This document shows, one piece after another, positions 1 through 64,000 of a DNA stretch of 64,000 nucleotides; positions within the stretch are counted from its first letter, which is position 1, and every line of letters starts with the position of its first letter. Made by a program: the position numbers and the translations under genes. Source of the DNA: Gonatopus flavifemur (lineage: Eukaryota > Arthropoda > Insecta > Hymenoptera > Dryinidae); the NCBI GenBank assembly GCA_018340375.1, contig JAFFJZ010000012.1, forward strand, positions 3,782,001 to 3,846,000, read 5' to 3'. The notes beneath the pieces were generated by a model. It was not told the origin of the DNA. It was given only the letters and a program-made list of their open reading frames with translations, and did not search any database.

Positions 1-2099
1 AAACGACTTACATAGGAGCCATCCGGATGCTAGTTTCTGCACTGCATCCATTCGCGCTTTGGAGTCTCTAGCGTCGATTCTTGGACCAGCCCAAGTTTTA
101 TTCTTATCTCAGGTTAGGAAAATTCAACTGTCAATTTTGTACAAACTCGCATGAGATCAGGAATTTATTTATCTTTCAAAGAAAATTATAATTTATATTT
201 CAATGAACTATTTCACAATATTATACTTTGAAGATTGATATTGAAACTTTTTTCGGTACTAGTATGTTTAGTAACGTAATTCAAGCTTTTTTGAATCCGC
301 TTGTGTATTTTACACAGAACACGGTGGACAATTTTGTGTTAAAAACGGTCCATTCAAAATTCGTGTTGATGAAAATGAACAAAGAAAATGATCAAATTGA
401 CAGATTCTTGATAATATTTTGATTGTTATCAACACTTTTGTTTTAATTTCTCACATTCCTTGTGTTAATATTTGATAAACAATTTTTTTTAGTGGATCGT
501 TTCAGACATGCACGTGTGTTGAAAATACGCTCAATTTTTCACCTTGCAATAAGTGAAAATCTGTTGAGAATTTAGTCGTTTTGCTGATATCGAAGTTGTA
601 ATTACAACGTAGGAGGCTTTACCAAAATCATTGAATGTATATTTTCTTTATTGAGCTAGACTGTTAAGCTTTTATTAAACTAGGCCGTCAATTCTAACAT
701 GATTATTTTTTCTGCGTTTATAAATAATTACTTCTATGTTAGGATGATCAAGCACGTGTACCTATCGGAAAGACTGCTGTGGAGAAACAAGCGCCGTTTC
801 TAATGCATATGCAGTATCGAGTGCGACTGCCGGATCACGATTGGGTTGTGGCAGAAAAACATAAACTTATACCTTCTGTATATGCTGGTATTAGGATCAA
901 AGAGCAAGGCATGGGACAACCAGAAGCAGTCACATACAGTGGATCTACATATGTTGCTATTACATCAGGAAAACATTCTTCTTCATCTGCACGTTCTCAC
1001 GGAACAGACTTGGAACGATTATTAGATCTCGAAGAATTCAAATCTTTAGCAAAAACTGATGAAGGTGATGTCAAACCGATAGTTATCATCACAGTTGATG
1101 GAGGACCTGATGAAAATCCCAGGTTCCCAAAAGTGATTGCTCAAGGGATTTCCCATTTCAAAAAATGGGATCTTGATGGAATTTTTGTTGTTACTAACGC
1201 TCCTGGCAGAAGTTGTTTCAATCGTGTAGAGCGTCGCATGGCTCCCTTAAGTCATCAATTAGCAGGAGTAGTGTTGCCGCATGATTCATTTGGAAGTCAT
1301 TTAAATGATCGTGGTAAAACAGTAGACGAAGAACTCGAATTAAAAAACTTTGGTGAAGCTGGAAAGGTGCTTGCTCAAATATGGAATGCTCTGATTGTAG
1401 ATGGAGAACCAATTATCGCTGAATATAAAGATCCTCAATCAGAGAATGCTGATGAATTGTCTAGTTGCACACCAGAGTGATACGCCACACATGTACGTGA
1501 ACCACAATATTTGTTGCAAATCGCCAAATGCAATGATGTAGAATGTTGTGGAACTCTACGAAGCAGCTTGCGGATGATTTTGAGAGACGGTTTTCTTCCA
1601 CCCCCTTGTCCTATAAAACAGTCTCCCATGTTAACTATACCTCAACCTAAGGATCAACGTGGCGCAGATTTCTGTTCGCTTTTTCCACGGCTTTCTCTCA
1701 ATAGCGAGATTCCAATCAAACCTAATTTCAAAGTACAACCGTATGACTTTTATTGTCCAACAGTTCAAAACGATTTAACTGGACGTGTCTGTCAAACATG
1801 TAATCTATATTCTGCATCGAAAAAAAAACCTTCTCAATCATCGTCGAACAGCTCACAACTACCAATGTGCACGCACTGAAAAAATTCAACCCATCAGTAT
1901 TGTCTGTCGTCGAGATGACCCAAAATTTTGTATCATACGTGATTCTCAATGTGATACCGAAGTAGGAGAATAGTATGATGATGAAGATATTGATGTTGAA
2001 CGATCTCCAAGTCCTACGAATTCGGAGGAAAATTCAGAAATCCCTATTATCACTTCCATATCTGGATGGTTGGTAAGTCCATGGACTGAGGATAATTAA
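1..2099 (+). pseudogene. Decayed spliced gene of an uncharacterised RNase H/DDE-like family (3' part)
   Basis: The gene enters from the left edge. Exon 2-112 reads ...ASILGPAQVLFLSQ and ends at donor CAG|GTTAGG. A 630-bp intron (113-742) ends at ATGTTAG, and the frame resumes in phase 0 with DDQARVPIGKTA at 743. The main exon holds an acidic core (IITVDGGPDENPR, then NAPGRSCFNRVERRMAPLS, then LPHDSFGSHL). I recognise this from multi-copy invertebrate hypothetical proteins, and it looks like an RNase H-fold or transposase-type core, but the function is unknown. A C2H2-like finger (CQTCNLY...LLNHRRTAH) follows near the C-terminus. The copy is broken: in-frame TGA at 1478-1480, a +1 shift at the A9 run 1820-1828, and in-frame TAG at 1971-1973; the last stop is 2097-2099. 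Family recall is from memory; the splice and break positions are read directly. Confidence 0.65.
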
Positions 2100-2416
2100 A
2101 TACTTGATAAAGAAAAACAGGCGAAAATGAAAATCCTTGGAATGGGCTGAAGTTTTAATTTGATTCTAGTTGAATATTTTAGAAAGAAGGCAATTGAATT
2201 TGTGTGCATGTATTAATAAATAGGCAGATTCAATAAATTAGAAATCATTATGTCATACCACAATTGAATCATTTATATTTTCTGTACACTTGAATTTATC
2301 TTACCTTACTTAGTGGGGAGAGGGGGGGGGGGTTGAATGAAATCTTACGATGTCTTACAAGGGCGAGGGGGGGGGGGCGAAAAAAGCCGAAAATTTTCTT
2401 ACGTAATTTATGGACG

Positions 2417-3188
2417 ACCCCTTAGTGAAATGAGATGGCCGCAAGGAGGGGATTTCTGGAGTGGGGATTATAGAATCATTCATACAGCATCAAAGAATGA
2501 TCAAGCGGGTGTAGGAATTATAATGCATAAAAGGGTAGGGAATAGGATAGAAAATTATTTGCAACATAGCGAACGCATAATGATGGTCAGAGTTAGAACA
2601 AAACCGGTAGACACTGTTATAGTTCAAGTATACATGCCCACATCTGCATACTCAGAGGAAGATATCGAAAAAACGTACGATGAAATAGAATATGTAAAGG
2701 GAGAAGAAAATTTAATGATCATGGGCGACTGGAATGCGGTAGTAGGGCAAGGAAAAGAGGGCAACCGAATAGGAGATTTTGCGTTGGGAAAAAGAAATGA
2801 GAGAGGACAACGTTTAATCGAATTCTGTGAAAGCCATAAAATGGTTATTACCAACACATTATTCAAAAATCATCCAAGAAAAATCTATACTTGGAAAATG
2901 CCAGGAGATACAGCAAGATATCAAATTGATTACATATTAGTAAAACAAAGATTTAGAAACCAAGTGAAAAGCTGTAAAACTTATCCAGACGCGGATATAG
3001 ATAGTGATCACAATATGTTGCTGATGAAATGTTCTCTGAAATTCAAAGCTCTGAAAAAGAAAAGGAAAATGCAAAAAAGATGTAATTTGAAGAATCTCAA
3101 ACAAGGAAAAACACGGGAGGCATTCAAAGTGATGTTGGACGAAAAATTGGAGGATCGACAAGAGAAAGACTTGGAGATAGATAGATAG
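2417..3188 (+). pseudogene. RTE-type LINE fragment: apurinic-like endonuclease domain
   Basis: A single open frame encodes an exonuclease-endonuclease-phosphatase domain of the sort found in RTE/BovB-like non-LTR elements and often annotated craniofacial development protein 2-like. Visible motifs are QAGVGIIMHKR, GDWNAVVG with the catalytic Asp and Asn, YQIDYILV, and the terminal SDHNMLL with the catalytic Asp-His pair. The start is truncated: similarity begins near LSEMRWPQ and the N-terminal catalytic Glu region is missing. Upstream DNA from 2310 is a G-rich run (two stretches of 8-9 G) and not part of the domain. The frame ends in a GATA repeat at 3175-3192, where a second LINE abuts, so the reverse transcriptase is lost. 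It would have nicked target DNA for reverse transcription. Confidence 0.8.
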
Positions 3189-4388
3189 ATAGGTATGTTT
3201 ATTTATGTTCTAGGATTAAAATATTGTGGAACAATTGAGAAAGAAGTATAAACAATAACAAAGATATTATATACAAAAATACTTATATATATACAGCATT
3301 AATCCCACAGCCCGAAAAGCAAAAAAAAGGCACAATGAATGAACTTAAAAATAAAGATGAAATGAGAATGAGAGTGAGGATGAGATTACAAAGGTGTGAG
3401 AAATGAAAATACAGATATAAGATAGAGATACAATAGTTATAAATGCGCAGAATGAAGATGAAGGCAAATGAAAATACAGATATAAGATAGAGATACAATA
3501 GTTATAAATGCGCAGAATGAAGATGAAGGCAAGAAAAGCGTAAGATGAACCACGATGAACCTACTTGAAAAGGAGTATATGTCTATGAGTGAGAAAGGGT
3601 GGAGGTGAGCAAGAAGTCATAATACCTCTTTTTGAAGACGTTAGGGGAAGAGCTACACTTGATGTTATCTGGGATCGTGTTCCAGAGTTTACTACCTGTT
3701 ATCAAAAAAGATTTTTGATATGTGGTAGTACGATGCAGTGGTATTTTAAGGAGCCCCCTATTCGATCTAGTGCAACGAATTGCATCAGAGGTACCAAAGT
3801 TAAAACGATCGTAAAGAAAAGGAGGATCCTTGAAAGCAAATAGATGATGCAAGTACGACCCCAGGAAAAATTTCCGTCGCTCAGAAAGTTTGAGCCAGCC
3901 GAGGCGCGTGAAGAAAGGAGAGATGTGGACATCTTTCCTGAGGTTGAAAATAAACCGCACGCAGGCATTCAGTTTACGCTGCAGACGTATACTGTCTCCT
4001 TCGGAGAGATCAGTGAGAACTAAGCAACAATAATCAAAATAGGGTATGACTAGCGTTGAAATCAGTTTAGTTCTCATCTGGATAGAGAGTGCGTTGCCAT
4101 TAAGTCGCAATTGGTAGAGTGCGCACGAGACTTTCCTGCAGACAGAAGTTACTTGCTCATTCCAATTAAGAGAAGGTGTCAGAATAATCCCAAGCGATTT
4201 AAGCGAAGAGACGAGATTTATAGGGGTGCCCTGAAGTATGATGTCCGGTAAGGAGCGAAGAGAAATATCGTTGACGTAACGTGGAGAACCAAGGATCATG
4301 CAATTGGTTCTCAAGGGGTTCAGGATTAGGTAGTTGGTGGAGCACCAGCTGGCAATTCTCTGTATATCGTCATTCAATTTCGAGACCC
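3173..4388 (-). pseudogene. 5'-truncated LINE: C-terminal end of a Jockey/I-like reverse transcriptase
   Basis: The minus-strand frame (about 4388 to 3583) encodes the post-catalytic thumb and C-terminal region of a LINE reverse transcriptase: KLNDDIQRIASWCSTNYL, then LKSLGIILTPSLNW, then a long helical tail ending GSKLWNTIPDNIK. The catalytic FADD block that should precede it is absent, so the copy is 5'-truncated, the normal outcome of target-primed insertion. The 3' untranslated part (3190-3582) ends in a tetranucleotide tail, GATA on the plus strand, which is where it joins the RTE fragment. The exact clade cannot be fixed without alignment. The frame runs into CATATATG-type repeats at its upstream edge; those residues are not part of the enzyme. 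Confidence 0.75.
3401..3530 (-). repeat. Perfect 65-bp tandem duplication in the LINE 3' UTR
   Basis: The unit beginning AAATGAAAATACAGATATAA occurs twice in a row (3401-3465 and 3466-3530) with no difference I can see. Short tandem repeats in the 3' UTR are common in LINEs and may sit near the reverse-transcriptase recognition region. Confidence 0.85.
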
Positions 4389-4652
4389 ATATATAAACCA
4401 TATATGACCCATATATGATTTATTTCCATTTATTGAGGGGTATAAAAAAAGTCTCTCCTGCGAGAGTTGAACGCGGTTCGTTGGGACCGGACTCCATCCC
4501 CCTTTCACTGGAGCCACCGCCGGTCGCTTGAAAGAAGCGACTTCTTTCAGGTATATGAACTCCCGCTTATTCTTGGAAACCATATATGGCTTATATATGA
4601 ACTCCGAATTGGTAGATCAACAATTGTGGATCACATATAAAACATATATGAG
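4388..4652. repeat. CATATATG word cluster
   Basis: Copies of the self-complementary word CATATATG and near matches lie at 4388-4417, 4580-4600 and 4632-4652, around a GC-richer segment (4452-4535). The same word is iterated about a dozen times at 6103-6308. The block looks like subterminal repeats of an undefined transposon; no terminal inverted repeats were identified. Confidence 0.5.
4452..4535 (-). ncRNA. Possible tRNA-like SINE head
   Basis: On the minus strand this GC-rich segment contains a box A-like TGGCTCCAGTG and, about 33 bases on, a box B-like GTTCAACTC, the spacing of an RNA polymerase III promoter. I could not fold it into a convincing cloverleaf: the acceptor and T stems do not pair well. 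It is therefore not a functional tRNA; a decayed tRNA-derived SINE is one explanation and chance another. Confidence 0.2.
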
Positions 4653-6102
4653 TTATTGCAGGTCAGATTCACAATGAGTTCCTCAATATTTTTAGAATAA
4701 TTATTTTTGAATTCTTCGTTGAAAAATATGAGATATTTGTCAAATTGGTTTGTTTGCTCTTTTTTATTTTATTGTGTTCACCGGTTTGCAATGTGTCAGA
4801 GCTTTTAGTTTTGACAGATCCAGTTCTTTTTAAATGCGTGTATCTCGAAAAGGTCTCAACACACAGAATTACTAATAAGGCATAAAAGTTGGGATTTTTT
4901 CTGAACTTTTAAAAAATTCGAGTGAAATTTCTTTTTCCAATTTGTGTCTTGTGGAATTCCTACGGTGGAAGTAAAAATGGCAGTTTATTCGAATTTGGAC
5001 ATTTTCAGCCCTTTGAGATCACCAGGAGTCCAAAAGGCTCTAGGGGGAGTCTGGTTCCGTACCCTGACGAAAATTTTTGTCATAATTTCTCATAATTTCT
5101 CATTGTCGCAATTCATGGAGAAAATATGAGGAATTCAATTGTTCTTTCTCATGAATTGGGACAATGAGAAATTATGAGAAATTATGACAAAAATTTTCGT
5201 CAGGGTAGCTTACAGTGCTTGTCGTGAATTTTAATTTGTGCTGCCTTCTGTTATTGTCAAAGACACCGAGATGTGAATTTTGCCGAGAAATCTGCAACAA
5301 TATTTGAAATACTGCGTGAATGATATCTGTTGCTTTGGTTTGGGGTCCAAAAGACCCTGTGTAACCTTTACGTAAGTACTTTGAAGTGTGACCTCAACGG
5401 GTTAATTTTTTTATTTAACAAACACGATCGATCTATGGTGCATAGGAATACTTTTGGTTCAGTTCTGAAAACGGTAATTTTCTACGACATTCAAGAAATA
5501 TAAATAAAACAAGACAAAAAAGATAACTCAATAACTTGAAATTACACATCAATCCGCCCATGAAATGTCTCGTATCTATGCTGCATTACAAATCTTGAAT
5601 AATCGAGCACGCGGAGTTCTCAGGCCGCCCTTGTTTTGTCCAGATCTCTCGGATGCCGTGGAGTAACATTTTCAAAAACGAAACGAAAATTATCGTCGCT
5701 TGTGGAATTTGAAAATGAAACGTATTCGAATTTGAATGAAATACTCTTTTCACTTCCATCGTCGAATTACGGCAAAATACGTCCTGAGAAAGAAATTTTC
5801 TCTTGACTTTGTGAAAAGTTGAGGCAAAATCCTAAGTTCCATGCCTTGGTAATAATTTTTTGTATTGAAAGCTTTCCAAGATACGGGCACTTGAAAAAAA
5901 GTGGGTTTTAGAGACCAAGAACTTCCACATATGTTGTAAACCTGAAATCATAATAGAATAAGAAAAAAAGAAACAAATGATACGTATACCTCACATTTTT
6001 CAACAGAGAATTCGGGATAATCATCTCAAAAATATTTATGAACTCTTGGAAAATCCGATATGAAATGATCCATACATAGCAAATAATTATACCAAATATG
6101 AA
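4653..6102. other. Noncoding AT-rich stretch around a MITE
   Basis: No supported gene. Apart from the palindromic MITE at 5062-5205 there are only short chance frames. Two related GGNGTCCAAAAG segments lie at about 5028 and 5343, possibly relics of an older element. Confidence 0.5.
5062..5205. mobile_element. Palindromic MITE, TIR CCCTGACGAAAA, TA target duplication
   Basis: The left arm CCCTGACGAAAATTTTTGTC... and the right arm ...GACAAAAATTTTCGTCAGGG are almost perfect inverted copies over about 65 bp, leaving a loop of roughly 15 bp. TA flanks both sides (5060-5061 and 5206-5207), the target duplication of Tc1/mariner-type elements. A repeated word TCATAATTTC occurs within each arm. It is non-autonomous with no coding capacity; RNA from it would fold into a long hairpin. 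Confidence 0.85.
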
Positions 6103-6308
6103 TCATATATGTTTTTGACCGTTTCCTGCAAACATATATGTTGCGCGCGGTATCATATATGCTTTATATGTATCACTGATGAAGCTTCGGCCACATATAT
6201 GGGGTATATATGGGTCATATATGGGTCATATATGTGTCATATATGGTCATATATGTTTTATGGCAATCATATATGGATCATATATGGGTCATATATGGGT
6301 CATATATG
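6103..6308. repeat. CATATATG word array
   Basis: About a dozen copies of CATATATG, often as GGTCATATATG, are spaced 10-40 bp apart. The word is its own reverse complement, so the array has no strand. Spacing is irregular at the left and near 10 bp at the right. It matches the word cluster at 4388-4652, so both may be parts of the same element family. Confidence 0.75.
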
Positions 6309-6481
6309 ATTCATGCCCACTAGGGTACCTGACCCTATCTGAAAAAAATTGAATATATTCAGATAAACTTGTACATGAAACTGGACCTCATCATATATGA
6401 TTATATATAATCATAATTAATCATAAAAATTCAATTTGAATTGATCCATATAGAGTCAATTTTCAGATCAATTCATTTATG

Positions 6482-6645
6482 CAGTGATGCCAGAAAAGAC
6501 TGTGTGGACCGAAAAATCAGCCCCTCTACTGTTCACACAATGAAACTTCCTTATACGTGTGACTCACACGCATACGGGAGCTTTCAAAGTGTTTACAGTG
6601 GAGGGGCTGATTTTTTGGTCCACACCGTCTTTTCTGGCATCACTT
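6482..6645. mobile_element. hAT-like MITE, TIR CAGTGATGCCAGAAAAGAC
   Basis: Inverted ends CAGTGATGCCAGAAAAGAC and GTCTTTTCTGGCATCACTT enclose 164 bp. The arms extend inward (GGACCGAAAAATCAGCCCCTC on the left, its near complement on the right) for about 50 bp. Flanking 8-bp target duplications are CATTTATG (6474-6481) and CATTCATG (6646-6653), one mismatch. The 8-bp duplication and the CAGTG start fit the hAT superfamily. No coding capacity. Confidence 0.8.
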
Positions 6646-7540
6646 CATTCATGTTCCAATATAATTATGCACAGAGAAGCAGATAAAATGGGAACAGAAT
6701 GATTCTTCATTATACTTTTCAAACATATCATCTAGATAATAGATTACCACAATCAGTGACTATTGACTGATTGTTCCGTAAAATTTCACTGATTCCATCC
6801 AGTAATGAACCGTTAACTGAAGAAATAATGAGATATAAAAAATTCAAAGAGTATGCAATATATATGTAGCATAGCATTTCATGTAGTTGAATTCTGTATT
6901 TTTTTTATGAATGCAATTAATGCAATTTAGAACAATATTGTGCAGAACAATATTATTATTTTATCCAGTTATATAACTGAATTCGGAATTCAAGGGTGAT
7001 GTTATTATTCTCCCATAGAGTCTCTTGAGCATAATGAAGACGCAGATGAAGAAGAAGTGAAAAGACGAGAGGACGAAGATGATGACGGTAAAACTTCACA
7101 TTCTCCTCACAAATTAAAAAAAAAAAATCTTAAACCATTATTCATCTCAATAAATAAAAGGATACGTAATCCAAAACATCTTTTCATGCAGAATTTTTTG
7201 GATACCCATAAAAATATAGAACGATATTATGAACATGTTCAAGCATTTTGGGGGATTCTTATACCAAATATTTGACTAGTGCCTTATAAGAGCTAGTATC
7301 TTTTCAAAACACTTGTTCTCTTGTAATATTATGATTCAATGATATCAGATAGTCATCAATTTCGGAAACAAATTTTACAAGTGTGTCATAATTTCGAGAA
7401 CCCGTTTTTTCCCATATGAATTTGAGATTCAGTTCATTTTTATATTGTCATACAAATTATTATCAGTCGAGAGATTCAATATATTTATAAGTATTCTATA
7501 AAATGAATCAAATTTTCGGGTGCATTGGATCATGGACATA

Positions 7541-7810
7541 CCCTGTAAAAAATCGCTTCATAATTTCATATAAATTTATGTAAAGCAATTAACATAAATT
7601 TACTAATAATTTTCCAAACTTTTCTGACTTTCTCATATCACATTTCATGATATCTCATAGAGAATCATTATTTTTCATCTATTTTTATTTGAATTTTGAT
7701 ACATTTTGGAGTAAATTCCATGAATTCATGATTGAACTTGATTTCAATTACAAGTTTCAGAAGTTTTATATTCATCTGATATAAGAAATTTCAGACTATT
7801 TTTTACAGTG
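7541..7810. mobile_element. MITE in an intron, TIR CMCTGTAAAAAAT, TA target duplication
   Basis: Ends CCCTGTAAAAAAT (left) and the complement of CACTGTAAAAAAT (right) match at 12 of 13 positions, with TA on both flanks (7539-7540, 7811-7812). The 270-bp interior is AT-rich and non-coding. It lies in the 7088-8168 intron of the transposase gene; the rest of that intron shows nothing else recognisable. Confidence 0.6.
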
Positions 7811-8333
7811 TACATGAAGAGAAGGAATCTTGTTATATACTATTCCTATGATATATCATGCTATAACATTCGACAGAATGATACTACTTTATCATATTCC
7901 GTAATTGTAATAGTTGACTTGAAAAATACTGCGTAACGTCACATTTGAATATTATATGTTCAATAAATTACAAAGGTTATCGTACCGTAAAAATATTGAA
8001 AATGTTTAAGAGTGTATGATGTAGTGAACTTTACTATTTTCTACGCAGGCGGTTTCCTGTATGTATTGCATAAATCATGAAACAAATCTTTTTGGAACGA
8101 ATGATGGTTATTGATCAATTATACTACACAGGCCTTAATATGATTCTAATGTGCAACCATTTTTTCAGACAAAATTCCAAGACAGGATAATAATTTCAAA
8201 AAAACATCCAACGAATGGCGAAAATGGGGTGACAAAATCAATGTGAAAGCTCAAAAAATTTTGAAAGCGCACAAAGGCAAACGTTTGAATGCGCATTATC
8301 TACCACAACTAGCAGACAGGTTACACGGAGAGA

Positions 8334-8693
8334 AAAAATTTGCTGACGCAGCAAATCGAGGTATTATATATAGAATAGCAAAATTTTTTGCTGACCTAGC
8401 TAAAAATTTGCTATAACAGCAATCGTGTTAGCTACGACAGCAATTTTTTAGCTATGGCAGCAAAAAATGTTTGCTCCGCCAGCAAATTTTTAGTATTATA
8501 TACAGAATAGCAAACAAATTTTGCTGGCATAGCAAATATTTTTTGCTGCCACAGCTAAAAATTCGCTGTTGCAGCTAACAAGATTGCTGGAACAGCGAAT
8601 AGTTTGCTGTCACAGCAAAAAATTTGCTGCTCTGGCAAAAGGAACCCAGCAAAAGTAGATTTCGCTGCCACAGCGAATTCCTTTTTCTCCGTG
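8334..8693. mobile_element. 360-bp foldback MITE made of CAGCAAA/TTTGCTG words, inserted in an exon
   Basis: Ends CACGGAGAGAAAAA and TTTTTCTCCGTG are inverted, with TA at 8332-8333 and 8694-8695. Deleting the element plus one TA joins ...GCAGACAGGTTA to CTGTTTCAT and restores the open frame (ADRL-LFHISW), which confirms the boundaries and shows the insertion postdates the host transposase gene. The interior iterates the palindromic word TTTGCTGNNNCAGCAAA and variants such as AGCTAAAAATTTGCT. No coding capacity; the short frame across it is coincidental. Confidence 0.88.
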
Positions 8694-10642
8694 TACTGTT
8701 TCATATATCTTGGCTTCCACTATGGAGCTGTGTCTGCAGAGATTTATTTGGATATGGGAGAATTCCTGCGTCTAGTGCTCATATTGAAAGTGATTTCAAA
8801 GATATAAGAAATTCTTTATTACGAAACAGATCACTTCCCATGAGAGTTGATGATTTTTTATCTACACATATAAATTATTTGAATGGCAAAATGCGTTCAA
8901 TAGAAGCTGCAGACGTTCAGAGAAGACTATACAGTAAATCTGACGATGATTCAAATACGGACATCAAGAATCACGCAACGTCTGATCAATCTGAAACTGA
9001 TAGTCAAGATATTGAGAACTGTGCAACTCTTTTACATCCTGAACCAGAGCAGGGAGATATGGATGAGAGCATCCAATGCCCTGCTTGTTTAAATGGGCAT
9101 TTTCCAACCGGAGCACATAAATGCATTATTTGTCGTAAAAATGTTCACATCTTCCCAGAATGTTCTCTCCCAATAAGCGGAACAGAAGAAGGTCACGGAG
9201 AGAAAAGAGTTTGTCATGCATGCAAACACATGGGAGAATCTCAAGTTAAAAATATTGCGGATTCTAAAGAAGTAGAGAATTGGCGTGATTCAGCAGAAAA
9301 ACCGGAAACTTCCTTGCCAAAAAAAAAGACCATCAAAATATCTCAACCCTGCGCAAACCAGTGATTTTGTGATCAATGGGGCAATTAAAAAATTACCGAT
9401 TTTGACAAATGCAAATTCTCTGCAATTAAAGTCAATAATAATAAATAAGAAGCCTACTACTCTTGCGAATACATGTGCGTATGACAGTTTTTTCCAAATA
9501 TTTTTATCACCAACCTATGATGACGAAGAATTTAGGAAATATTTACTTGACCATCAAATTGAATCACTATTCTATAAATCTGTTTTAACTGCTGCGAATC
9601 GTGGTATTCAATCCCACACATATCGAGAAAGAGCTGAGATCTTAATACAGATGTTTCCTGGAGTGCAGCGCTTCTCATGTCTTTTTGTGGATTGCAAGGT
9701 CACAGCATCTACCATGTATAAGAGTATCTTTAGCAATAACCCAGCTTTTACAGAAGTATCTGATTGCGATAAGGGTTGCTCTTCGCGCTGCAAAAATATT
9801 TTAACAATGTCGTTAAATCAGAATGATTTATTAGATGGTCACGTAAATGAAGCCTTGGAAAATTTCATGATAATGGCTGGACCAAAGTTTTGTTGTCGCG
9901 ATAAGTGCACAGGCAAGGAATCAACAAAGATAACAACAATAGGTATGAAATAATGTCAATATATGTAATTTTCCACTCGCAATAATATTATTACTGTGGA
10001 ATTATGTGATCATAATATGACTGGTTTGATGAAATCCTCCAACCCTGTCTATCATCCGCTAATCGTTTAATTTCTACCATCTACTACAGCCCTCATCTTG
10101 TATAATTTGCTTCATATAACTTAATCTAGGTCTACCTTTACAAGTTTACTATTCATTTTTCCTTCTGATAGAATATATATGAGACAAATTTTTAGCTACA
10201 GAATAAATAATAAATCCATAGATAAGTTGTTTCCTTGGACGAAATTTTGAGATTGCTAATTGTGATTTCAATTGGAGGAACGACGAATTGGTGGGTTCTC
10301 TGAAGTTTGAATTATATTCATTACAGGAAGGGTGATCGCGATTGAATTTTACACAATTGATGGACCAGTGAAACAGATGTGTTTGGATCAAATACCCATA
10401 AACATTCTTCTCCCGGGAATGGAGAAGGAACACAAATTCATTGGCCTGATCAATATGTAGTCCCCAGCAATACGAAGACGATCAGGTGATGATATCGGGC
10501 ACTACACTGCTGTTGTGAGGAGAAGGAATGGCATCTGGATGGAGTACAACGATGTTCTGGAGAATGGGAAAAAGCTGGGGGTGAAAACGAAGATGACACC
10601 GGAGATCTTATTATATGCAAATTAACATATGTTCATATATAT

Positions 10643-11367
10643 TAGGGGTGTGCGAGTACCCGAGTCATCGGGTTTTTATCGGGTCGGGTACCCGTCGGGT
10701 CGGGTTTTTCAATTACCCGAGTATTTCGGGTACCCGATTACATTCGGGTAATTCAAATATAGCAAACGTTTTCCTCAGCAGGAAATATTGTGACAGCAAC
10801 TCGATCAAGATTGCTGACAAAACCTGTGGAAGAGTTGTGCTTCCTCCATTCAAATTTAAAAATATGAAAAAAGAATGATATTTATAAGAAGAATATTTAT
10901 TTTCATTGATGTTCAAGATTCTATATTGTGGTTACTAAATACGAGAATAGATAATATGTTATTTATGAGATATAAATGTGATTATATTTTTTAATTGAAT
11001 TAAAAAATAAATATAAACATTCCATGAAGCAATTTGGAGATTTTTTAATGCGCTGCATAATCAATTACATGGAGTAACAACCCTAATAGACTTGTAGTGA
11101 ATATGGCATTCTTCATATTAGAATTGAATTCATATGAAATCCCCTTATTCCTACAATCGCCCAAGACAATTTGTCCTTACAATATCAACGGCAATGGCAA
11201 CTTCGAATAGAAGTTGAAAATATTAAATTCAAGCGATTTTATTATATTCGGGTACCCGACTTGGAAAACCCGATTTAATCGGGTACCCGACCCGACCCGA
11301 CCCGAAAAGAAATACAAATACCCGAACCCGACCCGACCCGATAAAAAGTGCTACCCACGCACCCCTA
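10643..11367. mobile_element. hAT-like non-autonomous element with CGGGT/ACCCG subterminal words
   Basis: Left end TAGGGGTGTGCGAGTACCCG and right end ...GCACCCCTA are inverted. Both flanks carry ATATATAT (10635-10642 and 11368-11375), an 8-bp target duplication, although in AT-repeat DNA this is weaker evidence than usual. Each end holds a cluster of CGGGT, ACCCG and CGGGTACCCG words; the middle is AT-rich and non-coding. Clustered subterminal repeats are typical transposase-binding sites of hAT elements. Confidence 0.75.
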
Positions 11368-11814
11368 ATATATATATATACATAAATAAACATATATTTG
11401 ATGTTAGGGAATGAATTATATTGATTTTCAATTTTACGATGTCTGAATAGACTCTGATTACACCTTGCTGCCATAATCAACCGATGTGGCTTCGTTCTGC
11501 AGGGTATGCACTATTGAGTATATTGCAGTAGTCGACTTTCTACTGCGAAGAGTGAAACATCACTATTTCAAATTTGGAGAGTGTGCTTGATATTCTCCTG
11601 ATTTGATAGTCTAAGGGGAGGTTTGAACTTCAGAATGCAAACGAGGGATGAGGATATTTAGGGAGGATCTGACTTGCCTTGTATAGGAAACATAATTTAT
11701 ATCAAATGCGGTAAGATGCGTGACTGTTCACACAGGAGAAGATGAATATCTTTAAGCAAACCCTTCACCAATGTGACAGATGGGGGATTTCGATGAGTTG
11801 AATGCTACTCTGTT
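11368..11814. other. Unassigned single-copy-looking DNA
   Basis: No gene, RNA or repeat recognised between the hAT-like element and the first satellite copies. Confidence 0.5.
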
Positions 11815-13951
11815 TTATTGAACAGAGCGATGGGTTTCGATAGAAGACGATGGAGAATTTGGGATCTCCACCAAATTCACTTTGTAAAGCACAAATTGAA
11901 AAATTGCTCGAAAATTGGGATAATGAGGGATAGGAAAAAATGCATCACATAATTTTGGGCTTTTTATGTGCTGAACCCTCCAATTATGTGATCGATATGA
12001 GTCGGGAAGAAATTGGATACCTCTACCGAATGCACTCTGTCCAGCAACCCCACTGCTCGAAAATTTTCGAGCGATCGGGATACCGGACAAGGTAAACATG
12101 GTGGAGATTCCGAATTCTTCCTCGACTCCTACCGGGCACACAATTCACGAGTGAAGGATAATGAGCACATAATTATGTAATGAAGTGGGTCCGATCCAAA
12201 AACTCACAATCCTGATTTTCGAGGGGTGGGGGTGCTCAGCAGGGTGCATTTGGTAGAGGTTCCGAATTCCTTCTCGATTTCTATCGAGCACATAATTCGA
12301 GGATGCAGCACATGATGAGCACATAATTGAGTGATGAATTTTTTCCCACCCAGGAACTCATTATCCTAATTTTCGAGGGGTGGGCCGCTAGACTAAGTGA
12401 AATAGGTGGAGGTTCCGGATTCCATCCCGACTTCTATCGGACACATAATTTGAAGGTGGAGCACATAATGAGCACATCATTATGTGATGAAGTTGGTCCC
12501 ATCCAGGAACTCATTGTCTCAATTTTCGAACAGTGGGGGTGCTGGACAAGTTGAATTTGGTGGAGATTCCGAATTCCATCCCGACTTCTATCGACCACCT
12601 AATTCGGGGGTAGAGCACATGATGAGCACATAATTATATGATGAATTCTGTCATATCAAGGAATTCATTATCCTAATTTTCGAGCAGTAGTGGTGCTGAA
12701 AAAAGTGGATTTGGCGGGGATCCCAAATTTCTTCTTGACTCATATCGACCACATAATTAGAGGGTTGAGCACATAAAAAGCACATAAGTATGTGATGAAT
12801 CTCGTTTCATCCAGGTACTCATCATCCTAATTTCCGAACGGTGGGGGTGCTGGACAAATTGAATTCGATGGAGATTCCGAATTCCTTCCCGACTTCTATC
12901 GAGCACATATTTCCAAGGTGGAGCAGATGATGAGCACATAATCATATGATGAATTCTGTCATATCAAGGAACTCATTATCCTAATTTTCGAGCAGTAGTG
13001 GTGCTGGAAAAAGTGAATTTGGGGGAGATCCCAGATCTCTTCTTGACTCATATCGACCACATAATTAGAGGGTTGAGCACATAAGAATAACATAATTATG
13101 TGATGAATCTCGTTTCATCTAGGAACTCACTGTCCTAATTTCCGAGCGCAGGGGATGCTGGACATAGTGAATTCGGTACAGATTCCGAATTCCTTCTCTA
13201 CTCAAATCGGCCACATAATTCGAGGGTTGAGCACATCGAAAGCACATAATTATGGGATGAAACCGATCGCGACCAGGAGCTGACTATCCTTATTTCCGAG
13301 CGGTGGGAGTGCTGGACATACTTATATTGATGGAGATTCCAATTCCTTCTCGACCGATATCGGGCACATTATTCGAGGGTGGAGCACATACTAAGCACAT
13401 AATTATGTGATGCATTTTCCCCATCCAGGATCTCTTTATCCTAATTTCCGAACAGTGAGGGTGTTGGACATAGTGAATTTGGTAGAGATCCCAAATTCCT
13501 TCTCGATTTCTATGGAGCACCTAATTGGAGGGTGGAGCACATCATGACAGGGTTGGAAAAAACCCGGGTTTTTTCTTTAAAACCCGCCCCACTGGGTACA
13601 ATCAGGTTTTTTCGGGTTTTTTTCGGGTTTTTTCGGGTTTTTTCGGGTTTTTCGGGTTTTTTCGGGTTTTATCAAATTGGCATCAGTGATGCCAATATTT
13701 CCTAGGAAAATCTTCAGATTTTTTGTCATTGGTCATTTTTTTCCAAATTGAAAATATGAGTGGCTAGTTGTGCAAGAAATGACCAATCATCAGATGCTGA
13801 AGATTTTTCTAGGGAATACTGGCAATGCTGATTGGCATTGGTTTTCTTTGATGATTCTTAGTATGACCTACTAATCTTCATTTTTATCGTACTATGTTAT
13901 CATTGTTCGTATATGATGACATAGAATAATATATTTATATATGTATATTCC

Positions 13952-14074
13952 ATGGTAAGGGGTCTTTTGGCCAAATGAACATGATTCGACCACCGCTAGT
14001 CATTCCCTAGTGTTCTCTGAAAGCGACTAGTGATTGTAAAATCATGTCGATTCTGCCAAAAGAGTCCCTACCAT
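13952..14074. mobile_element. Small inverted-repeat MITE, TIR ATGGTARGG
   Basis: Left ATGGTAAGGGGTCTTTTGGC and right GCCAAAAGAGTCCCTACCAT are inverted with few mismatches, and the inner arms (ACATGATT / AATCATGT) also pair. ATTCC stands on both sides (13947-13951, 14075-14079) as a possible 5-bp target duplication. It is nested in the 2.8-kb element. Confidence 0.65.
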
Positions 14075-14635
14075 ATTCCATTTTACTTTATATTGTCACC
14101 AAGAAATACCGAATAAACTAAAAAGTTACTTTTCATATAATCTCTCATGTGAGCACCAATCTGGGATCAATTTTTGTTCGACTTTGGCCTGAGCTTTCAA
14201 GGTTGGGCCTCGATCAGATTGAAATTGGACCAAGATTTGTGTTTACATAAGCTGAAATCAAGTTTGAAACTAGTGAAATTTCCAAGTGCAATTTACTCCA
14301 ACCGTTAATGCACTTCACTGCAATTCGATCAGCATCGCCACAATTAAAATTGGACGTTAAAAATCCTTGTATTTTGTGTCTATCCTAATTTTGATGCAAG
14401 ACCACACTGCACATCAAAACAATCTACCAAGTGGTTTTGCATGTTTTTTGCCAAATTGTTGAGGTGTCCACCTAGCAGTGCTGGGATTGAAAAAATTTTT
14501 TCTTCATTCGGGCATATTTAGAATAGTCTGAGGAATAGACTAGTTCCAGAAAGGGCCACTAAATTAGTTAAACTATATAAATTTTATCAAAATGAACAAC
14601 ACGATGATTAACTACAACTAAGATTTTCTAAAATA

Positions 14636-14845
14636 GGGTGAACTACCCAGTAGATGAACGATGTATAAAAGAAGTAATTATTAAAAATTTCTGCTACATT
14701 AAAGTAATTTGATTGTTTTCATAAGAAGTTGTTACTATTTTGAAAACAACCGAATTATTTTAACGTAGTAGAAATTTTTAATAGTTACTTCTTTTATGAA
14801 TCTTTATTCCATTAGGCCATCGTTCATTTACTAGGTAGTTCACCC
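14636..14845. mobile_element. MITE, TIR GGGTGAACTACC, TA target duplication
   Basis: Left GGGTGAACTACCCAGTAGAT and right CATTTACTAGGTAGTTCACCC pair as inverted repeats, flanked by TA (14634-14635, 14846-14847). Inner arms also pair (TAAAAGAAGTAATTATTAAA against its near complement), giving a long imperfect hairpin. Nested in the 2.8-kb hAT-like element. Confidence 0.7.
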
Positions 14846-14904
14846 TAATTTTTATTGTCATATTTTTTTTGAATAACAAAAATACAAAAACCCCATAATA
14901 AGTA

Positions 14905-15146
14905 CACTGAGGGAAAAAAGTCATTGAGGCAAGAAAATATTTCATCCAATGGTATCTATAAAATATTTCTTTGAACCAATTGAATATTATTCACACGAAT
15001 GAACTGGTTTTTGACCGCATGCAGTATTTCATCAACTGAAAAACCATTTCATCCATTGGAGTAAAATTTCATTGATCTCAAGAAATATTTTATAGATACC
15101 ATTGGATGTAATATTTTTTTGTCCCAATGAATTTCTTCCCTCAGTG
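14905..15146. mobile_element. MITE, TIR CACTGAGGGAAAAAAG, TA target duplication
   Basis: Ends CACTGAGGGAAAAAAG and a near complement of it (GGAAGAAATTCATTGGGAC inside TTCTTCCCTCAGTG) are flanked by TA (14903-14904, 15147-15148). Longer inner arms (CATCCAATGGTATCTATAAA and its complement) make a hairpin. Its TIR resembles those of the MITEs at 8334 and 7541. Confidence 0.75.
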
Positions 15147-15764
15147 TATAAAAAATAAACAAATGGAGTTATCAAACTCATTTATTATGTAGAAATTAAG
15201 AATGAATATGTACCGTTGTATTTGTACCGAAATATGAACATTCATATTCAAATTATAATTTCATGCTATTTTATTGAATCATATTAAATGCTGTCTCGTC
15301 ATAATTGAAATCTACATTGTACAAATTGTTTTCCATTGAATTCATTTTTAATGATTGATGTTTATCTCCCATATTTTTCTATACTTGAAGGAAGTTATCA
15401 CATTCTATTCTACTAATAAGTGGAGGTGTGGTTTTTAGTGGAAACGTGTTTTTTGAAATTTTTCAACATTCCTCAAGCGTTTATAATCTGGCTAGGCAAT
15501 GCTTTGGAAGGTTTCGAGAATACAAAACGACGATCCAAAACAATGGCTAGTCGTACCACATATGCATGAAAAGTTCTGGGCAATTTTCACGGATTCGTTT
15601 TCATAAAAAAAATCACACTTCAATGAATAAGTCTTTCAACGGTATTCGAGCAACATTTGAACAAATCTCAATTAAATAACTTCCTGTATTTAGATCAGTG
15701 GAATTCCACTGGATCACGATTATTAGTATTTCACTCCAATGCACTGCATTGGTGAATATCCATT

Positions 15765-16020
15765 CACCGAAAAAAATTATTAGTTACCCTTACTCCAAAT
15801 TAGTTCCAGCAACTAGATACAGTTGTTGATATTTGGATAACTAAAACGGGCGTTGGCTCAACTAAATTCAAATTTAATTCCTCTCACTTTAGTTGCTGTT
15901 ACTAATTTGAAATTGCCTTTACTAAAGCTTTTATTACCGGCTTCTATTCTTTTATTACTCGGAACTCATTTTCACAGCTAACTTCAGTTCATTCGATCAA
16001 ATAAATTATTTTTTTCGGTG
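15765..16020. mobile_element. MITE, TIR CACCGAAAAAAAT
   Basis: Left CACCGAAAAAAATTATT and right AATTATTTTTTTCGGTG are inverted; the flanks are TT rather than TA. The interior iterates ACTAA/TTAGT-like words (ATTAGTTAC, TTACTAATTT, TTTATTACT). Non-coding, nested in the 2.8-kb element. Confidence 0.6.
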
Positions 16021-16741
16021 TTGAGTTTCCCAATGAAATATGACTCATTTCGATCAATCATCATTTCGAGCTTTAGGTAAGCTTTCACTCACTAAATAGT
16101 GAGTATCAATTGATAACGTAGTAAAATTCATCCAATTCTATCCAGTGGGATACTTATAACTGTAGAATCAATGAAATTCTACTGATTCAAATTTAGAAAG
16201 AAGAACAACATGGAAAAATACATTGTATAAAATAACCATTCAATTGAGCACCATGTGGGTTTTTGACTGGGTTTTTGAGGGTTTTTTCAATCCGTACCCA
16301 CCCGAAAAAACCCACTGGGTCCAATTGGGTTGGGCCCACAGATGCCAACCCTGCATCATGAGCACATAATCATATGATGAATTCGGTCTCATCCAGGAAC
16401 TCATTATCCTAATCTTCGAGCGGTGGAGGTGCTGGACATAGTGAATCTGGTGGAGGTTCCAAATTTCTTCTCGACTCCTATCAAGTACATAATTGAAGAG
16501 TTGAGCACATACAAAGGACATAAATATGTGATGAATTCGGTCCCATACACGTACACCCCATATAAGTATAAGAACACTGCGGATAAATTGAAAAATCTCC
16601 CATTCTCATTCCGCAGAGTGGGGGTGCTCGAACCGATCAACCCGGAGAATATTTACATTTCGCTCTCCAAATACATCAAGCAAATGTTTTCAGTGTGGAA
16701 CATACAAACAGAACATAATCATATGATGATTCAGGTTCGAT

Positions 16742-17161
16742 TCAGAAATCCAATACCATGTGTTTCGAATAGTGGGGTATCATCCAGATAGCATCCGCCG
16801 CATTGTACAATCGCCCATGTGGGAAAAATGTCCAAAAATGCATATAATTGTATACAGTTTCGGAGATTTCTTTCACATGGGTGATCCCAGCATCCATTCC
16901 TTCACACGATGTAAGGAGAATAGGTGGGTTATCTTCGCTGTCGGTGTGAGAAATTTTTTTTGCAGGTTTTGTCCCAGTTTCTATTTCTGCCACCAGTTGG
17001 CAAAAATATCGTTGAGCCACATCAATTTCTTTCTTTGTATCCAAACCGAGTTCAAATGAAAAATAACTCCCCTTTGTCAATGTTATGCCTGATAATACGA
17101 TGGTAACTTTTTTTCCATCACTTTGGACTAGCATTTCCAACATCTGATTCGAATTTGCCAT
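16742..17161 (-). CDS. Orphan 139-aa frame between satellite blocks, uncertain
   Basis: An open frame starts MANSNQMLEMLVQSDGKKVT and ends KHMVLDF. It has no signal peptide, no membrane segment and no motif I recognise; composition is protein-like and less repetitive than its surroundings. It sits between subfamily A satellite (to 16545) and the inverted block starting at 17229, so it may be a fragment of an element captured in the array, or chance. The rest of 16546-17228 shows nothing else. Confidence 0.2.
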   Translation of the reverse strand: MANSNQMLEMLVQSDGKKVTIVLSGITLTKGSYFSFELGLDTKKEIDVAQRYFCQLVAEIETGTKPAKKISHTDSEDNPPILLTSCEGMDAGITHVKEISETVYNYMHFWTFFPHGRLYNAADAIWMIPHYSKHMVLDF

Positions 17162-17228
17162 TCCTTTTTGTCCTGAACCATTCGGATTTCATAATGGCCA
17201 ATTCAAGCCTGTACACCTGTTTTTTATA

Positions 17229-18772
17229 CACCTTGTGGATGTTGTACATGATGTTATTTTCATGAGTCTATGTTTTCATCAATGTGCAGGAATGAATGCC
17301 TAATGACTTGTGATACACAAGGAGTACTGAAAAAAGGAGTGAAAAAAATGCCACTTTGACCCGATCCGGAGTGATCTCATAATTAGATGCTATTTATGTG
17401 CTCCACCCACGATTCCTGTGCTCGCTGGGAAATTCATCGGGGGAGTCTGAAACTTTACACAATTAATCGAGTCCAGCACCACCACTCTATGGGAACAAGA
17501 TACGACGCATTTTGACCCAGTTGGGAGTAATCCCATAATTATGTGCTATCCATGTGCTCCACCCACGATTCATGTGCTCGATGGGATATTCATTAGGGGA
17601 GTCGGAATCTCAACTCAGTTGATCGAGTCCAGCACCCCCACTATCTGGAAACAAAATAAGACGCATTTTGGCCCGGTTGAGAGTGATCCCATAATTATGT
17701 GCTATTTATGTGCTGCACCTACGATTCCTTCATTTCACTTCTTGATGGTGGGGGTGCTGTACTGGATCAATTCAGTTGAGATTCCCACACCCCTGATGGA
17801 TTTTCCAGCGAGCATATGAAACATGGGTGGAGAACATAAATTGCACATAATTATGCGATCACTCCGGATTGGATCAAAATGCTATTCATTTCACTTCCTG
17901 GTAGTGGGGTTGCTGTAATCAATCAATTCTATTCGCATTCCGACTCCCCTAATGAATCTTCCATCGAGCACATAAGTCGTAGGTGGAGCACATAAATAGC
18001 ACCTAATTCTGGGATCACTCCCAACTGGGTCAAAATGCGTCTTATTTTGTTTCCAGATAGTAGGGGTCCTGGACTCGATCAATCGAGTTGAGATTCCGAC
18101 TCCCCTGATGAATTTTCTAGCGAGCACATGAATCGTGGGTGGAGCACATAAATCGCACATAATTATGAGATCACTCTCAACCGGGTCAAAATACCATTCG
18201 TTCACTTCCTTATACTGGATCAATTCTGTTCAGATTCCGACTCCCCTGATGAATTTTCCAGCGAGCACATAAATTCTGGGTGGACCACATAAATAGCACA
18301 TAATTATGAGATCACTCCCTACCGGGTCTAAATGCGATTTATTTGGTTTCCAGATAGTAGGGGTGCCGGCCTCGATCAATTGAGTTGAGATTCCGACTCC
18401 CCTAATGAATTTTCCAGGGACCACATAAATCGTGGGTGGAGCACAGAAATAGCACCTAATTATGGGATCACTCCCAACTGGGTCAAAATGCGTCTTCTTT
18501 TGTTTCCAGATGGTGGGGGTGCTGGACTCGATCAATTGAGTTGAGTTTCCGACTCTCCTAATGCATTTTCCAGCGAGCACATGAATCGTGGGTGGAGCAC
18601 ATAAATAGCACATAATTATGAGATCACTCTGGATTGGGTCAAAGTGGCATTTTTTTCACTTCTTCTTTAAATACCTTCTGTATATCACAAGTCATTGGGC
18701 ATTCATTCCTGCACATTGATGAAAACATAGCCTCATGAACATAACAACATGTACACCATTCACAAGGTGTAC
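17229..18772. repeat. Satellite subfamily B arranged as a large palindrome
   Basis: From 17229 to about 17725 the copies read in one orientation (TAATTATGTGCTATTTATGTGCTCCACCC order) and from about 17735 in the other (GTGGAGCACATAAATAGCAC order). The outer flanks also match as inverted repeats: TACACCTTGTGG...CATTGATG-type sequence at 17229-17386 pairs with 18612-18772. In the right arm GCACATAATTATG motifs recur near 17999, 18155, 18295, 18452 and 18608, spacing about 156 bp with one 140-bp gap. It is clearly related to subfamily A by shared GGGGGTGCTGGAC and GATTCCGACTCC blocks. Confidence 0.75.
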
Positions 18773-19400
18773 ATAATCCACTCATCAATCTGGATTGTCC
18801 CAAATATGACTTTCCCATGATCCGGTTGTTCTCGCCGTCCTATTTCACACCTCAAACAGCCTTTTCATCTGTAACTTCTTCCCACCGATGCTTCTGATGA
18901 TAAAACCAATTGGAAATTGGAGCATATAAATAGCACATAATTCCGCCACTAATTTTGATCCGATAATAAATCATATAATACCGATTCCATATAGTGGGAG
19001 TGCTAGCTTCACATGTTGTCAGTACCTCCACACAAAATTCCTTTTTTTTATAGAAATTTGATGAGCACAAAATTAGCACCATTCACAAGGTGTAAATAAT
19101 CCACTCATGAATCTGGATTTTCCCAAATATGACTTTCCCATGATCCGGTTGTTCTCGTCTTCCTATCTCACACCTCAAAGAGCCTTTTCATCTGTAACTT
19201 CTTCTCACCGGTGATTTCGATGATAAAACCAATTGGAGATTGGAGCACATAAAAAGCACATAATTCCCTCATCAATTTTGATCCGATAATAAATCATTAG
19301 ATACCGTTTTCATATAGTGGGGGTGCTAGCTTCACATGTCGTCAGCACCCCCACACAAAATTCCTTCTTTTTGTAAAAATTTGGAGAGCACAAAAATCAG
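18755..19400. repeat. Tandem duplication of a 323-bp unit
   Basis: The block beginning ACCATTCACAAGGTGTA (18755) recurs at 19078 and continues in parallel: AATCCACTCAT, ATGACTTTCCCATGATCCGG, ACCAATTGG, TGATCCGATAATAAATCAT, AGTGGGNGTGCTAGCTTCAC. The unit is about twice the satellite period and ends in satellite-like GAGCACAAAATTAGCAC, so it looks like a diverged dimer that captured extra sequence. Related copies continue to about 19490. Confidence 0.8.
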
Positions 19401-19577
19401 GAATGGAGCACAAAATTAGCACATCATTAGCACATAATTCTCATGCAATAATAATCCAGATTTTCGATGGTGGGGGTGCCACTTTCACGGACCTGCAAAT
19501 TTTTCCTAATTCAGCAACAATTTTTGCCATATCAGCAAAGCAAATTTTCGAGGTTTGCTCTTCCAGCAACTTTTAGG

Positions 19578-19770
19578 CCCACATAACAATTCATGTCTTG
19601 CGATGTCTTTTCGATAAGTTTAAGATGTCTTGCGCAACACATTTAGCTGTCTTTTAGATGTCTAAAACTCTTCTTTGGTCTAAAAGAGATCTAAAAGACA
19701 TCTTAATGTGTTGCGCAAGACATCTTAAACTTATCTAAAATACATCGCAAGACATGAATTGTTATGTGGG
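19578..19770. mobile_element. 193-bp near-perfect palindrome, TIR CCCACATAACAATTCATGTC
   Basis: The left half starts CCCACATAACAATTCATGTC and the right half ends GACATGAATTGTTATGTGGG. The arms pair almost fully to a centre near 19672, through repeated words AAGATGTCTTGCG and CTAAAAGACATCTTAA. No convincing target duplication is visible. Confidence 0.75.
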
Positions 19771-19784
19771 AGCACTTTTGGCCT

Positions 19785-20300
19785 TCAAGATATCTTGAGT
19801 AACTGTTCAGAGGAGTTTAAGAAGTCTTATGCAAGATGAAGAGAGATATCCTTAAGATGTCTCAAACAGTTCTTACTTCTAAAATACATCTAAAAGATAT
19901 CTTTTAGAAGATCTAAAACTTTTCTTCCGAGATTATATCTTTCAGACATCTTATAGAAATCTTTTAGAAGTAAGAACTGTTTTAGATCTCTTGAAGATAT
20001 CTTTTCATGTTGCATAAGACTTCTTAAATTTGGTTTGAGATATCTTTTAGAACTGAAATGCTATGTGAGAATGCAAGAAATCTTATGGAATATGAATAGA
20101 CATCTTTTAGAAGTCTTAAACTGTTCTCACTTCTAAAAGATGTCTTCAAGAACGTTTTCAGAAACCTTTGAGAAGTTTCTGAAAGATATCTTTCAGAACT
20201 AAGAACAGTCTAAGACTTCTAAAAGATGTCTATTCATGTTGCATCAGGCTTCTTGCATTGTTCTTAATTATTTATGGAGATATCTTTTAGACGTTTTGCT
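19785..20300. repeat. Iterated AAGATATCTT / AGAAGTCTT words
   Basis: Palindromic or near-palindromic words AAGATATCTT, AGATGTCTT, TCTAAAAGATATCTTTTAGA and AAGAAGTCTTA are repeated at irregular spacing. TTCTCACATAGCATTTCAG (complement at about 20045) echoes the TIR of the adjacent palindrome. Sequence just right of the LTR element (42840-42878: CTTCAGCAATATCTTTTAGA and GTGTGGG) resembles this block, so the LTR element may sit inside it. Confidence 0.6.
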
Positions 20301-20468
20301 GAAGTTTGAATCGTTTATTGAAACGAATTAGTGATGGAATAACGATATACCCCTAGTGAAAATGGGAGCGTAAGAAGGGTATGAAGCGACGCGGAGGAGT
20401 AAATGAAAAAGTATCTAAGCGCGAAAGAAGCGGAAACTGAAACATTTCACGCTTCATTTGTTTCACCA

Positions 20469-22995
20469 TGTTACGTCAAAACTATTAGCCTTTTAGTTCT
20501 TTATGTAACCTTCGATAGTTAAAGGAAGGCATTGGATCATCGAGTCCAATGTTCCCTTTAATACCCCACTTTAGCTAGGATAAAAACCCTAGACGAGGAC
20601 TGGGGAGAGGATATTGTTTGAAATAATATAAAGATCAATTTTTATACTGAAATGCAAGATGGTATATTCTAAAAAGAAAAACAATGATGTCTTGAAATTA
20701 CAAAGTTACTAAAATAAAATCTTAACTATCATAAGTTCATAAATTCAAATTCAAATTAAGTTAAAGATCTTTTCTGTTCAATATAAGAAAGAGAAATATT
20801 CACTTAATCTTTGAAGAACTTGGATCTTGTTTTAGATGAATTCAATAATTCATCGAATTTCGATTCACTTTAAACAAAACAAAAAAAATAGGGTTAGAAA
20901 AGATCAGAAGTGAAAGTATTCTAAAGAAATAGGAGAAATAACTCTGAGGGTTGCTCAGTAGATTAATTTCTCTTCAATGGAATGAAAATAGTTTAATTTC
21001 ATGCAATAGGTTTGAGATTTTCAAAAAAATACAAGTATGGAAATAAGGGATTTTGGGAAGGGAGATGATCACTCAGAACCCGAGAAATATTAAGATTTCA
21101 TAATCGATTTTTCATCAACGTAATCGATGGAAATTTAAGGTAGGGAGAGGAAAGGTAAGAGGAAAAATATCCTGAAAAATAAACGTTGTTATCGATTATT
21201 CTGAAAGAGAAAATTAAAAGGAATATAAAAGAATAGATTATAGTTAAAATACCTGTTTCTTAAATTCTGAATTTCAAAGAAAATATTTGAAAGAAACATT
21301 CCTAAATTAGAATTTTCTCTTTCCACATGTATGAAATTATGTTGCAGTCTTTCAAAATCAATCATTAAAGAAAAGAAATTAGGAAAAAAGTAATAGGAAG
21401 AAGGAAAAAGAAAAGATTTTTTTTACTTACTTTTGTAGAATAACAGGAAAGTTTTCGTTGCTCCACACAAGTCTTATTCAAACCTTTATTGAGTGAATGA
21501 ATATTAGAATCGTGTGTGGAGTTTAACACCTTTTCGAATTCTTTTAATTTCACACAATTTTCCTACTGTAAATTTGAAATATTAACTTTACTTCACTTTA
21601 ACTTTTAGAAACGGTAATTAGAATTTGAAATGTTAAAACTTTTCTGTAAGAGTATTGAATTGAGATTTTGAATTTGAACTTGTAAATTTTAGAAAACTGA
21701 TTGAACCTTTTTAAAAGAAAGCACGAACAAGAGTGAGTTATTCATGCATTTTCGCTCAATTCTCAGCTCGGTTTTTAGATGGTGAGGGAAAATTTCAATA
21801 GTAGGGAAATGTGGGTGGGAATAATAGAATTTCAGAAAGAAGAAAATGGAGTTCAGATAGGTTGAAGTAGCATGGAATCGTGCATTACCTGAGGGTAGGC
21901 TTGTCCTTGAAAAGGAAATTCTCCATTTTCTTTAATTGGGACAACCCACTTACCCTTTCTCTTGAGCATAATGCCTAACTTATGCTCTCTTTTAAAATGT
22001 ATATATTTCTCTTTCTTGATGTACTATTCTACAGAATTCTTATTTTAATTCAAAATCAATTATTAATTAGAAAATTGTTAGTTGTCAATGATTATTTAAA
22101 TTATTCACTACAAGAACATTTCAAAAAAAATGATAATTTTCTATTCTAATTATTGTAACAAGAATTTCAATATTTATATTCATTTTACTTACCTTCAACT
22201 TACCAATACTTACCATTTCAAGAACGTAAACTTTCATTATTTTAAATAATGCTCCATTCTGGTTTAAACTTAGAATTTTGCATTATAGAGATGCTAGATT
22301 GGGCCAGCATTGGCAGCCAATCTTGAATTTCTAAACCAATGGTTAAATTGGTGTTAGAATCTGAATTTTCATGTGTATTAACATGTTCAAGGCTGAATTT
22401 AACCAAGATCGACGAAGATCGGCAAACGATACTTCGCCAACCCTGGACCAACCTTGGCCCAACGAAGAGTATTGGGGCTTTTTATTATAAATAAAAAAAA
22501 GAAACAAATTGAATATTTGTCGTATTCTTTATAGTGAATTTACTTGAGAAATTTCCAGACAGAGTTGGCGACACAATTCTTCGCTCTAATCCTCTGCTGT
22601 CTACATTTCAATGAGGTTTTTATTACGGGGTAATTTGGAATTTGATTTTATTTGGAAAAGGATGTAATAAAAGAGGAAGAAAAGGGTCTCTGGTTTTCCA
22701 GATTTACTTGTCCCTTTTACATACGGCACAAACATAACGGGAACACAAGTTGTTCTCAACTTGTGTTTTAAAGGGAGACTTCTTTTTCTCTATAATTTGA
22801 GTGTAAAGAAATCTTCCTTTACCGTATGTGTAATTCTCCTGGGTCGAATTTATCGATAGGGCAACAGATATTCTGTTTTACCCTATTGATAATTCGTTCA
22901 TAGAAATTTAACAGAAGGGAAAGATTCGAAAAAAAAAAAACAAATAGAAAAGAGAAAGAGATAAAATTTGGAAGAAATTTTACGTTCTCGTTACA
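20469..22995 (-). repeat. 3' LTR (2,527 bp)
   Basis: Its left edge TGTTACGTCAAAACTATTAG follows ACCA; its right edge ...CGTTCTCGTTACA meets the polypurine tract. It is nearly identical to 40162-42683. Differences seen: one C in the CCC near 20582, A-run lengths near 20663, 21025, 21415, 22490 and 22930, and T versus C near 21588. An internal segment at about 22290-22470 is rich in TTGG/CCAA words. No coding frame in it is credible. Confidence 0.92.
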
Positions 22996-23011
22996 CCTCC
23001 CCCCTTTTTTT
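22996..23011 (-). other. Polypurine tract
   Basis: On the minus strand AAAAAAAGGGGGGAGG lies immediately upstream of the 3' LTR. This is the standard position and composition for the primer of plus-strand DNA synthesis, and it confirms the element's orientation. Confidence 0.92.
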
Positions 23012-23188
23012 GACAAAATCCCGTAGGGAATTTGACAAAAGATCAGAGATCGGCATTGGTAGCTGTGGTAAGTTGAATTTGACAAATTATTCTAATGATT
23101 AAATTGATAATAATAATAATCATAATAATAATAATAATAATTTAAAAAAAAATGTCAATATGATTATAATAGTAATAATGATGGAATT

Positions 23189-25158
23189 TTACACATTAAG
23201 TCCATAGGGGCGTTTTGGCATTTCAGACTCTGTTGGCAATTTGTTTGACGGGTAGAGTGGTTCGTGCTGTTTGTTGTCATCTGTTGGTGATTTTAGGTCC
23301 GGAGTAGGAGCTTCGTTCCGTTTCGTGAGCTTTCTCTGGTTGATGTGCAATAATAGATTGGTAGCAGAATCCCATAGCGAAACCACTAGATATGGTGACC
23401 AGCCATATACAGAATGTAATGCAAAAACATGTATTGCGGTATCAATTATCAACTTGATGATTTTGCAAGTGAGAATAATTCCCAATATTCCTGCACTGAA
23501 TGTTCCGAAAGTACTGAAACCGATCCAGAGCTTGTTCCAGGTTGAATTTGCAATATGCTCCAGGGTCTTCTCATCCAAAATCGAACTCCAGCTTATTCCA
23601 CGTAGTTCTGTAGGTTCTCCAGTAGCTGCGCGAATTATGTTATTCACAATCGATGGTTGGTCAAAAGGCGACATGATATATTTATTGAGCCTTTCAATAT
23701 CGTCTTCAGTGTAAATTCCTTGTTTGGCCAGATTTCCAGGGTTACGGTAGATCCAGGTTGGTGTGGTCAGGGGCTTCATGGTGTACGGTTCGGTAGTTTC
23801 TGATAAAAATGGTAGCAATTTATACCAGACTCCTTCAATTTCATACATTGGTGGAATCAGGTTATTACATGGAATTTCTGTCCCTTGGTTTTTCAAAATA
23901 TGTGTTTTAGGCATCATGAAGTAATTATTTTCGCCTTTCTTTACCGGTAGTTCCTGGTAACATCGTGTGGTCGAGGTAATTTTAACTTCCACTGGTACGC
24001 ATTTAATTAGTCGGATGACTTCGCCGGTGATGATTGCGGTATAACCAGGGCCTTTTTGGAAATTGAATGCAAATTCTTCTGGTCTCATTAAAGCCAGGGT
24101 TTGTGCATTTAGAAGAACTTCTCTTTCCAGTTTACATCTCTGCAGCATAACGTCCTTGTATAATCCGTTGATTTGGGTCCGGATGTACTGCTCGACGTAA
24201 ACGAATTTGCTGTTTACGTACGTAAATAGGTCCAGATTTTGAGTATTCATGGGTTTTGGTCGTGAGAAGAAACTCTCACGTCTTCCTTCCAAGATGAACA
24301 GCTTCGGATGTTGAGTCTTGATAATTTGGTATCCGCATAACGATTGTGATCGTTCAGCGGTCAGGGCAAAAGTGATGTCTTCGGTTTTTGCGGTGTATAT
24401 AGTTTCAGGGTAGTGTTGAGATAAATCCTGTAGTTTTGTAGAGTATCCTTCATAGAGTACTCCATATCGACTGAACTGGCAAATTTCATGGGGTATGGCG
24501 TCCCAGTACATGTATCCTCCGGTGATGTCCATACAATGTCCAATGCTTAAGGTGCATTGTGTTCCTGATTGAAGATATAACACGTTTTTCTCTACATCTG
24601 TTTTGGCATAGTATTCTATTAAGGTGACTTTAATTGATCCTTGGACGACGACACCATTCCAGTTTCCGTATGGATCACTGTATTGTGTTCCATCACAATC
24701 TCCATCAGATGTGATTTCTCCCGCTAAAGTTAACGTGAAAGTTGAGGTGGCGTTAACTTTAATTCCGTCGATGGTGTTTGATCCTATGGTTAAACGTCCT
24801 GTTTCGTGTAATCTTTGCAGTTGTCCCTGGTAGTCTCTTGAATGTATTCTGCAATCCCTTTGGTTACAGCTCCAGCATGTGAAAATAGTCCGCAATGGTG
24901 GATTTCTCGGAATATATCCACTTTGCATAGTTGCACGTGGGCAAAACCAAAGTCCATAAGTTGTAATAGTTGAATGTAAGTTGAGGTCTCATTAACTATT
25001 GGTTCCGGGATATTACAATCTCCTATTTTATTCAAGGAAATTGTCGTGATATTCGCATTGGGAGCTGCACAATCATATGCAATCAATCCGTCAGCAGATC
25101 CTGAGTATAGTCCGATGATGACGATGCTGAATTGCCACAGAACCGTCTGTAGTGCCAT
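23189..25158 (-). pseudogene. env: Envelope glycoprotein gene, chuvirus-glycoprotein-like, one frameshift
   Basis: Two overlapping minus-strand frames make one gene: 25158-24790 (122 codons) and 24928-23189 (579 codons). The first begins with a hydrophobic signal peptide (residues 1-24) and a Cys-containing NITTISL region, then a YIQLLQ and CKVDI...CGLFSHAG segment. By recall of family features this resembles the N-terminus of chuvirus (Mononegavirales) glycoproteins, not the usual baculovirus-F-like errantivirus env. The second frame continues with many Cys residues and ends with a transmembrane stretch (around LWIGFSTFGTFSAGILGIIL) and a Lys/Pro-rich cytoplasmic tail. The frame change lies near 24.79-24.83 kb. 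The product would sit in membranes and could mediate entry; as read, the gene is interrupted. Confidence 0.7.
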
Positions 25159-25483
25159 TTTTTTTTTTTCTGTTGGGGTGAGTTGGATTTAATTCAGAAT
25201 AAAAATATAATAAGGGTTGAATATAATACAGAATAAAAATATAATAACTAAAATAAGGCTCAAATATTGAGCTTAATTTTAACAACATTAATATTTGAAA
25301 AAGTTGATTATTCTGTTTTTTTTATAGTTTTAATCAAATTTTATCCTTTTTTTGTTTTTTTTCAATATATTTTTATATATACTCATTTACATGTAAGTAG
25401 TGAGGAAAAGAAATATCTGTATTTAGAATATATATATATATATATACCCATATATATATATATTCGTGTCGTGCAAAAGAAGT
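25159..25483. other. AT-rich spacer with TA microsatellite
   Basis: Between ORF X and the envelope gene. It contains TATATA runs at about 25427-25465 and no coding frame. If the envelope is made from a spliced RNA, an acceptor should lie here or just downstream of ORF X; I could not pick one with confidence. Confidence 0.5.
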
Positions 25484-27133
25484 TCACTGTGATTTTGGCA
25501 TTTTCATACCACAGTTTGAACAAAAGTTAACTGCCATCTGATTAGTTAATCTATACAAATCTATTCCACAGTGCGAACAAAAGATTTGCTGTGGGTTTGA
25601 ATTTATTAATGGGGAACACCTGATGGCATATTTATTACAATTTACTTTAAATGAATTATTGCACTTAGAATGTACAGGGAGTCGATTTGATATTTTTGTA
25701 AAGTTTTGAACTTTTGACACTTCTATTGTTACTTCATCTGAAGTTGTTTTATCTTTCTTGTAAGGGTTTGTGAATTTACATTTGGATGGCAACATCAATG
25801 GTTTCTCTGCTATGCTCTCATTTGCATCTATGAATCTTTTTGCAATTATATCTTTTGACCTTTCAATGGCAACTTGCAATGCGAATCTTCTAAACCGCCA
25901 TTCTAATGCATCTTTTTGATGTACACATATGTAACAAAAATCACGTGTATCAAAGTCATTGAGGAAAGCATGTCCTTGGATCTTGGTCCAGCTCTTATGA
26001 TTTGAGTCTTTACAACGCAGGGAATTGAATAATTGTTTATCTACTCCTACAATGGTATCGTCTTTCCAAATGATTTTGTCACAATAGATTGTTTTACCTT
26101 TGGGTGGCTCTACTGGTTGAAATCTTTCAAAAATACTAGGGATTTTAATTGGGGCAACGTATTTTTCCAAAAAACTACTATCATTATTAGGAGCGGTATA
26201 ACGGTAGTATATTGTTAAAATTTCAAGAATTTGGCATCTTCGATTCCATTCTATCTGATTTGATGATTTTATGCAGATTTCGCAAAAATCACGAGGGTTC
26301 AAATTACACACACGTGCCTTCATTTGTAATTGAGTTTGATTGTGAGTTTTTTCTTGACATTTTATTTTACTGAAATTAATATTGCCTATTCCTTTTATTC
26401 CATCTAATTCCCAATGTATTTGGTCGTTCAGTTCATTATCGAACATTCCCTTTTTGGCCAAAATTTTATAATATTCCAAGTCTTTAGAAAATGAATTTTG
26501 GTCGGATTCAAGATGAGCTTTGTTATCAATAAAAATGTTCGAACTCATCAAATCACTGCGAACGGTTGCTAAATACAAGGTGTCTTTTCGGAATTTCCAT
26601 TCCCTAATATCCTTTTTATAGACACACAAATGACAGAAATCTCCAAAATAAAGGTCATGTTGGTTGGCTTTTACTTGAATGGGAGTCAGATCAATATGTT
26701 GATGTGAGAGATCACAAGTGAGAGCAGAAAACAGTTTTTCATCCATACCTCTGATGTTACCATTATCCCAAATAAGTCGATTACAAACTCGTGTTTGTTT
26801 TTGAACAGAATATTCGTGAATCATGGCATTTCTATTGATAGCTAGAATCTTCTCTGGGGGTTCCCCAGTAAAAGTCGCATCATAGATATTAACATTTGAT
26901 TCTCCTTTTGCACAAATTGGGACTGAAACATCTTGATTTCTAGTGAATTTATAATGAATCTCATTAGAATCTACATTTATTTTATCGTATTTTAAGAAAA
27001 ATGACGGTGAAATTAATGGTTTTTCTTCTGTTTTTTCGAATTCCATATCTCCAGGGTCGCTGGATGATAGGGGGTCCTTGTAGTTGTTTGCAAAATATTC
27101 CATAGGGAAATCTCCGGTTTTTAGGTATTCCAT
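25484..27133 (-). CDS. ORF X: 549-aa accessory protein with three CHCC repeats and a C-terminal zinc ribbon
   Basis: Intact frame between pol and the envelope gene, unlike any standard retroelement protein I know. Three related blocks of about 70-80 residues (117-195, 238-306, 351-427) share a C-x3/4-H pair (C140/H144, C259/H264, C374/H379), a DFCxxC pair (C167/C170, C284/C287, C400/C403), and a following EW-x2-R motif; blocks 1 and 3 also share CxxxIWxxxxIxGxDxxLF. Residues 519-542 form a zinc ribbon (FCSHCG then FCSNCG). The N-terminal 110 residues are acidic and polar. There is no signal peptide or membrane segment, so it is probably intracellular and nucleic-acid or protein binding. Function is unknown; a packaging, regulatory or anti-silencing role is only speculation. 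Confidence 0.85.
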   Translation of the reverse strand: MEYLKTGDFPMEYFANNYKDPLSSSDPGDMEFEKTEEKPLISPSFFLKYDKINVDSNEIHYKFTRNQDVSVPICAKGESNVNIYDATFTGEPPEKILAINRNAMIHEYSVQKQTRVCNRLIWDNGNIRGMDEKLFSALTCDLSHQHIDLTPIQVKANQHDLYFGDFCHLCVYKKDIREWKFRKDTLYLATVRSDLMSSNIFIDNKAHLESDQNSFSKDLEYYKILAKKGMFDNELNDQIHWELDGIKGIGNINFSKIKCQEKTHNQTQLQMKARVCNLNPRDFCEICIKSSNQIEWNRRCQILEILTIYYRYTAPNNDSSFLEKYVAPIKIPSIFERFQPVEPPKGKTIYCDKIIWKDDTIVGVDKQLFNSLRCKDSNHKSWTKIQGHAFLNDFDTRDFCYICVHQKDALEWRFRRFALQVAIERSKDIIAKRFIDANESIAEKPLMLPSKCKFTNPYKKDKTTSDEVTIEVSKVQNFTKISNRLPVHSKCNNSFKVNCNKYAIRCSPLINSNPQQIFCSHCGIDLYRLTNQMAVNFCSNCGMKMPKSQ

Positions 27134-27779
27134 CTCTGGGTGTCAGAGTATGGGATTGGTACGCGTATAAAAAGTGCGTGATTTTACTGTGAGGAAAAAT
27201 AATAAAAGATTATTAATAAATGAATTTATGAAAATTATATAAATTTATACAAACTTTTGATTTTATGATAAAAGAAGGAAAAGAAAAAAAAAAATTTGTA
27301 ATTTTAGTTAATATACAATATATTAATTTTGACAGGAATTTTAAGAAAACTTATTTATGAATATTTAAAAAAATGAATTTACATTTATTTATAATTATAA
27401 AATTGTTATCCCAAATGAATGATAATAATAAAAACAAAGAGAAAAGAAAACCTATAGGGGTGATTATAGTGATATTATATGAAGATTATTTAAACAACTA
27501 ATAAGTAGTTATAAACTGAAATAGTCAGACATTGTTAATAACTTTAAAATTTACGTTAAGATAGATAAATGCGTTTATAGTCTGACATATAATTTGAGTT
27601 ATTTTGCACTATAATATGTTTTTTTTTTTTTTTTTTTTTAGAAATATTTTTAGAAAAAGAAAAAGGATAGAAATATGGAGGTTAAATTTTTTTATCTGAA
27701 AGGATAGAAATTATATATATACAATCATACACACATTCATACATTCATACATGTGTAAAGATTCAAATTGAATTAATAA
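27134..27779. other. AT-rich spacer between pol and ORF X
   Basis: About 650 bp with poly-A/T runs (for example T18 near 27620) and no coding frame. It could hold splice signals for ORF X and envelope messages. Confidence 0.5.
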
Positions 27780-30700
27780 CTAATCATTACTGTTATCATC
27801 TTGGTTATTGAATAGAACTATTCTGTCGATAGAAACTACTTTATCTCGTTTTCCTATTTGCAATTTAACGTTCTTATCGTTAAGAATTTCCATTATCTTG
27901 TATGGACCTTCATAAAGATTTTCCAGTTTCATAGGTTTCATTCCTTTTTTCAAAAGAACCATGTCTCCTGCTTTGAATTTTATGATCTTAGTTGTTCGAT
28001 CATAATAATTCTTTGCTTTTTCCTTGGCGATTCGCAAATTTTCTCTGGCTTCACGCTGAAATTTATCTAGACGAGCCATTAATTTGATCAAGTATTCATC
28101 ATAAGTTTTTAATTGTTCAAACGAAGGCAAAGGTTCACTAGAAGGTAGCAAAGGAAATTTTCCAAAAATTAACTCATATGGAGTACGTTTCGTTCCTTCG
28201 TGTATACTAGTATTATATGACAACATTGCTAACTCAACCCATTGATCCCATTCGAGTCTCGCGACACATATTGCCGGAGATATTCTGCTAAAACAGCATG
28301 TGATCTTTCCAAGGAACCGTTGGTTTGTGGGTGGAAAGCAGTTGTATTTAATTGTCTAATTTGTAGTCTTTTAGTTATAGTTTTCATAAATTTAGAAATA
28401 AAATTAGAGCCCTGATCTGTAAGTATTACTTTTGGTGCTCCATAGATGCATACAAAGCGTTTTAGAAAAGCATTCGCTACAGACGAAGCAGTTGCATTTT
28501 GTAAGGGGACTCCTGTACAATGTTTTGTTAACAAACACTGCATCGTGAGTATGTATCGATTTCCTTCTTGTGTAGGCGGGTTAATAGGTCCCACAATATC
28601 TAGAGCGATTTTTTCAAAAGCATAACCAGGTGTATCGGTTATCATCATTGGTTGTCGAGTTCGGGTTCTAGTAACCTTTTTCAATTTACATGGGAGACAT
28701 CCAGAGATATAATTCTGAACGTCCTCTTTAATGTACTCCCAGTAGTAGTTCAGTCGTAATCTATTGAAGGTTTTGGCTACTCCTTTGGGTCCTCCAGCAG
28801 TGGAATCATGTGCTTCTTCAAATAATTTTCTTCTTATTGATATCTCGGGACTTTTCACTATTCCAAGACAAAACGTAAGTTTTATTGGAATGTGGCAGAA
28901 TTCTTTATTGAACTCAATCACGACTCTGTCCCAATCGAGTTCATTCGTGATTTCAATTTTCGGGACACAACAACTGCTTATTTCATTTAGTCTCATGAAT
29001 AATTTCATTTCTCGGATACAATTTTGTAAATTCATCATGGTTTCTCTCGGTGTAGGGATTCTATCAGATGGTTCAATATAAAGGCCAAACCACCATCTAA
29101 TCCCTTTTTTAATTGCGACGCATCTTCCTAGATTTGTTGGTTGGAAACATCCAATGTCGAATTTTTCTGAAAATTTTTGAATAACTGGTTCAAAGGGTTT
29201 TCCTTGATCATTGAGAAAGAATGTATAGTTATCTTTTTTCAACTCTAAAGGATCTCTCGATTCATATATATTCGAACCTAAAATTAGTTTATTCAAATCT
29301 TTGTACAAATTCTCATAATTTTCCTCTTCATCAGATTCTTCGTATTCTAAGTTTTCATTCTCATCTATAAATTCAGGTGAATTTTCATGAACAAATTCAT
29401 CATCAGATTTTTCACTACATTCACTATGTACAGAAGGTAAGTCATGGCTTAAGTCGTTGTAACCTTCTACCGTATCTCTATTGAGACGTTCGCAATGTAA
29501 GTCTTCATTTTCTGATTCATAATTGGGAATTCTTTCTTCGGACTCATTTTGATCCATATCATGTATGCTGTTATTGTAATATTCATGATGTTCAGTTATC
29601 AATTCTTGATTATTTGAATGATCAGAATGATTTTTATGTTCATTCAATGGATCTCGATCATCATTAAATTTTTCGATGAAGTCATTGAGCTTTTCCAAAG
29701 ATTCTTTCTCAATTTGACGATTTTTTCTTTTAATTTCGTTGCGGTATTGTTGTCCTTTTTCTGTAAGTTTTGGGATTCTCGTCGATCTTCTCGGTTGTGG
29801 TGCATTTACATTATATAATATTCTAATATCTTCGACTATTTCCTTGTTATTTACAAAATCTTCTCTTAAAAACGGTGGATTTCTAGAAAGAGCATCTGCA
29901 TTGACATTTGTCTTCCCAGCTTTATATACGACATCGAAGTCATATTCTTCCAATTTCAATCTCCATCTGGTTAAACGAGAAGTTGGATCTTTCGCAGTCC
30001 TCATCCATATTAGTGGTTTGTGATCCGTTACAATTGTGAATTTTCTTCCATATAAATAAGGACGAAATTGGGACACACTATAGAGGATCGCAAGTGCTTC
30101 TTTTTCGTATGTACTATATTTCATTTCTGTTTGATTTAATAGTCGAGATACATAGGCGCACGGCTGGTCCTTTCCAATTGGTCCTTGGCTCAAAATGCCG
30201 GCTATTGCATAACCACTTGCATCCGTAGTTAGCAAAAATGGTTTGTCAAAATCTGGATATTTTAATACAGGTTTTTCGCATAAACAATTTTTTAAAGTTT
30301 CAAAAGCTTCTTGTTGCTCTTGATTCCATTCGAATGGAACATCCTTCCGTAATAATTTTGTTAATGATTTAGAAATTTTTGAAAAATTATGAATGAAGCG
30401 TCGATAATATCCAGCTAATCCCAGGAATTGCTTGATATTTTTAGAATTCTTCGGGATCGGAAAATGTCGAACAGCTTCAATCTTCTTCGGATCTGGTTTT
30501 AATCCTTCATCAGAAATTACATGTCCGAGATAGGCAACTTCTCGACATAAAAATTCACATTTATCTGGTTGAAGCTTGAGATTTGCTTCTCTTAATCTTG
30601 TAATAAAATTCAAATATTTCTTCCGATGTTCACTCAGAGTTTTTGCATAAATTACTACGTCATCTAAGTAAACAAATAATTCAGTTCCTTGCAGCCCAGT

Positions 30701-32026
30701 CAACACAATATCCATCAGGTGTTGGAAGGTTGCAGGTGCATTTTTTAAACCAAACGGCATTCTTACAAATTCATAATGTCCATGAGGCGTGGAAAATGCA
30801 GTTTTATGTCGGTCCTTATCACTCATTTTGATCTGGTGAAATCCAGATGCAAGATCAAAGGTGCTGAAATATTTTGCATCTCCTAGTTGATCTAAAATTT
30901 CCGTTATATTAGGTAATGGATAAGCGTTATTAACAGTTTTTTCGTTTAACGCTCGAAAATCTAGGACAAGTCTCCATCGTTTGTTTCCATGACTGTCAGC
31001 CTTTTTTGGTACAATCCATACAGGAGTATTGTATGGGGAAGTTGATGGTTGAATTATGTCATTATTCAATAATTCGTCAACTTGTCTAATAATTTCATCC
31101 TTCAAATTTGGAGGAAATCTATATTGTTTTGTGTGAATTGGTTTATCGTCCGTTGTAGATATTTCGTGATCCAATACATCCGTGTGAGTCAATTTATCTC
31201 CAGGAATATGGAATCGATCTAAGCTGTGTTTAATTAGAATTTCAACTTCTTCTCTCTCTTCTTGATTTAGATGGTCTAACCTCAATAGTTGTTTCGTTTT
31301 TTCAAATCTTTCGTTTTCTTCCCTAGTAAAATTGATGGATTTCTGTGAAATTTTATATAAGTTTCGTTTCTTCCGATTCGTAGTTCGCCGTCGGATAGTT
31401 TGAGTAGTTTCATGGTTCATTTTCTCAATTTCTTCTAATTTGAGTATAGGAATAGATACTTGGACTTCTTCAGTGGTGGTGTTGATTATAGGCATGTATA
31501 TGTATCCATTATGATTTTTGACAACTGCATTACCCATATATACACCATTGGTTATAGTTGCACGGGGTATATAACCTTCCGATGAATTGGTCTCTTCAAT
31601 TTGGATTTTCACAATTTTTCTAATTCGTGGGGGAATTGTATAAACTCTAGTTTCTTGGATGAAAGGAATTTTCTTTGAATTATTCAATTCTAAACAGTTT
31701 TCTGCCCAGTTAATTTTGGCTTTCTGTTCTGACAAAAAGGTGATTCCGATAATTCCATCATGTTTAATGGGAAAATCGTCAGGCACTACATAAAATGTGG
31801 TTATGTGTCCGATAAAATTCATATCGAATTTTCCTAAAGTTGGCACCTTTTCCGGTGATATTCCTGTTAAATACAGTATCTCATCAGTATCAATTGCAGT
31901 CAAGTCTTCTATCACGTTTTGTTTGATTAGACAAACTCCAGCACCTGAATCTAATAGAAAGGTGACGATTCGAGGTCCGATTCTTACTTGAATTGCCGGA
32001 GAATGCAATTCCAAAGCTAATTTCAC
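27780..32026 (-). pseudogene. pol: Pol polyprotein (protease, RT, RNase H, integrase) with one frameshift
   Basis: Frame 1 (32026-28229) overlaps the end of gag in the -1 frame and is open further upstream, so it is probably made by -1 frameshifting; the annotated first codon is GTG. Approximate residues: protease LLDSGAG (26), RT YLDD (450), RNase H TTDASG (602) and TDHKPL (668), an acidic linker (about 730-960), integrase zinc region (1072-1113), integrase core D1142, D1204, E1240 (DD35E). It is closest in style to the 17.6/297 errantiviruses. Near 28,260 the frame shifts and the integrase C-terminus continues in 28226-27780 (NTSIHEGTKRTPYEL ... LYEGPYKI, the GPY motif). The second zinc-binding His is replaced (HDSTAGGPKG). 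One indel separates the two parts. Confidence 0.92.
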
Positions 32027-34077
32027 ATCAGTGGTTCGATTGTATCTTCCGCGTGGACCATTGCATGGTGTATGCTTTGATTCGATCGGATAGTATTTTG
32101 AGTTCTCACCATATTCTGATTTTGAGTATTTGCCTCCCTGCGAGGGAGGCTCTGGGAGTTTCCCGAGCTCCTCAAATTTTGAGCGTCTTTCCGGACTCTA
32201 CACTCTTCAATAGTGTGAGTATTATTTTTGCAAAATGTGCAGTAACTTCCATTACTTTGTCGAGATTTCAATTGATAACAGTTTTCCGCGGTGTGCCCGA
32301 TTTTTTTACAAAATTGGCATTGCACAGTCGGCCTCAGATTCCTTGTTGGAATTTCCGGACAGCGATCTGCTTCGTGTCCATTTCTTTTACACAATTGGCA
32401 ATTGACGGAGCTTCTACAATCTTTTGCAAAATGTCCGAATTTATTGCATTTTAAACAGGTTTTATTCAAAGGACAACTTTCAGTGATGTGATTTGTCGAA
32501 CTACATTTTTGACATCCTCTAGGTTGCATCATTTGGATGGGTACGTAATATCTACATTCATCGGCCCTATGTCCGATTTTTTTGCAAATTTGACAGGTGT
32601 CCGAACTTCTTTGAAACGAGTCTCTGCACTCGCGGATTGTATGTCCGTATTTTCGACAGTTGTTACATCTCACATTATTTTGACTTCTGCATGATGTTGC
32701 TGAATGTCCGAATTTTTTGCAAATTTGGCATTGAATTTGCTCATTATCTCTGATTTGTTTATATTTGTGGCATTGTGTGGCAGTATGCCCTTCCTTTTCA
32801 CAAATTTGACACTGGTCATTGTTTTTGAGCTTTTTCCCGCTTATAATCGGACAGTCACTTGATTGATGTCCAGGTTCTTTACAGAGAAGACATTTTTCTT
32901 CCTTAAGGGCCAATTTTCTCAATAATTTTTGAGCTTCAATCTCCTTTTCTTTCGTAATTGCCTCTGGTCCAGCATTATTTAGATCTTCTTTTTCTTCCAT
33001 TTGATTGAATATCTCTGGTTTCAAGCCTCGTACAAAAGCTTTACATACAGCAGTTTCAAGCTCTTGTTTTTTAGCATCTGTGATAACATTGGTATTCTCA
33101 TTTTTATAAGCTTCGATTATTTTAGAACCCAATCTTCTGGCTCTATTGAAATAAGTGGCCGCGTCTTCATGTGTTTGTTGACATAATGTGCCGAGCTTTC
33201 CGATAAGATCTATGCTAGATTCACGAGTAGCATAGATTCCTTTTAGAACATTTATTAATTGAGCAACTGTTTCAGAATTTGAGGTGCGAGCAATATGTAG
33301 TGCTCCATCTCGTAATTTTGATCTTATCATAGTAGTGAAATTCTTTTCCATTGCTGGGTCAATAAGTGTCCTAGCATCAGTGCAAGCTGCTGCAAATTCG
33401 CTGAAATTGGCTCCATCACGAGTTCCTGAAAATACAGGAATCATTGATATGGCATCTTGTATTTTCACATAGTTGTTCGCCATTTTTGTAGTTTTCCTAG
33501 TTTTCTTAGTAGATTGATTTCGTATTTTTCTGTGAAGCTTTTTCTTGCCCTTATTGGTACCAGGAATAGTAACTCTCGAGCTTATACTCAGATTACTAGT
33601 TGTCACGTTTCCCTTGAGTGGAGTACTAGTGATAACGGTATTTTCCAATGAATTTGACCAGTCGTCTTCCGTTTCTACGTCAGCGTCGTTTGATAAAACA
33701 TCAGTTGTAGTATCTTCCAAAGTACTAGTATTTTCCTCTTCTTCAGTATCCTCTTCTTCTGTCTCACTAGTTTCTTCTATTATTTTATCAATGGTACTAG
33801 TATTTTGCAAGTCGTTCTGATTTCTTTCACCTTTTCCTATAGGATCGAGTTGGGTATTTTCACCAACGTTTTTCTCTTCTTTTTCTGCTTCTACTTCTTT
33901 ATTATTCCTTTTCTTCTTAGGAGTTCGTGTTATCTTAGATTTTGAAGCGAATGGATCTTTTACGTTGTTGAAATCCTTTTCTTCTTGATATTCCTTCGAT
34001 GTCGACGGGTCTTGATCACGAGATTTTAACGTTTCCTCTAGTTTCTTCGTTTGACTACGAGTATTAACGCCTGACAT
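32023..34077 (-). CDS. gag: Gag with ten CCHC zinc knuckles
   Basis: An intact 684-codon frame from MSGVNTRSQTKKLEE to a TGA overlapping pol. The N-terminal 200 residues are charged and Ser/Thr-rich, residues about 200-390 are a helical capsid-like region (IPVFSGTRDGANFSEF ... AFVRGLKPEIF), and residues about 397-625 hold ten C-x2-C-x4-H-x4-C knuckles in a row: CLLCKEPGHQSSDC, CQICEKEGHTATQC, CQICKKFGHSATSC, CNNCRKYGHTIREC, CQICKKIGHRADEC, CQKCSSTNHITESC, CLKCNKFGHFAKDC, CQLCKRNGHEADRC, CQFCKKIGHTAENC and CTFCKNNTHTIEEC. Most Gag proteins have none to two. The protein forms the particle and binds element RNA; the expanded array suggests extended RNA contact. Confidence 0.93.
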   Translation of the reverse strand: MSGVNTRSQTKKLEETLKSRDQDPSTSKEYQEEKDFNNVKDPFASKSKITRTPKKKRNNKEVEAEKEEKNVGENTQLDPIGKGERNQNDLQNTSTIDKIIEETSETEEEDTEEEENTSTLEDTTTDVLSNDADVETEDDWSNSLENTVITSTPLKGNVTTSNLSISSRVTIPGTNKGKKKLHRKIRNQSTKKTRKTTKMANNYVKIQDAISMIPVFSGTRDGANFSEFAAACTDARTLIDPAMEKNFTTMIRSKLRDGALHIARTSNSETVAQLINVLKGIYATRESSIDLIGKLGTLCQQTHEDAATYFNRARRLGSKIIEAYKNENTNVITDAKKQELETAVCKAFVRGLKPEIFNQMEEKEDLNNAGPEAITKEKEIEAQKLLRKLALKEEKCLLCKEPGHQSSDCPIISGKKLKNNDQCQICEKEGHTATQCHKYKQIRDNEQIQCQICKKFGHSATSCRSQNNVRCNNCRKYGHTIRECRDSFQRSSDTCQICKKIGHRADECRYYVPIQMMQPRGCQKCSSTNHITESCPLNKTCLKCNKFGHFAKDCRSSVNCQLCKRNGHEADRCPEIPTRNLRPTVQCQFCKKIGHTAENCYQLKSRQSNGSYCTFCKNNTHTIEECRVRKDAQNLRSSGNSQSLPRREANTQNQNMVRTQNTIRSNQSIHHAMVHAEDTIEPLM

Positions 34078-35194
34078 TGACTTTCATTTGGTTATTATAA
34101 TTTATTTAATGTAGAATTTATTTATTGCATATTCATTCACAATATGTTGATATTGTAATATTTGACATATGTTTGAATTTATTCGATTCTCGATTTATGA
34201 GAAGATACGTGGCCAAATTACCGAATATAATTGTTCATTTAACAATTCATCAATTTATTTAACAACAATTTATTTGTTTGTTTGTTTTCAATATCATGTC
34301 AAACACATGAAGCGATCTTGTTCGTACGTTTGTCAGAAATTTGTGTTCTGAAGTGATAATTTATTTGTTCATAAAAATTATTTATTTAGAAAGAAAGAAA
34401 CTATTTGATATTTTTCGAAGCAAATCGATTGATTTGGTATCATCCAATCTCGTTGGCAATCGTTTCATTTGAATTTTAAAATTGAATTCATTTATAATTA
34501 TTTATTTATGAAAAATAATTTTCCTTAACAAATTTGTTATTGATTTTCCGTATATCCATTCAAATCAGCTTATTCCCGTTTACTGAGATTTTGAACAAAG
34601 AATCCACTTATAATTTGTTTATTTATGAAAATTATTTATAACAAATTGTTGAAACAAATTTTCGACATCTAATATCCAATGTAGTTTTCTTGGAGAATTC
34701 GCGGTTTTATCAGAAATTTTCAAATTATTTATTCATAAAAAAAAAGAATTTGTTTTGAAATTTGTTTATTTAACAAATTTTTAATCTGAGTCTGACCCAA
34801 TATGGTCCTTTTCTACTTGCAATAAAACAAAAATTTTGATTAAAGATAAATTTTATATAATTGTTTATAACAAATGAAATTTGTTTATTTAACAAGTTTT
34901 CATTGATTCTCAATATAGCTGATAATGAATAGTTCATTAATAAATTTTCATCTGTGCAAAATACTTGCAATTTCCTTCTTCATTTATCTAATTATTCAAA
35001 ATACATATACGTGTATAACTCACTCAACTAAAAATCATTCTCAATTTCCAGAACCTATTCAATAATCATTTATTAAATTGTGTTATTATTCTCATTATCA
35101 ATATACGAACGAAATACTTATCGATCTACACCTTGAAATACTCATCAGCAAATTCTCGTAATGCGATAAGCTTCGCGCTAGTAAGTTCCTAAAA

Positions 35195-35990
35195 GTTACT
35201 AGATTTTCTCAAAACACGTGGACGCGTAACACAATGTGAACGCACCACTCTTGAACACGTGTGTTCTCAAGTCGCGTGGACTGCTAGCAGACGAAAACAA
35301 AATAGCGGCGTCTATGTTTCGACCCGTGTGAACAAACCGGCATCGTTATCGCGCATCAAAATACTAATATTTAATATCACGAAGTCGTGAACGATAAAGT
35401 ATGTTAAAAGTGAGTGTAGTTTGATAAAGTGCAATGAATCTAGGATTGAAACACGGACCGTGTTTTCGTCACGAGTCAGATAAGTATTAGAACATTTGAA
35501 ACAATAATAAAAAGAATTATTGCTTTGTGTCAAAATTTTTAACTCTTTTTTCAGCAATTCAAAAAGTAAGAAGGATGTCGGAGTAATGTTTCTGGAGGAT
35601 CAAATATTCGCCTCAATATTGGACAAGTTCAACTGAAAATAATATACACAGTGAGTATTTTTATGCATGTAAAACTTTCAAGCAAACTTTTCAAAGTTGA
35701 ACTTTCTAAAAAAAAAATTGAAAGAAAGTTCATACGGTTCAACAAATCCAAGTTTTTATTCTACTAGTGATAAAAATGGAAAAAATCTATATAATCGGTA
35801 GTAGTTGTTCACGCAATATTCCAATTCAATGATATAGCGAGTATAAAAGAAAGTAGTTAATAGAGTCACATGAACTGTATGTACTCGCTTTTACTCAAAA
35901 ATGATTTATCGTTGGTTAAAGTATCATATTCATCTAATGTATCACATATTTATCGTCCACAGCAGTTAAAACCAGGGATAATCAGTGATC
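35195..35990 (+). repeat. Leader duplication, copy 1, with exon-like signals on the plus strand
   Basis: Pairs with 38960-39760 at constant offset (about 3,767): TTGAACACGTGTG/TTTGAACACACCC, GATATAGCGAGTATA in both, TTTATYGTCCACAGCA in both. It contains a plus-strand acceptor TTTTTTCAG (ending 35554), a 96-bp segment and donor CACA|GTGAGT (35651), then a second acceptor CGTCCACAG ending 35962. These signals are on the strand opposite to gag-pol. No long reading frame is present. Confidence 0.55.
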
Positions 35991-38959
35991 CAGAGGACGA
36001 TTGGTGAAGAGACGTCAAAGAAAAGGATCAATTATGATGAGAGACGACTGAAGCGCACCAGGAATATGGAGTTCTAGGTATCCAACAATCAATATGGAAA
36101 GGTTTTCAATCTACCCGTCCATACTCCAAGCTACATACTCTTATCGAGTGTGAACTTTCATCAAGATTACTCTCGGAGGAAGAATTTATTCCAAGTTCGC
36201 TCAAGAATGTCTACAATCTGTGTTCTCGGTAACGATACAGGTTTGAGGATGGTGAGAATAAAGAATGATTTATTTATTCTCGTCTTTTGAGAGGTATTCA
36301 ATTTTCTCAAAATGATTTCTTTTAGTTTAACTTCGTGAATGCTTATCTCTGTAAGTTTTTCAAAGGTATTCACGGTTTTGAGACAAATTTTACTCACAGA
36401 TTCTTCTTACAGGGTTCCGTCAAGCTCACGATAACTCTTTGGTACTTTGGAAGTATTATATCAAAGATTATCGGGTAACGGAGGAAGAATATAATCCAGA
36501 TGGACTTCGGAAAGGAGTAAATTCTTTATCTACTTCAGCGCACTTCCTGTTTTAAGTTCAGGAACACTGAAGTTTCTAGTCTACAAAGTGAAGAAGCGCA
36601 AGTTATTCCAGGAGGAATATTTTGTCGACGCTAGGAGCTTCAAGAGCAACAGCAAGAAGTGTGTGAAGTGTTGTTTTGAAAAAGTTCAGTGATTCGTGCT
36701 TCGAGTGAGATATAATTAGTGAAAGTGAAACGACAAATAATGTGAATCGTTAAGGAGTGAATTTCTTTTCGAACTTGTAGCATGACAGTTTTCTGTTGTT
36801 AGTACAAAAAGAAGGTTTAGTTATTTAATGATTTATTTCATTTGCTTTAGGTTAGAATATTCAATTATGAATTTAAACTATCTTGTTCATAGTTATCATT
36901 TCATTTTATTCAATTTATAGTGAATGGTTTATCAAACATCATTCAATCTTTCAAAGTTTGTCTCGATTAATCAATTCTTCTCATTTATATATCTATTAGA
37001 TTTTTGTAACTGTTCATGACAGATTATTATAACTTCTCAAGTTTCTTTTGTGACTGAATTTAAACATTACAGTCTTTCAATCTAATTTGATTGTTTTCAA
37101 TTTCTTTTCAATTATTCATTTATCGCTTCACAGGGTAATTCTTCTGTGTTGCTTATTTCTTTTGATTTCTTGACAGGATAAACGTCTGTCTTCTTTAGAT
37201 CTGTTGAATAGTTTTGATTTTATCTCAATGTTTTCCATTTGTCGCTTCAGTTTTTTAGTTCGCTTTGTAGCTGGTATAAAATTTCTACGATACTTTCAAT
37301 CAGTTTCATTGGTATTCGTTTAAAATCGTGTGCATTTTGCTTTCTGTTTCTCGTAAGTCATGAATGTGCATTAACCTTTCGTTGTGGTAGTTGTTGACAT
37401 TTATCATATTCTTGAAACACAGTTTTAGTTCAAGAATATGAAAGTTAACCTGTCGTTGCGGTTGTCATTAACATTGTACATACATGAGCTTAATTCTTTC
37501 CAGTATCGTGAGTTGACTTGTCGTTACAGTTGTCATTAACATTGCAATATTTGGAAAGAGCGAGAACAGAATTCTTTGCACTTTTATGATATAATCATTT
37601 AATTGAATTCATTTTTTGTTAGTTTTCATAGAATCTATTCATACGTATACACATATATTCAGTTATTCGCAACGATTCCTGACATTTATAGTCACTTTTT
37701 GCTACGTAACTTCAATTTCTATTCCATTGAATTTGGATATCGATGTAGAATTTATTTGAATTGTTTTAGAGTACACATTTAATAAAACTTTGATATTTAT
37801 TCTATTCATTCGTGGTTGAAATTCAGACACAGTTTATATCTAGTTAAAACTCGCATTTATCACAATCTTTTTAGACAGAAGTAGTTTAGAATCAGTCCAG
37901 GCATCTATGTATTTATGATATTATGAGCAGGCCCTTTTTTTTTGAACTCCACTTTATGATCTTTTATGGACGAAAAGGTCTGGACATACAATTATTGTCA
38001 GATTTTATCTTTGATGTTTGCATCGGTTGTCTGTAAATATTCCTTAATCCGGAAATTCTCATTTATCTGTTGTCTCAGGTTAGTTTTTTCTTTAGGTTAA
38101 ACCAGCAATACTTCATTTCAATATCACAAATTTCTGTTTTTCATGTACACAGAAGACATATTAGTTGATGATATTCTAACTCTGAATGGATACGCTAAGA
38201 GGCTCAACATATATATACATTTTTAAACGCTTGAATATTTAACAATATTTAAAGAAGAAAGAACGTTTATTTTTCTGGATAAGGATTCATAGAATGTTCA
38301 GTTTTCATGCATCGATTGGAATTCCTTGAAGTTTTAGGTACACAAGAATAGGAAAGTATTCAACGAATACTTGGATAGTCAGTTATCGTGCACCTATACG
38401 TGGGAAGAAATGGACTCGATGAATAGAATTTTCAAGAATCTTCACATCGTTATTGCATTGCAACTTAAATTTGTTCACGCTTTCATAATTTCTACTTAAA
38501 TCATGGGAATTCAAGCACTTTTCACTTGAAATATTCAATTTCCTATTATAATAAGGTAATTTTCTCTGTTTTTTTTCTTGTGGAAAGATATATTCCTACA
38601 TAGATTCAATTTTGCAGGCAAAAACAAACTCAAAATCTGTTCAGACCTTTATGGGTTTATGGGGTTTCAGGTCTATAAGGATAGGAGATGTTTTTATCAC
38701 GTGCAAGAGATTATCATGTTTTACCAAGGGTTTCTTGGTTAAGACAAGAATAATCATGGAAATGAGAAATACTTTCGGTTTCTCTTTTACAGGTATATAC
38801 GTATATTTTCAAGTTATGAAATATACACGTATTACAGGAAATATATATATATATAAATTTGTATGAAAGAATAAAATTTATACATATTATAGAAGAAAAT
38901 ATCATGTATATTTGAAATTTATGTTTCAGATTTCATTTCCTCTTCAAAAAGAGAAAAAC

Positions 38960-39760
38960 GCAGAAGTTCTTAGATTTCTTCTAGACGCGCGAACACACGT
39001 TGTGATAAAAACACACCACCTTTGAACACACCCGCTCTCAAAACACGCGGACTCCTATTATCGTTGTCACGTGTATAAACACACCGGTAAACATAACCGT
39101 GTAATCGCGTGTAATATAATCAAATATAAAATTCCGATGTTAATGAAGTGTATCGATTAATGAATAATTAACAAAAGTGCAACAATTATAAAGGTCTATG
39201 CAAAAGGATATTTTCGTTTGCCGTCACCATCAGATGAGTATACAAAAACTGTGAATTTATAAAAAGAAACTATTTCTTTGTTGAAGAATTTTTTTTTACT
39301 TCTTTTTCAGTGTATGAAAATGGAATAAAAATTACGATGAGCTTTGTCAAATGAAGGGAGAATGCTTCTTCTTATTAGTCAAAAGAAATCCTGATACGTA
39401 AGACCAAAAATGGTATTTGCGGTAAGTAAGTGTATGTATTTTCTTGAAACCGAAGATAGAAATTTTCAGAACATGAATTCTAGATCAATAACAGGTTGTA
39501 TACATTTCGTGGACACCATTAGATTCCTTTCTATTATGAAATAAAGGTCCGAAATCTGCTAATGCAAATAATTGTATCCGTAATATACAATTTAGCGATA
39601 TAGCGAGTATAGAAAGGTAATCAGTATGGTCAAAAGTGAATTGCATACACCTATAATTGGTCTGAAATTGAATATCGTTACTAAAATATTCATTAAAACT
39701 GAATATGGTATATGTTTATTGTCCACAGCATTCAAAGTCGGAGACTACATGCTTGGAAGA
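38960..39760 (+). repeat. Leader duplication, copy 2, with matching exon-like signals
   Basis: Here the plus-strand acceptor is TTCTTTTTCAG (ending 39310), followed by 111 bp and the donor GCG|GTAAGTAAG (39422), and a second acceptor ATTGTCCACAG ending 39728. All three positions correspond to those of copy 1 although the intervening sequence has diverged, which suggests selection or shared function. Confidence 0.55.
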
Positions 39761-40126
39761 AAGAAAAAATTCCATTTATCGTGCTGCGCTCTTCATATCT
39801 TGAACTCCAGGGACGCAAAAATTCTATTCTGAAGGATCGTGGCTGGAGTATCGACTTGAAGAGTTGTGTATTATGTGTTTCGGGTTTCATATATTGTGGA
39901 TTTATGGTGTGAAACGACTAAAGTGAGAAGACTGAGTCGTATAAAGAAGTGAATTAGTGTGTGTGTGTGTTCGCTAAAGAAATCTTTTCAATGTTATTCT
40001 TCGGAACAGCCAATGTGGTTGTACCAACTTTTATTCTTTTAATAAGTGATAAAAGTTTGAAAATAATGATATTTATTCAATATTTGAAAACAGAATTAGA
40101 AACATTTCAAACGATATCCTCGCGTG

Positions 40127-40143
40127 TCCTACCGACTGCGCCA
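40127..40143 (-). other. Primer binding site for tRNA-Ser
   Basis: On the minus strand TGGCGCAGTCGGTAGGA is complementary to CCA plus the 3' end of insect tRNA-Ser(AGA), which ends TCCTACCGACTGCG before CCA. The tRNA end is recalled, not searched. 17 bases match. It lies 18 nt inside the 5' LTR edge, further than the usual 0-few nt. Confidence 0.8.
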
Positions 40144-40161
40144 AAATTTTTAACTATCGTC

Positions 40162-42683
40162 TGTTACGTCAAAACTATTAGCCTTTTAGTTCTTTATGTA
40201 ACCTTCGATAGTTAAAGGAAGGCATTGGATCATCGAGTCCAATGTTCCCTTTAATACCCCACTTTAGCTAGGATAAAAACCTAGACGAGGACTGGGGAGA
40301 GGATATTGTTTGAAATAATATAAAGATCAATTTTTATACTGAAATGCAAGATGGTATATTCTAAAAGAAAAACAATGATGTCTTGAAATTACAAAGTTAC
40401 TAAAATAAAATCTTAACTATCATAAGTTCATAAATTCAAATTCAAATTAAGTTAAAGATCTTTTCTGTTCAATATAAGAAAGAGAAATATTCACTTAATC
40501 TTTGAAGAACTTGGATCTTGTTTTAGATGAATTCAATAATTCATCGAATTTCGATTCACTTTAAACAAAACAAAAAAAATAGGGTTAGAAAAGATCAGAA
40601 GTGAAAGTATTCTAAAGAAATAGGAGAAATAACTCTGAGGGTTGCTCAGTAGATTAATTTCTCTTCAATGGAATGAAAATAGTTTAATTTCATGCAATAG
40701 GTTTGAGATTTTCAAAAAAAAATACAAGTATGGAAATAAGGGATTTTGGGAAGGGAGATGATCACTCAGAACCCGAGAAATATTAAGATTTCATAATCGA
40801 TTTTTCATCAACGTAATCGATGGAAATTTAAGGTAGGGAGAGGAAAGGTAAGAGGAAAAATATCCTGAAAAATAAACGTTGTTATCGATTATTCTGAAAG
40901 AGAAAATTAAAAGGAATATAAAAGAATAGATTATAGTTAAAATACCTGTTTCTTAAATTCTGAATTTCAAAGAAAATATTTGAAAGAAACATTCCTAAAT
41001 TAGAATTTTCTCTTTCCACATGTATGAAATTATGTTGCAGTCTTTCAAAATCAATCATTAAAGAAAAGAAATTAGGAAAAAAGTAATAGGAAGAAGGAAA
41101 AAGAAAAGATTTTTTACTTACTTTTGTAGAATAACAGGAAAGTTTTCGTTGCTCCACACAAGTCTTATTCAAACCTTTATTGAGTGAATGAATATTAGAA
41201 TCGTGTGTGGAGTTTAACACCTTTTCGAATTCTTTTAATTTCACACAATTTTCCTACTGTAAATTTGAAATATTAACTTCACTTCACTTTAACTTTTAGA
41301 AACGGTAATTAGAATTTGAAATGTTAAAACTTTTCTGTAAGAGTATTGAATTGAGATTTTGAATTTGAACTTGTAAATTTTAGAAAACTGATTGAACCTT
41401 TTTAAAAGAAAGCACGAACAAGAGTGAGTTATTCATGCATTTTCGCTCAATTCTCAGCTCGGTTTTTAGATGGTGAGGGAAAATTTCAATAGTAGGGAAA
41501 TGTGGGTGGGAATAATAGAATTTCAGAAAGAAGAAAATGGAGTTCAGATAGGTTGAAGTAGCATGGAATCGTGCATTACCTGAGGGTAGGCTTGTCCTTG
41601 AAAAGGAAATTCTCCATTTTCTTTAATTGGGACAACCCACTTACCCTTTCTCTTGAGCATAATGCCTAACTTATGCTCTCTTTTAAAATGTATATATTTC
41701 TCTTTCTTGATGTACTATTCTACAGAATTCTTATTTTAATTCAAAATCAATTATTAATTAGAAAATTGTTAGTTGTCAATGATTATTTAAATTATTCACT
41801 ACAAGAACATTTCAAAAAAAATGATAATTTTCTATTCTAATTATTGTAACAAGAATTTCAATATTTATATTCATTTTACTTACCTTCAACTTACCAATAC
41901 TTACCATTTCAAGAACGTAAACTTTCATTATTTTAAATAATGCTCCATTCTGGTTTAAACTTAGAATTTTGCATTATAGAGATGCTAGATTGGGCCAGCA
42001 TTGGCAGCCAATCTTGAATTTCTAAACCAATGGTTAAATTGGTGTTAGAATCTGAATTTTCATGTGTATTAACATGTTCAAGGCTGAATTTAACCAAGAT
42101 CGACGAAGATCGGCAAACGATACTTCGCCAACCCTGGACCAACCTTGGCCCAACGAAGAGTATTGGGGCTTTTTATTATAAATAAAAAAAGAAACAAATT
42201 GAATATTTGTCGTATTCTTTATAGTGAATTTACTTGAGAAATTTCCAGACAGAGTTGGCGACACAATTCTTCGCTCTAATCCTCTGCTGTCTACATTTCA
42301 ATGAGGTTTTTATTACGGGGTAATTTGGAATTTGATTTTATTTGGAAAAGGATGTAATAAAAGAGGAAGAAAAGGGTCTCTGGTTTTCCAGATTTACTTG
42401 TCCCTTTTACATACGGCACAAACATAACGGGAACACAAGTTGTTCTCAACTTGTGTTTTAAAGGGAGACTTCTTTTTCTCTATAATTTGAGTGTAAAGAA
42501 ATCTTCCTTTACCGTATGTGTAATTCTCCTGGGTCGAATTTATCGATAGGGCAACAGATATTCTGTTTTACCCTATTGATAATTCGTTCATAGAAATTTA
42601 ACAGAAGGGAAAGATTCAAAAAAAAAAACAAATAGAAAAGAGAAAGAGATAAAATTTGGAAGAAATTTTACGTTCTCGTTACA
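40162..42683 (-). repeat. 5' LTR (2,522 bp)
   Basis: Nearly identical to the 3' LTR; it carries the promoter for the element. Right edge ...CTCGTTACA is followed by target duplication ACCA. Copies of the same short frames in both LTRs (for example 41933-42142) are a consequence of LTR identity, not evidence of coding. Confidence 0.92.
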
Positions 42684-42941
42684 ACCAGGGACTCAACAAC
42701 TGTTAAAGATCCAAAATTTTGCAGTAATTTTTTTAGGTAATGTTTTCAGTTCCAAAGAGTTCATTTGCAAAGTTGAATAAGATTCATTCATTAGATTTTG
42801 TAGGTTTGAATTTTTGTTTTGTTTCTATAAACCATTCAAACTTCAGCAATATCTTTTAGACAACGAGTGCTGTGTGGGTGTTCATCGGGATGCGGTTTTT
42901 CGGGGTTGGCTTTCTTGAAATGTCTTCGAATCGTACAAATG

Positions 42942-43649
42942 CATTGAGAAAAAGGTTTTTTTTCACAGTTAACAAACGTATATTTGCTTATGGGGGAATG
43001 AATATTTATTTCACACGAAAATTTATTATGATTCTGTGAAATATGTAGATATCACTTTTTTATTATCAACAGAATATAAGGTAGATCGAGGCGAATCGGA
43101 TCACTTTTTTTCAATGAATAAAAATGATCATAAGGAGAGTTTTTCCAGTGGGTCTGTTGATAAATCCTAATTGTTTACATCTCTGGCTTGAGATCTATGC
43201 GAAGAGAGAATATTCAAATACATAGTTCTTTGATTTACAACGAAATAAACATAAAATGGCAAACATCCGATTCGTCCCAAAATCGGGGGCGAAGAGGATC
43301 ATTAATAAAAATGGAACGCATATTGATGAAAAGCGAATTCACGCTTTGGAACTCTTTTTCGGACTCTAAATACGTTTAATAAATGCATTTGTGACAAATC
43401 AACGGTTCTGGGTGACTTTTCTTGCCAGCACATTTTTCACCAGCCCATTCTTCACATCCACTGCTTTGTTAAATTATGTAAGCACTTACACGTTAAAAGA
43501 ACGTAATTGACAATAAAAATGATCGCCAACAGCGAATATGCTTATTTTGATCCAATTCGCCTCGGTCTACCCTATTTGATTCAAACGAATATTTACTTCC
43601 CATAAACAAATATACGTTTGTTGATTATAAATAAACTTTTTTCTCACTG
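42942..43649. mobile_element. 708-bp inverted-repeat element
   Basis: Left end CATTGAGAAAAAGG and right end TTTTTTCTCACTG are inverted. Further inside, ACAAACGTATATTTGCTTATGG pairs with CCATAAACAAATATACGTTTG, and GTAGATCGAGGCGAATCGGATC pairs with a near complement at 43550-43575. Arms are about 200 bp around a non-coding core. No TA duplication is seen. The short frame at 43188-43379 has no recognisable features. Confidence 0.6.
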
Positions 43650-44208
43650 TGTAAGACGAAATATTTGGAAAAGGGAGAACAGGAGGTGAGATCAATCGTC
43701 ACGATATTATTATTATCATTGTATATTTGGATATCAAAATGGCTATTATTATAATACAGGAAATCATTTGTGAAATCGATATCTTATAGGTCACATTAAT
43801 ATACACAAAATGAAAAGATATATGATTTGATGAATCATATCTCATAGTAAACACTTTTTACAATTTATTTGAAGAATCTGTTGCGATGACGTGTAATGAG
43901 TACGGTAAAAGGACATCGGTATCAATCGTTTTCTACTTTATATTATAGTAGGATATATATTTTTTGTTTGTTTTTATACAGGGGAACTGAGGGAACTATT
44001 ATCGTCGTTATTTTATTTTTATTATCATTATTATTATCATCTTCAAGTATAAAAAAGACACAAACGTCGTTTGCAATTTATTAAAAAAGAGAAAAAAGAA
44101 ATTGTCTAATCTTTTTTTTAATATAAATACTTAATTTAAAAAAAAACGTACATTCCTCCGTTAGTTATGACTGAGTATTATTCGAAACTGATGCGTCGGA
44201 TGTATTTC

Positions 44209-44241
<33 letters not shown>

Positions 44242-45870
44242 TTTTCTTTCGTTCATCAATTTTCTCTCAAAAATGCAGAATTTACAAACGATATATGGCC
44301 CGCGGTCCGGGCGTCCAAAGGATAGAAGTGAGATGAATTATAATTGCTACGAGTATGAAGAAACAAACTTCTATCGGTTGAACGGCCTGGAAAATGAGCA
44401 GAATCGCAAAATACGTTTATACGGGTGTATATGCGCACGCACACAAACACTTCGTTGGAACGCATTTTGCACGGCTGGAACTTTTCATGGGAAATGAAGA
44501 AAAACAAAAACAATCAAACGAAATTGATCTTATTTTGGTTTTAATTTCCTGATGAAAAGATGTTCCCGTTGTCGACGAATAAATCGAATCAGTCACCAAA
44601 CGATACGGTTCGAAATGCATCGAACTCGATCCAAACTTAGCAACTGTAAACCACAATTCAAATCCGGTTTGGATGGTCATTTCGATGAACGTTTTTATTA
44701 AAAGAAAAAGCAAGTGCTCTAGTTCAATTAATCTGAAAGACTTTTGAGGGGATTTTTTTTCATCGAGTGGATACCTGAAAATTAAAATACTAATTCCAAA
44801 GTCCGTACCGTATCGTTGAACGATCGAAATGGGAAAATTGTTGGTGCTTAATTATCGTATACGTAAATATGAACTTCTTTATTTTTAATATTGCACATGT
44901 GAATTGATTTTTCGTTTTACATCGTATGTGAAGATTCTGCATGGCAACCGGCTTATCTCGATTCGATAAAGGCTGAACGTATAATGTGAAAAAATTCATG
45001 TGGAGCATAAGTGAGGTCATTTGAAATGGTAAAAATTTCGTATTTCCTCCCGGGTTCTCCCAAAGGACTATCTTACGTCTGAAATATGAGTCTCTCCCGA
45101 TCGGAAACATTTTTAAAATCATATATAATTGTATACAAATTATATTGAATAATTTTGAAAATAATTTTATTCGGAAATTTTACTCTATTGCAAAAATCTG
45201 GGTGGGAATCGAAGTAGAACTCCTGGGAAAATAAAAATTCATCCTTCAAGAAATCAGATGGAAATCTATTGCATCTATCTAGCATTCTCCCTGTGCGTAT
45301 CCGCCGTATTTGAACAATTATTTCCAGCGCATTGGAAATAATACAAATGAATTTTCTAAATAGAAATCACTTTGAGCTCGTCGTTTTAAGTTCTGCCGAG
45401 GTTTTATCAGATGTTCGCAAAACTGATGATGATCCATTATATTTTTTTCACATTATCCAAAAAATAATTCAATATTTAAGTGGTGATTGACTGCCAACGT
45501 ATGATGTTTACACATGTATATATATATACATACGTGTATCTAAATGTACATGAATATGAGTATGATCTTGAAATATTGATATTTTTCTAATTCTCCTCGT
45601 CATTGTGTTCTCACGAGGGTAGGATTTATATGAAGTATCATATAAATGTGAGTATATATATATATATATATTTTTTTTTTTTTTAATGAATGACGCCAGC
45701 TCGCCGGAGAAGCAATATCTTGATTTAATTGGTCCTCCGTGCGAGCCGCTATTTGAGCTTTGAGTTCCGTCATCGTTACTTCTTCTAATTCTCAACGCTT
45801 TCTTTTTTTCTTTCTTTTTCGTTCTTACCTTTATGAAAAAATGAGTACGACGTTGATCCCTGTACGATCG
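43650..45870. other. Intergenic DNA, no gene recognised
   Basis: AT-rich with microsatellites: TA run at 44215-44242, and TA plus T14 at about 45653-45684. Several short frames on both strands lack motifs and overlap each other. Confidence 0.5.
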
Positions 45871-46165
45871 AAAAATGCTCCACTCTCTAAATCTGAAAGA
45901 GTGAAAAATCGCACGTTTCACTCCACTAAATGTCAGAAGTGAGCCTGTCCGCTTCGAGTGGAATTGTCAGTCGTTTCGAGTGACCTCTCACTCTTTTAGA
46001 GTGAAAAATTCACTCTAGCGTCGAAGTGGTTGTAAATTTCTAACCTCAAACCTTAGAATATCACTCTAAAAGAGTGGAAATTTCACTCGAAAATTCGACA
46101 GGCTCACTTCTGGCTGGCTAAAGAGTGGAATCTCACTCCAAAGATTTTAGAGAGCAGTGTTTTTC
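45871..46165. mobile_element. Foldback element built of GAGTG/CACTC words
   Basis: Left GCTCCACTCTCTAAATCT and right AGATTTTAGAGAGCAGTG are inverted ends; both arms contain CAGAAGTGAGCCTGTC or its complement. The interior iterates CACTCTTTTAGAGTG, TTTCACTC and GAGTGGAA. It has no coding capacity. The borders are approximate because no target duplication is clear. Confidence 0.6.
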
Positions 46166-47893
46166 ATTACCGATAAGTACGATTACGTTGCGTTATACGG
46201 ATCCGAAGTAGATAAAACGTAGTTAGCAGCCAAGTATTGGATGTACCTCCCAATATAATGGTTTCATTAAGTATTCAAGTAACTAAGAGTATGAAAGATA
46301 TTCGAACAAAGTTCCGTAAAAAGGTTAGAACAATCGGCTGCTGACTTTCGGCCGCTAGTTTCAGCTTCATCCAAATACGCACGGGACTGCCGTACGGTGA
46401 ATGCCGTATCGATATTTTTCATAAAGGTAATTATATTTTCTTGGATTCTTTCGATCAAGAAGACAAAAAAAAAACAAACATATGCACATAGTGTCCCACG
46501 CAAACGTACTACATTATTATATCGTTATCGTCGTGCACGTAACCGCACGAGCACCCATACACGCGTACATACACAAACATACATATTCATATTCTCGCAT
46601 TCCCATAATCGTAGATGTTTTTTAAGCTCAAGCAAGCGCGCACTTGAAATACGCTTTAATCTCAAATTGAAATTTAAGATTTAGAGCTCAAGTTAAATTC
46701 TTATAATTAAAGCATAATATCTCTCCCAATGATTTATTTGTTGCGTTTCGGCGTCGTCAACCAAACGCTAATCACACCAGTAGTAATAATAATATGGTAC
46801 GACGATACGATGATAGAGAATAGAAAAAAAAAGAGAAACAAAACAATTTCTAATTATTACATACTTATGAGACTAGCGAGGCTGTATTAAAAACTAAATT
46901 TATGTACGTAGAATATTATCGACATGTTTTCCGCGTTCTTAGAGAACAACTTTTTTTTTTTCGTTATTACATTCCCTCTTTTCTCTCTCGCTTACTTTGT
47001 TTTTTCATTATTTTTTATTTTGCTCGACAACAATGGCATCCAATTGGCGGAGGAATTCTACTCGTTTGACAAGAAAGAATCTCTCCATGAAAATAAAACG
47101 CATGATTATTGTGGAAGCCCTTTTTTTCATCTCAATTGTTTGTTTTCGTCTCTGATATCTCGTGTACGTTGTTAGGATGCGATTTAAGTGCGCGCGAGCA
47201 TCTTCTTTTATCGAAAAGATGTGTTGTTATACGTTATTGGAAGAAAAATGTTATTATTGCTTTTTGTCGGTGATGTGAGAAAAATGGATATTTCCATTTT
47301 AAACAAGTCACCTTTCGTTCGAAATTCATTGTTACGAGACAAATGTGTTGCGATGGCTGTTGTCGATTAAATATCTTATTATTGACGCTGACGAAGGCAC
47401 AATCATAAGTCTCGTACGTTGTCTTTGTTTTCTCTCTTTTTTTCCGTTTTGGCACCATGAAAAATGCGCTTCTTTTTTTCTATTCTACCTTCCTCGGGGA
47501 GGGGTTCTTTTTTTTCTTTTCCTTTCGACTCGCCGTTCGTTCGTTCTTTCGGTTTACCTTGTGTCTTTCCTATCGTTATTACTCTCCTCGACACATATAA
47601 TATATATATAATATATAATATAATATAATATAATATAATTAATATAAAATAATCGTTTTAAGTTTTGGCCACTCAGTTCTTACGGTCGTCGTAAGCAACG
47701 TAGCGCACTGTCGTGTGTCCGTGTCACTTTGCAACCTGAATTTCATATATTTATATATATATGTACGTAGTTTAAAATAATTTTAAATTCACTTTTATAC
47801 AACTCCACACACTTCTCTTCCTCTCATCATTCGTATAAAACCTCACACTTAATTCTGAACGCCCAGTCGAGTATCGAATAAACTTCGTATGGC
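46166..47893. other. Region downstream of the tenectin-like gene
   Basis: It probably includes the 3' UTR of the minus-strand gene. Possible minus-strand AATAAA signals lie near 47010 and 46733. TA/ATATAAT microsatellite at about 47594-47650. No other gene. Confidence 0.4.
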
Positions 47894-50800
47894 TCATCTC
47901 CTCCTCTTTTTCGCGGTGGCGGCGGCGATCATTTGCCTGAGCATTGGTTCCGGACTGCACACTTGTGGATCGCACTTCATGTTGCCGTCTCCGCCGCAAC
48001 TGAAATCGATCGTGAATAATATATTAATGAAATCGATAATCGAATAAAACGATGAAGTCGATAAAAACTATCTTTGAACTTACGTGCAATGTAAACAAGG
48101 CCCGGAGGCGGATTTGATGTATTCTCCCACTCGATACGCTTGACCTCCGATTTGGCAACCGCTTCTTCTCGCCGCTCCTTTGTAAGCGTGCGCGAAGAAG
48201 TGAGGTGGTAACGTCGTAGTGGTAGTCGTCGTGGTCGTGGTGACGTTGAGGGAAGTAGCCATCGATACCGGACATTCGTATCTGGGACAGCAGAAACCGC
48301 TGATTGGCTCTTCGTGGCAACCTGGAATCGGAGGTGGACAGCTTTGTTGCAGACAGATGATGTCTCCTCTGAAGCAGAAACAGAAATCGCATGCGTCGTC
48401 TCGAGGTATTTGCTGAGCGGACACGTAGACTTTGCCTCCGTAACGGCACGTTCCTGGACCGTAAATGGTTTGATCCTCTTCGTCGTAATCTTCGTCGGGA
48501 TTCAAATAGCTACCGCCGTTGACCGGGAAGTGAGGATGCTCTTGATCCGTGTATTCCGGAGTACTTGGTTGTTCGGGTTTGGCCGTGGTGCGTGGTGGTT
48601 CTTCTTTCTCGACGACAGGTAATTCGGGTTCCAGATCATTTCCTTCCTCCTCCGCATGCGGTTCCGAGGATCCGACTTTCGTTACTTGAGATTGTTCCGT
48701 CGTCGTGGTAGTTGATTTCTCAACAGCTTCTTCCGTGGTTAACGTTGGTTGGGGTGGAACTTTGTCCTCTTCTTTCTCCACTTCCATTGTTTCTTCTTGT
48801 TCTTCTTTCGGAGGGAGCACCGCTGCGACCGTGGTTGGAATTTCTTCTGGTATTATTTCGGGTTGCGCCGTAGGTTGAACTTTAACGACGACGGCACCTT
48901 CCTCTTCCGGACCTTGTTCTGATTCTCCTTCTTTCTCACTTTCTTCCGGCTCGACGGGGTGTTCTCCCGGTCCCGCTTCTGGGGTCTGTTCTGGGAATTG
49001 TTCTTTGATTAGCACGCCCTCGGAAGAAGATTCTACCGACTCTTTCGTCGTGATTTGTGGTTGCTCCTCCTCGCTCGTAACCGATTCGGACGTTTCCGTT
49101 GATTTTTCCGTCGTTGTCTCCTCTTCGGGTATTTCTTCCTTCGGAATCGATGGGATTACGGTCTGTTCCTCGGGTCCTGATATTCCTTTCTCGGTGGAAA
49201 CTGGCTCCGCGGATTCCGGTACTTTTCCTTCTTCGGATTCGAATTGTTGTTCCGTCGTCGAAGGAATCGTTTCCACGCCCGGGTGAATGGTCGTGGAACT
49301 TGGTTCCGCCGTTGGTTGTGCTTCGGCGATCGAAGTATCTTCCTCTGGTGCGTGGGTAGCAGAAACTGGTTCTTCTGGTTGAACTTCGGTGGGTATCTCG
49401 CTCGAAGAAATCGGTTCTTCCGGTTGGTTTTCGACTGGTACGTCGGTCGGAGGAATCGATTCATCCGGTTGAATTCTCACTGGTATCTCTGCGGGAGAAA
49501 CTGGTTCTTCTGGTGGGAATTCGACTGGTGTCTCCGTTGGAGAAATTGGTTCTTCCGGTTGAACTTCGACCGGTATCTCGGCAGGAGAGATTGGTTCTTG
49601 CGTTTGGATTTCGACCGGTATCTCGGCGGGAGGAAGTGGTTCTCCCGTGGGAGAAATCGGTTCTTCTGGCAGTTTGTCCGTCGTTTCGGTTACCAAAATT
49701 GGTTCTTCCGGTTGAACTTCGCTTGGTGCTTCGCTCGACGAAACTATTTCCTCCGTTGGACCTTCGATCGGCATTTCACTGGAGGAAACTGCTTTTTCCG
49801 GTTGAATTTCGCCTGGTGCTTCGCTCGACGGAACTGTTTCCTCTGTTGGACCTTCGATCGGGATTTCACTGGGAGAAACTGCTTCTTCCGGTTGAAGTTT
49901 GCCTGGTGTTTCGCTCGACGAAACTGTTTCCTCCGTTGGACCTTCGATCGGAGTTTCACTGGGGGGAACTGCTTCTTCCGTATGACCTTCGATCGGAATT
50001 TCACTGGGAGAAACTGTTCCTTCCGGTTGAGCTTCGATCGGGATTTCGCTGGGAGAAACCGTTCCTTCCGGTTGGCCTTCGATCGGAGTTTCGCTGGAGG
50101 AAATTGGTTCTTCTGGCTGCAGTGGTTCTATCTTGACTGACGATTCGGTCGAAGAGATTCCTTCTTCCGTTTGCGCTTCGACTACGGATTCTGTGGTAGG
50201 AACTGATGCTTTCGTCGAAATCTCTACCGGCATTCCGGTTGGGGATACCGATTGCTTTTCCTCTTCCGGTTCTTTTTCCTCTCCCGTTTCGGTTGGTAGC
50301 TCGGTCGAGGATGTTGATGATGGTTCTTCTTCTTTCGGCCCTTCTTCGGTCGAGGACGTTGGTGATTGTTCTTCTTCTTTCGGTCCTTCTTCGGTTGAGG
50401 ACGTTTGTGGTTGTTCTTCTTCTTTCGCTCCTTCTTCGGTTGAGGACGTTGGTGGTTGTTCTTCTTCTTTGGTTCCTTCTTCAGTTGAGGACGTTGGTGG
50501 TTGTTCTTCTTTCGGTTCTTCTTCGGTCGAGGACGTTGGTAGTTGTTCTTCTTCTTTTGGTCCTACTTCGATTGAGGATGTTGGTGTTTGTTCTCCTTCT
50601 CCTTCTTTGGGGACAACTTCGATCGATCCCTCGGTAGGCGAAATAGGTTGTTTTTCGGAGCTCATTTCGAATGGAGTTTCGGAAAGAGATATCGACTGTT
50701 GTTCCTCCTCTGGATGAATTTCTATGGATTCTTCGGTGGGAGATATCGATGGTTCTTTTTCCTCTGGTGTTTCGGTTGGAGATAACGGTTGCTGTTCTTC

Positions 50801-53800
50801 TGCGGGTACCGCGGTTGGAGATACCGGTTGTTCTTCTTCCGGTTTCGTTCGCGCTGGTGTTTCGGTAGGGGATATCGGTTGCTGTTCTTCTTCCGGTTTC
50901 GTTTGCTCTGGTCTTTCGGTAGGAGATATCGGTTGCTGTTCTTCTTCCGATTTCGTTTGCTCTGGTGTTTCGGTAGGAGATATCGGTTCCTGTTCTTCTT
51001 CCGGTTTCGTTTGCTCTGGTCTTTCGGTAGGAGATATCGGTTGCTGTTCTTCTTCCGGTTCCATTTGCTCTGGTGTTTCGGTAGGAGATATCGGTTGCTG
51101 TTCTTCTTCCGGTTTCGTTTGCTCCGGTATTTCGGTAGGGGATATCGGTTCCTGTTCTTCTTCCGGTTTCGTTTGCTCTGGTCTTTCGGTAGGAGATATC
51201 GGTTCCTGTTCTTCTTCCGATTTCGTTTGCTCTGGTGTTTCGGTAGGAGATATCGGTTCCTGTTCTTCTTCCGGTTTCGTTTGCTCTGGTCTTTCGGTAG
51301 GAGATATCGGTTGCTGTTCTTCTTCCGGTTCCATTTGCTCTGGTGTTTCGGTAGGAGATATCGGTTGCTGTTCTTCTTCCGGTTTCGTTTGCTCCGGTAT
51401 TTCGGTAGGGGATATCGGTTGCTGTTCTTCTTCCGGTTTCGTTTGCTCTGGTGTTTCGGTAGGAGATATCGGTTCCTGTTCTTCTTCCGGTTTCGTTTGT
51501 TCTGGTGTTTCGGTAGGAGATATCGGTTGCTGCTCTTCTTCCGGTTTCGTTCGCTCTGGTGTTTCGGTGGGAGATATCGGTTGCTGCTCTTCTTCCGGTT
51601 TCGTTTGCTCTGGTGTTTCGGTAGGAGATATCGGTTGCTGTTCTCCTTCCTCGGGTATCGCGGTGGGAGATACCGGCTGTTGCTCTTTTTCCGGTCTCAT
51701 CGTTTCTGGCATCTCGGTTGGAGATATCGGTTGTTGTTTTTCTTCTTCCGGTACTTCGGACGAAGATACTGGTTGTTGCTCTTCCTCTCCCGGTGTCACG
51801 TTCTCTAAGGTTTCTGTGGTTGCACCAGGTTGTTCTTCCGGTTGTGGTTCTATTCTCGTTGGTAACTCCGTTGGAATCACAGGTTGCATCGGTTCTTCCG
51901 GTTGTATTTTAACGGATATTTCGGTGGATGGAATTTCTGGGAATATCGTTGGAAGTTTTTCTTTTTCGGTAATCGATTCTTCAACCATGGGTTCCGAGGG
52001 TTCTTCGGTCGTCGGTATCGCTGGTTCCTCGCTTTCGGATTCGGGTGTTTTTTCTTCAATTCTTTCAGTGGTGACAGCTGCTGGTTCCGTGGGTTCTTGA
52101 ATTTCTGTAGATTTCGTCGTGCTTCCGCTACTCGGAATTATAATCGACTCTGTTTGCTCCTCGCTGGGCTTTCCTGAAGTTTCTTCAGATTCTGTCGGTT
52201 GGGACGAAGATTCTACTTCCGATGAAATCTTGATACTAGCTTCGCCCTCTTCGGGAACAGGCGATGGATGTTCTTGAACCGCTTCGGTAGGTTCTTCCTG
52301 GATCGAAGGCACGGTGCTGCTCATCTCACGTTCCACGGGAACGGACGTTGAGAGTTCCGATGGTACAGTGCCACGAATTTCATCTTCCACCGAAACGGAT
52401 GTCGAGGTTGGGACAGAACTGCTCGGCGTTTCGCCTTCCGCGGTAACTACCGATGAGAGTTCCGGTTGTACCGTGCTACTCGTTCCTGATGACAGGGTAG
52501 AGCTGATTTCACTTTCCACGGATAGTGTCGTATGTTCCTTGGCTAGTTCCACGGGAGGAACGATGCTACTCGTTTCGCTTCCCGCGGGAACCACCGTTGT
52601 ACGTTCCTCGATCAATTCGGTCGTTGGAGCGGGACCGCCAATCTCTTCTTTCGTGGAACCAGGCAGTGCGATTTCCGCAGGTACGGTGCTACTAACCTCT
52701 TCTTGGATAGGAATGGATTTAGTTGTCGGGGCGCTGCTCGTTGTTTCACTTTCTTCGGGAGCGTGCGACGATGAGGCTTCCAATGGCACGGTACTGCTAA
52801 TTTCACTTTCTTCGGGAGCGTGCGACGACGAGGCTTCCGATGGCACGGTACTGCTAATTTCACTTTCTTCGGGAGCACGCGACGAGGCTTCCGATGGTAC
52901 AGTACTACCGCCAATTTCACTTTCTACGGAGGTAGACGGCGAGAGTTCCGACGGGCCGGTAGTGATGATCGTTTCACCTTCCACGGGTGATGGAATAGTC
53001 GACGATGAAATTTCTGGCGAAGAAGGACCGCTCGTTGCACTTTCTGGGATCGACGTTTGCTCCTTGACCAAATCTGTGGACAATGTAGTGCTACTGATTT
53101 CACCTTCTACCGGAACAGTTTGTTTTTGAATAAAGTCCGTGGATGACATTGTAGGTAACGAAGTGGTACTTCTTCCACCTTCTTCGGGAATGATAGGACG
53201 CTCCTTGAGAGACTCCGTGGTTGAAATGACAGTATCATCACTTGATTCACCTCCGGTGGAAACGGTTGGTTGTTCTCTCACCACCTCGGTGCTCGTTTCG
53301 ACGACAGGCGTGACAATTTCGGATACAGGTTCTTTAGGTTGTTCCTTCAACGAAATTGTTGTCGGTTGTTCTTGCTTTTCCGTCGTTGGAACGATTTCCG
53401 TCACTTCTTTGTCCGGAGCAATCTTCATTCCCGTTTCCTCTTCGATACCTGGTTCTTGACTACTCGATTCGATGGATGGTACACTGGTAGGATGGCCTTC
53501 TTCTTGCGGTTGACTAGGTTTTATAGGGGTAACCGCCGCTTCCGTTATCGGCATTTTTTCTTCTTCGACGGCGGACGGAGTTGTGCTCTGTTCTTCACCG
53601 GTTGACATAACACCGGTAACGGGTGCCTCAGGTTTTTCTTCCTCCTGTTCCTCGGGTAATGATTTTTCAGGAATTTCACTGATCGAAGAAACGGTTGTTT
53701 TCTCTTCCGTTGCTGCTTCCGGAGTAGTATTTTGTTCAGATTTTGGTGGCTGATGTTCGATCATTTGATTGTCGGATTCCAATTCGATGGTGGGCGTCGC

Positions 53801-56800
53801 GTCGCAACTGTACATGGGACAACAAGCGTCCATACCGGTATGGACTGGCATACAATTCGATAAATGAACTGGAGGTGGAGGACATTGAACCAGCTCGCAT
53901 CGAATGATACTGCTGACGCAACGACAGTCCAATTGACACGGATTCGCTGGAGGAATGAGGGAATTGTTTTGGTACGATTGTCCGTCGACCAGACAACTAC
54001 CTTCCCCAGGAATACCTGTGGATGGGAGTTCTGGTTCTTCTTTTTCGATCGATGGTTCTTCGGTGGTAATCGGGCTCTCGGGAACTTGTTCGGGTTGTGG
54101 CACTTCTTCTTCTTCTTTCTCTTCGTTTGGTGTCACCGTAGCTTCTTCTTCCGATTCAGTTGTCGTCTTGACGGACATTTCCGTGGGTTGTATTTTATCT
54201 ACCGATTCAGCTGCCTCTTCTGGTAATTTTTCTTTTTCCGTTTCTCCTGCTTCTGCTTCTTCTTCAGATTTTTCAGAGGTGGATGGGAGCTCCGCTTCTT
54301 CTTCCGTAATGGAAGGTTCGATTCCCTCGCCAGGAATTCTGCTTGTGGGTGTAGACTCTTCGGGTTTCTCCTCTTTCTCCTCCTCGGCGGGGGACGACGA
54401 GGAAATTTCTGTCGTAGATGATTTTTCTTCCATCATCGCCTCTTCCGTTATTCCTTCGCTGCTAACGGTAGAAGGCCTTTCTCTTTCGGTTGTACCTTCC
54501 ATCTCTTCTTTGGCCCCTTCGAGAGATCCTTCCGTCATTTCCATCGACGGCGTTTCCGTTGGTATTTGTTCTTTTTCTCCTTCCTCCTCTACTTTCTTTT
54601 CTTCGACCGGAGTTTCGGGGGAGTGTTCTTCTTTCACGCTGGATGTCGATGTTTCTGATAATTCTGCTTCAGTGCTGCTGCTGCTACTAACTTCCGTTGG
54701 AGAAACACCTTCGACTCCTTTAGGACTGGAACTTTCGGTTGCCTCGATTTCTGGAGAAATCGTTGATTCCTGCGATACTCCCGTAGAGATTTCTTTCTCA
54801 GTCATCTCTTCGGCGCTTAGCGTAGAGCTTGGAGGCGTAGTGACGGCAGGAGCAAGGGTCTCTTTCTTTTCTTCTTCCATTGGAATTCCAGATGTAGTTT
54901 CGAAAATTGGTCCCACTTTCTCGATCTCTTCTTCCTCGTCTTCGATTTTCTTATCGCTGATAGGTTTCTCCTCCAATGGAATACTCTCTTTAGTCGCAGT
55001 GGGTTCGGAAATTGGAGCTTCGCTCGATTGTTGTTCGGTCGAAGGTTCTTCGCTCGACACTTCTTCAGGACTTCCTTCTTCGCTAGTTTCATCTTCTTTC
55101 TTTGGTACACTTCCTTCGGTAGATACCTCCTTCTCTTCTACCTCTTTCTCCCCTTCTTCCTTCTCCTCTTCTTCTTTCTCTTCTTCCTCCTTCTCCTCTT
55201 TTTCCTTTTCTTCTTCCTCCTTCTCTTCTTCCTCCTTTTCTTCTTTCTCCTCTCCTTCCTTTTCTTCTGTCTCTTTTTCTTCTTCCTCTTCTTTTTCCGA
55301 TTCAGTGACCATTTCTGGAATACTTTCTTTTTCAATTTCAGCTTTTGGAATTTCGGTGACTGGTGCTTTCTCCTCTTCCGGCGTCTCATCCTCCATGGGT
55401 CGAATTATTCCCTCTCCAGGTATTTCTCTCGACGGGGGGAGGGTAGAAATCTCTAAAGGAGTTTGAGTTACCAAATCGTGGGGTGAAGTTTGACTCGTCA
55501 TCGTACTCGTCGGTTGCTGAACCTCGACCGACTCTTTGTCTTCCGCTTTGAGCTCAGGCATGCGTTCAGGAATTCCCGAAGGAGGAGTTTCGTCCAATTT
55601 CGGGCTTACCATGGGCATTCCTTCGACTTTGTGGATACCAATTTCCTTCTCCGTAGGTTGTTCGGTGCTGAAGGCTGAAATAGGGGGTTCCGTCATTTCT
55701 CCCTTCGGTTCTTTGTCTTTGAGTACATGTTGTTCCGGGCTTGGAGTTCCTTCCGTCGAAGTTGGTTCGTGCTTTTCTTCCTCCATTTCTTTCTCGGTAG
55801 TCGCGGCGGGAGTTGCTTCTTCTTTCGGTTCTTTTTGTAATTCGGGTTCCCTCTGAGTTATGGATTCTTCCGTGAGTTTAGGTTGTTCTTCCTCCTTGGT
55901 CGTGGATGCAGTTATTTCCGGTAAAAGGGTACCAGTCGCGGTTTGAATCTCTTCTGACGTGGACTCTGTACTGGAAGAAATTTCTGAAGTAGTAGTAGCA
56001 GCAGGGACTGTAGCTTCCTTCGTCGTCGGAGTTGTTTGCGATTCTTCTCCCTTCTTTTCTTTCTCCTCTTTCTCCTCTTCGTGTTCCAATGGGATAGCGT
56101 TGTCCGCACCTGGGAAGGATTCTTCCGTGGCCTCTTCCATCTTTGGACTCAAAACAGTTTGCGTTCCTTGTTCCGGGGGAGATGGTGGAAGAGTCATCAA
56201 TCCGGCAAATCCATCGTCTTCTACAATTAGATAAATATGTTTCTTTACGATCCGTTCAACAGAATGCATTCACGTTATAGATATTTTGAGAATAATAAAT
56301 CAAATTCTTACCACATTGATACGTCGTTGGGCAACATTGTCCTTCCGCCGGTGGGATAGCTGTGCAGTTCTTTCCGTGAGATTGCATCGGTGTTCCACAA
56401 TCTTGAACGGCGCAGGCAATGTCTCCACGGAAACAATAGCAATGATGACAAGGTTCCAACGAATAAATCAATTCTCCATCGTCGTAGAATTTACCATCGT
56501 TGAAACACATCTTGGTAGTTCCGATGCCGGGAGGTGCTATAGTCGTGGTCATGATGAGACCCGGAGTTGGGCCGATAGTCGTCACCATAGCTTCCTCCTC
56601 TTCGTAATCTGTAATGAATCGTATGCGCATTTAGAGCGAAAACGTTGACGAGATATTGGATCGGAATCAGAATCAAGAGTCTTACCGCAGTCGTATTTCA
56701 CTGGACAACAAACACCGTGAGTGTAGATAGGATTGCATCCCGCAACCCTCAACGTACATTCTTGCATCAGACAAGTCGTTTTATTCCTGATACAGTAACA

Positions 56801-57418
56801 AAGCTCGCAAGGGTTTTCCGGATCGATTGGCAATTGAGCTCCGTCGGCGTAGAAACGATTGTCCACGTTACAGCCATAATTGTCACGGAAACCCAGTTCG
56901 GTCGAAGAGGATGCTGCTGGCGAAGTGGTCGTCGACGTGAGCAATTGTACCGGCACTTCCGGACAAGTGATCACGGGACAGCATTGGTCCGGTCGTTTCT
57001 CAGCTGTACAATCTTGGCCTATGGCTTTCGTGAACGGGCATACCCTGAGGTAACACATCAACATTCGATTGTGGCACGTACAGTTCAAACATGGCTCGTT
57101 CGTTATAATTCTGTCGCCCTCGTTGTAGCGTTGAAAATTGTAGTAACAACCTACTGTTGTGGCTAGAAAAATAATAATTTCGTTGTAAAGCGTTGTAGGA
57201 TGATTCGGGAGAGATGTTTTTTGTTTTTATGAGAGATTATATTTACCTTCGTCGTATTCCGCTATTTGTGTGGTGTCCTGCTGCTCGTGTACGGGTGCTA
57301 CAACAGAGAAGCAGCGATATTTTTGTGAATTTATTTTCTTACCGTAAGACAAGAGAAGAAAGCAGAGAGAGATGGGTGTAATTCTATTTAAACAGTTGTC
57401 AAATCGCGGGGCGCACAT
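47894..57418 (-). CDS. Tnc: Secreted VWC-repeat matrix protein, tenectin-like (3,047 aa, six coding exons)
   Basis: Coding exons, in order: 57343-57418, 57247-57297, 56686-57162, 56312-56608, 48084-56220, 47894-47999. All have GT-AG borders and phases that close exactly (9,144 nt). The ATG opens a signal peptide (MCAPRFDNCLNR then ITPISLCFLLLSY). There are six VWC domains: two in exon 3 (CYYNFQ..., CNVDNRF...), one in exon 4 (CFNDGKF...), three in exon 5 (about residues 1040-1108, 2890-2950 and from 2990), the last finished by exon 6. CYCFRGDIAC (domain 3) and CFCFRGDIIC (domain 5) carry integrin-type RGD. Between them lie long Glu/Pro/Ser/Thr repeats. This plan matches insect tenectin, an extracellular matrix/luminal protein and integrin ligand; here the mucin-like part is unusually Glu-rich. 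The protein would act outside epithelial cells. Symbol assigned by architecture, not alignment. Confidence 0.8.
50840..51650 (-). repeat. Coding minisatellite: fifteen 18-aa (54-bp) repeats
   Basis: Consensus PISPTETPEQTKPEEEQQ, fifteen consecutive copies with variants at a few sites (TEI, TER, QME, TKS, EQEP). Copies 5-9 and 10-14 repeat the same order of variants, a 270-bp higher-order duplication (for example TTCCATTTGCTC at about 51060 and 51330). Neighbouring shorter repeats are TSSTEEGPKEEEQ-type (50300-50590) and PSEIPIEG-type (49690-50110). Confidence 0.9.
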
Positions 57419-60400
57419 ACACGTACGTATGCGATCCGTAAGGAATTCTCGTTGATCCGTTTCCTCCCCTACGCTGCATTCGTTTCTATGCGTACTACGC
57501 GCGCGTCTGTGTGTTGTGTATATATGTGCAGTTTATCACTGCAGTAATTATAACGGATGGGATGAGTTTGTGCCGAGGGTGGAATCAAGTTCAACGAGAA
57601 CAACGAAAAGAGAGGGAGTCAAAGCGTCATATGGTGCAAGCGTACGTAAGCAAATTCTCGTTAACACCCTCGTCTCATGCCCGAACGAACGAATTGTATG
57701 GGACATAGAATATCTCCCTTCCTCGTTCTTTCATATATATTTGCTTTGTACAGTATTTCTATTTTTCTACGCATCTTCCTTTTTTTAATTTCTTTCCAAT
57801 TGAAGTGCTCTCCTCTTCTCCTTTCAAAAACACTTCCTGCAGGTACACATTCTTAAAATCATTCAGCGAACCCTTCGCGTTGGAATAATTTTTCATTCCT
57901 TTCGTGGAATCATTGTGAATTTTACTCCAGCGGTACTCAAGTACTATCGATATATAACGTAAAAGAGGTACAAAGGATGAAAGAAATTCAAAGGATTCCC
58001 GTTCTTTTTCTTTACCTCTTTTCCTTTCCTCTCGAGTTCAAAAAATCTGGTAATCTTTGAGGATTTTCAAATGTATACACATGAATAGGAAATATTATGT
58101 AACAACGCGGAATGAGTATTTTTCACAGTGACTGAGTTCAAGGGGAGTAGTCGTGACGAAAAATGAAAAGCTAAAAATTCTCAACAGTCACATCATTGTT
58201 TTCTTCCTTCATCGCATAGACCGTATACGTTTTTATAAAAAAACACGTATATGGAATTGAAAGAGCATCAATTTAATTTCAACTCTTTTTATTTCTTCTT
58301 CCCGCTAATTTCACAATGACTACATTTTTTCCATAAATTTAAAATTTCATGGGTTTTTTTTTCCCAACGCGTGACGTTGGCGATAAATTTTTACATCGTT
58401 AGGAATCGATGAATCACGTTTTTCAAGAAGAAATAACGATAACAAAATCTTTTGCTCATTTCCTGGAGATGAAAAAAAGACTCGATAACGATTTTAATAA
58501 CCTTGAAACTTGCGGGGGATTATCGGAGTGCACATATTATATATTCATACGTAAGAGTTGTTCATCGAAGCGTGCGTACGTGCGTGCGTACGTAAGTACG
58601 TACGAACATACACGGTCCGCGCTCAATGGTAATGAACTTTCGCAAGACAAGGCCGCCTTAGACGATTTCATAACGTTCAACGCTTATATAAATTCGCATT
58701 ATATGTATATATATATATATATATTTGTATCTCACAGTGTACCGAAGAAAGTGAAAAATCATGAACGGAGAAGAAGAGCAGAAGGAAGTATAATGATAAC
58801 AACAATAATGGCAGCAATCTCGTAGAGCATACAAGCAGTACGTTGACTTACGATGCTTACATAATAATTACATCCGCCACATATTTTCACGTGATCGTGC
58901 GGATCCGTCGTACCGAAAAGGATAAAAAAGAAGAATCATATTCCCAATGGGATCAAGTGCAAAAACGAACGTTGTTATAATAATAATAATAATACATAAT
59001 ATAATAACGTCTTTGATATCGATAGTCGCATCTAACGAGTCACAACAATTATCATATAAATTGATATGTTAATGCATCTCCTCGCAAGCTCTTACACTTT
59101 ACAATACAACGATTGTTCTTTGAAAAACAAGATTCAGGGGAAAAGATAAATGAAATTATACGTGCCATCGATCAATGATGTTAATGACGATGAAAATCTT
59201 CGTTTTCCCCTTCCTCTATTATATTCCTCGCGAGTCGTTGAGGTCAGAAATAACAATAATCCTACAGCGATATTATTTATCACACCATTCGAATCATGCT
59301 CTCTCTTCCTTGTTTCTCCACGCTTGTTCGTACCGTGAAAAGTAGTACCTATCTATCTAGCTCATACTTGTTCGATTCAATAGTGATTCAAGATCGATAA
59401 ATTACGGACAAGTCCCGGGTAACGGGAAGATCATTCACTCCTTGTACACGGTGACGACGGGATCCATCGGTAACAAGGGGAGGGAAGAGAGAAAAAAACG
59501 AACAAGAATCCGCGTTTCAAAGATAATCGTTGTAAGTCTTATAGTAACGGAGAATCGAGCCGTGATCGGGGATCTCGATCGATCGAGACACCATACACGA
59601 TCTTACAGGTGCTAGTGATTTATTCGATCGATCCCTCGATCGAGATTCACGATCACCGAGTGAAGCGCTCGTCGCTTCTCGCGCAAGAAATTTCAAGGAC
59701 TTTTTTATTCGGCCGAGCTGTACAGTGGTAATGGTAATAATAACAAGAACGGAATTGGCGGAGCAATTGGTCTCATTGATCAAACAAACATCAACTTGGA
59801 AACCGAGGTTTCACGACCGCGTATCGACGTATCCGTCGTGAAATAGCTTTGAATTTTTTTCCTCATTTATGAAATCGAAAATCGTATCACGGGGAGACGC
59901 ATCATCGAGGTTCGAATGCGTGTCGGTCGTGCGTTTCCGCACGGTAACCACAAGAGACGTAACACGCGGATGCCCATCCACGTATGCGGTACGTGCGTAT
60001 CGAACGACGGTAGTGGTGATGTGTTGCAGCTTTAGCGAGAGAAATGCATCAAGAATTCCAAAGACGTTTTGCGTGCAGACAGTTTCCAACGAATTGAATT
60101 GTACTGGGAACCGAAGCGAGGTTGACTCCGTGAATGGAAGAACTCTTCCCATGTAATCTTCCCCTGAGAGTTCCATGGCCGCGTGCTTCCACGTTACGAC
60201 ACATACACACGACGAGCTCTGCCACGTATAACTTACACTGGCCTACCTAATAGACGATTCGTGATTCGCTCGACAATATATTTACAACGACGATGTATAC
60301 GCGCCCCGACCCGGACTATAATAATTGCATTATAACCAACTCGTGTGCGCCTCGACTATATACGATATCTTTCTCATTCATTTGCCTTTGGAGGTAGAGA

Positions 60401-60790
60401 TTTTATATCTCTCCGCCAGGATTACCAGAGAAATGCAAAGCGAAGTCGAATTTGGAAAACGATATCGCGTGTTTCTTCTTCTTATTTTTTTTTTTTATTA
60501 TTGTTTTGTAAATATAAATAGAAAGAAAGGAGAGATTCATTTTTTAATCCTCTCTATGATCTGTGTTTTCAGAATCGTTGACGTTAATTATTATTTTTTT
60601 TGGTAAAAATTGCACAACTAATTGCTCTCTTGTGATACCAGGAGGAGTTGTTACACAGTACAATTTTTCTTGTATTTTAACACCCGTGTATTCTCAGTAA
60701 CTATAAATCATATATGATCAAACGTGCCTGATTTCGTGATTTCAAAGATTCATATACGACCCCTGTAAAATTCACATGTAGGCCTTTATA
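57419..60790. other. Upstream region of the tenectin-like gene
   Basis: No protein gene supported. It should contain the promoter and any 5' untranslated exons of the minus-strand gene; a minus-strand donor-like CCAGT|GTAAGT lies near 60229-60237, but no matching exon can be proved. Microsatellites: TA at about 58701-58724 and ATA at about 58978-58995. A palindromic GATCGATCGA cluster sits at 59575-59645. A 121-codon minus frame (59811-60176) has no motif. Confidence 0.45.
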
Positions 60791-61044
60791 CCGGGTGTTT
60801 CAGAATTCACTGAAAAAACTTAACACACGTCATTTTGCAGTCAAAATGCGATAATTTCCCATATTGAAAGATTCTGTTGAGGCTTAGTTTTCGAGATATG
60901 AGCATTTTGAATTTTATTTTCAAATCCAAATCACTCAGAAGCATTGTGTAGTACATATTTCAGCTTAACGCCTTTCGGTAAGTTGGAAAGCGGCGGATCT
61001 GTGAAAAAAATTGAACTATCCTGGTATTTTTTGTTTAGTTGCTA

Positions 61045-62264
61045 CCAGGTGTACCGGTATGAAGTGAGCGTTAAGATACAAATGTGTCGATAGGGAACAC
61101 TCGTTGTGAACGAGCCTTAATTCTTGTTATGTTTGGTTGGTATGACATCTGTCAAACATATTTAATAAACATCAAGTCATTGAACACGCAACATCATATT
61201 TTTTCATCGTGTTAAAAATGTCGAATTTTGTACCAGAAAGCGATGATTTGCGGAAAGCATTAATTTTTTGTTTCCATTTGAAGAAAAGTGCTGCAGAGTC
61301 GCATCGAATCCTTGTGGAGGCATATGGTGATCATGCTCTATCAGAAGCAACATGCGAAAAAGATGGTTTCAATGGTTCAGAGATAATGAATATTGGATGA
61401 AGATGATACTTTGAGTCAAAGGCAAATGGCAGCAATGTGAAATGTTGCACAACAAATAATTTCTGACCGTTCGAAAGTTATGGGAAAGATCCAAAAGTGT
61501 GGAAAATGGGTGCCACATGAATTGAATGAAAGACAGATGGAAAACCGAAAAAACACTTGTGACATTTTGCTTCAAAGACAGGAAAGAAAATCAGTTCGGC
61601 ATCGAATTGTTACTGGCGATGAAAAATGGATTTATTTTAAGAATCCTAAACGGAGAAAATCATGGGTTAATCCGGGACAACCATCAACATCGACTGCGAA
61701 ACCAGATCGATTCGGCAAGAAGGCAATGCTCTGTGTTTGTGGGATCAAAAAGGTGTGGTGTATCATGAATTTCTAAAACCTGGTGAAACTGTTAATACTA
61801 AACGCTACAGACAACAAATGATCAATTTGAACCATTCATTGATCGAAAAACGACCAGAATGGGCCAGAAGACACGGCAAAGTAATTTTATTACACGACAA
61901 TGCACCTGCACACAAAGCGAAACCGGTTCAGGATACAATCAAAGCACTTGGCTGGGAGCTGCTACCCCATCGGACGTATTCACCAGACTTGGCCCCTTCC
62001 GACTACCATTTGTTTTCATCGATGGGACACGCATTTGCTGAGCAGCACTTAGATTCCTACGAAGGAGTCGAAAGTTGGGTGTCTAATTGGTTTGCTTCAA
62101 AAGACAAACATTTCTATTGACGTGGCATCCACAGATTGCCAGAAAGGTGGTCAAAATGTGTAGAAAGCAATGGTCAATACTTTGAATACATTTTTTTACT
62201 TTCCCATTCGCAATTAGTGCTTTATTTTCACAAAAAAACGCTCATTTCATACCGCTACACCTGG
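61045..62264 (+). mobile_element. Degenerate mariner (mauritiana type), DD34D transposase pseudogene
   Basis: TIRs CCAGGTGTACCGGTATGAAG and the complement of CCAGGTGTAGCGGTATGAAA, with TA at 61043-61044 and 62265-62266; total 1,220 bp. The transposase begins near 61218 (MSNFVPESDDLRKALIFCFH), shows WVPHELNERQMENRKNTC, then TGDEKW (first Asp), LLHDNAPAH (second Asp) and SPDLAPSDYHLF (third Asp, DD34D), the hallmark of mariner. It is broken by a shift at the A run near 61355, a stop near 61438, a shift near 61737 and TGA at 62118-62120 where Trp is expected. It inserted into the left arm of the long-inverted-repeat element, so it is younger than that element. Confidence 0.92.
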
Positions 62265-62949
62265 TATAATGATTTAAGGGGTAATATCACCTAGTGGCGA
62301 AAAAATGTTTTGCCATTTTCTAAGACTTACCACAAACGATAGAAGCATTTTCTCCGCCAGGAACACATTTTATCATATTTTCACAATACAAAATAGCGGC
62401 ATATCAGCACATTCAAAATAAGTCTGTTAATTTACATTGGTGTAGTGCTACAGATCACATTTATGAATGTAGGACAAAAAATTGAAAAGTTTCTCAAAAT
62501 ATAGTCCAAAATCTAGCAAACATCGTGGGATTTTTCCGAGAAACTGATTTTAAAGAAAATGGCATTGATTTGAATTTTTCTTTCGATTTTTTCTTTGTTA
62601 AACCAATCGGAAATCCTTCTCAGGTATGCGTTGACAAATATACCAAGCTTGGTGTCAAGCTTGAGCCAATGCTAGTCAACATTGGGCCTAGCATGGTTAC
62701 CAACATTGGCACCAAATTAGATTAATGTCTGGGATGATAACAGTGTTCAACGCTTGGCATGCAAGCTTGGTTCAATATTAAAATGCAATATTGGTTTTAT
62801 GTTTTGAATCGATATTGGTGCCATGATTGGTATACAATGAATCTAAACGAATAGGATAGTTTTCTTATTGGCGTCCAGGCTTGATTGAATATAATATATT
62901 CCGACACATGAAATTTCAGAATATTGGATTTCGACAAAGTCACTTTAGT

Positions 62950-63032
62950 CTAGATAGCACAAGAGTTCTAAAAGAGTTCAGAATTGATGCAATAGATTCA
63001 TAAAGAACTCTTTTAGGACTCTTGTGCTATCT
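62950..63032. repeat. Small hairpin: TAGATAGCACAAGAGTTCTA inverted repeat
   Basis: Left AGATAGCACAAGAGTTCTAA and the right complement of AGATAGCACAAGAGTCCTAA pair over about 30 bp around a 20-bp loop. It is probably a short MITE nested in the core of the long-inverted-repeat element. Confidence 0.7.
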
Positions 63033-64000
63033 GGGAGGACGTTGATAGGATACCCGTATTTGGGCTGACATACATTCAGGCGTATAATCTTTCAAGTTTC
63101 TAAAATGCGAATAAATTCCAAGTCCACGACATGTGGCTATATCTAGGCTTACGGCGAGCCAAGTGTCGATTAAAGCTTGGTTGACGAAAAATAAATCAAA
63201 CGCAGCGAAATATGATTAGTCCTAGCATTGATGTCTGAGGTGCTATTAAGGGTTGGTTAGCTGTGACCGGCCAAGCATCAGTCGAAACTTGGTTAACGAA
63301 AACTGAATCAATTGGTATCCAAGGCTCTATCAACGCTGAGTCAGCTACGGTGGGCCAAGTATTGGCCAAGGCTAGGCTAACGAGACTTGGCATACCAAGC
63401 TTGATGCCAGTCATGGTTTAATTGTCAGTCTTGGTATTACTTGCCTGGGTTCATAAAATCTGTCGTATTAAATTTATCGAAAAAATCTTACGATGTTCGC
63501 TAGATTTTGGACTATATTTTGAGAAACTTTTCAATTTTTTGTCCTACATTCATAATTGTGACCTGTAGCAGTACGCCAATGTAGATTAACAGACTTATTT
63601 TGAATGTGCTGATATGCCGGCGTTTTGTATTGTAAAAATATGATAAAATGTGTTTCTGGTATTGAAGCTACGAAATGTTCTCGCCACAAGGTGATATTAC
63701 CCCTTAAAGTTTGTGGATTCTAATTGGCTGGAAGCCAAAAACTTTCAAATCCCTTTAACTTTGGATTGAAAAATGATGGGATATCTCATTTTTTTCCGAG
63801 GATCCGCCGTTCTCCAACTTGGCAAACGGTAGCAGACTCAAATATGTAGCATACAGTGTTTTCGAGTGGTTTTGATTTAGAAAAGAATCTAAAAATGCTT
63901 ATATTTCAAAAACCGAGGCTCAAAAGAAATTTTTTAATACGGGAAATTATTGCATTTTGATGGCGGAATAACGCCTGTGAAGTTCTTTCAGTGAATTATG

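What the first reader, a model, noticed from the sequence alone, without database searches (positions are those of the whole stretch)
20469..42683. A 22.2-kb, very young Ty3/gypsy element with an unusual gene set
Seen: intact boundaries (ACCA duplications, PPT, PBS), near-identical 2.5-kb LTRs, a 6-kb leader, gag, pol, a 549-aa extra ORF and a non-standard envelope. Known: insect errantiviruses are typically 5-9 kb with gag, pol and a baculovirus-F-like env. The combination looks like a distinct retroelement lineage, possibly an endogenous retrovirus assembled from two virus groups.
Basis: partly seen in the sequence, partly recalled or inferred. Interest (0 to 1): 0.88.

Follow-up and report, generated by a model that had tools for sequence, protein, structure and literature searches.

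The report
Insect retrovirus with unknown extra gene
A very large, recently active virus-like jumping element in an insect genome carries an envelope gene of negative-strand RNA virus type and an extra fast-changing gene of unknown function, kept at the same place in many related copies.

Summary
20469-42683 (minus strand) is one LTR retroelement: 2.5-kb LTRs differing by 1 substitution in 2520 sites, ACCA duplication, PPT, PBS, 6-kb leader, gag, pol, ORF X, env. Pol is Ty3/gypsy. Env is not the errantivirus F type but a Monjiviricetes (chuvirus-like) fusion glycoprotein (PF24664, E 4.5e-191). In this copy the integrase end and env are frame-broken. The own genome holds a family: 40 scored LTR matches give 14 LTR pairs; 12 of 12 copies with both ends resolved have perfect, mutually different 4-bp duplications. 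X is in 13 of 13 other paired copies, so it is no chance insert. In 13 more distant loci (X 28-47% identical) X lies beside integrase, env or both. X is under purifying selection (omega about 0.35) but evolves faster than integrase or env in all but one comparison, and env appears exchanged between pol-X backbones. X has three zinc-type repeats, a terminal double zinc ribbon, and no relative found outside the element. A new variant of a known kind. X's function is inferred: nucleic-acid-binding regulator or counter-defence protein.

The parts
20465..20468 (.). target site duplication ACCA, left
20469..22995 (-). 3' LTR, 2527 nt
   Evidence: 1 substitution and 6 indel events against the other LTR
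22996..23004 (-). polypurine tract GGGGGGAGG abutting the 3' LTR
   Evidence: sequence
23189..25158 (-). env: Monjiviricetes-type (chuvirus-like) fusion glycoprotein. ATG at 25158; reading frame switches near 24815-24830; the rest is in ORF 23189-24928
   Evidence: PF24664 E 4.5e-191; 235 homologues; frame break; ATG
25484..27133 (-). ORF X, 549 aa: three repeats (residues 103-218, 233-338, 334-448) and a C-terminal double zinc ribbon-like tail
   Evidence: present in 13 of 13 other LTR-paired copies; family in own genome
27816..28253 (-). integrase C-terminal region, in another frame than the pol ORF
   Evidence: tblastn with P0125, P0126, P0130
28229..32026 (-). pol ORF: protease, RT, RNase H, linker, integrase zinc-binding and core; -1 frame relative to gag
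   Evidence: Pfam, PDB Ty3, overlap
32023..34077 (-). gag, 684 aa, ten CX2CX4HX4C zinc knuckles
34078..40161 (-). 6084-nt leader without long ORFs
   Evidence: 501-nt slice 100% identical in one other copy
40128..40143 (-). primer binding site TGGCGCAGTCGGTAGG, 18 nt from the LTR
   Evidence: same sequence inside the 5' LTR in all 13 rows printed (window included; C374 not printed); tRNA-Ser assignment is recalled, not tested
40162..42683 (-). 5' LTR, 2522 nt
42684..42687 (.). target site duplication ACCA, right

Best explanation
It is a recently inserted copy of a giant envelope-bearing Ty3/gypsy retroelement (an endogenous retrovirus in the functional sense) of an insect, probably a hymenopteran. 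Shown: the anatomy, gypsy-type Gag-Pol, a Monjiviricetes-type fusion envelope, and a conserved extra gene X between pol and env; a burst of near-identical insertions with 4-bp duplications; purifying selection on X; and an env that is much closer between some lineages than their X and integrase are. Inferred: Gag-Pol by -1 frameshift, env as a membrane glycoprotein giving cell-to-cell or germ-line infection, X and env from spliced mRNAs, and X as a zinc-dependent nucleic-acid-binding accessory protein. For X I put first (about 0.4) a regulator of the element's own RNA, such as export or stability of the long unspliced genome, by analogy with CERV of the nematode LTR element Cer1; second (about 0.3) an antagonist of host silencing, which its fast protein evolution would fit; the rest is open.
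For: Structure. Gypsy pol; RT nearest to P0125 (support 0.965). Env. Family: 31 LTR matches at 99-100% and 9 at 85-90% among 40 scored of 278 candidates, forming 14 pairs 18.2-21.7 kb apart; perfect and mutually different 4-bp duplications in 12 of 12 copies resolved. X in 13 of 13 other paired copies. In the 11 loci with X 42-47% identical, integrase is found upstream in 9 and env in 11, two of these weak or partial (L072, L080); L082 (X 33%, env about 70%) and L083 (X 28%, integrase 84%) extend this. Selection: X omega 0.34, 0.35, 0.37 at dS 0.20-0.25; integrase 0.08, 0.11, 0.22; env 0.18 in the one of these with env. Env exchange: env dS 0.20-0.24 against X dS 1.2-1.4 in L075, L077, L078. 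Zinc modules.
Against: In this copy pol and env are frame-broken. X omega was 0.37, 0.42 and 0.52 in three other comparisons (L058, L059, L067) and integrase omega 0.86 in L059 (frame-broken stretch), so decay after insertion blurs the estimates. dS above 1 is saturated; the env exchange rests on a large contrast. Of 29 other X loci, four (L058, L062, L063, L067) show no env and three (L067, L078, L081) no integrase in the slice; L067 (X 68%) shows neither. The leader slice of an older copy did not match. No RNA, protein or infection data; X function has no direct evidence. The repeat model has pLDDT 70 from 3 sequences and matched no fold.
Confidence: 0.86

Rival explanations
1. Chance nested composite: X, leader or env were inserted into one ordinary gypsy copy and do not belong to a replicating unit.
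For: Size (22.2 kb) is far above the 6.7-10.7 kb of the inferred pol+env contigs, and two of those 11 contigs leave only 500 and 690 nt beyond pol and env, no room for X.
Against: X in 13 of 13 other LTR-paired copies; LTR pairs 18.2-21.7 kb apart in all 14; X beside integrase and/or env in 13 of 13 distant loci; no second LTR-like pair inside.
Confidence: 0.03
2. X is a second, diverged structural protein (for example a Gag-like or attachment protein) and not a regulator.
For: Position before env; size similar to gag; cysteine-rich.
Against: No membrane-like stretch (best 19-residue hydropathy 0.58 against 2.1 in env); no significant match of the repeat profile to the fetched env and pol proteins or to other window frames; basic protein with zinc modules.
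Confidence: 0.2
3. X is a captured host gene kept as a passenger.
For: Modular zinc domains resemble cellular regulators in kind.
Against: All 13 diverged X loci examined lie next to pol and/or env of this element group; no cellular homologue in the searches made. L067 (X 68%) has neither gene in its slice, and the other matches were not examined for context.
Confidence: 0.15
4. The frame breaks are assembly errors and the copy is coding-intact. (Raised from 0.3 after rechecking.)
For: LTR differences are 6 indels to 1 substitution, at homopolymers. In X, four copies show 5-6 gaps with only 4-8 mismatches while five others show none with 8-11 mismatches, an uneven indel load that local assembly error could cause.
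Against: Neither break lies in a run of 5 or more A/T or 4 or more G/C in the stretches scanned; stop codons also occur in copies whose X aligns without gaps (L012, L014, L015).
Confidence: 0.4

Closest known systems
Errantiviruses (gypsy, ZAM, 17.6, 297 of Drosophila)
   Same: Ty3/gypsy pol, LTRs, a third gene coding an envelope; NCBI names several pol hits after transposon 17.6 or 297
   Different: Envelope is not the baculovirus F type described for insect ERVs (PMC12992720, passages) but PF24664; extra gene X; ten zinc knuckles; 22 kb
Anakin (BEL-Pao with chuvirus glycoprotein, mosquitoes; PMC7642597, passages)
   Same: LTR element with a chuvirus-type glycoprotein as env
   Different: Backbone there is BEL-Pao; here Ty3/gypsy; no X mentioned in the passages seen
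Jingchuvirales glycoprotein EVEs of Hymenoptera (PMC10084718, parts 1-3 of 5 read; PMC6540820, passages)
   Same: Same glycoprotein type, abundant in ants and other Hymenoptera, near gypsy fragments
   Different: Those authors report two glycoproteins within complete transposon boundaries (Anakin, and an unclassified element of Bemisia tabaci) and no clear evidence of capture by Gypsy; here the glycoprotein sits inside intact LTR-bounded gypsy units
Cer1 with CERV (C. elegans; PMC10309623, passages)
   Same: LTR element with an extra 517-aa protein that has a cysteine-rich, possibly zinc-binding region and no obvious homologues outside nematodes; CERV is needed for export of genomic RNA
   Different: CERV comes from spliced exons partly in gag frame; X is one ORF between pol and env; sequence relation not tested
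Bdelloid rotifer LTR elements with ORF3 (PMC5408684, abstract)
   Same: Extra ORFs acquired by LTR elements
   Different: Those are esterase, exonuclease or paramyxovirus-type env

Membership tests
Ty3/gypsy (Metaviridae) | PR-RT-RH-IN order, closest solved polymerase is Ty3 | tested here: met
Ty3/gypsy (Metaviridae) | LTRs TG...CA, PBS, PPT, short fixed target duplication | tested here: met
   4 bp in 12 of 12 resolved copies; two older copies unresolved
Errantivirus | baculovirus F-type envelope | tested here: not met
   only PF24664 at E <= 0.1
Errantivirus | RT clusters with gypsy/17.6/ZAM | not testable with these tools
   no reference sequences held; names on hits only
Monjiviricetes / chuvirus-type fusion glycoprotein | match over the family profile | tested here: met
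   profile positions 112-636 of 653, E 4.5e-191; the missing N-terminus lies upstream in another frame
Anakin (BEL-Pao) | BEL-Pao polymerase | tested here: not met
   nearest solved polymerase is Ty3; hits named 17.6 or 297
Retroviral accessory regulator (CERV/Rev-like function) | nuclear protein needed for export of unspliced RNA | not testable with these tools
   analogy only
Zinc-ribbon protein (X tail) | Pfam zinc ribbon above the curated cut-off | tested here: inconclusive
   23.3 bits against cut-off 27; 3 of 7 family members match double zinc ribbon weakly

The most novel reading that the evidence does not exclude
X defines a new class of retroviral accessory protein: a triplicated zinc module unique to one giant gypsy-chuvirus hybrid lineage, diversifying quickly under conflict with the host, while envelopes are exchanged between pol-X backbones within one insect genome.
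Probability: 0.4. Interest if true: 0.85.

Novelty: new variant of a known kind. Interest (0 to 1): 0.74.

Why it matters
It supplies LTR-bounded gypsy units, at least 12 of them young pairs, of a family with a chuvirus-type envelope, which a dedicated survey of these glycoproteins did not clearly find (PMC10084718), and it offers a replicating source for the many Hymenoptera glycoprotein 'fossils'. It also shows an animal retroelement lineage with a stable, fast-evolving accessory gene, of the kind known mainly from complex vertebrate retroviruses (recalled). One genome holds X proteins from 100% down to about 30% identity, so the history of an accessory gene and of envelope exchange can be read directly, and the role of X can be tested.

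Tried and rejected
Chance composite: rejected. X homologue search in 5.8 billion proteins: 3266 candidates, none at E <= 0.001. Solved structures: nothing significant for X. X folded whole: mean pLDDT 31.7, unusable. Repeat model: no PDB match and no viral match better than E 3.2. Viral contigs: no relatives of X, env, the env alignment, the pol alignment or gag. X relative of L071 against phage records: none. Rfam: three weak miRNA matches below their cut-offs. I suspected from memory a macro-like domain in the pol linker; Pfam showed none and the linker is shared by other Hymenoptera pols, so it was dropped. Host: inferred only. Among the 120 env and 120 pol hits listed (of 235 and 2681), 27 carry an organism name (14 env, 13 pol); I know these genera as Hymenoptera (recalled). 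Leader in an older copy: no match in one 501-nt slice placed by estimate, undecided. One search gave False for the duplication in 8 copies because the end motif hit inside the LTR; six of these and C374 (no end found) were resolved with longer slices, two older ones were not. Literature: nine answered searches, of which I saw titles and abstract starts of capped listings, showed no report of a complete gypsy element with chuvirus-type env plus an extra ORF; the metazoan errantivirus survey of Chary and Hayashi 2025 was seen only as a citation and may hold relatives.
Full report
Observation. The interval 20469-42683 is bounded by ACCA on both sides and by two LTRs of 2527 and 2522 nt that differ by one substitution in 2520 aligned sites plus six indel events at homopolymers. 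The element reads on the minus strand: 5' LTR, PBS 18 nt further in, a 6084-nt leader, gag, pol in the -1 frame relative to gag, ORF X, env, PPT, 3' LTR. Besides the LTRs, no repeat longer than 40 nt was listed inside (20 largest of 28 direct families and 11 inverted pairs).

Genes. Gag has ten CX2CX4HX4C knuckles; of 120 listed pol relatives two carry knuckles, P0128 two and P0241 one, but most of these are ORFs without a gag part. Pol has protease, RT, RNase H and integrase domains and its best solved relative is Ty3. The env ORF matches the Monjiviricetes fusion glycoprotein over profile positions 112-636 of 653. Its N-terminus starts at 25158 in another frame, and the integrase C-terminus also lies in another frame. 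In other copies the integrase end is read in a single stop-free match in 13 of 20 loci that cover it, so that break is not a family trait.

Relatives elsewhere. Env has 235 homologues at E <= 0.001, best 59% identical; pol has 2681 among 7969 scored candidates, best 60% over 99% of its length. Of the 120 listed for each, 27 bear an organism name (14 env, 13 pol), all genera that I know as Hymenoptera; the host is therefore probably a hymenopteran, by inference. I read these as pol and env on one contig; the contigs and their hosts were not seen. Env and RT distances correlate over the 11 pairs (Mantel r 0.85, p 0.0053; with the window r 0.90). Two of the 11 contigs leave 500 and 690 nt beyond pol and env, so a full X cannot be there.

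Own genome. G000 has 636 Mb in 402 contigs. An LTR query of 500 nt gave 40 scored matches of 278 candidates: 31 at 99-100% and 9 at 85-90%. Fourteen same-strand pairs 18.2-21.7 kb apart, the window's included, look like full-length copies: 12 young, 2 older. In 12 of 12 copies where both ends were resolved the 4-bp duplication is perfect and differs between copies (five, seven); the two older copies were not resolved. LTR pairs of young copies differ by 0 to 0.7%: 1/2520, 7/2526, 5/2577, 2/2513, 3/2518 over the whole LTR, and 4/1025, 1/1021, 2/1021, 7/1022, 1/1022, 0/1024 over about the first kilobase; C374 was not measured. The two older copies differ by 36/1008 and 15/461. This is a recent burst on top of older insertions.

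ORF X. X is found in 13 of 13 other paired copies (12, the last). Its DNA is 98.7-99.5% identical in 11 young copies and 94.4% in one older copy; X is uninterrupted over its full length in 3 of 13. A protein search of the own genome gave 96 matched stretches, with 79 of 185 candidates scored, from 100% down to about 30% identity, many with open frames of 500-700 codons. Around 29 other X loci (L053-L081), env is found in the slice in 25 (not in L058, L062, L063, L067) and integrase in 26 (not in L067, L078, L081). In the 11 of these with X at 42-47% identity, integrase lies upstream in 9 and env matches in 11, of which L072 shows only the env N-terminus at the slice edge and L080 only a weak C-terminal piece; L073 and L074 are near identical and may be one locus. 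L082 (X 33%) has env but no integrase in the slice, L083 (X 28%) has integrase but no env. The order pol-X-env is thus old within this group.

Selection and exchange. Nei-Gojobori counts against the window at unsaturated distance (L062, L063, L065) give X omega 0.34, 0.35, 0.37; integrase 0.08, 0.11, 0.22; env 0.18 (L065 only). Others: X 0.37 (L058), 0.42 (L059), 0.52 (L067); integrase 0.21 (L058) and 0.86 (L059, frame-broken stretch); env 0.20 (L059). X is constrained but changes faster than the others in all but that one comparison. In L075, L077 and L078 env dS is 0.20-0.24 while X dS is 1.2-1.4 and integrase dS 1.2 and 2.1 (41 and 45 codons; not measured in L078); saturation makes the large values rough, but the contrast suggests env exchange between backbones.

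What X may be. Three repeats share 18 invariant positions, among them W, C, H and C-x2-C, and self-alignment scores 169 against a maximum of 56 in 200 shuffles. Repeats agree most at codon position 2 and least at position 3, and the X frame has the best codon score of six. Across seven X proteins many repeat cysteines and histidines are kept, and the tail resembles a double zinc ribbon below Pfam cut-offs. X is slightly basic (pI 8.5) without a membrane stretch. No homologue, structure or fold was found outside the element. I infer a nucleic-acid-binding accessory protein. CERV of Cer1, 517 aa with a cysteine cluster and needed for export of genomic RNA, is the nearest functional analogue (PMC10309623, passages); no relation is claimed.

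Comparison. Insect ERVs of the errantivirus kind have F-type envelopes (PMC12992720, passages). Anakin pairs a chuvirus glycoprotein with BEL-Pao (PMC7642597, passages). The survey of Jingchuvirales glycoproteins saw gypsy fragments near them in Hymenoptera, complete elements only in Anakin and an unclassified Bemisia element, and no clear Gypsy capture (PMC10084718, parts 1-3 of 5). The present family is a clear case by anatomy, and adds X and giant size. The nine answered literature searches showed no such report in their listings; Chary and Hayashi 2025 was not available and could contain env-bearing relatives.

Limits. Some copies show an uneven indel load in X, so part of the frame breaks may be assembly errors.

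Noticed in passing
48080-56269 (-): A 2729-aa ORF rich in Glu, Thr, Ser and Pro with von Willebrand factor C-type segments (below the Pfam cut-off) and tandem 54-bp and 45-bp repeats: probably a mucin-like extracellular host protein.
   Followed up: partly
12088-13547 and 16355-16536: Array of about 154-bp tandem units with a separate copy 3 kb away.
   Followed up: no
17222-18776: Nested inverted repeats of 505 and 394 nt, 87% and 80% complementary.
   Followed up: no
62357-62543 and 63473-63659: 187-nt inverted repeat pair, 92% complementary, 929 nt apart: may be a DNA transposon end pair.
   Followed up: no
2337-3188 (+): ORF with an endonuclease domain of the kind found in non-LTR retrotransposons.
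   Followed up: no
8624-9364 (+): ORF with a SCAND3-like zinc finger, perhaps from a transposase.
   Followed up: no
L077, 3039 down to 484: A copy in which X is followed directly by the env C-terminal part in the same frame (open frame 952 codons); the env N-terminal part is missing.
   Followed up: no
20469-42683 family, own genome: Seven further 99-100% LTR matches without a partner among the 40 scored: solo LTRs or partners not scored.
   Followed up: no
L082, first 480 nt; L083, about 95-1336 (+): By eye, a DNA-transposase-like ORF where integrase would be expected (L082) and a non-LTR reverse-transcriptase-like ORF where env would be expected (L083); not tested.
   Followed up: no
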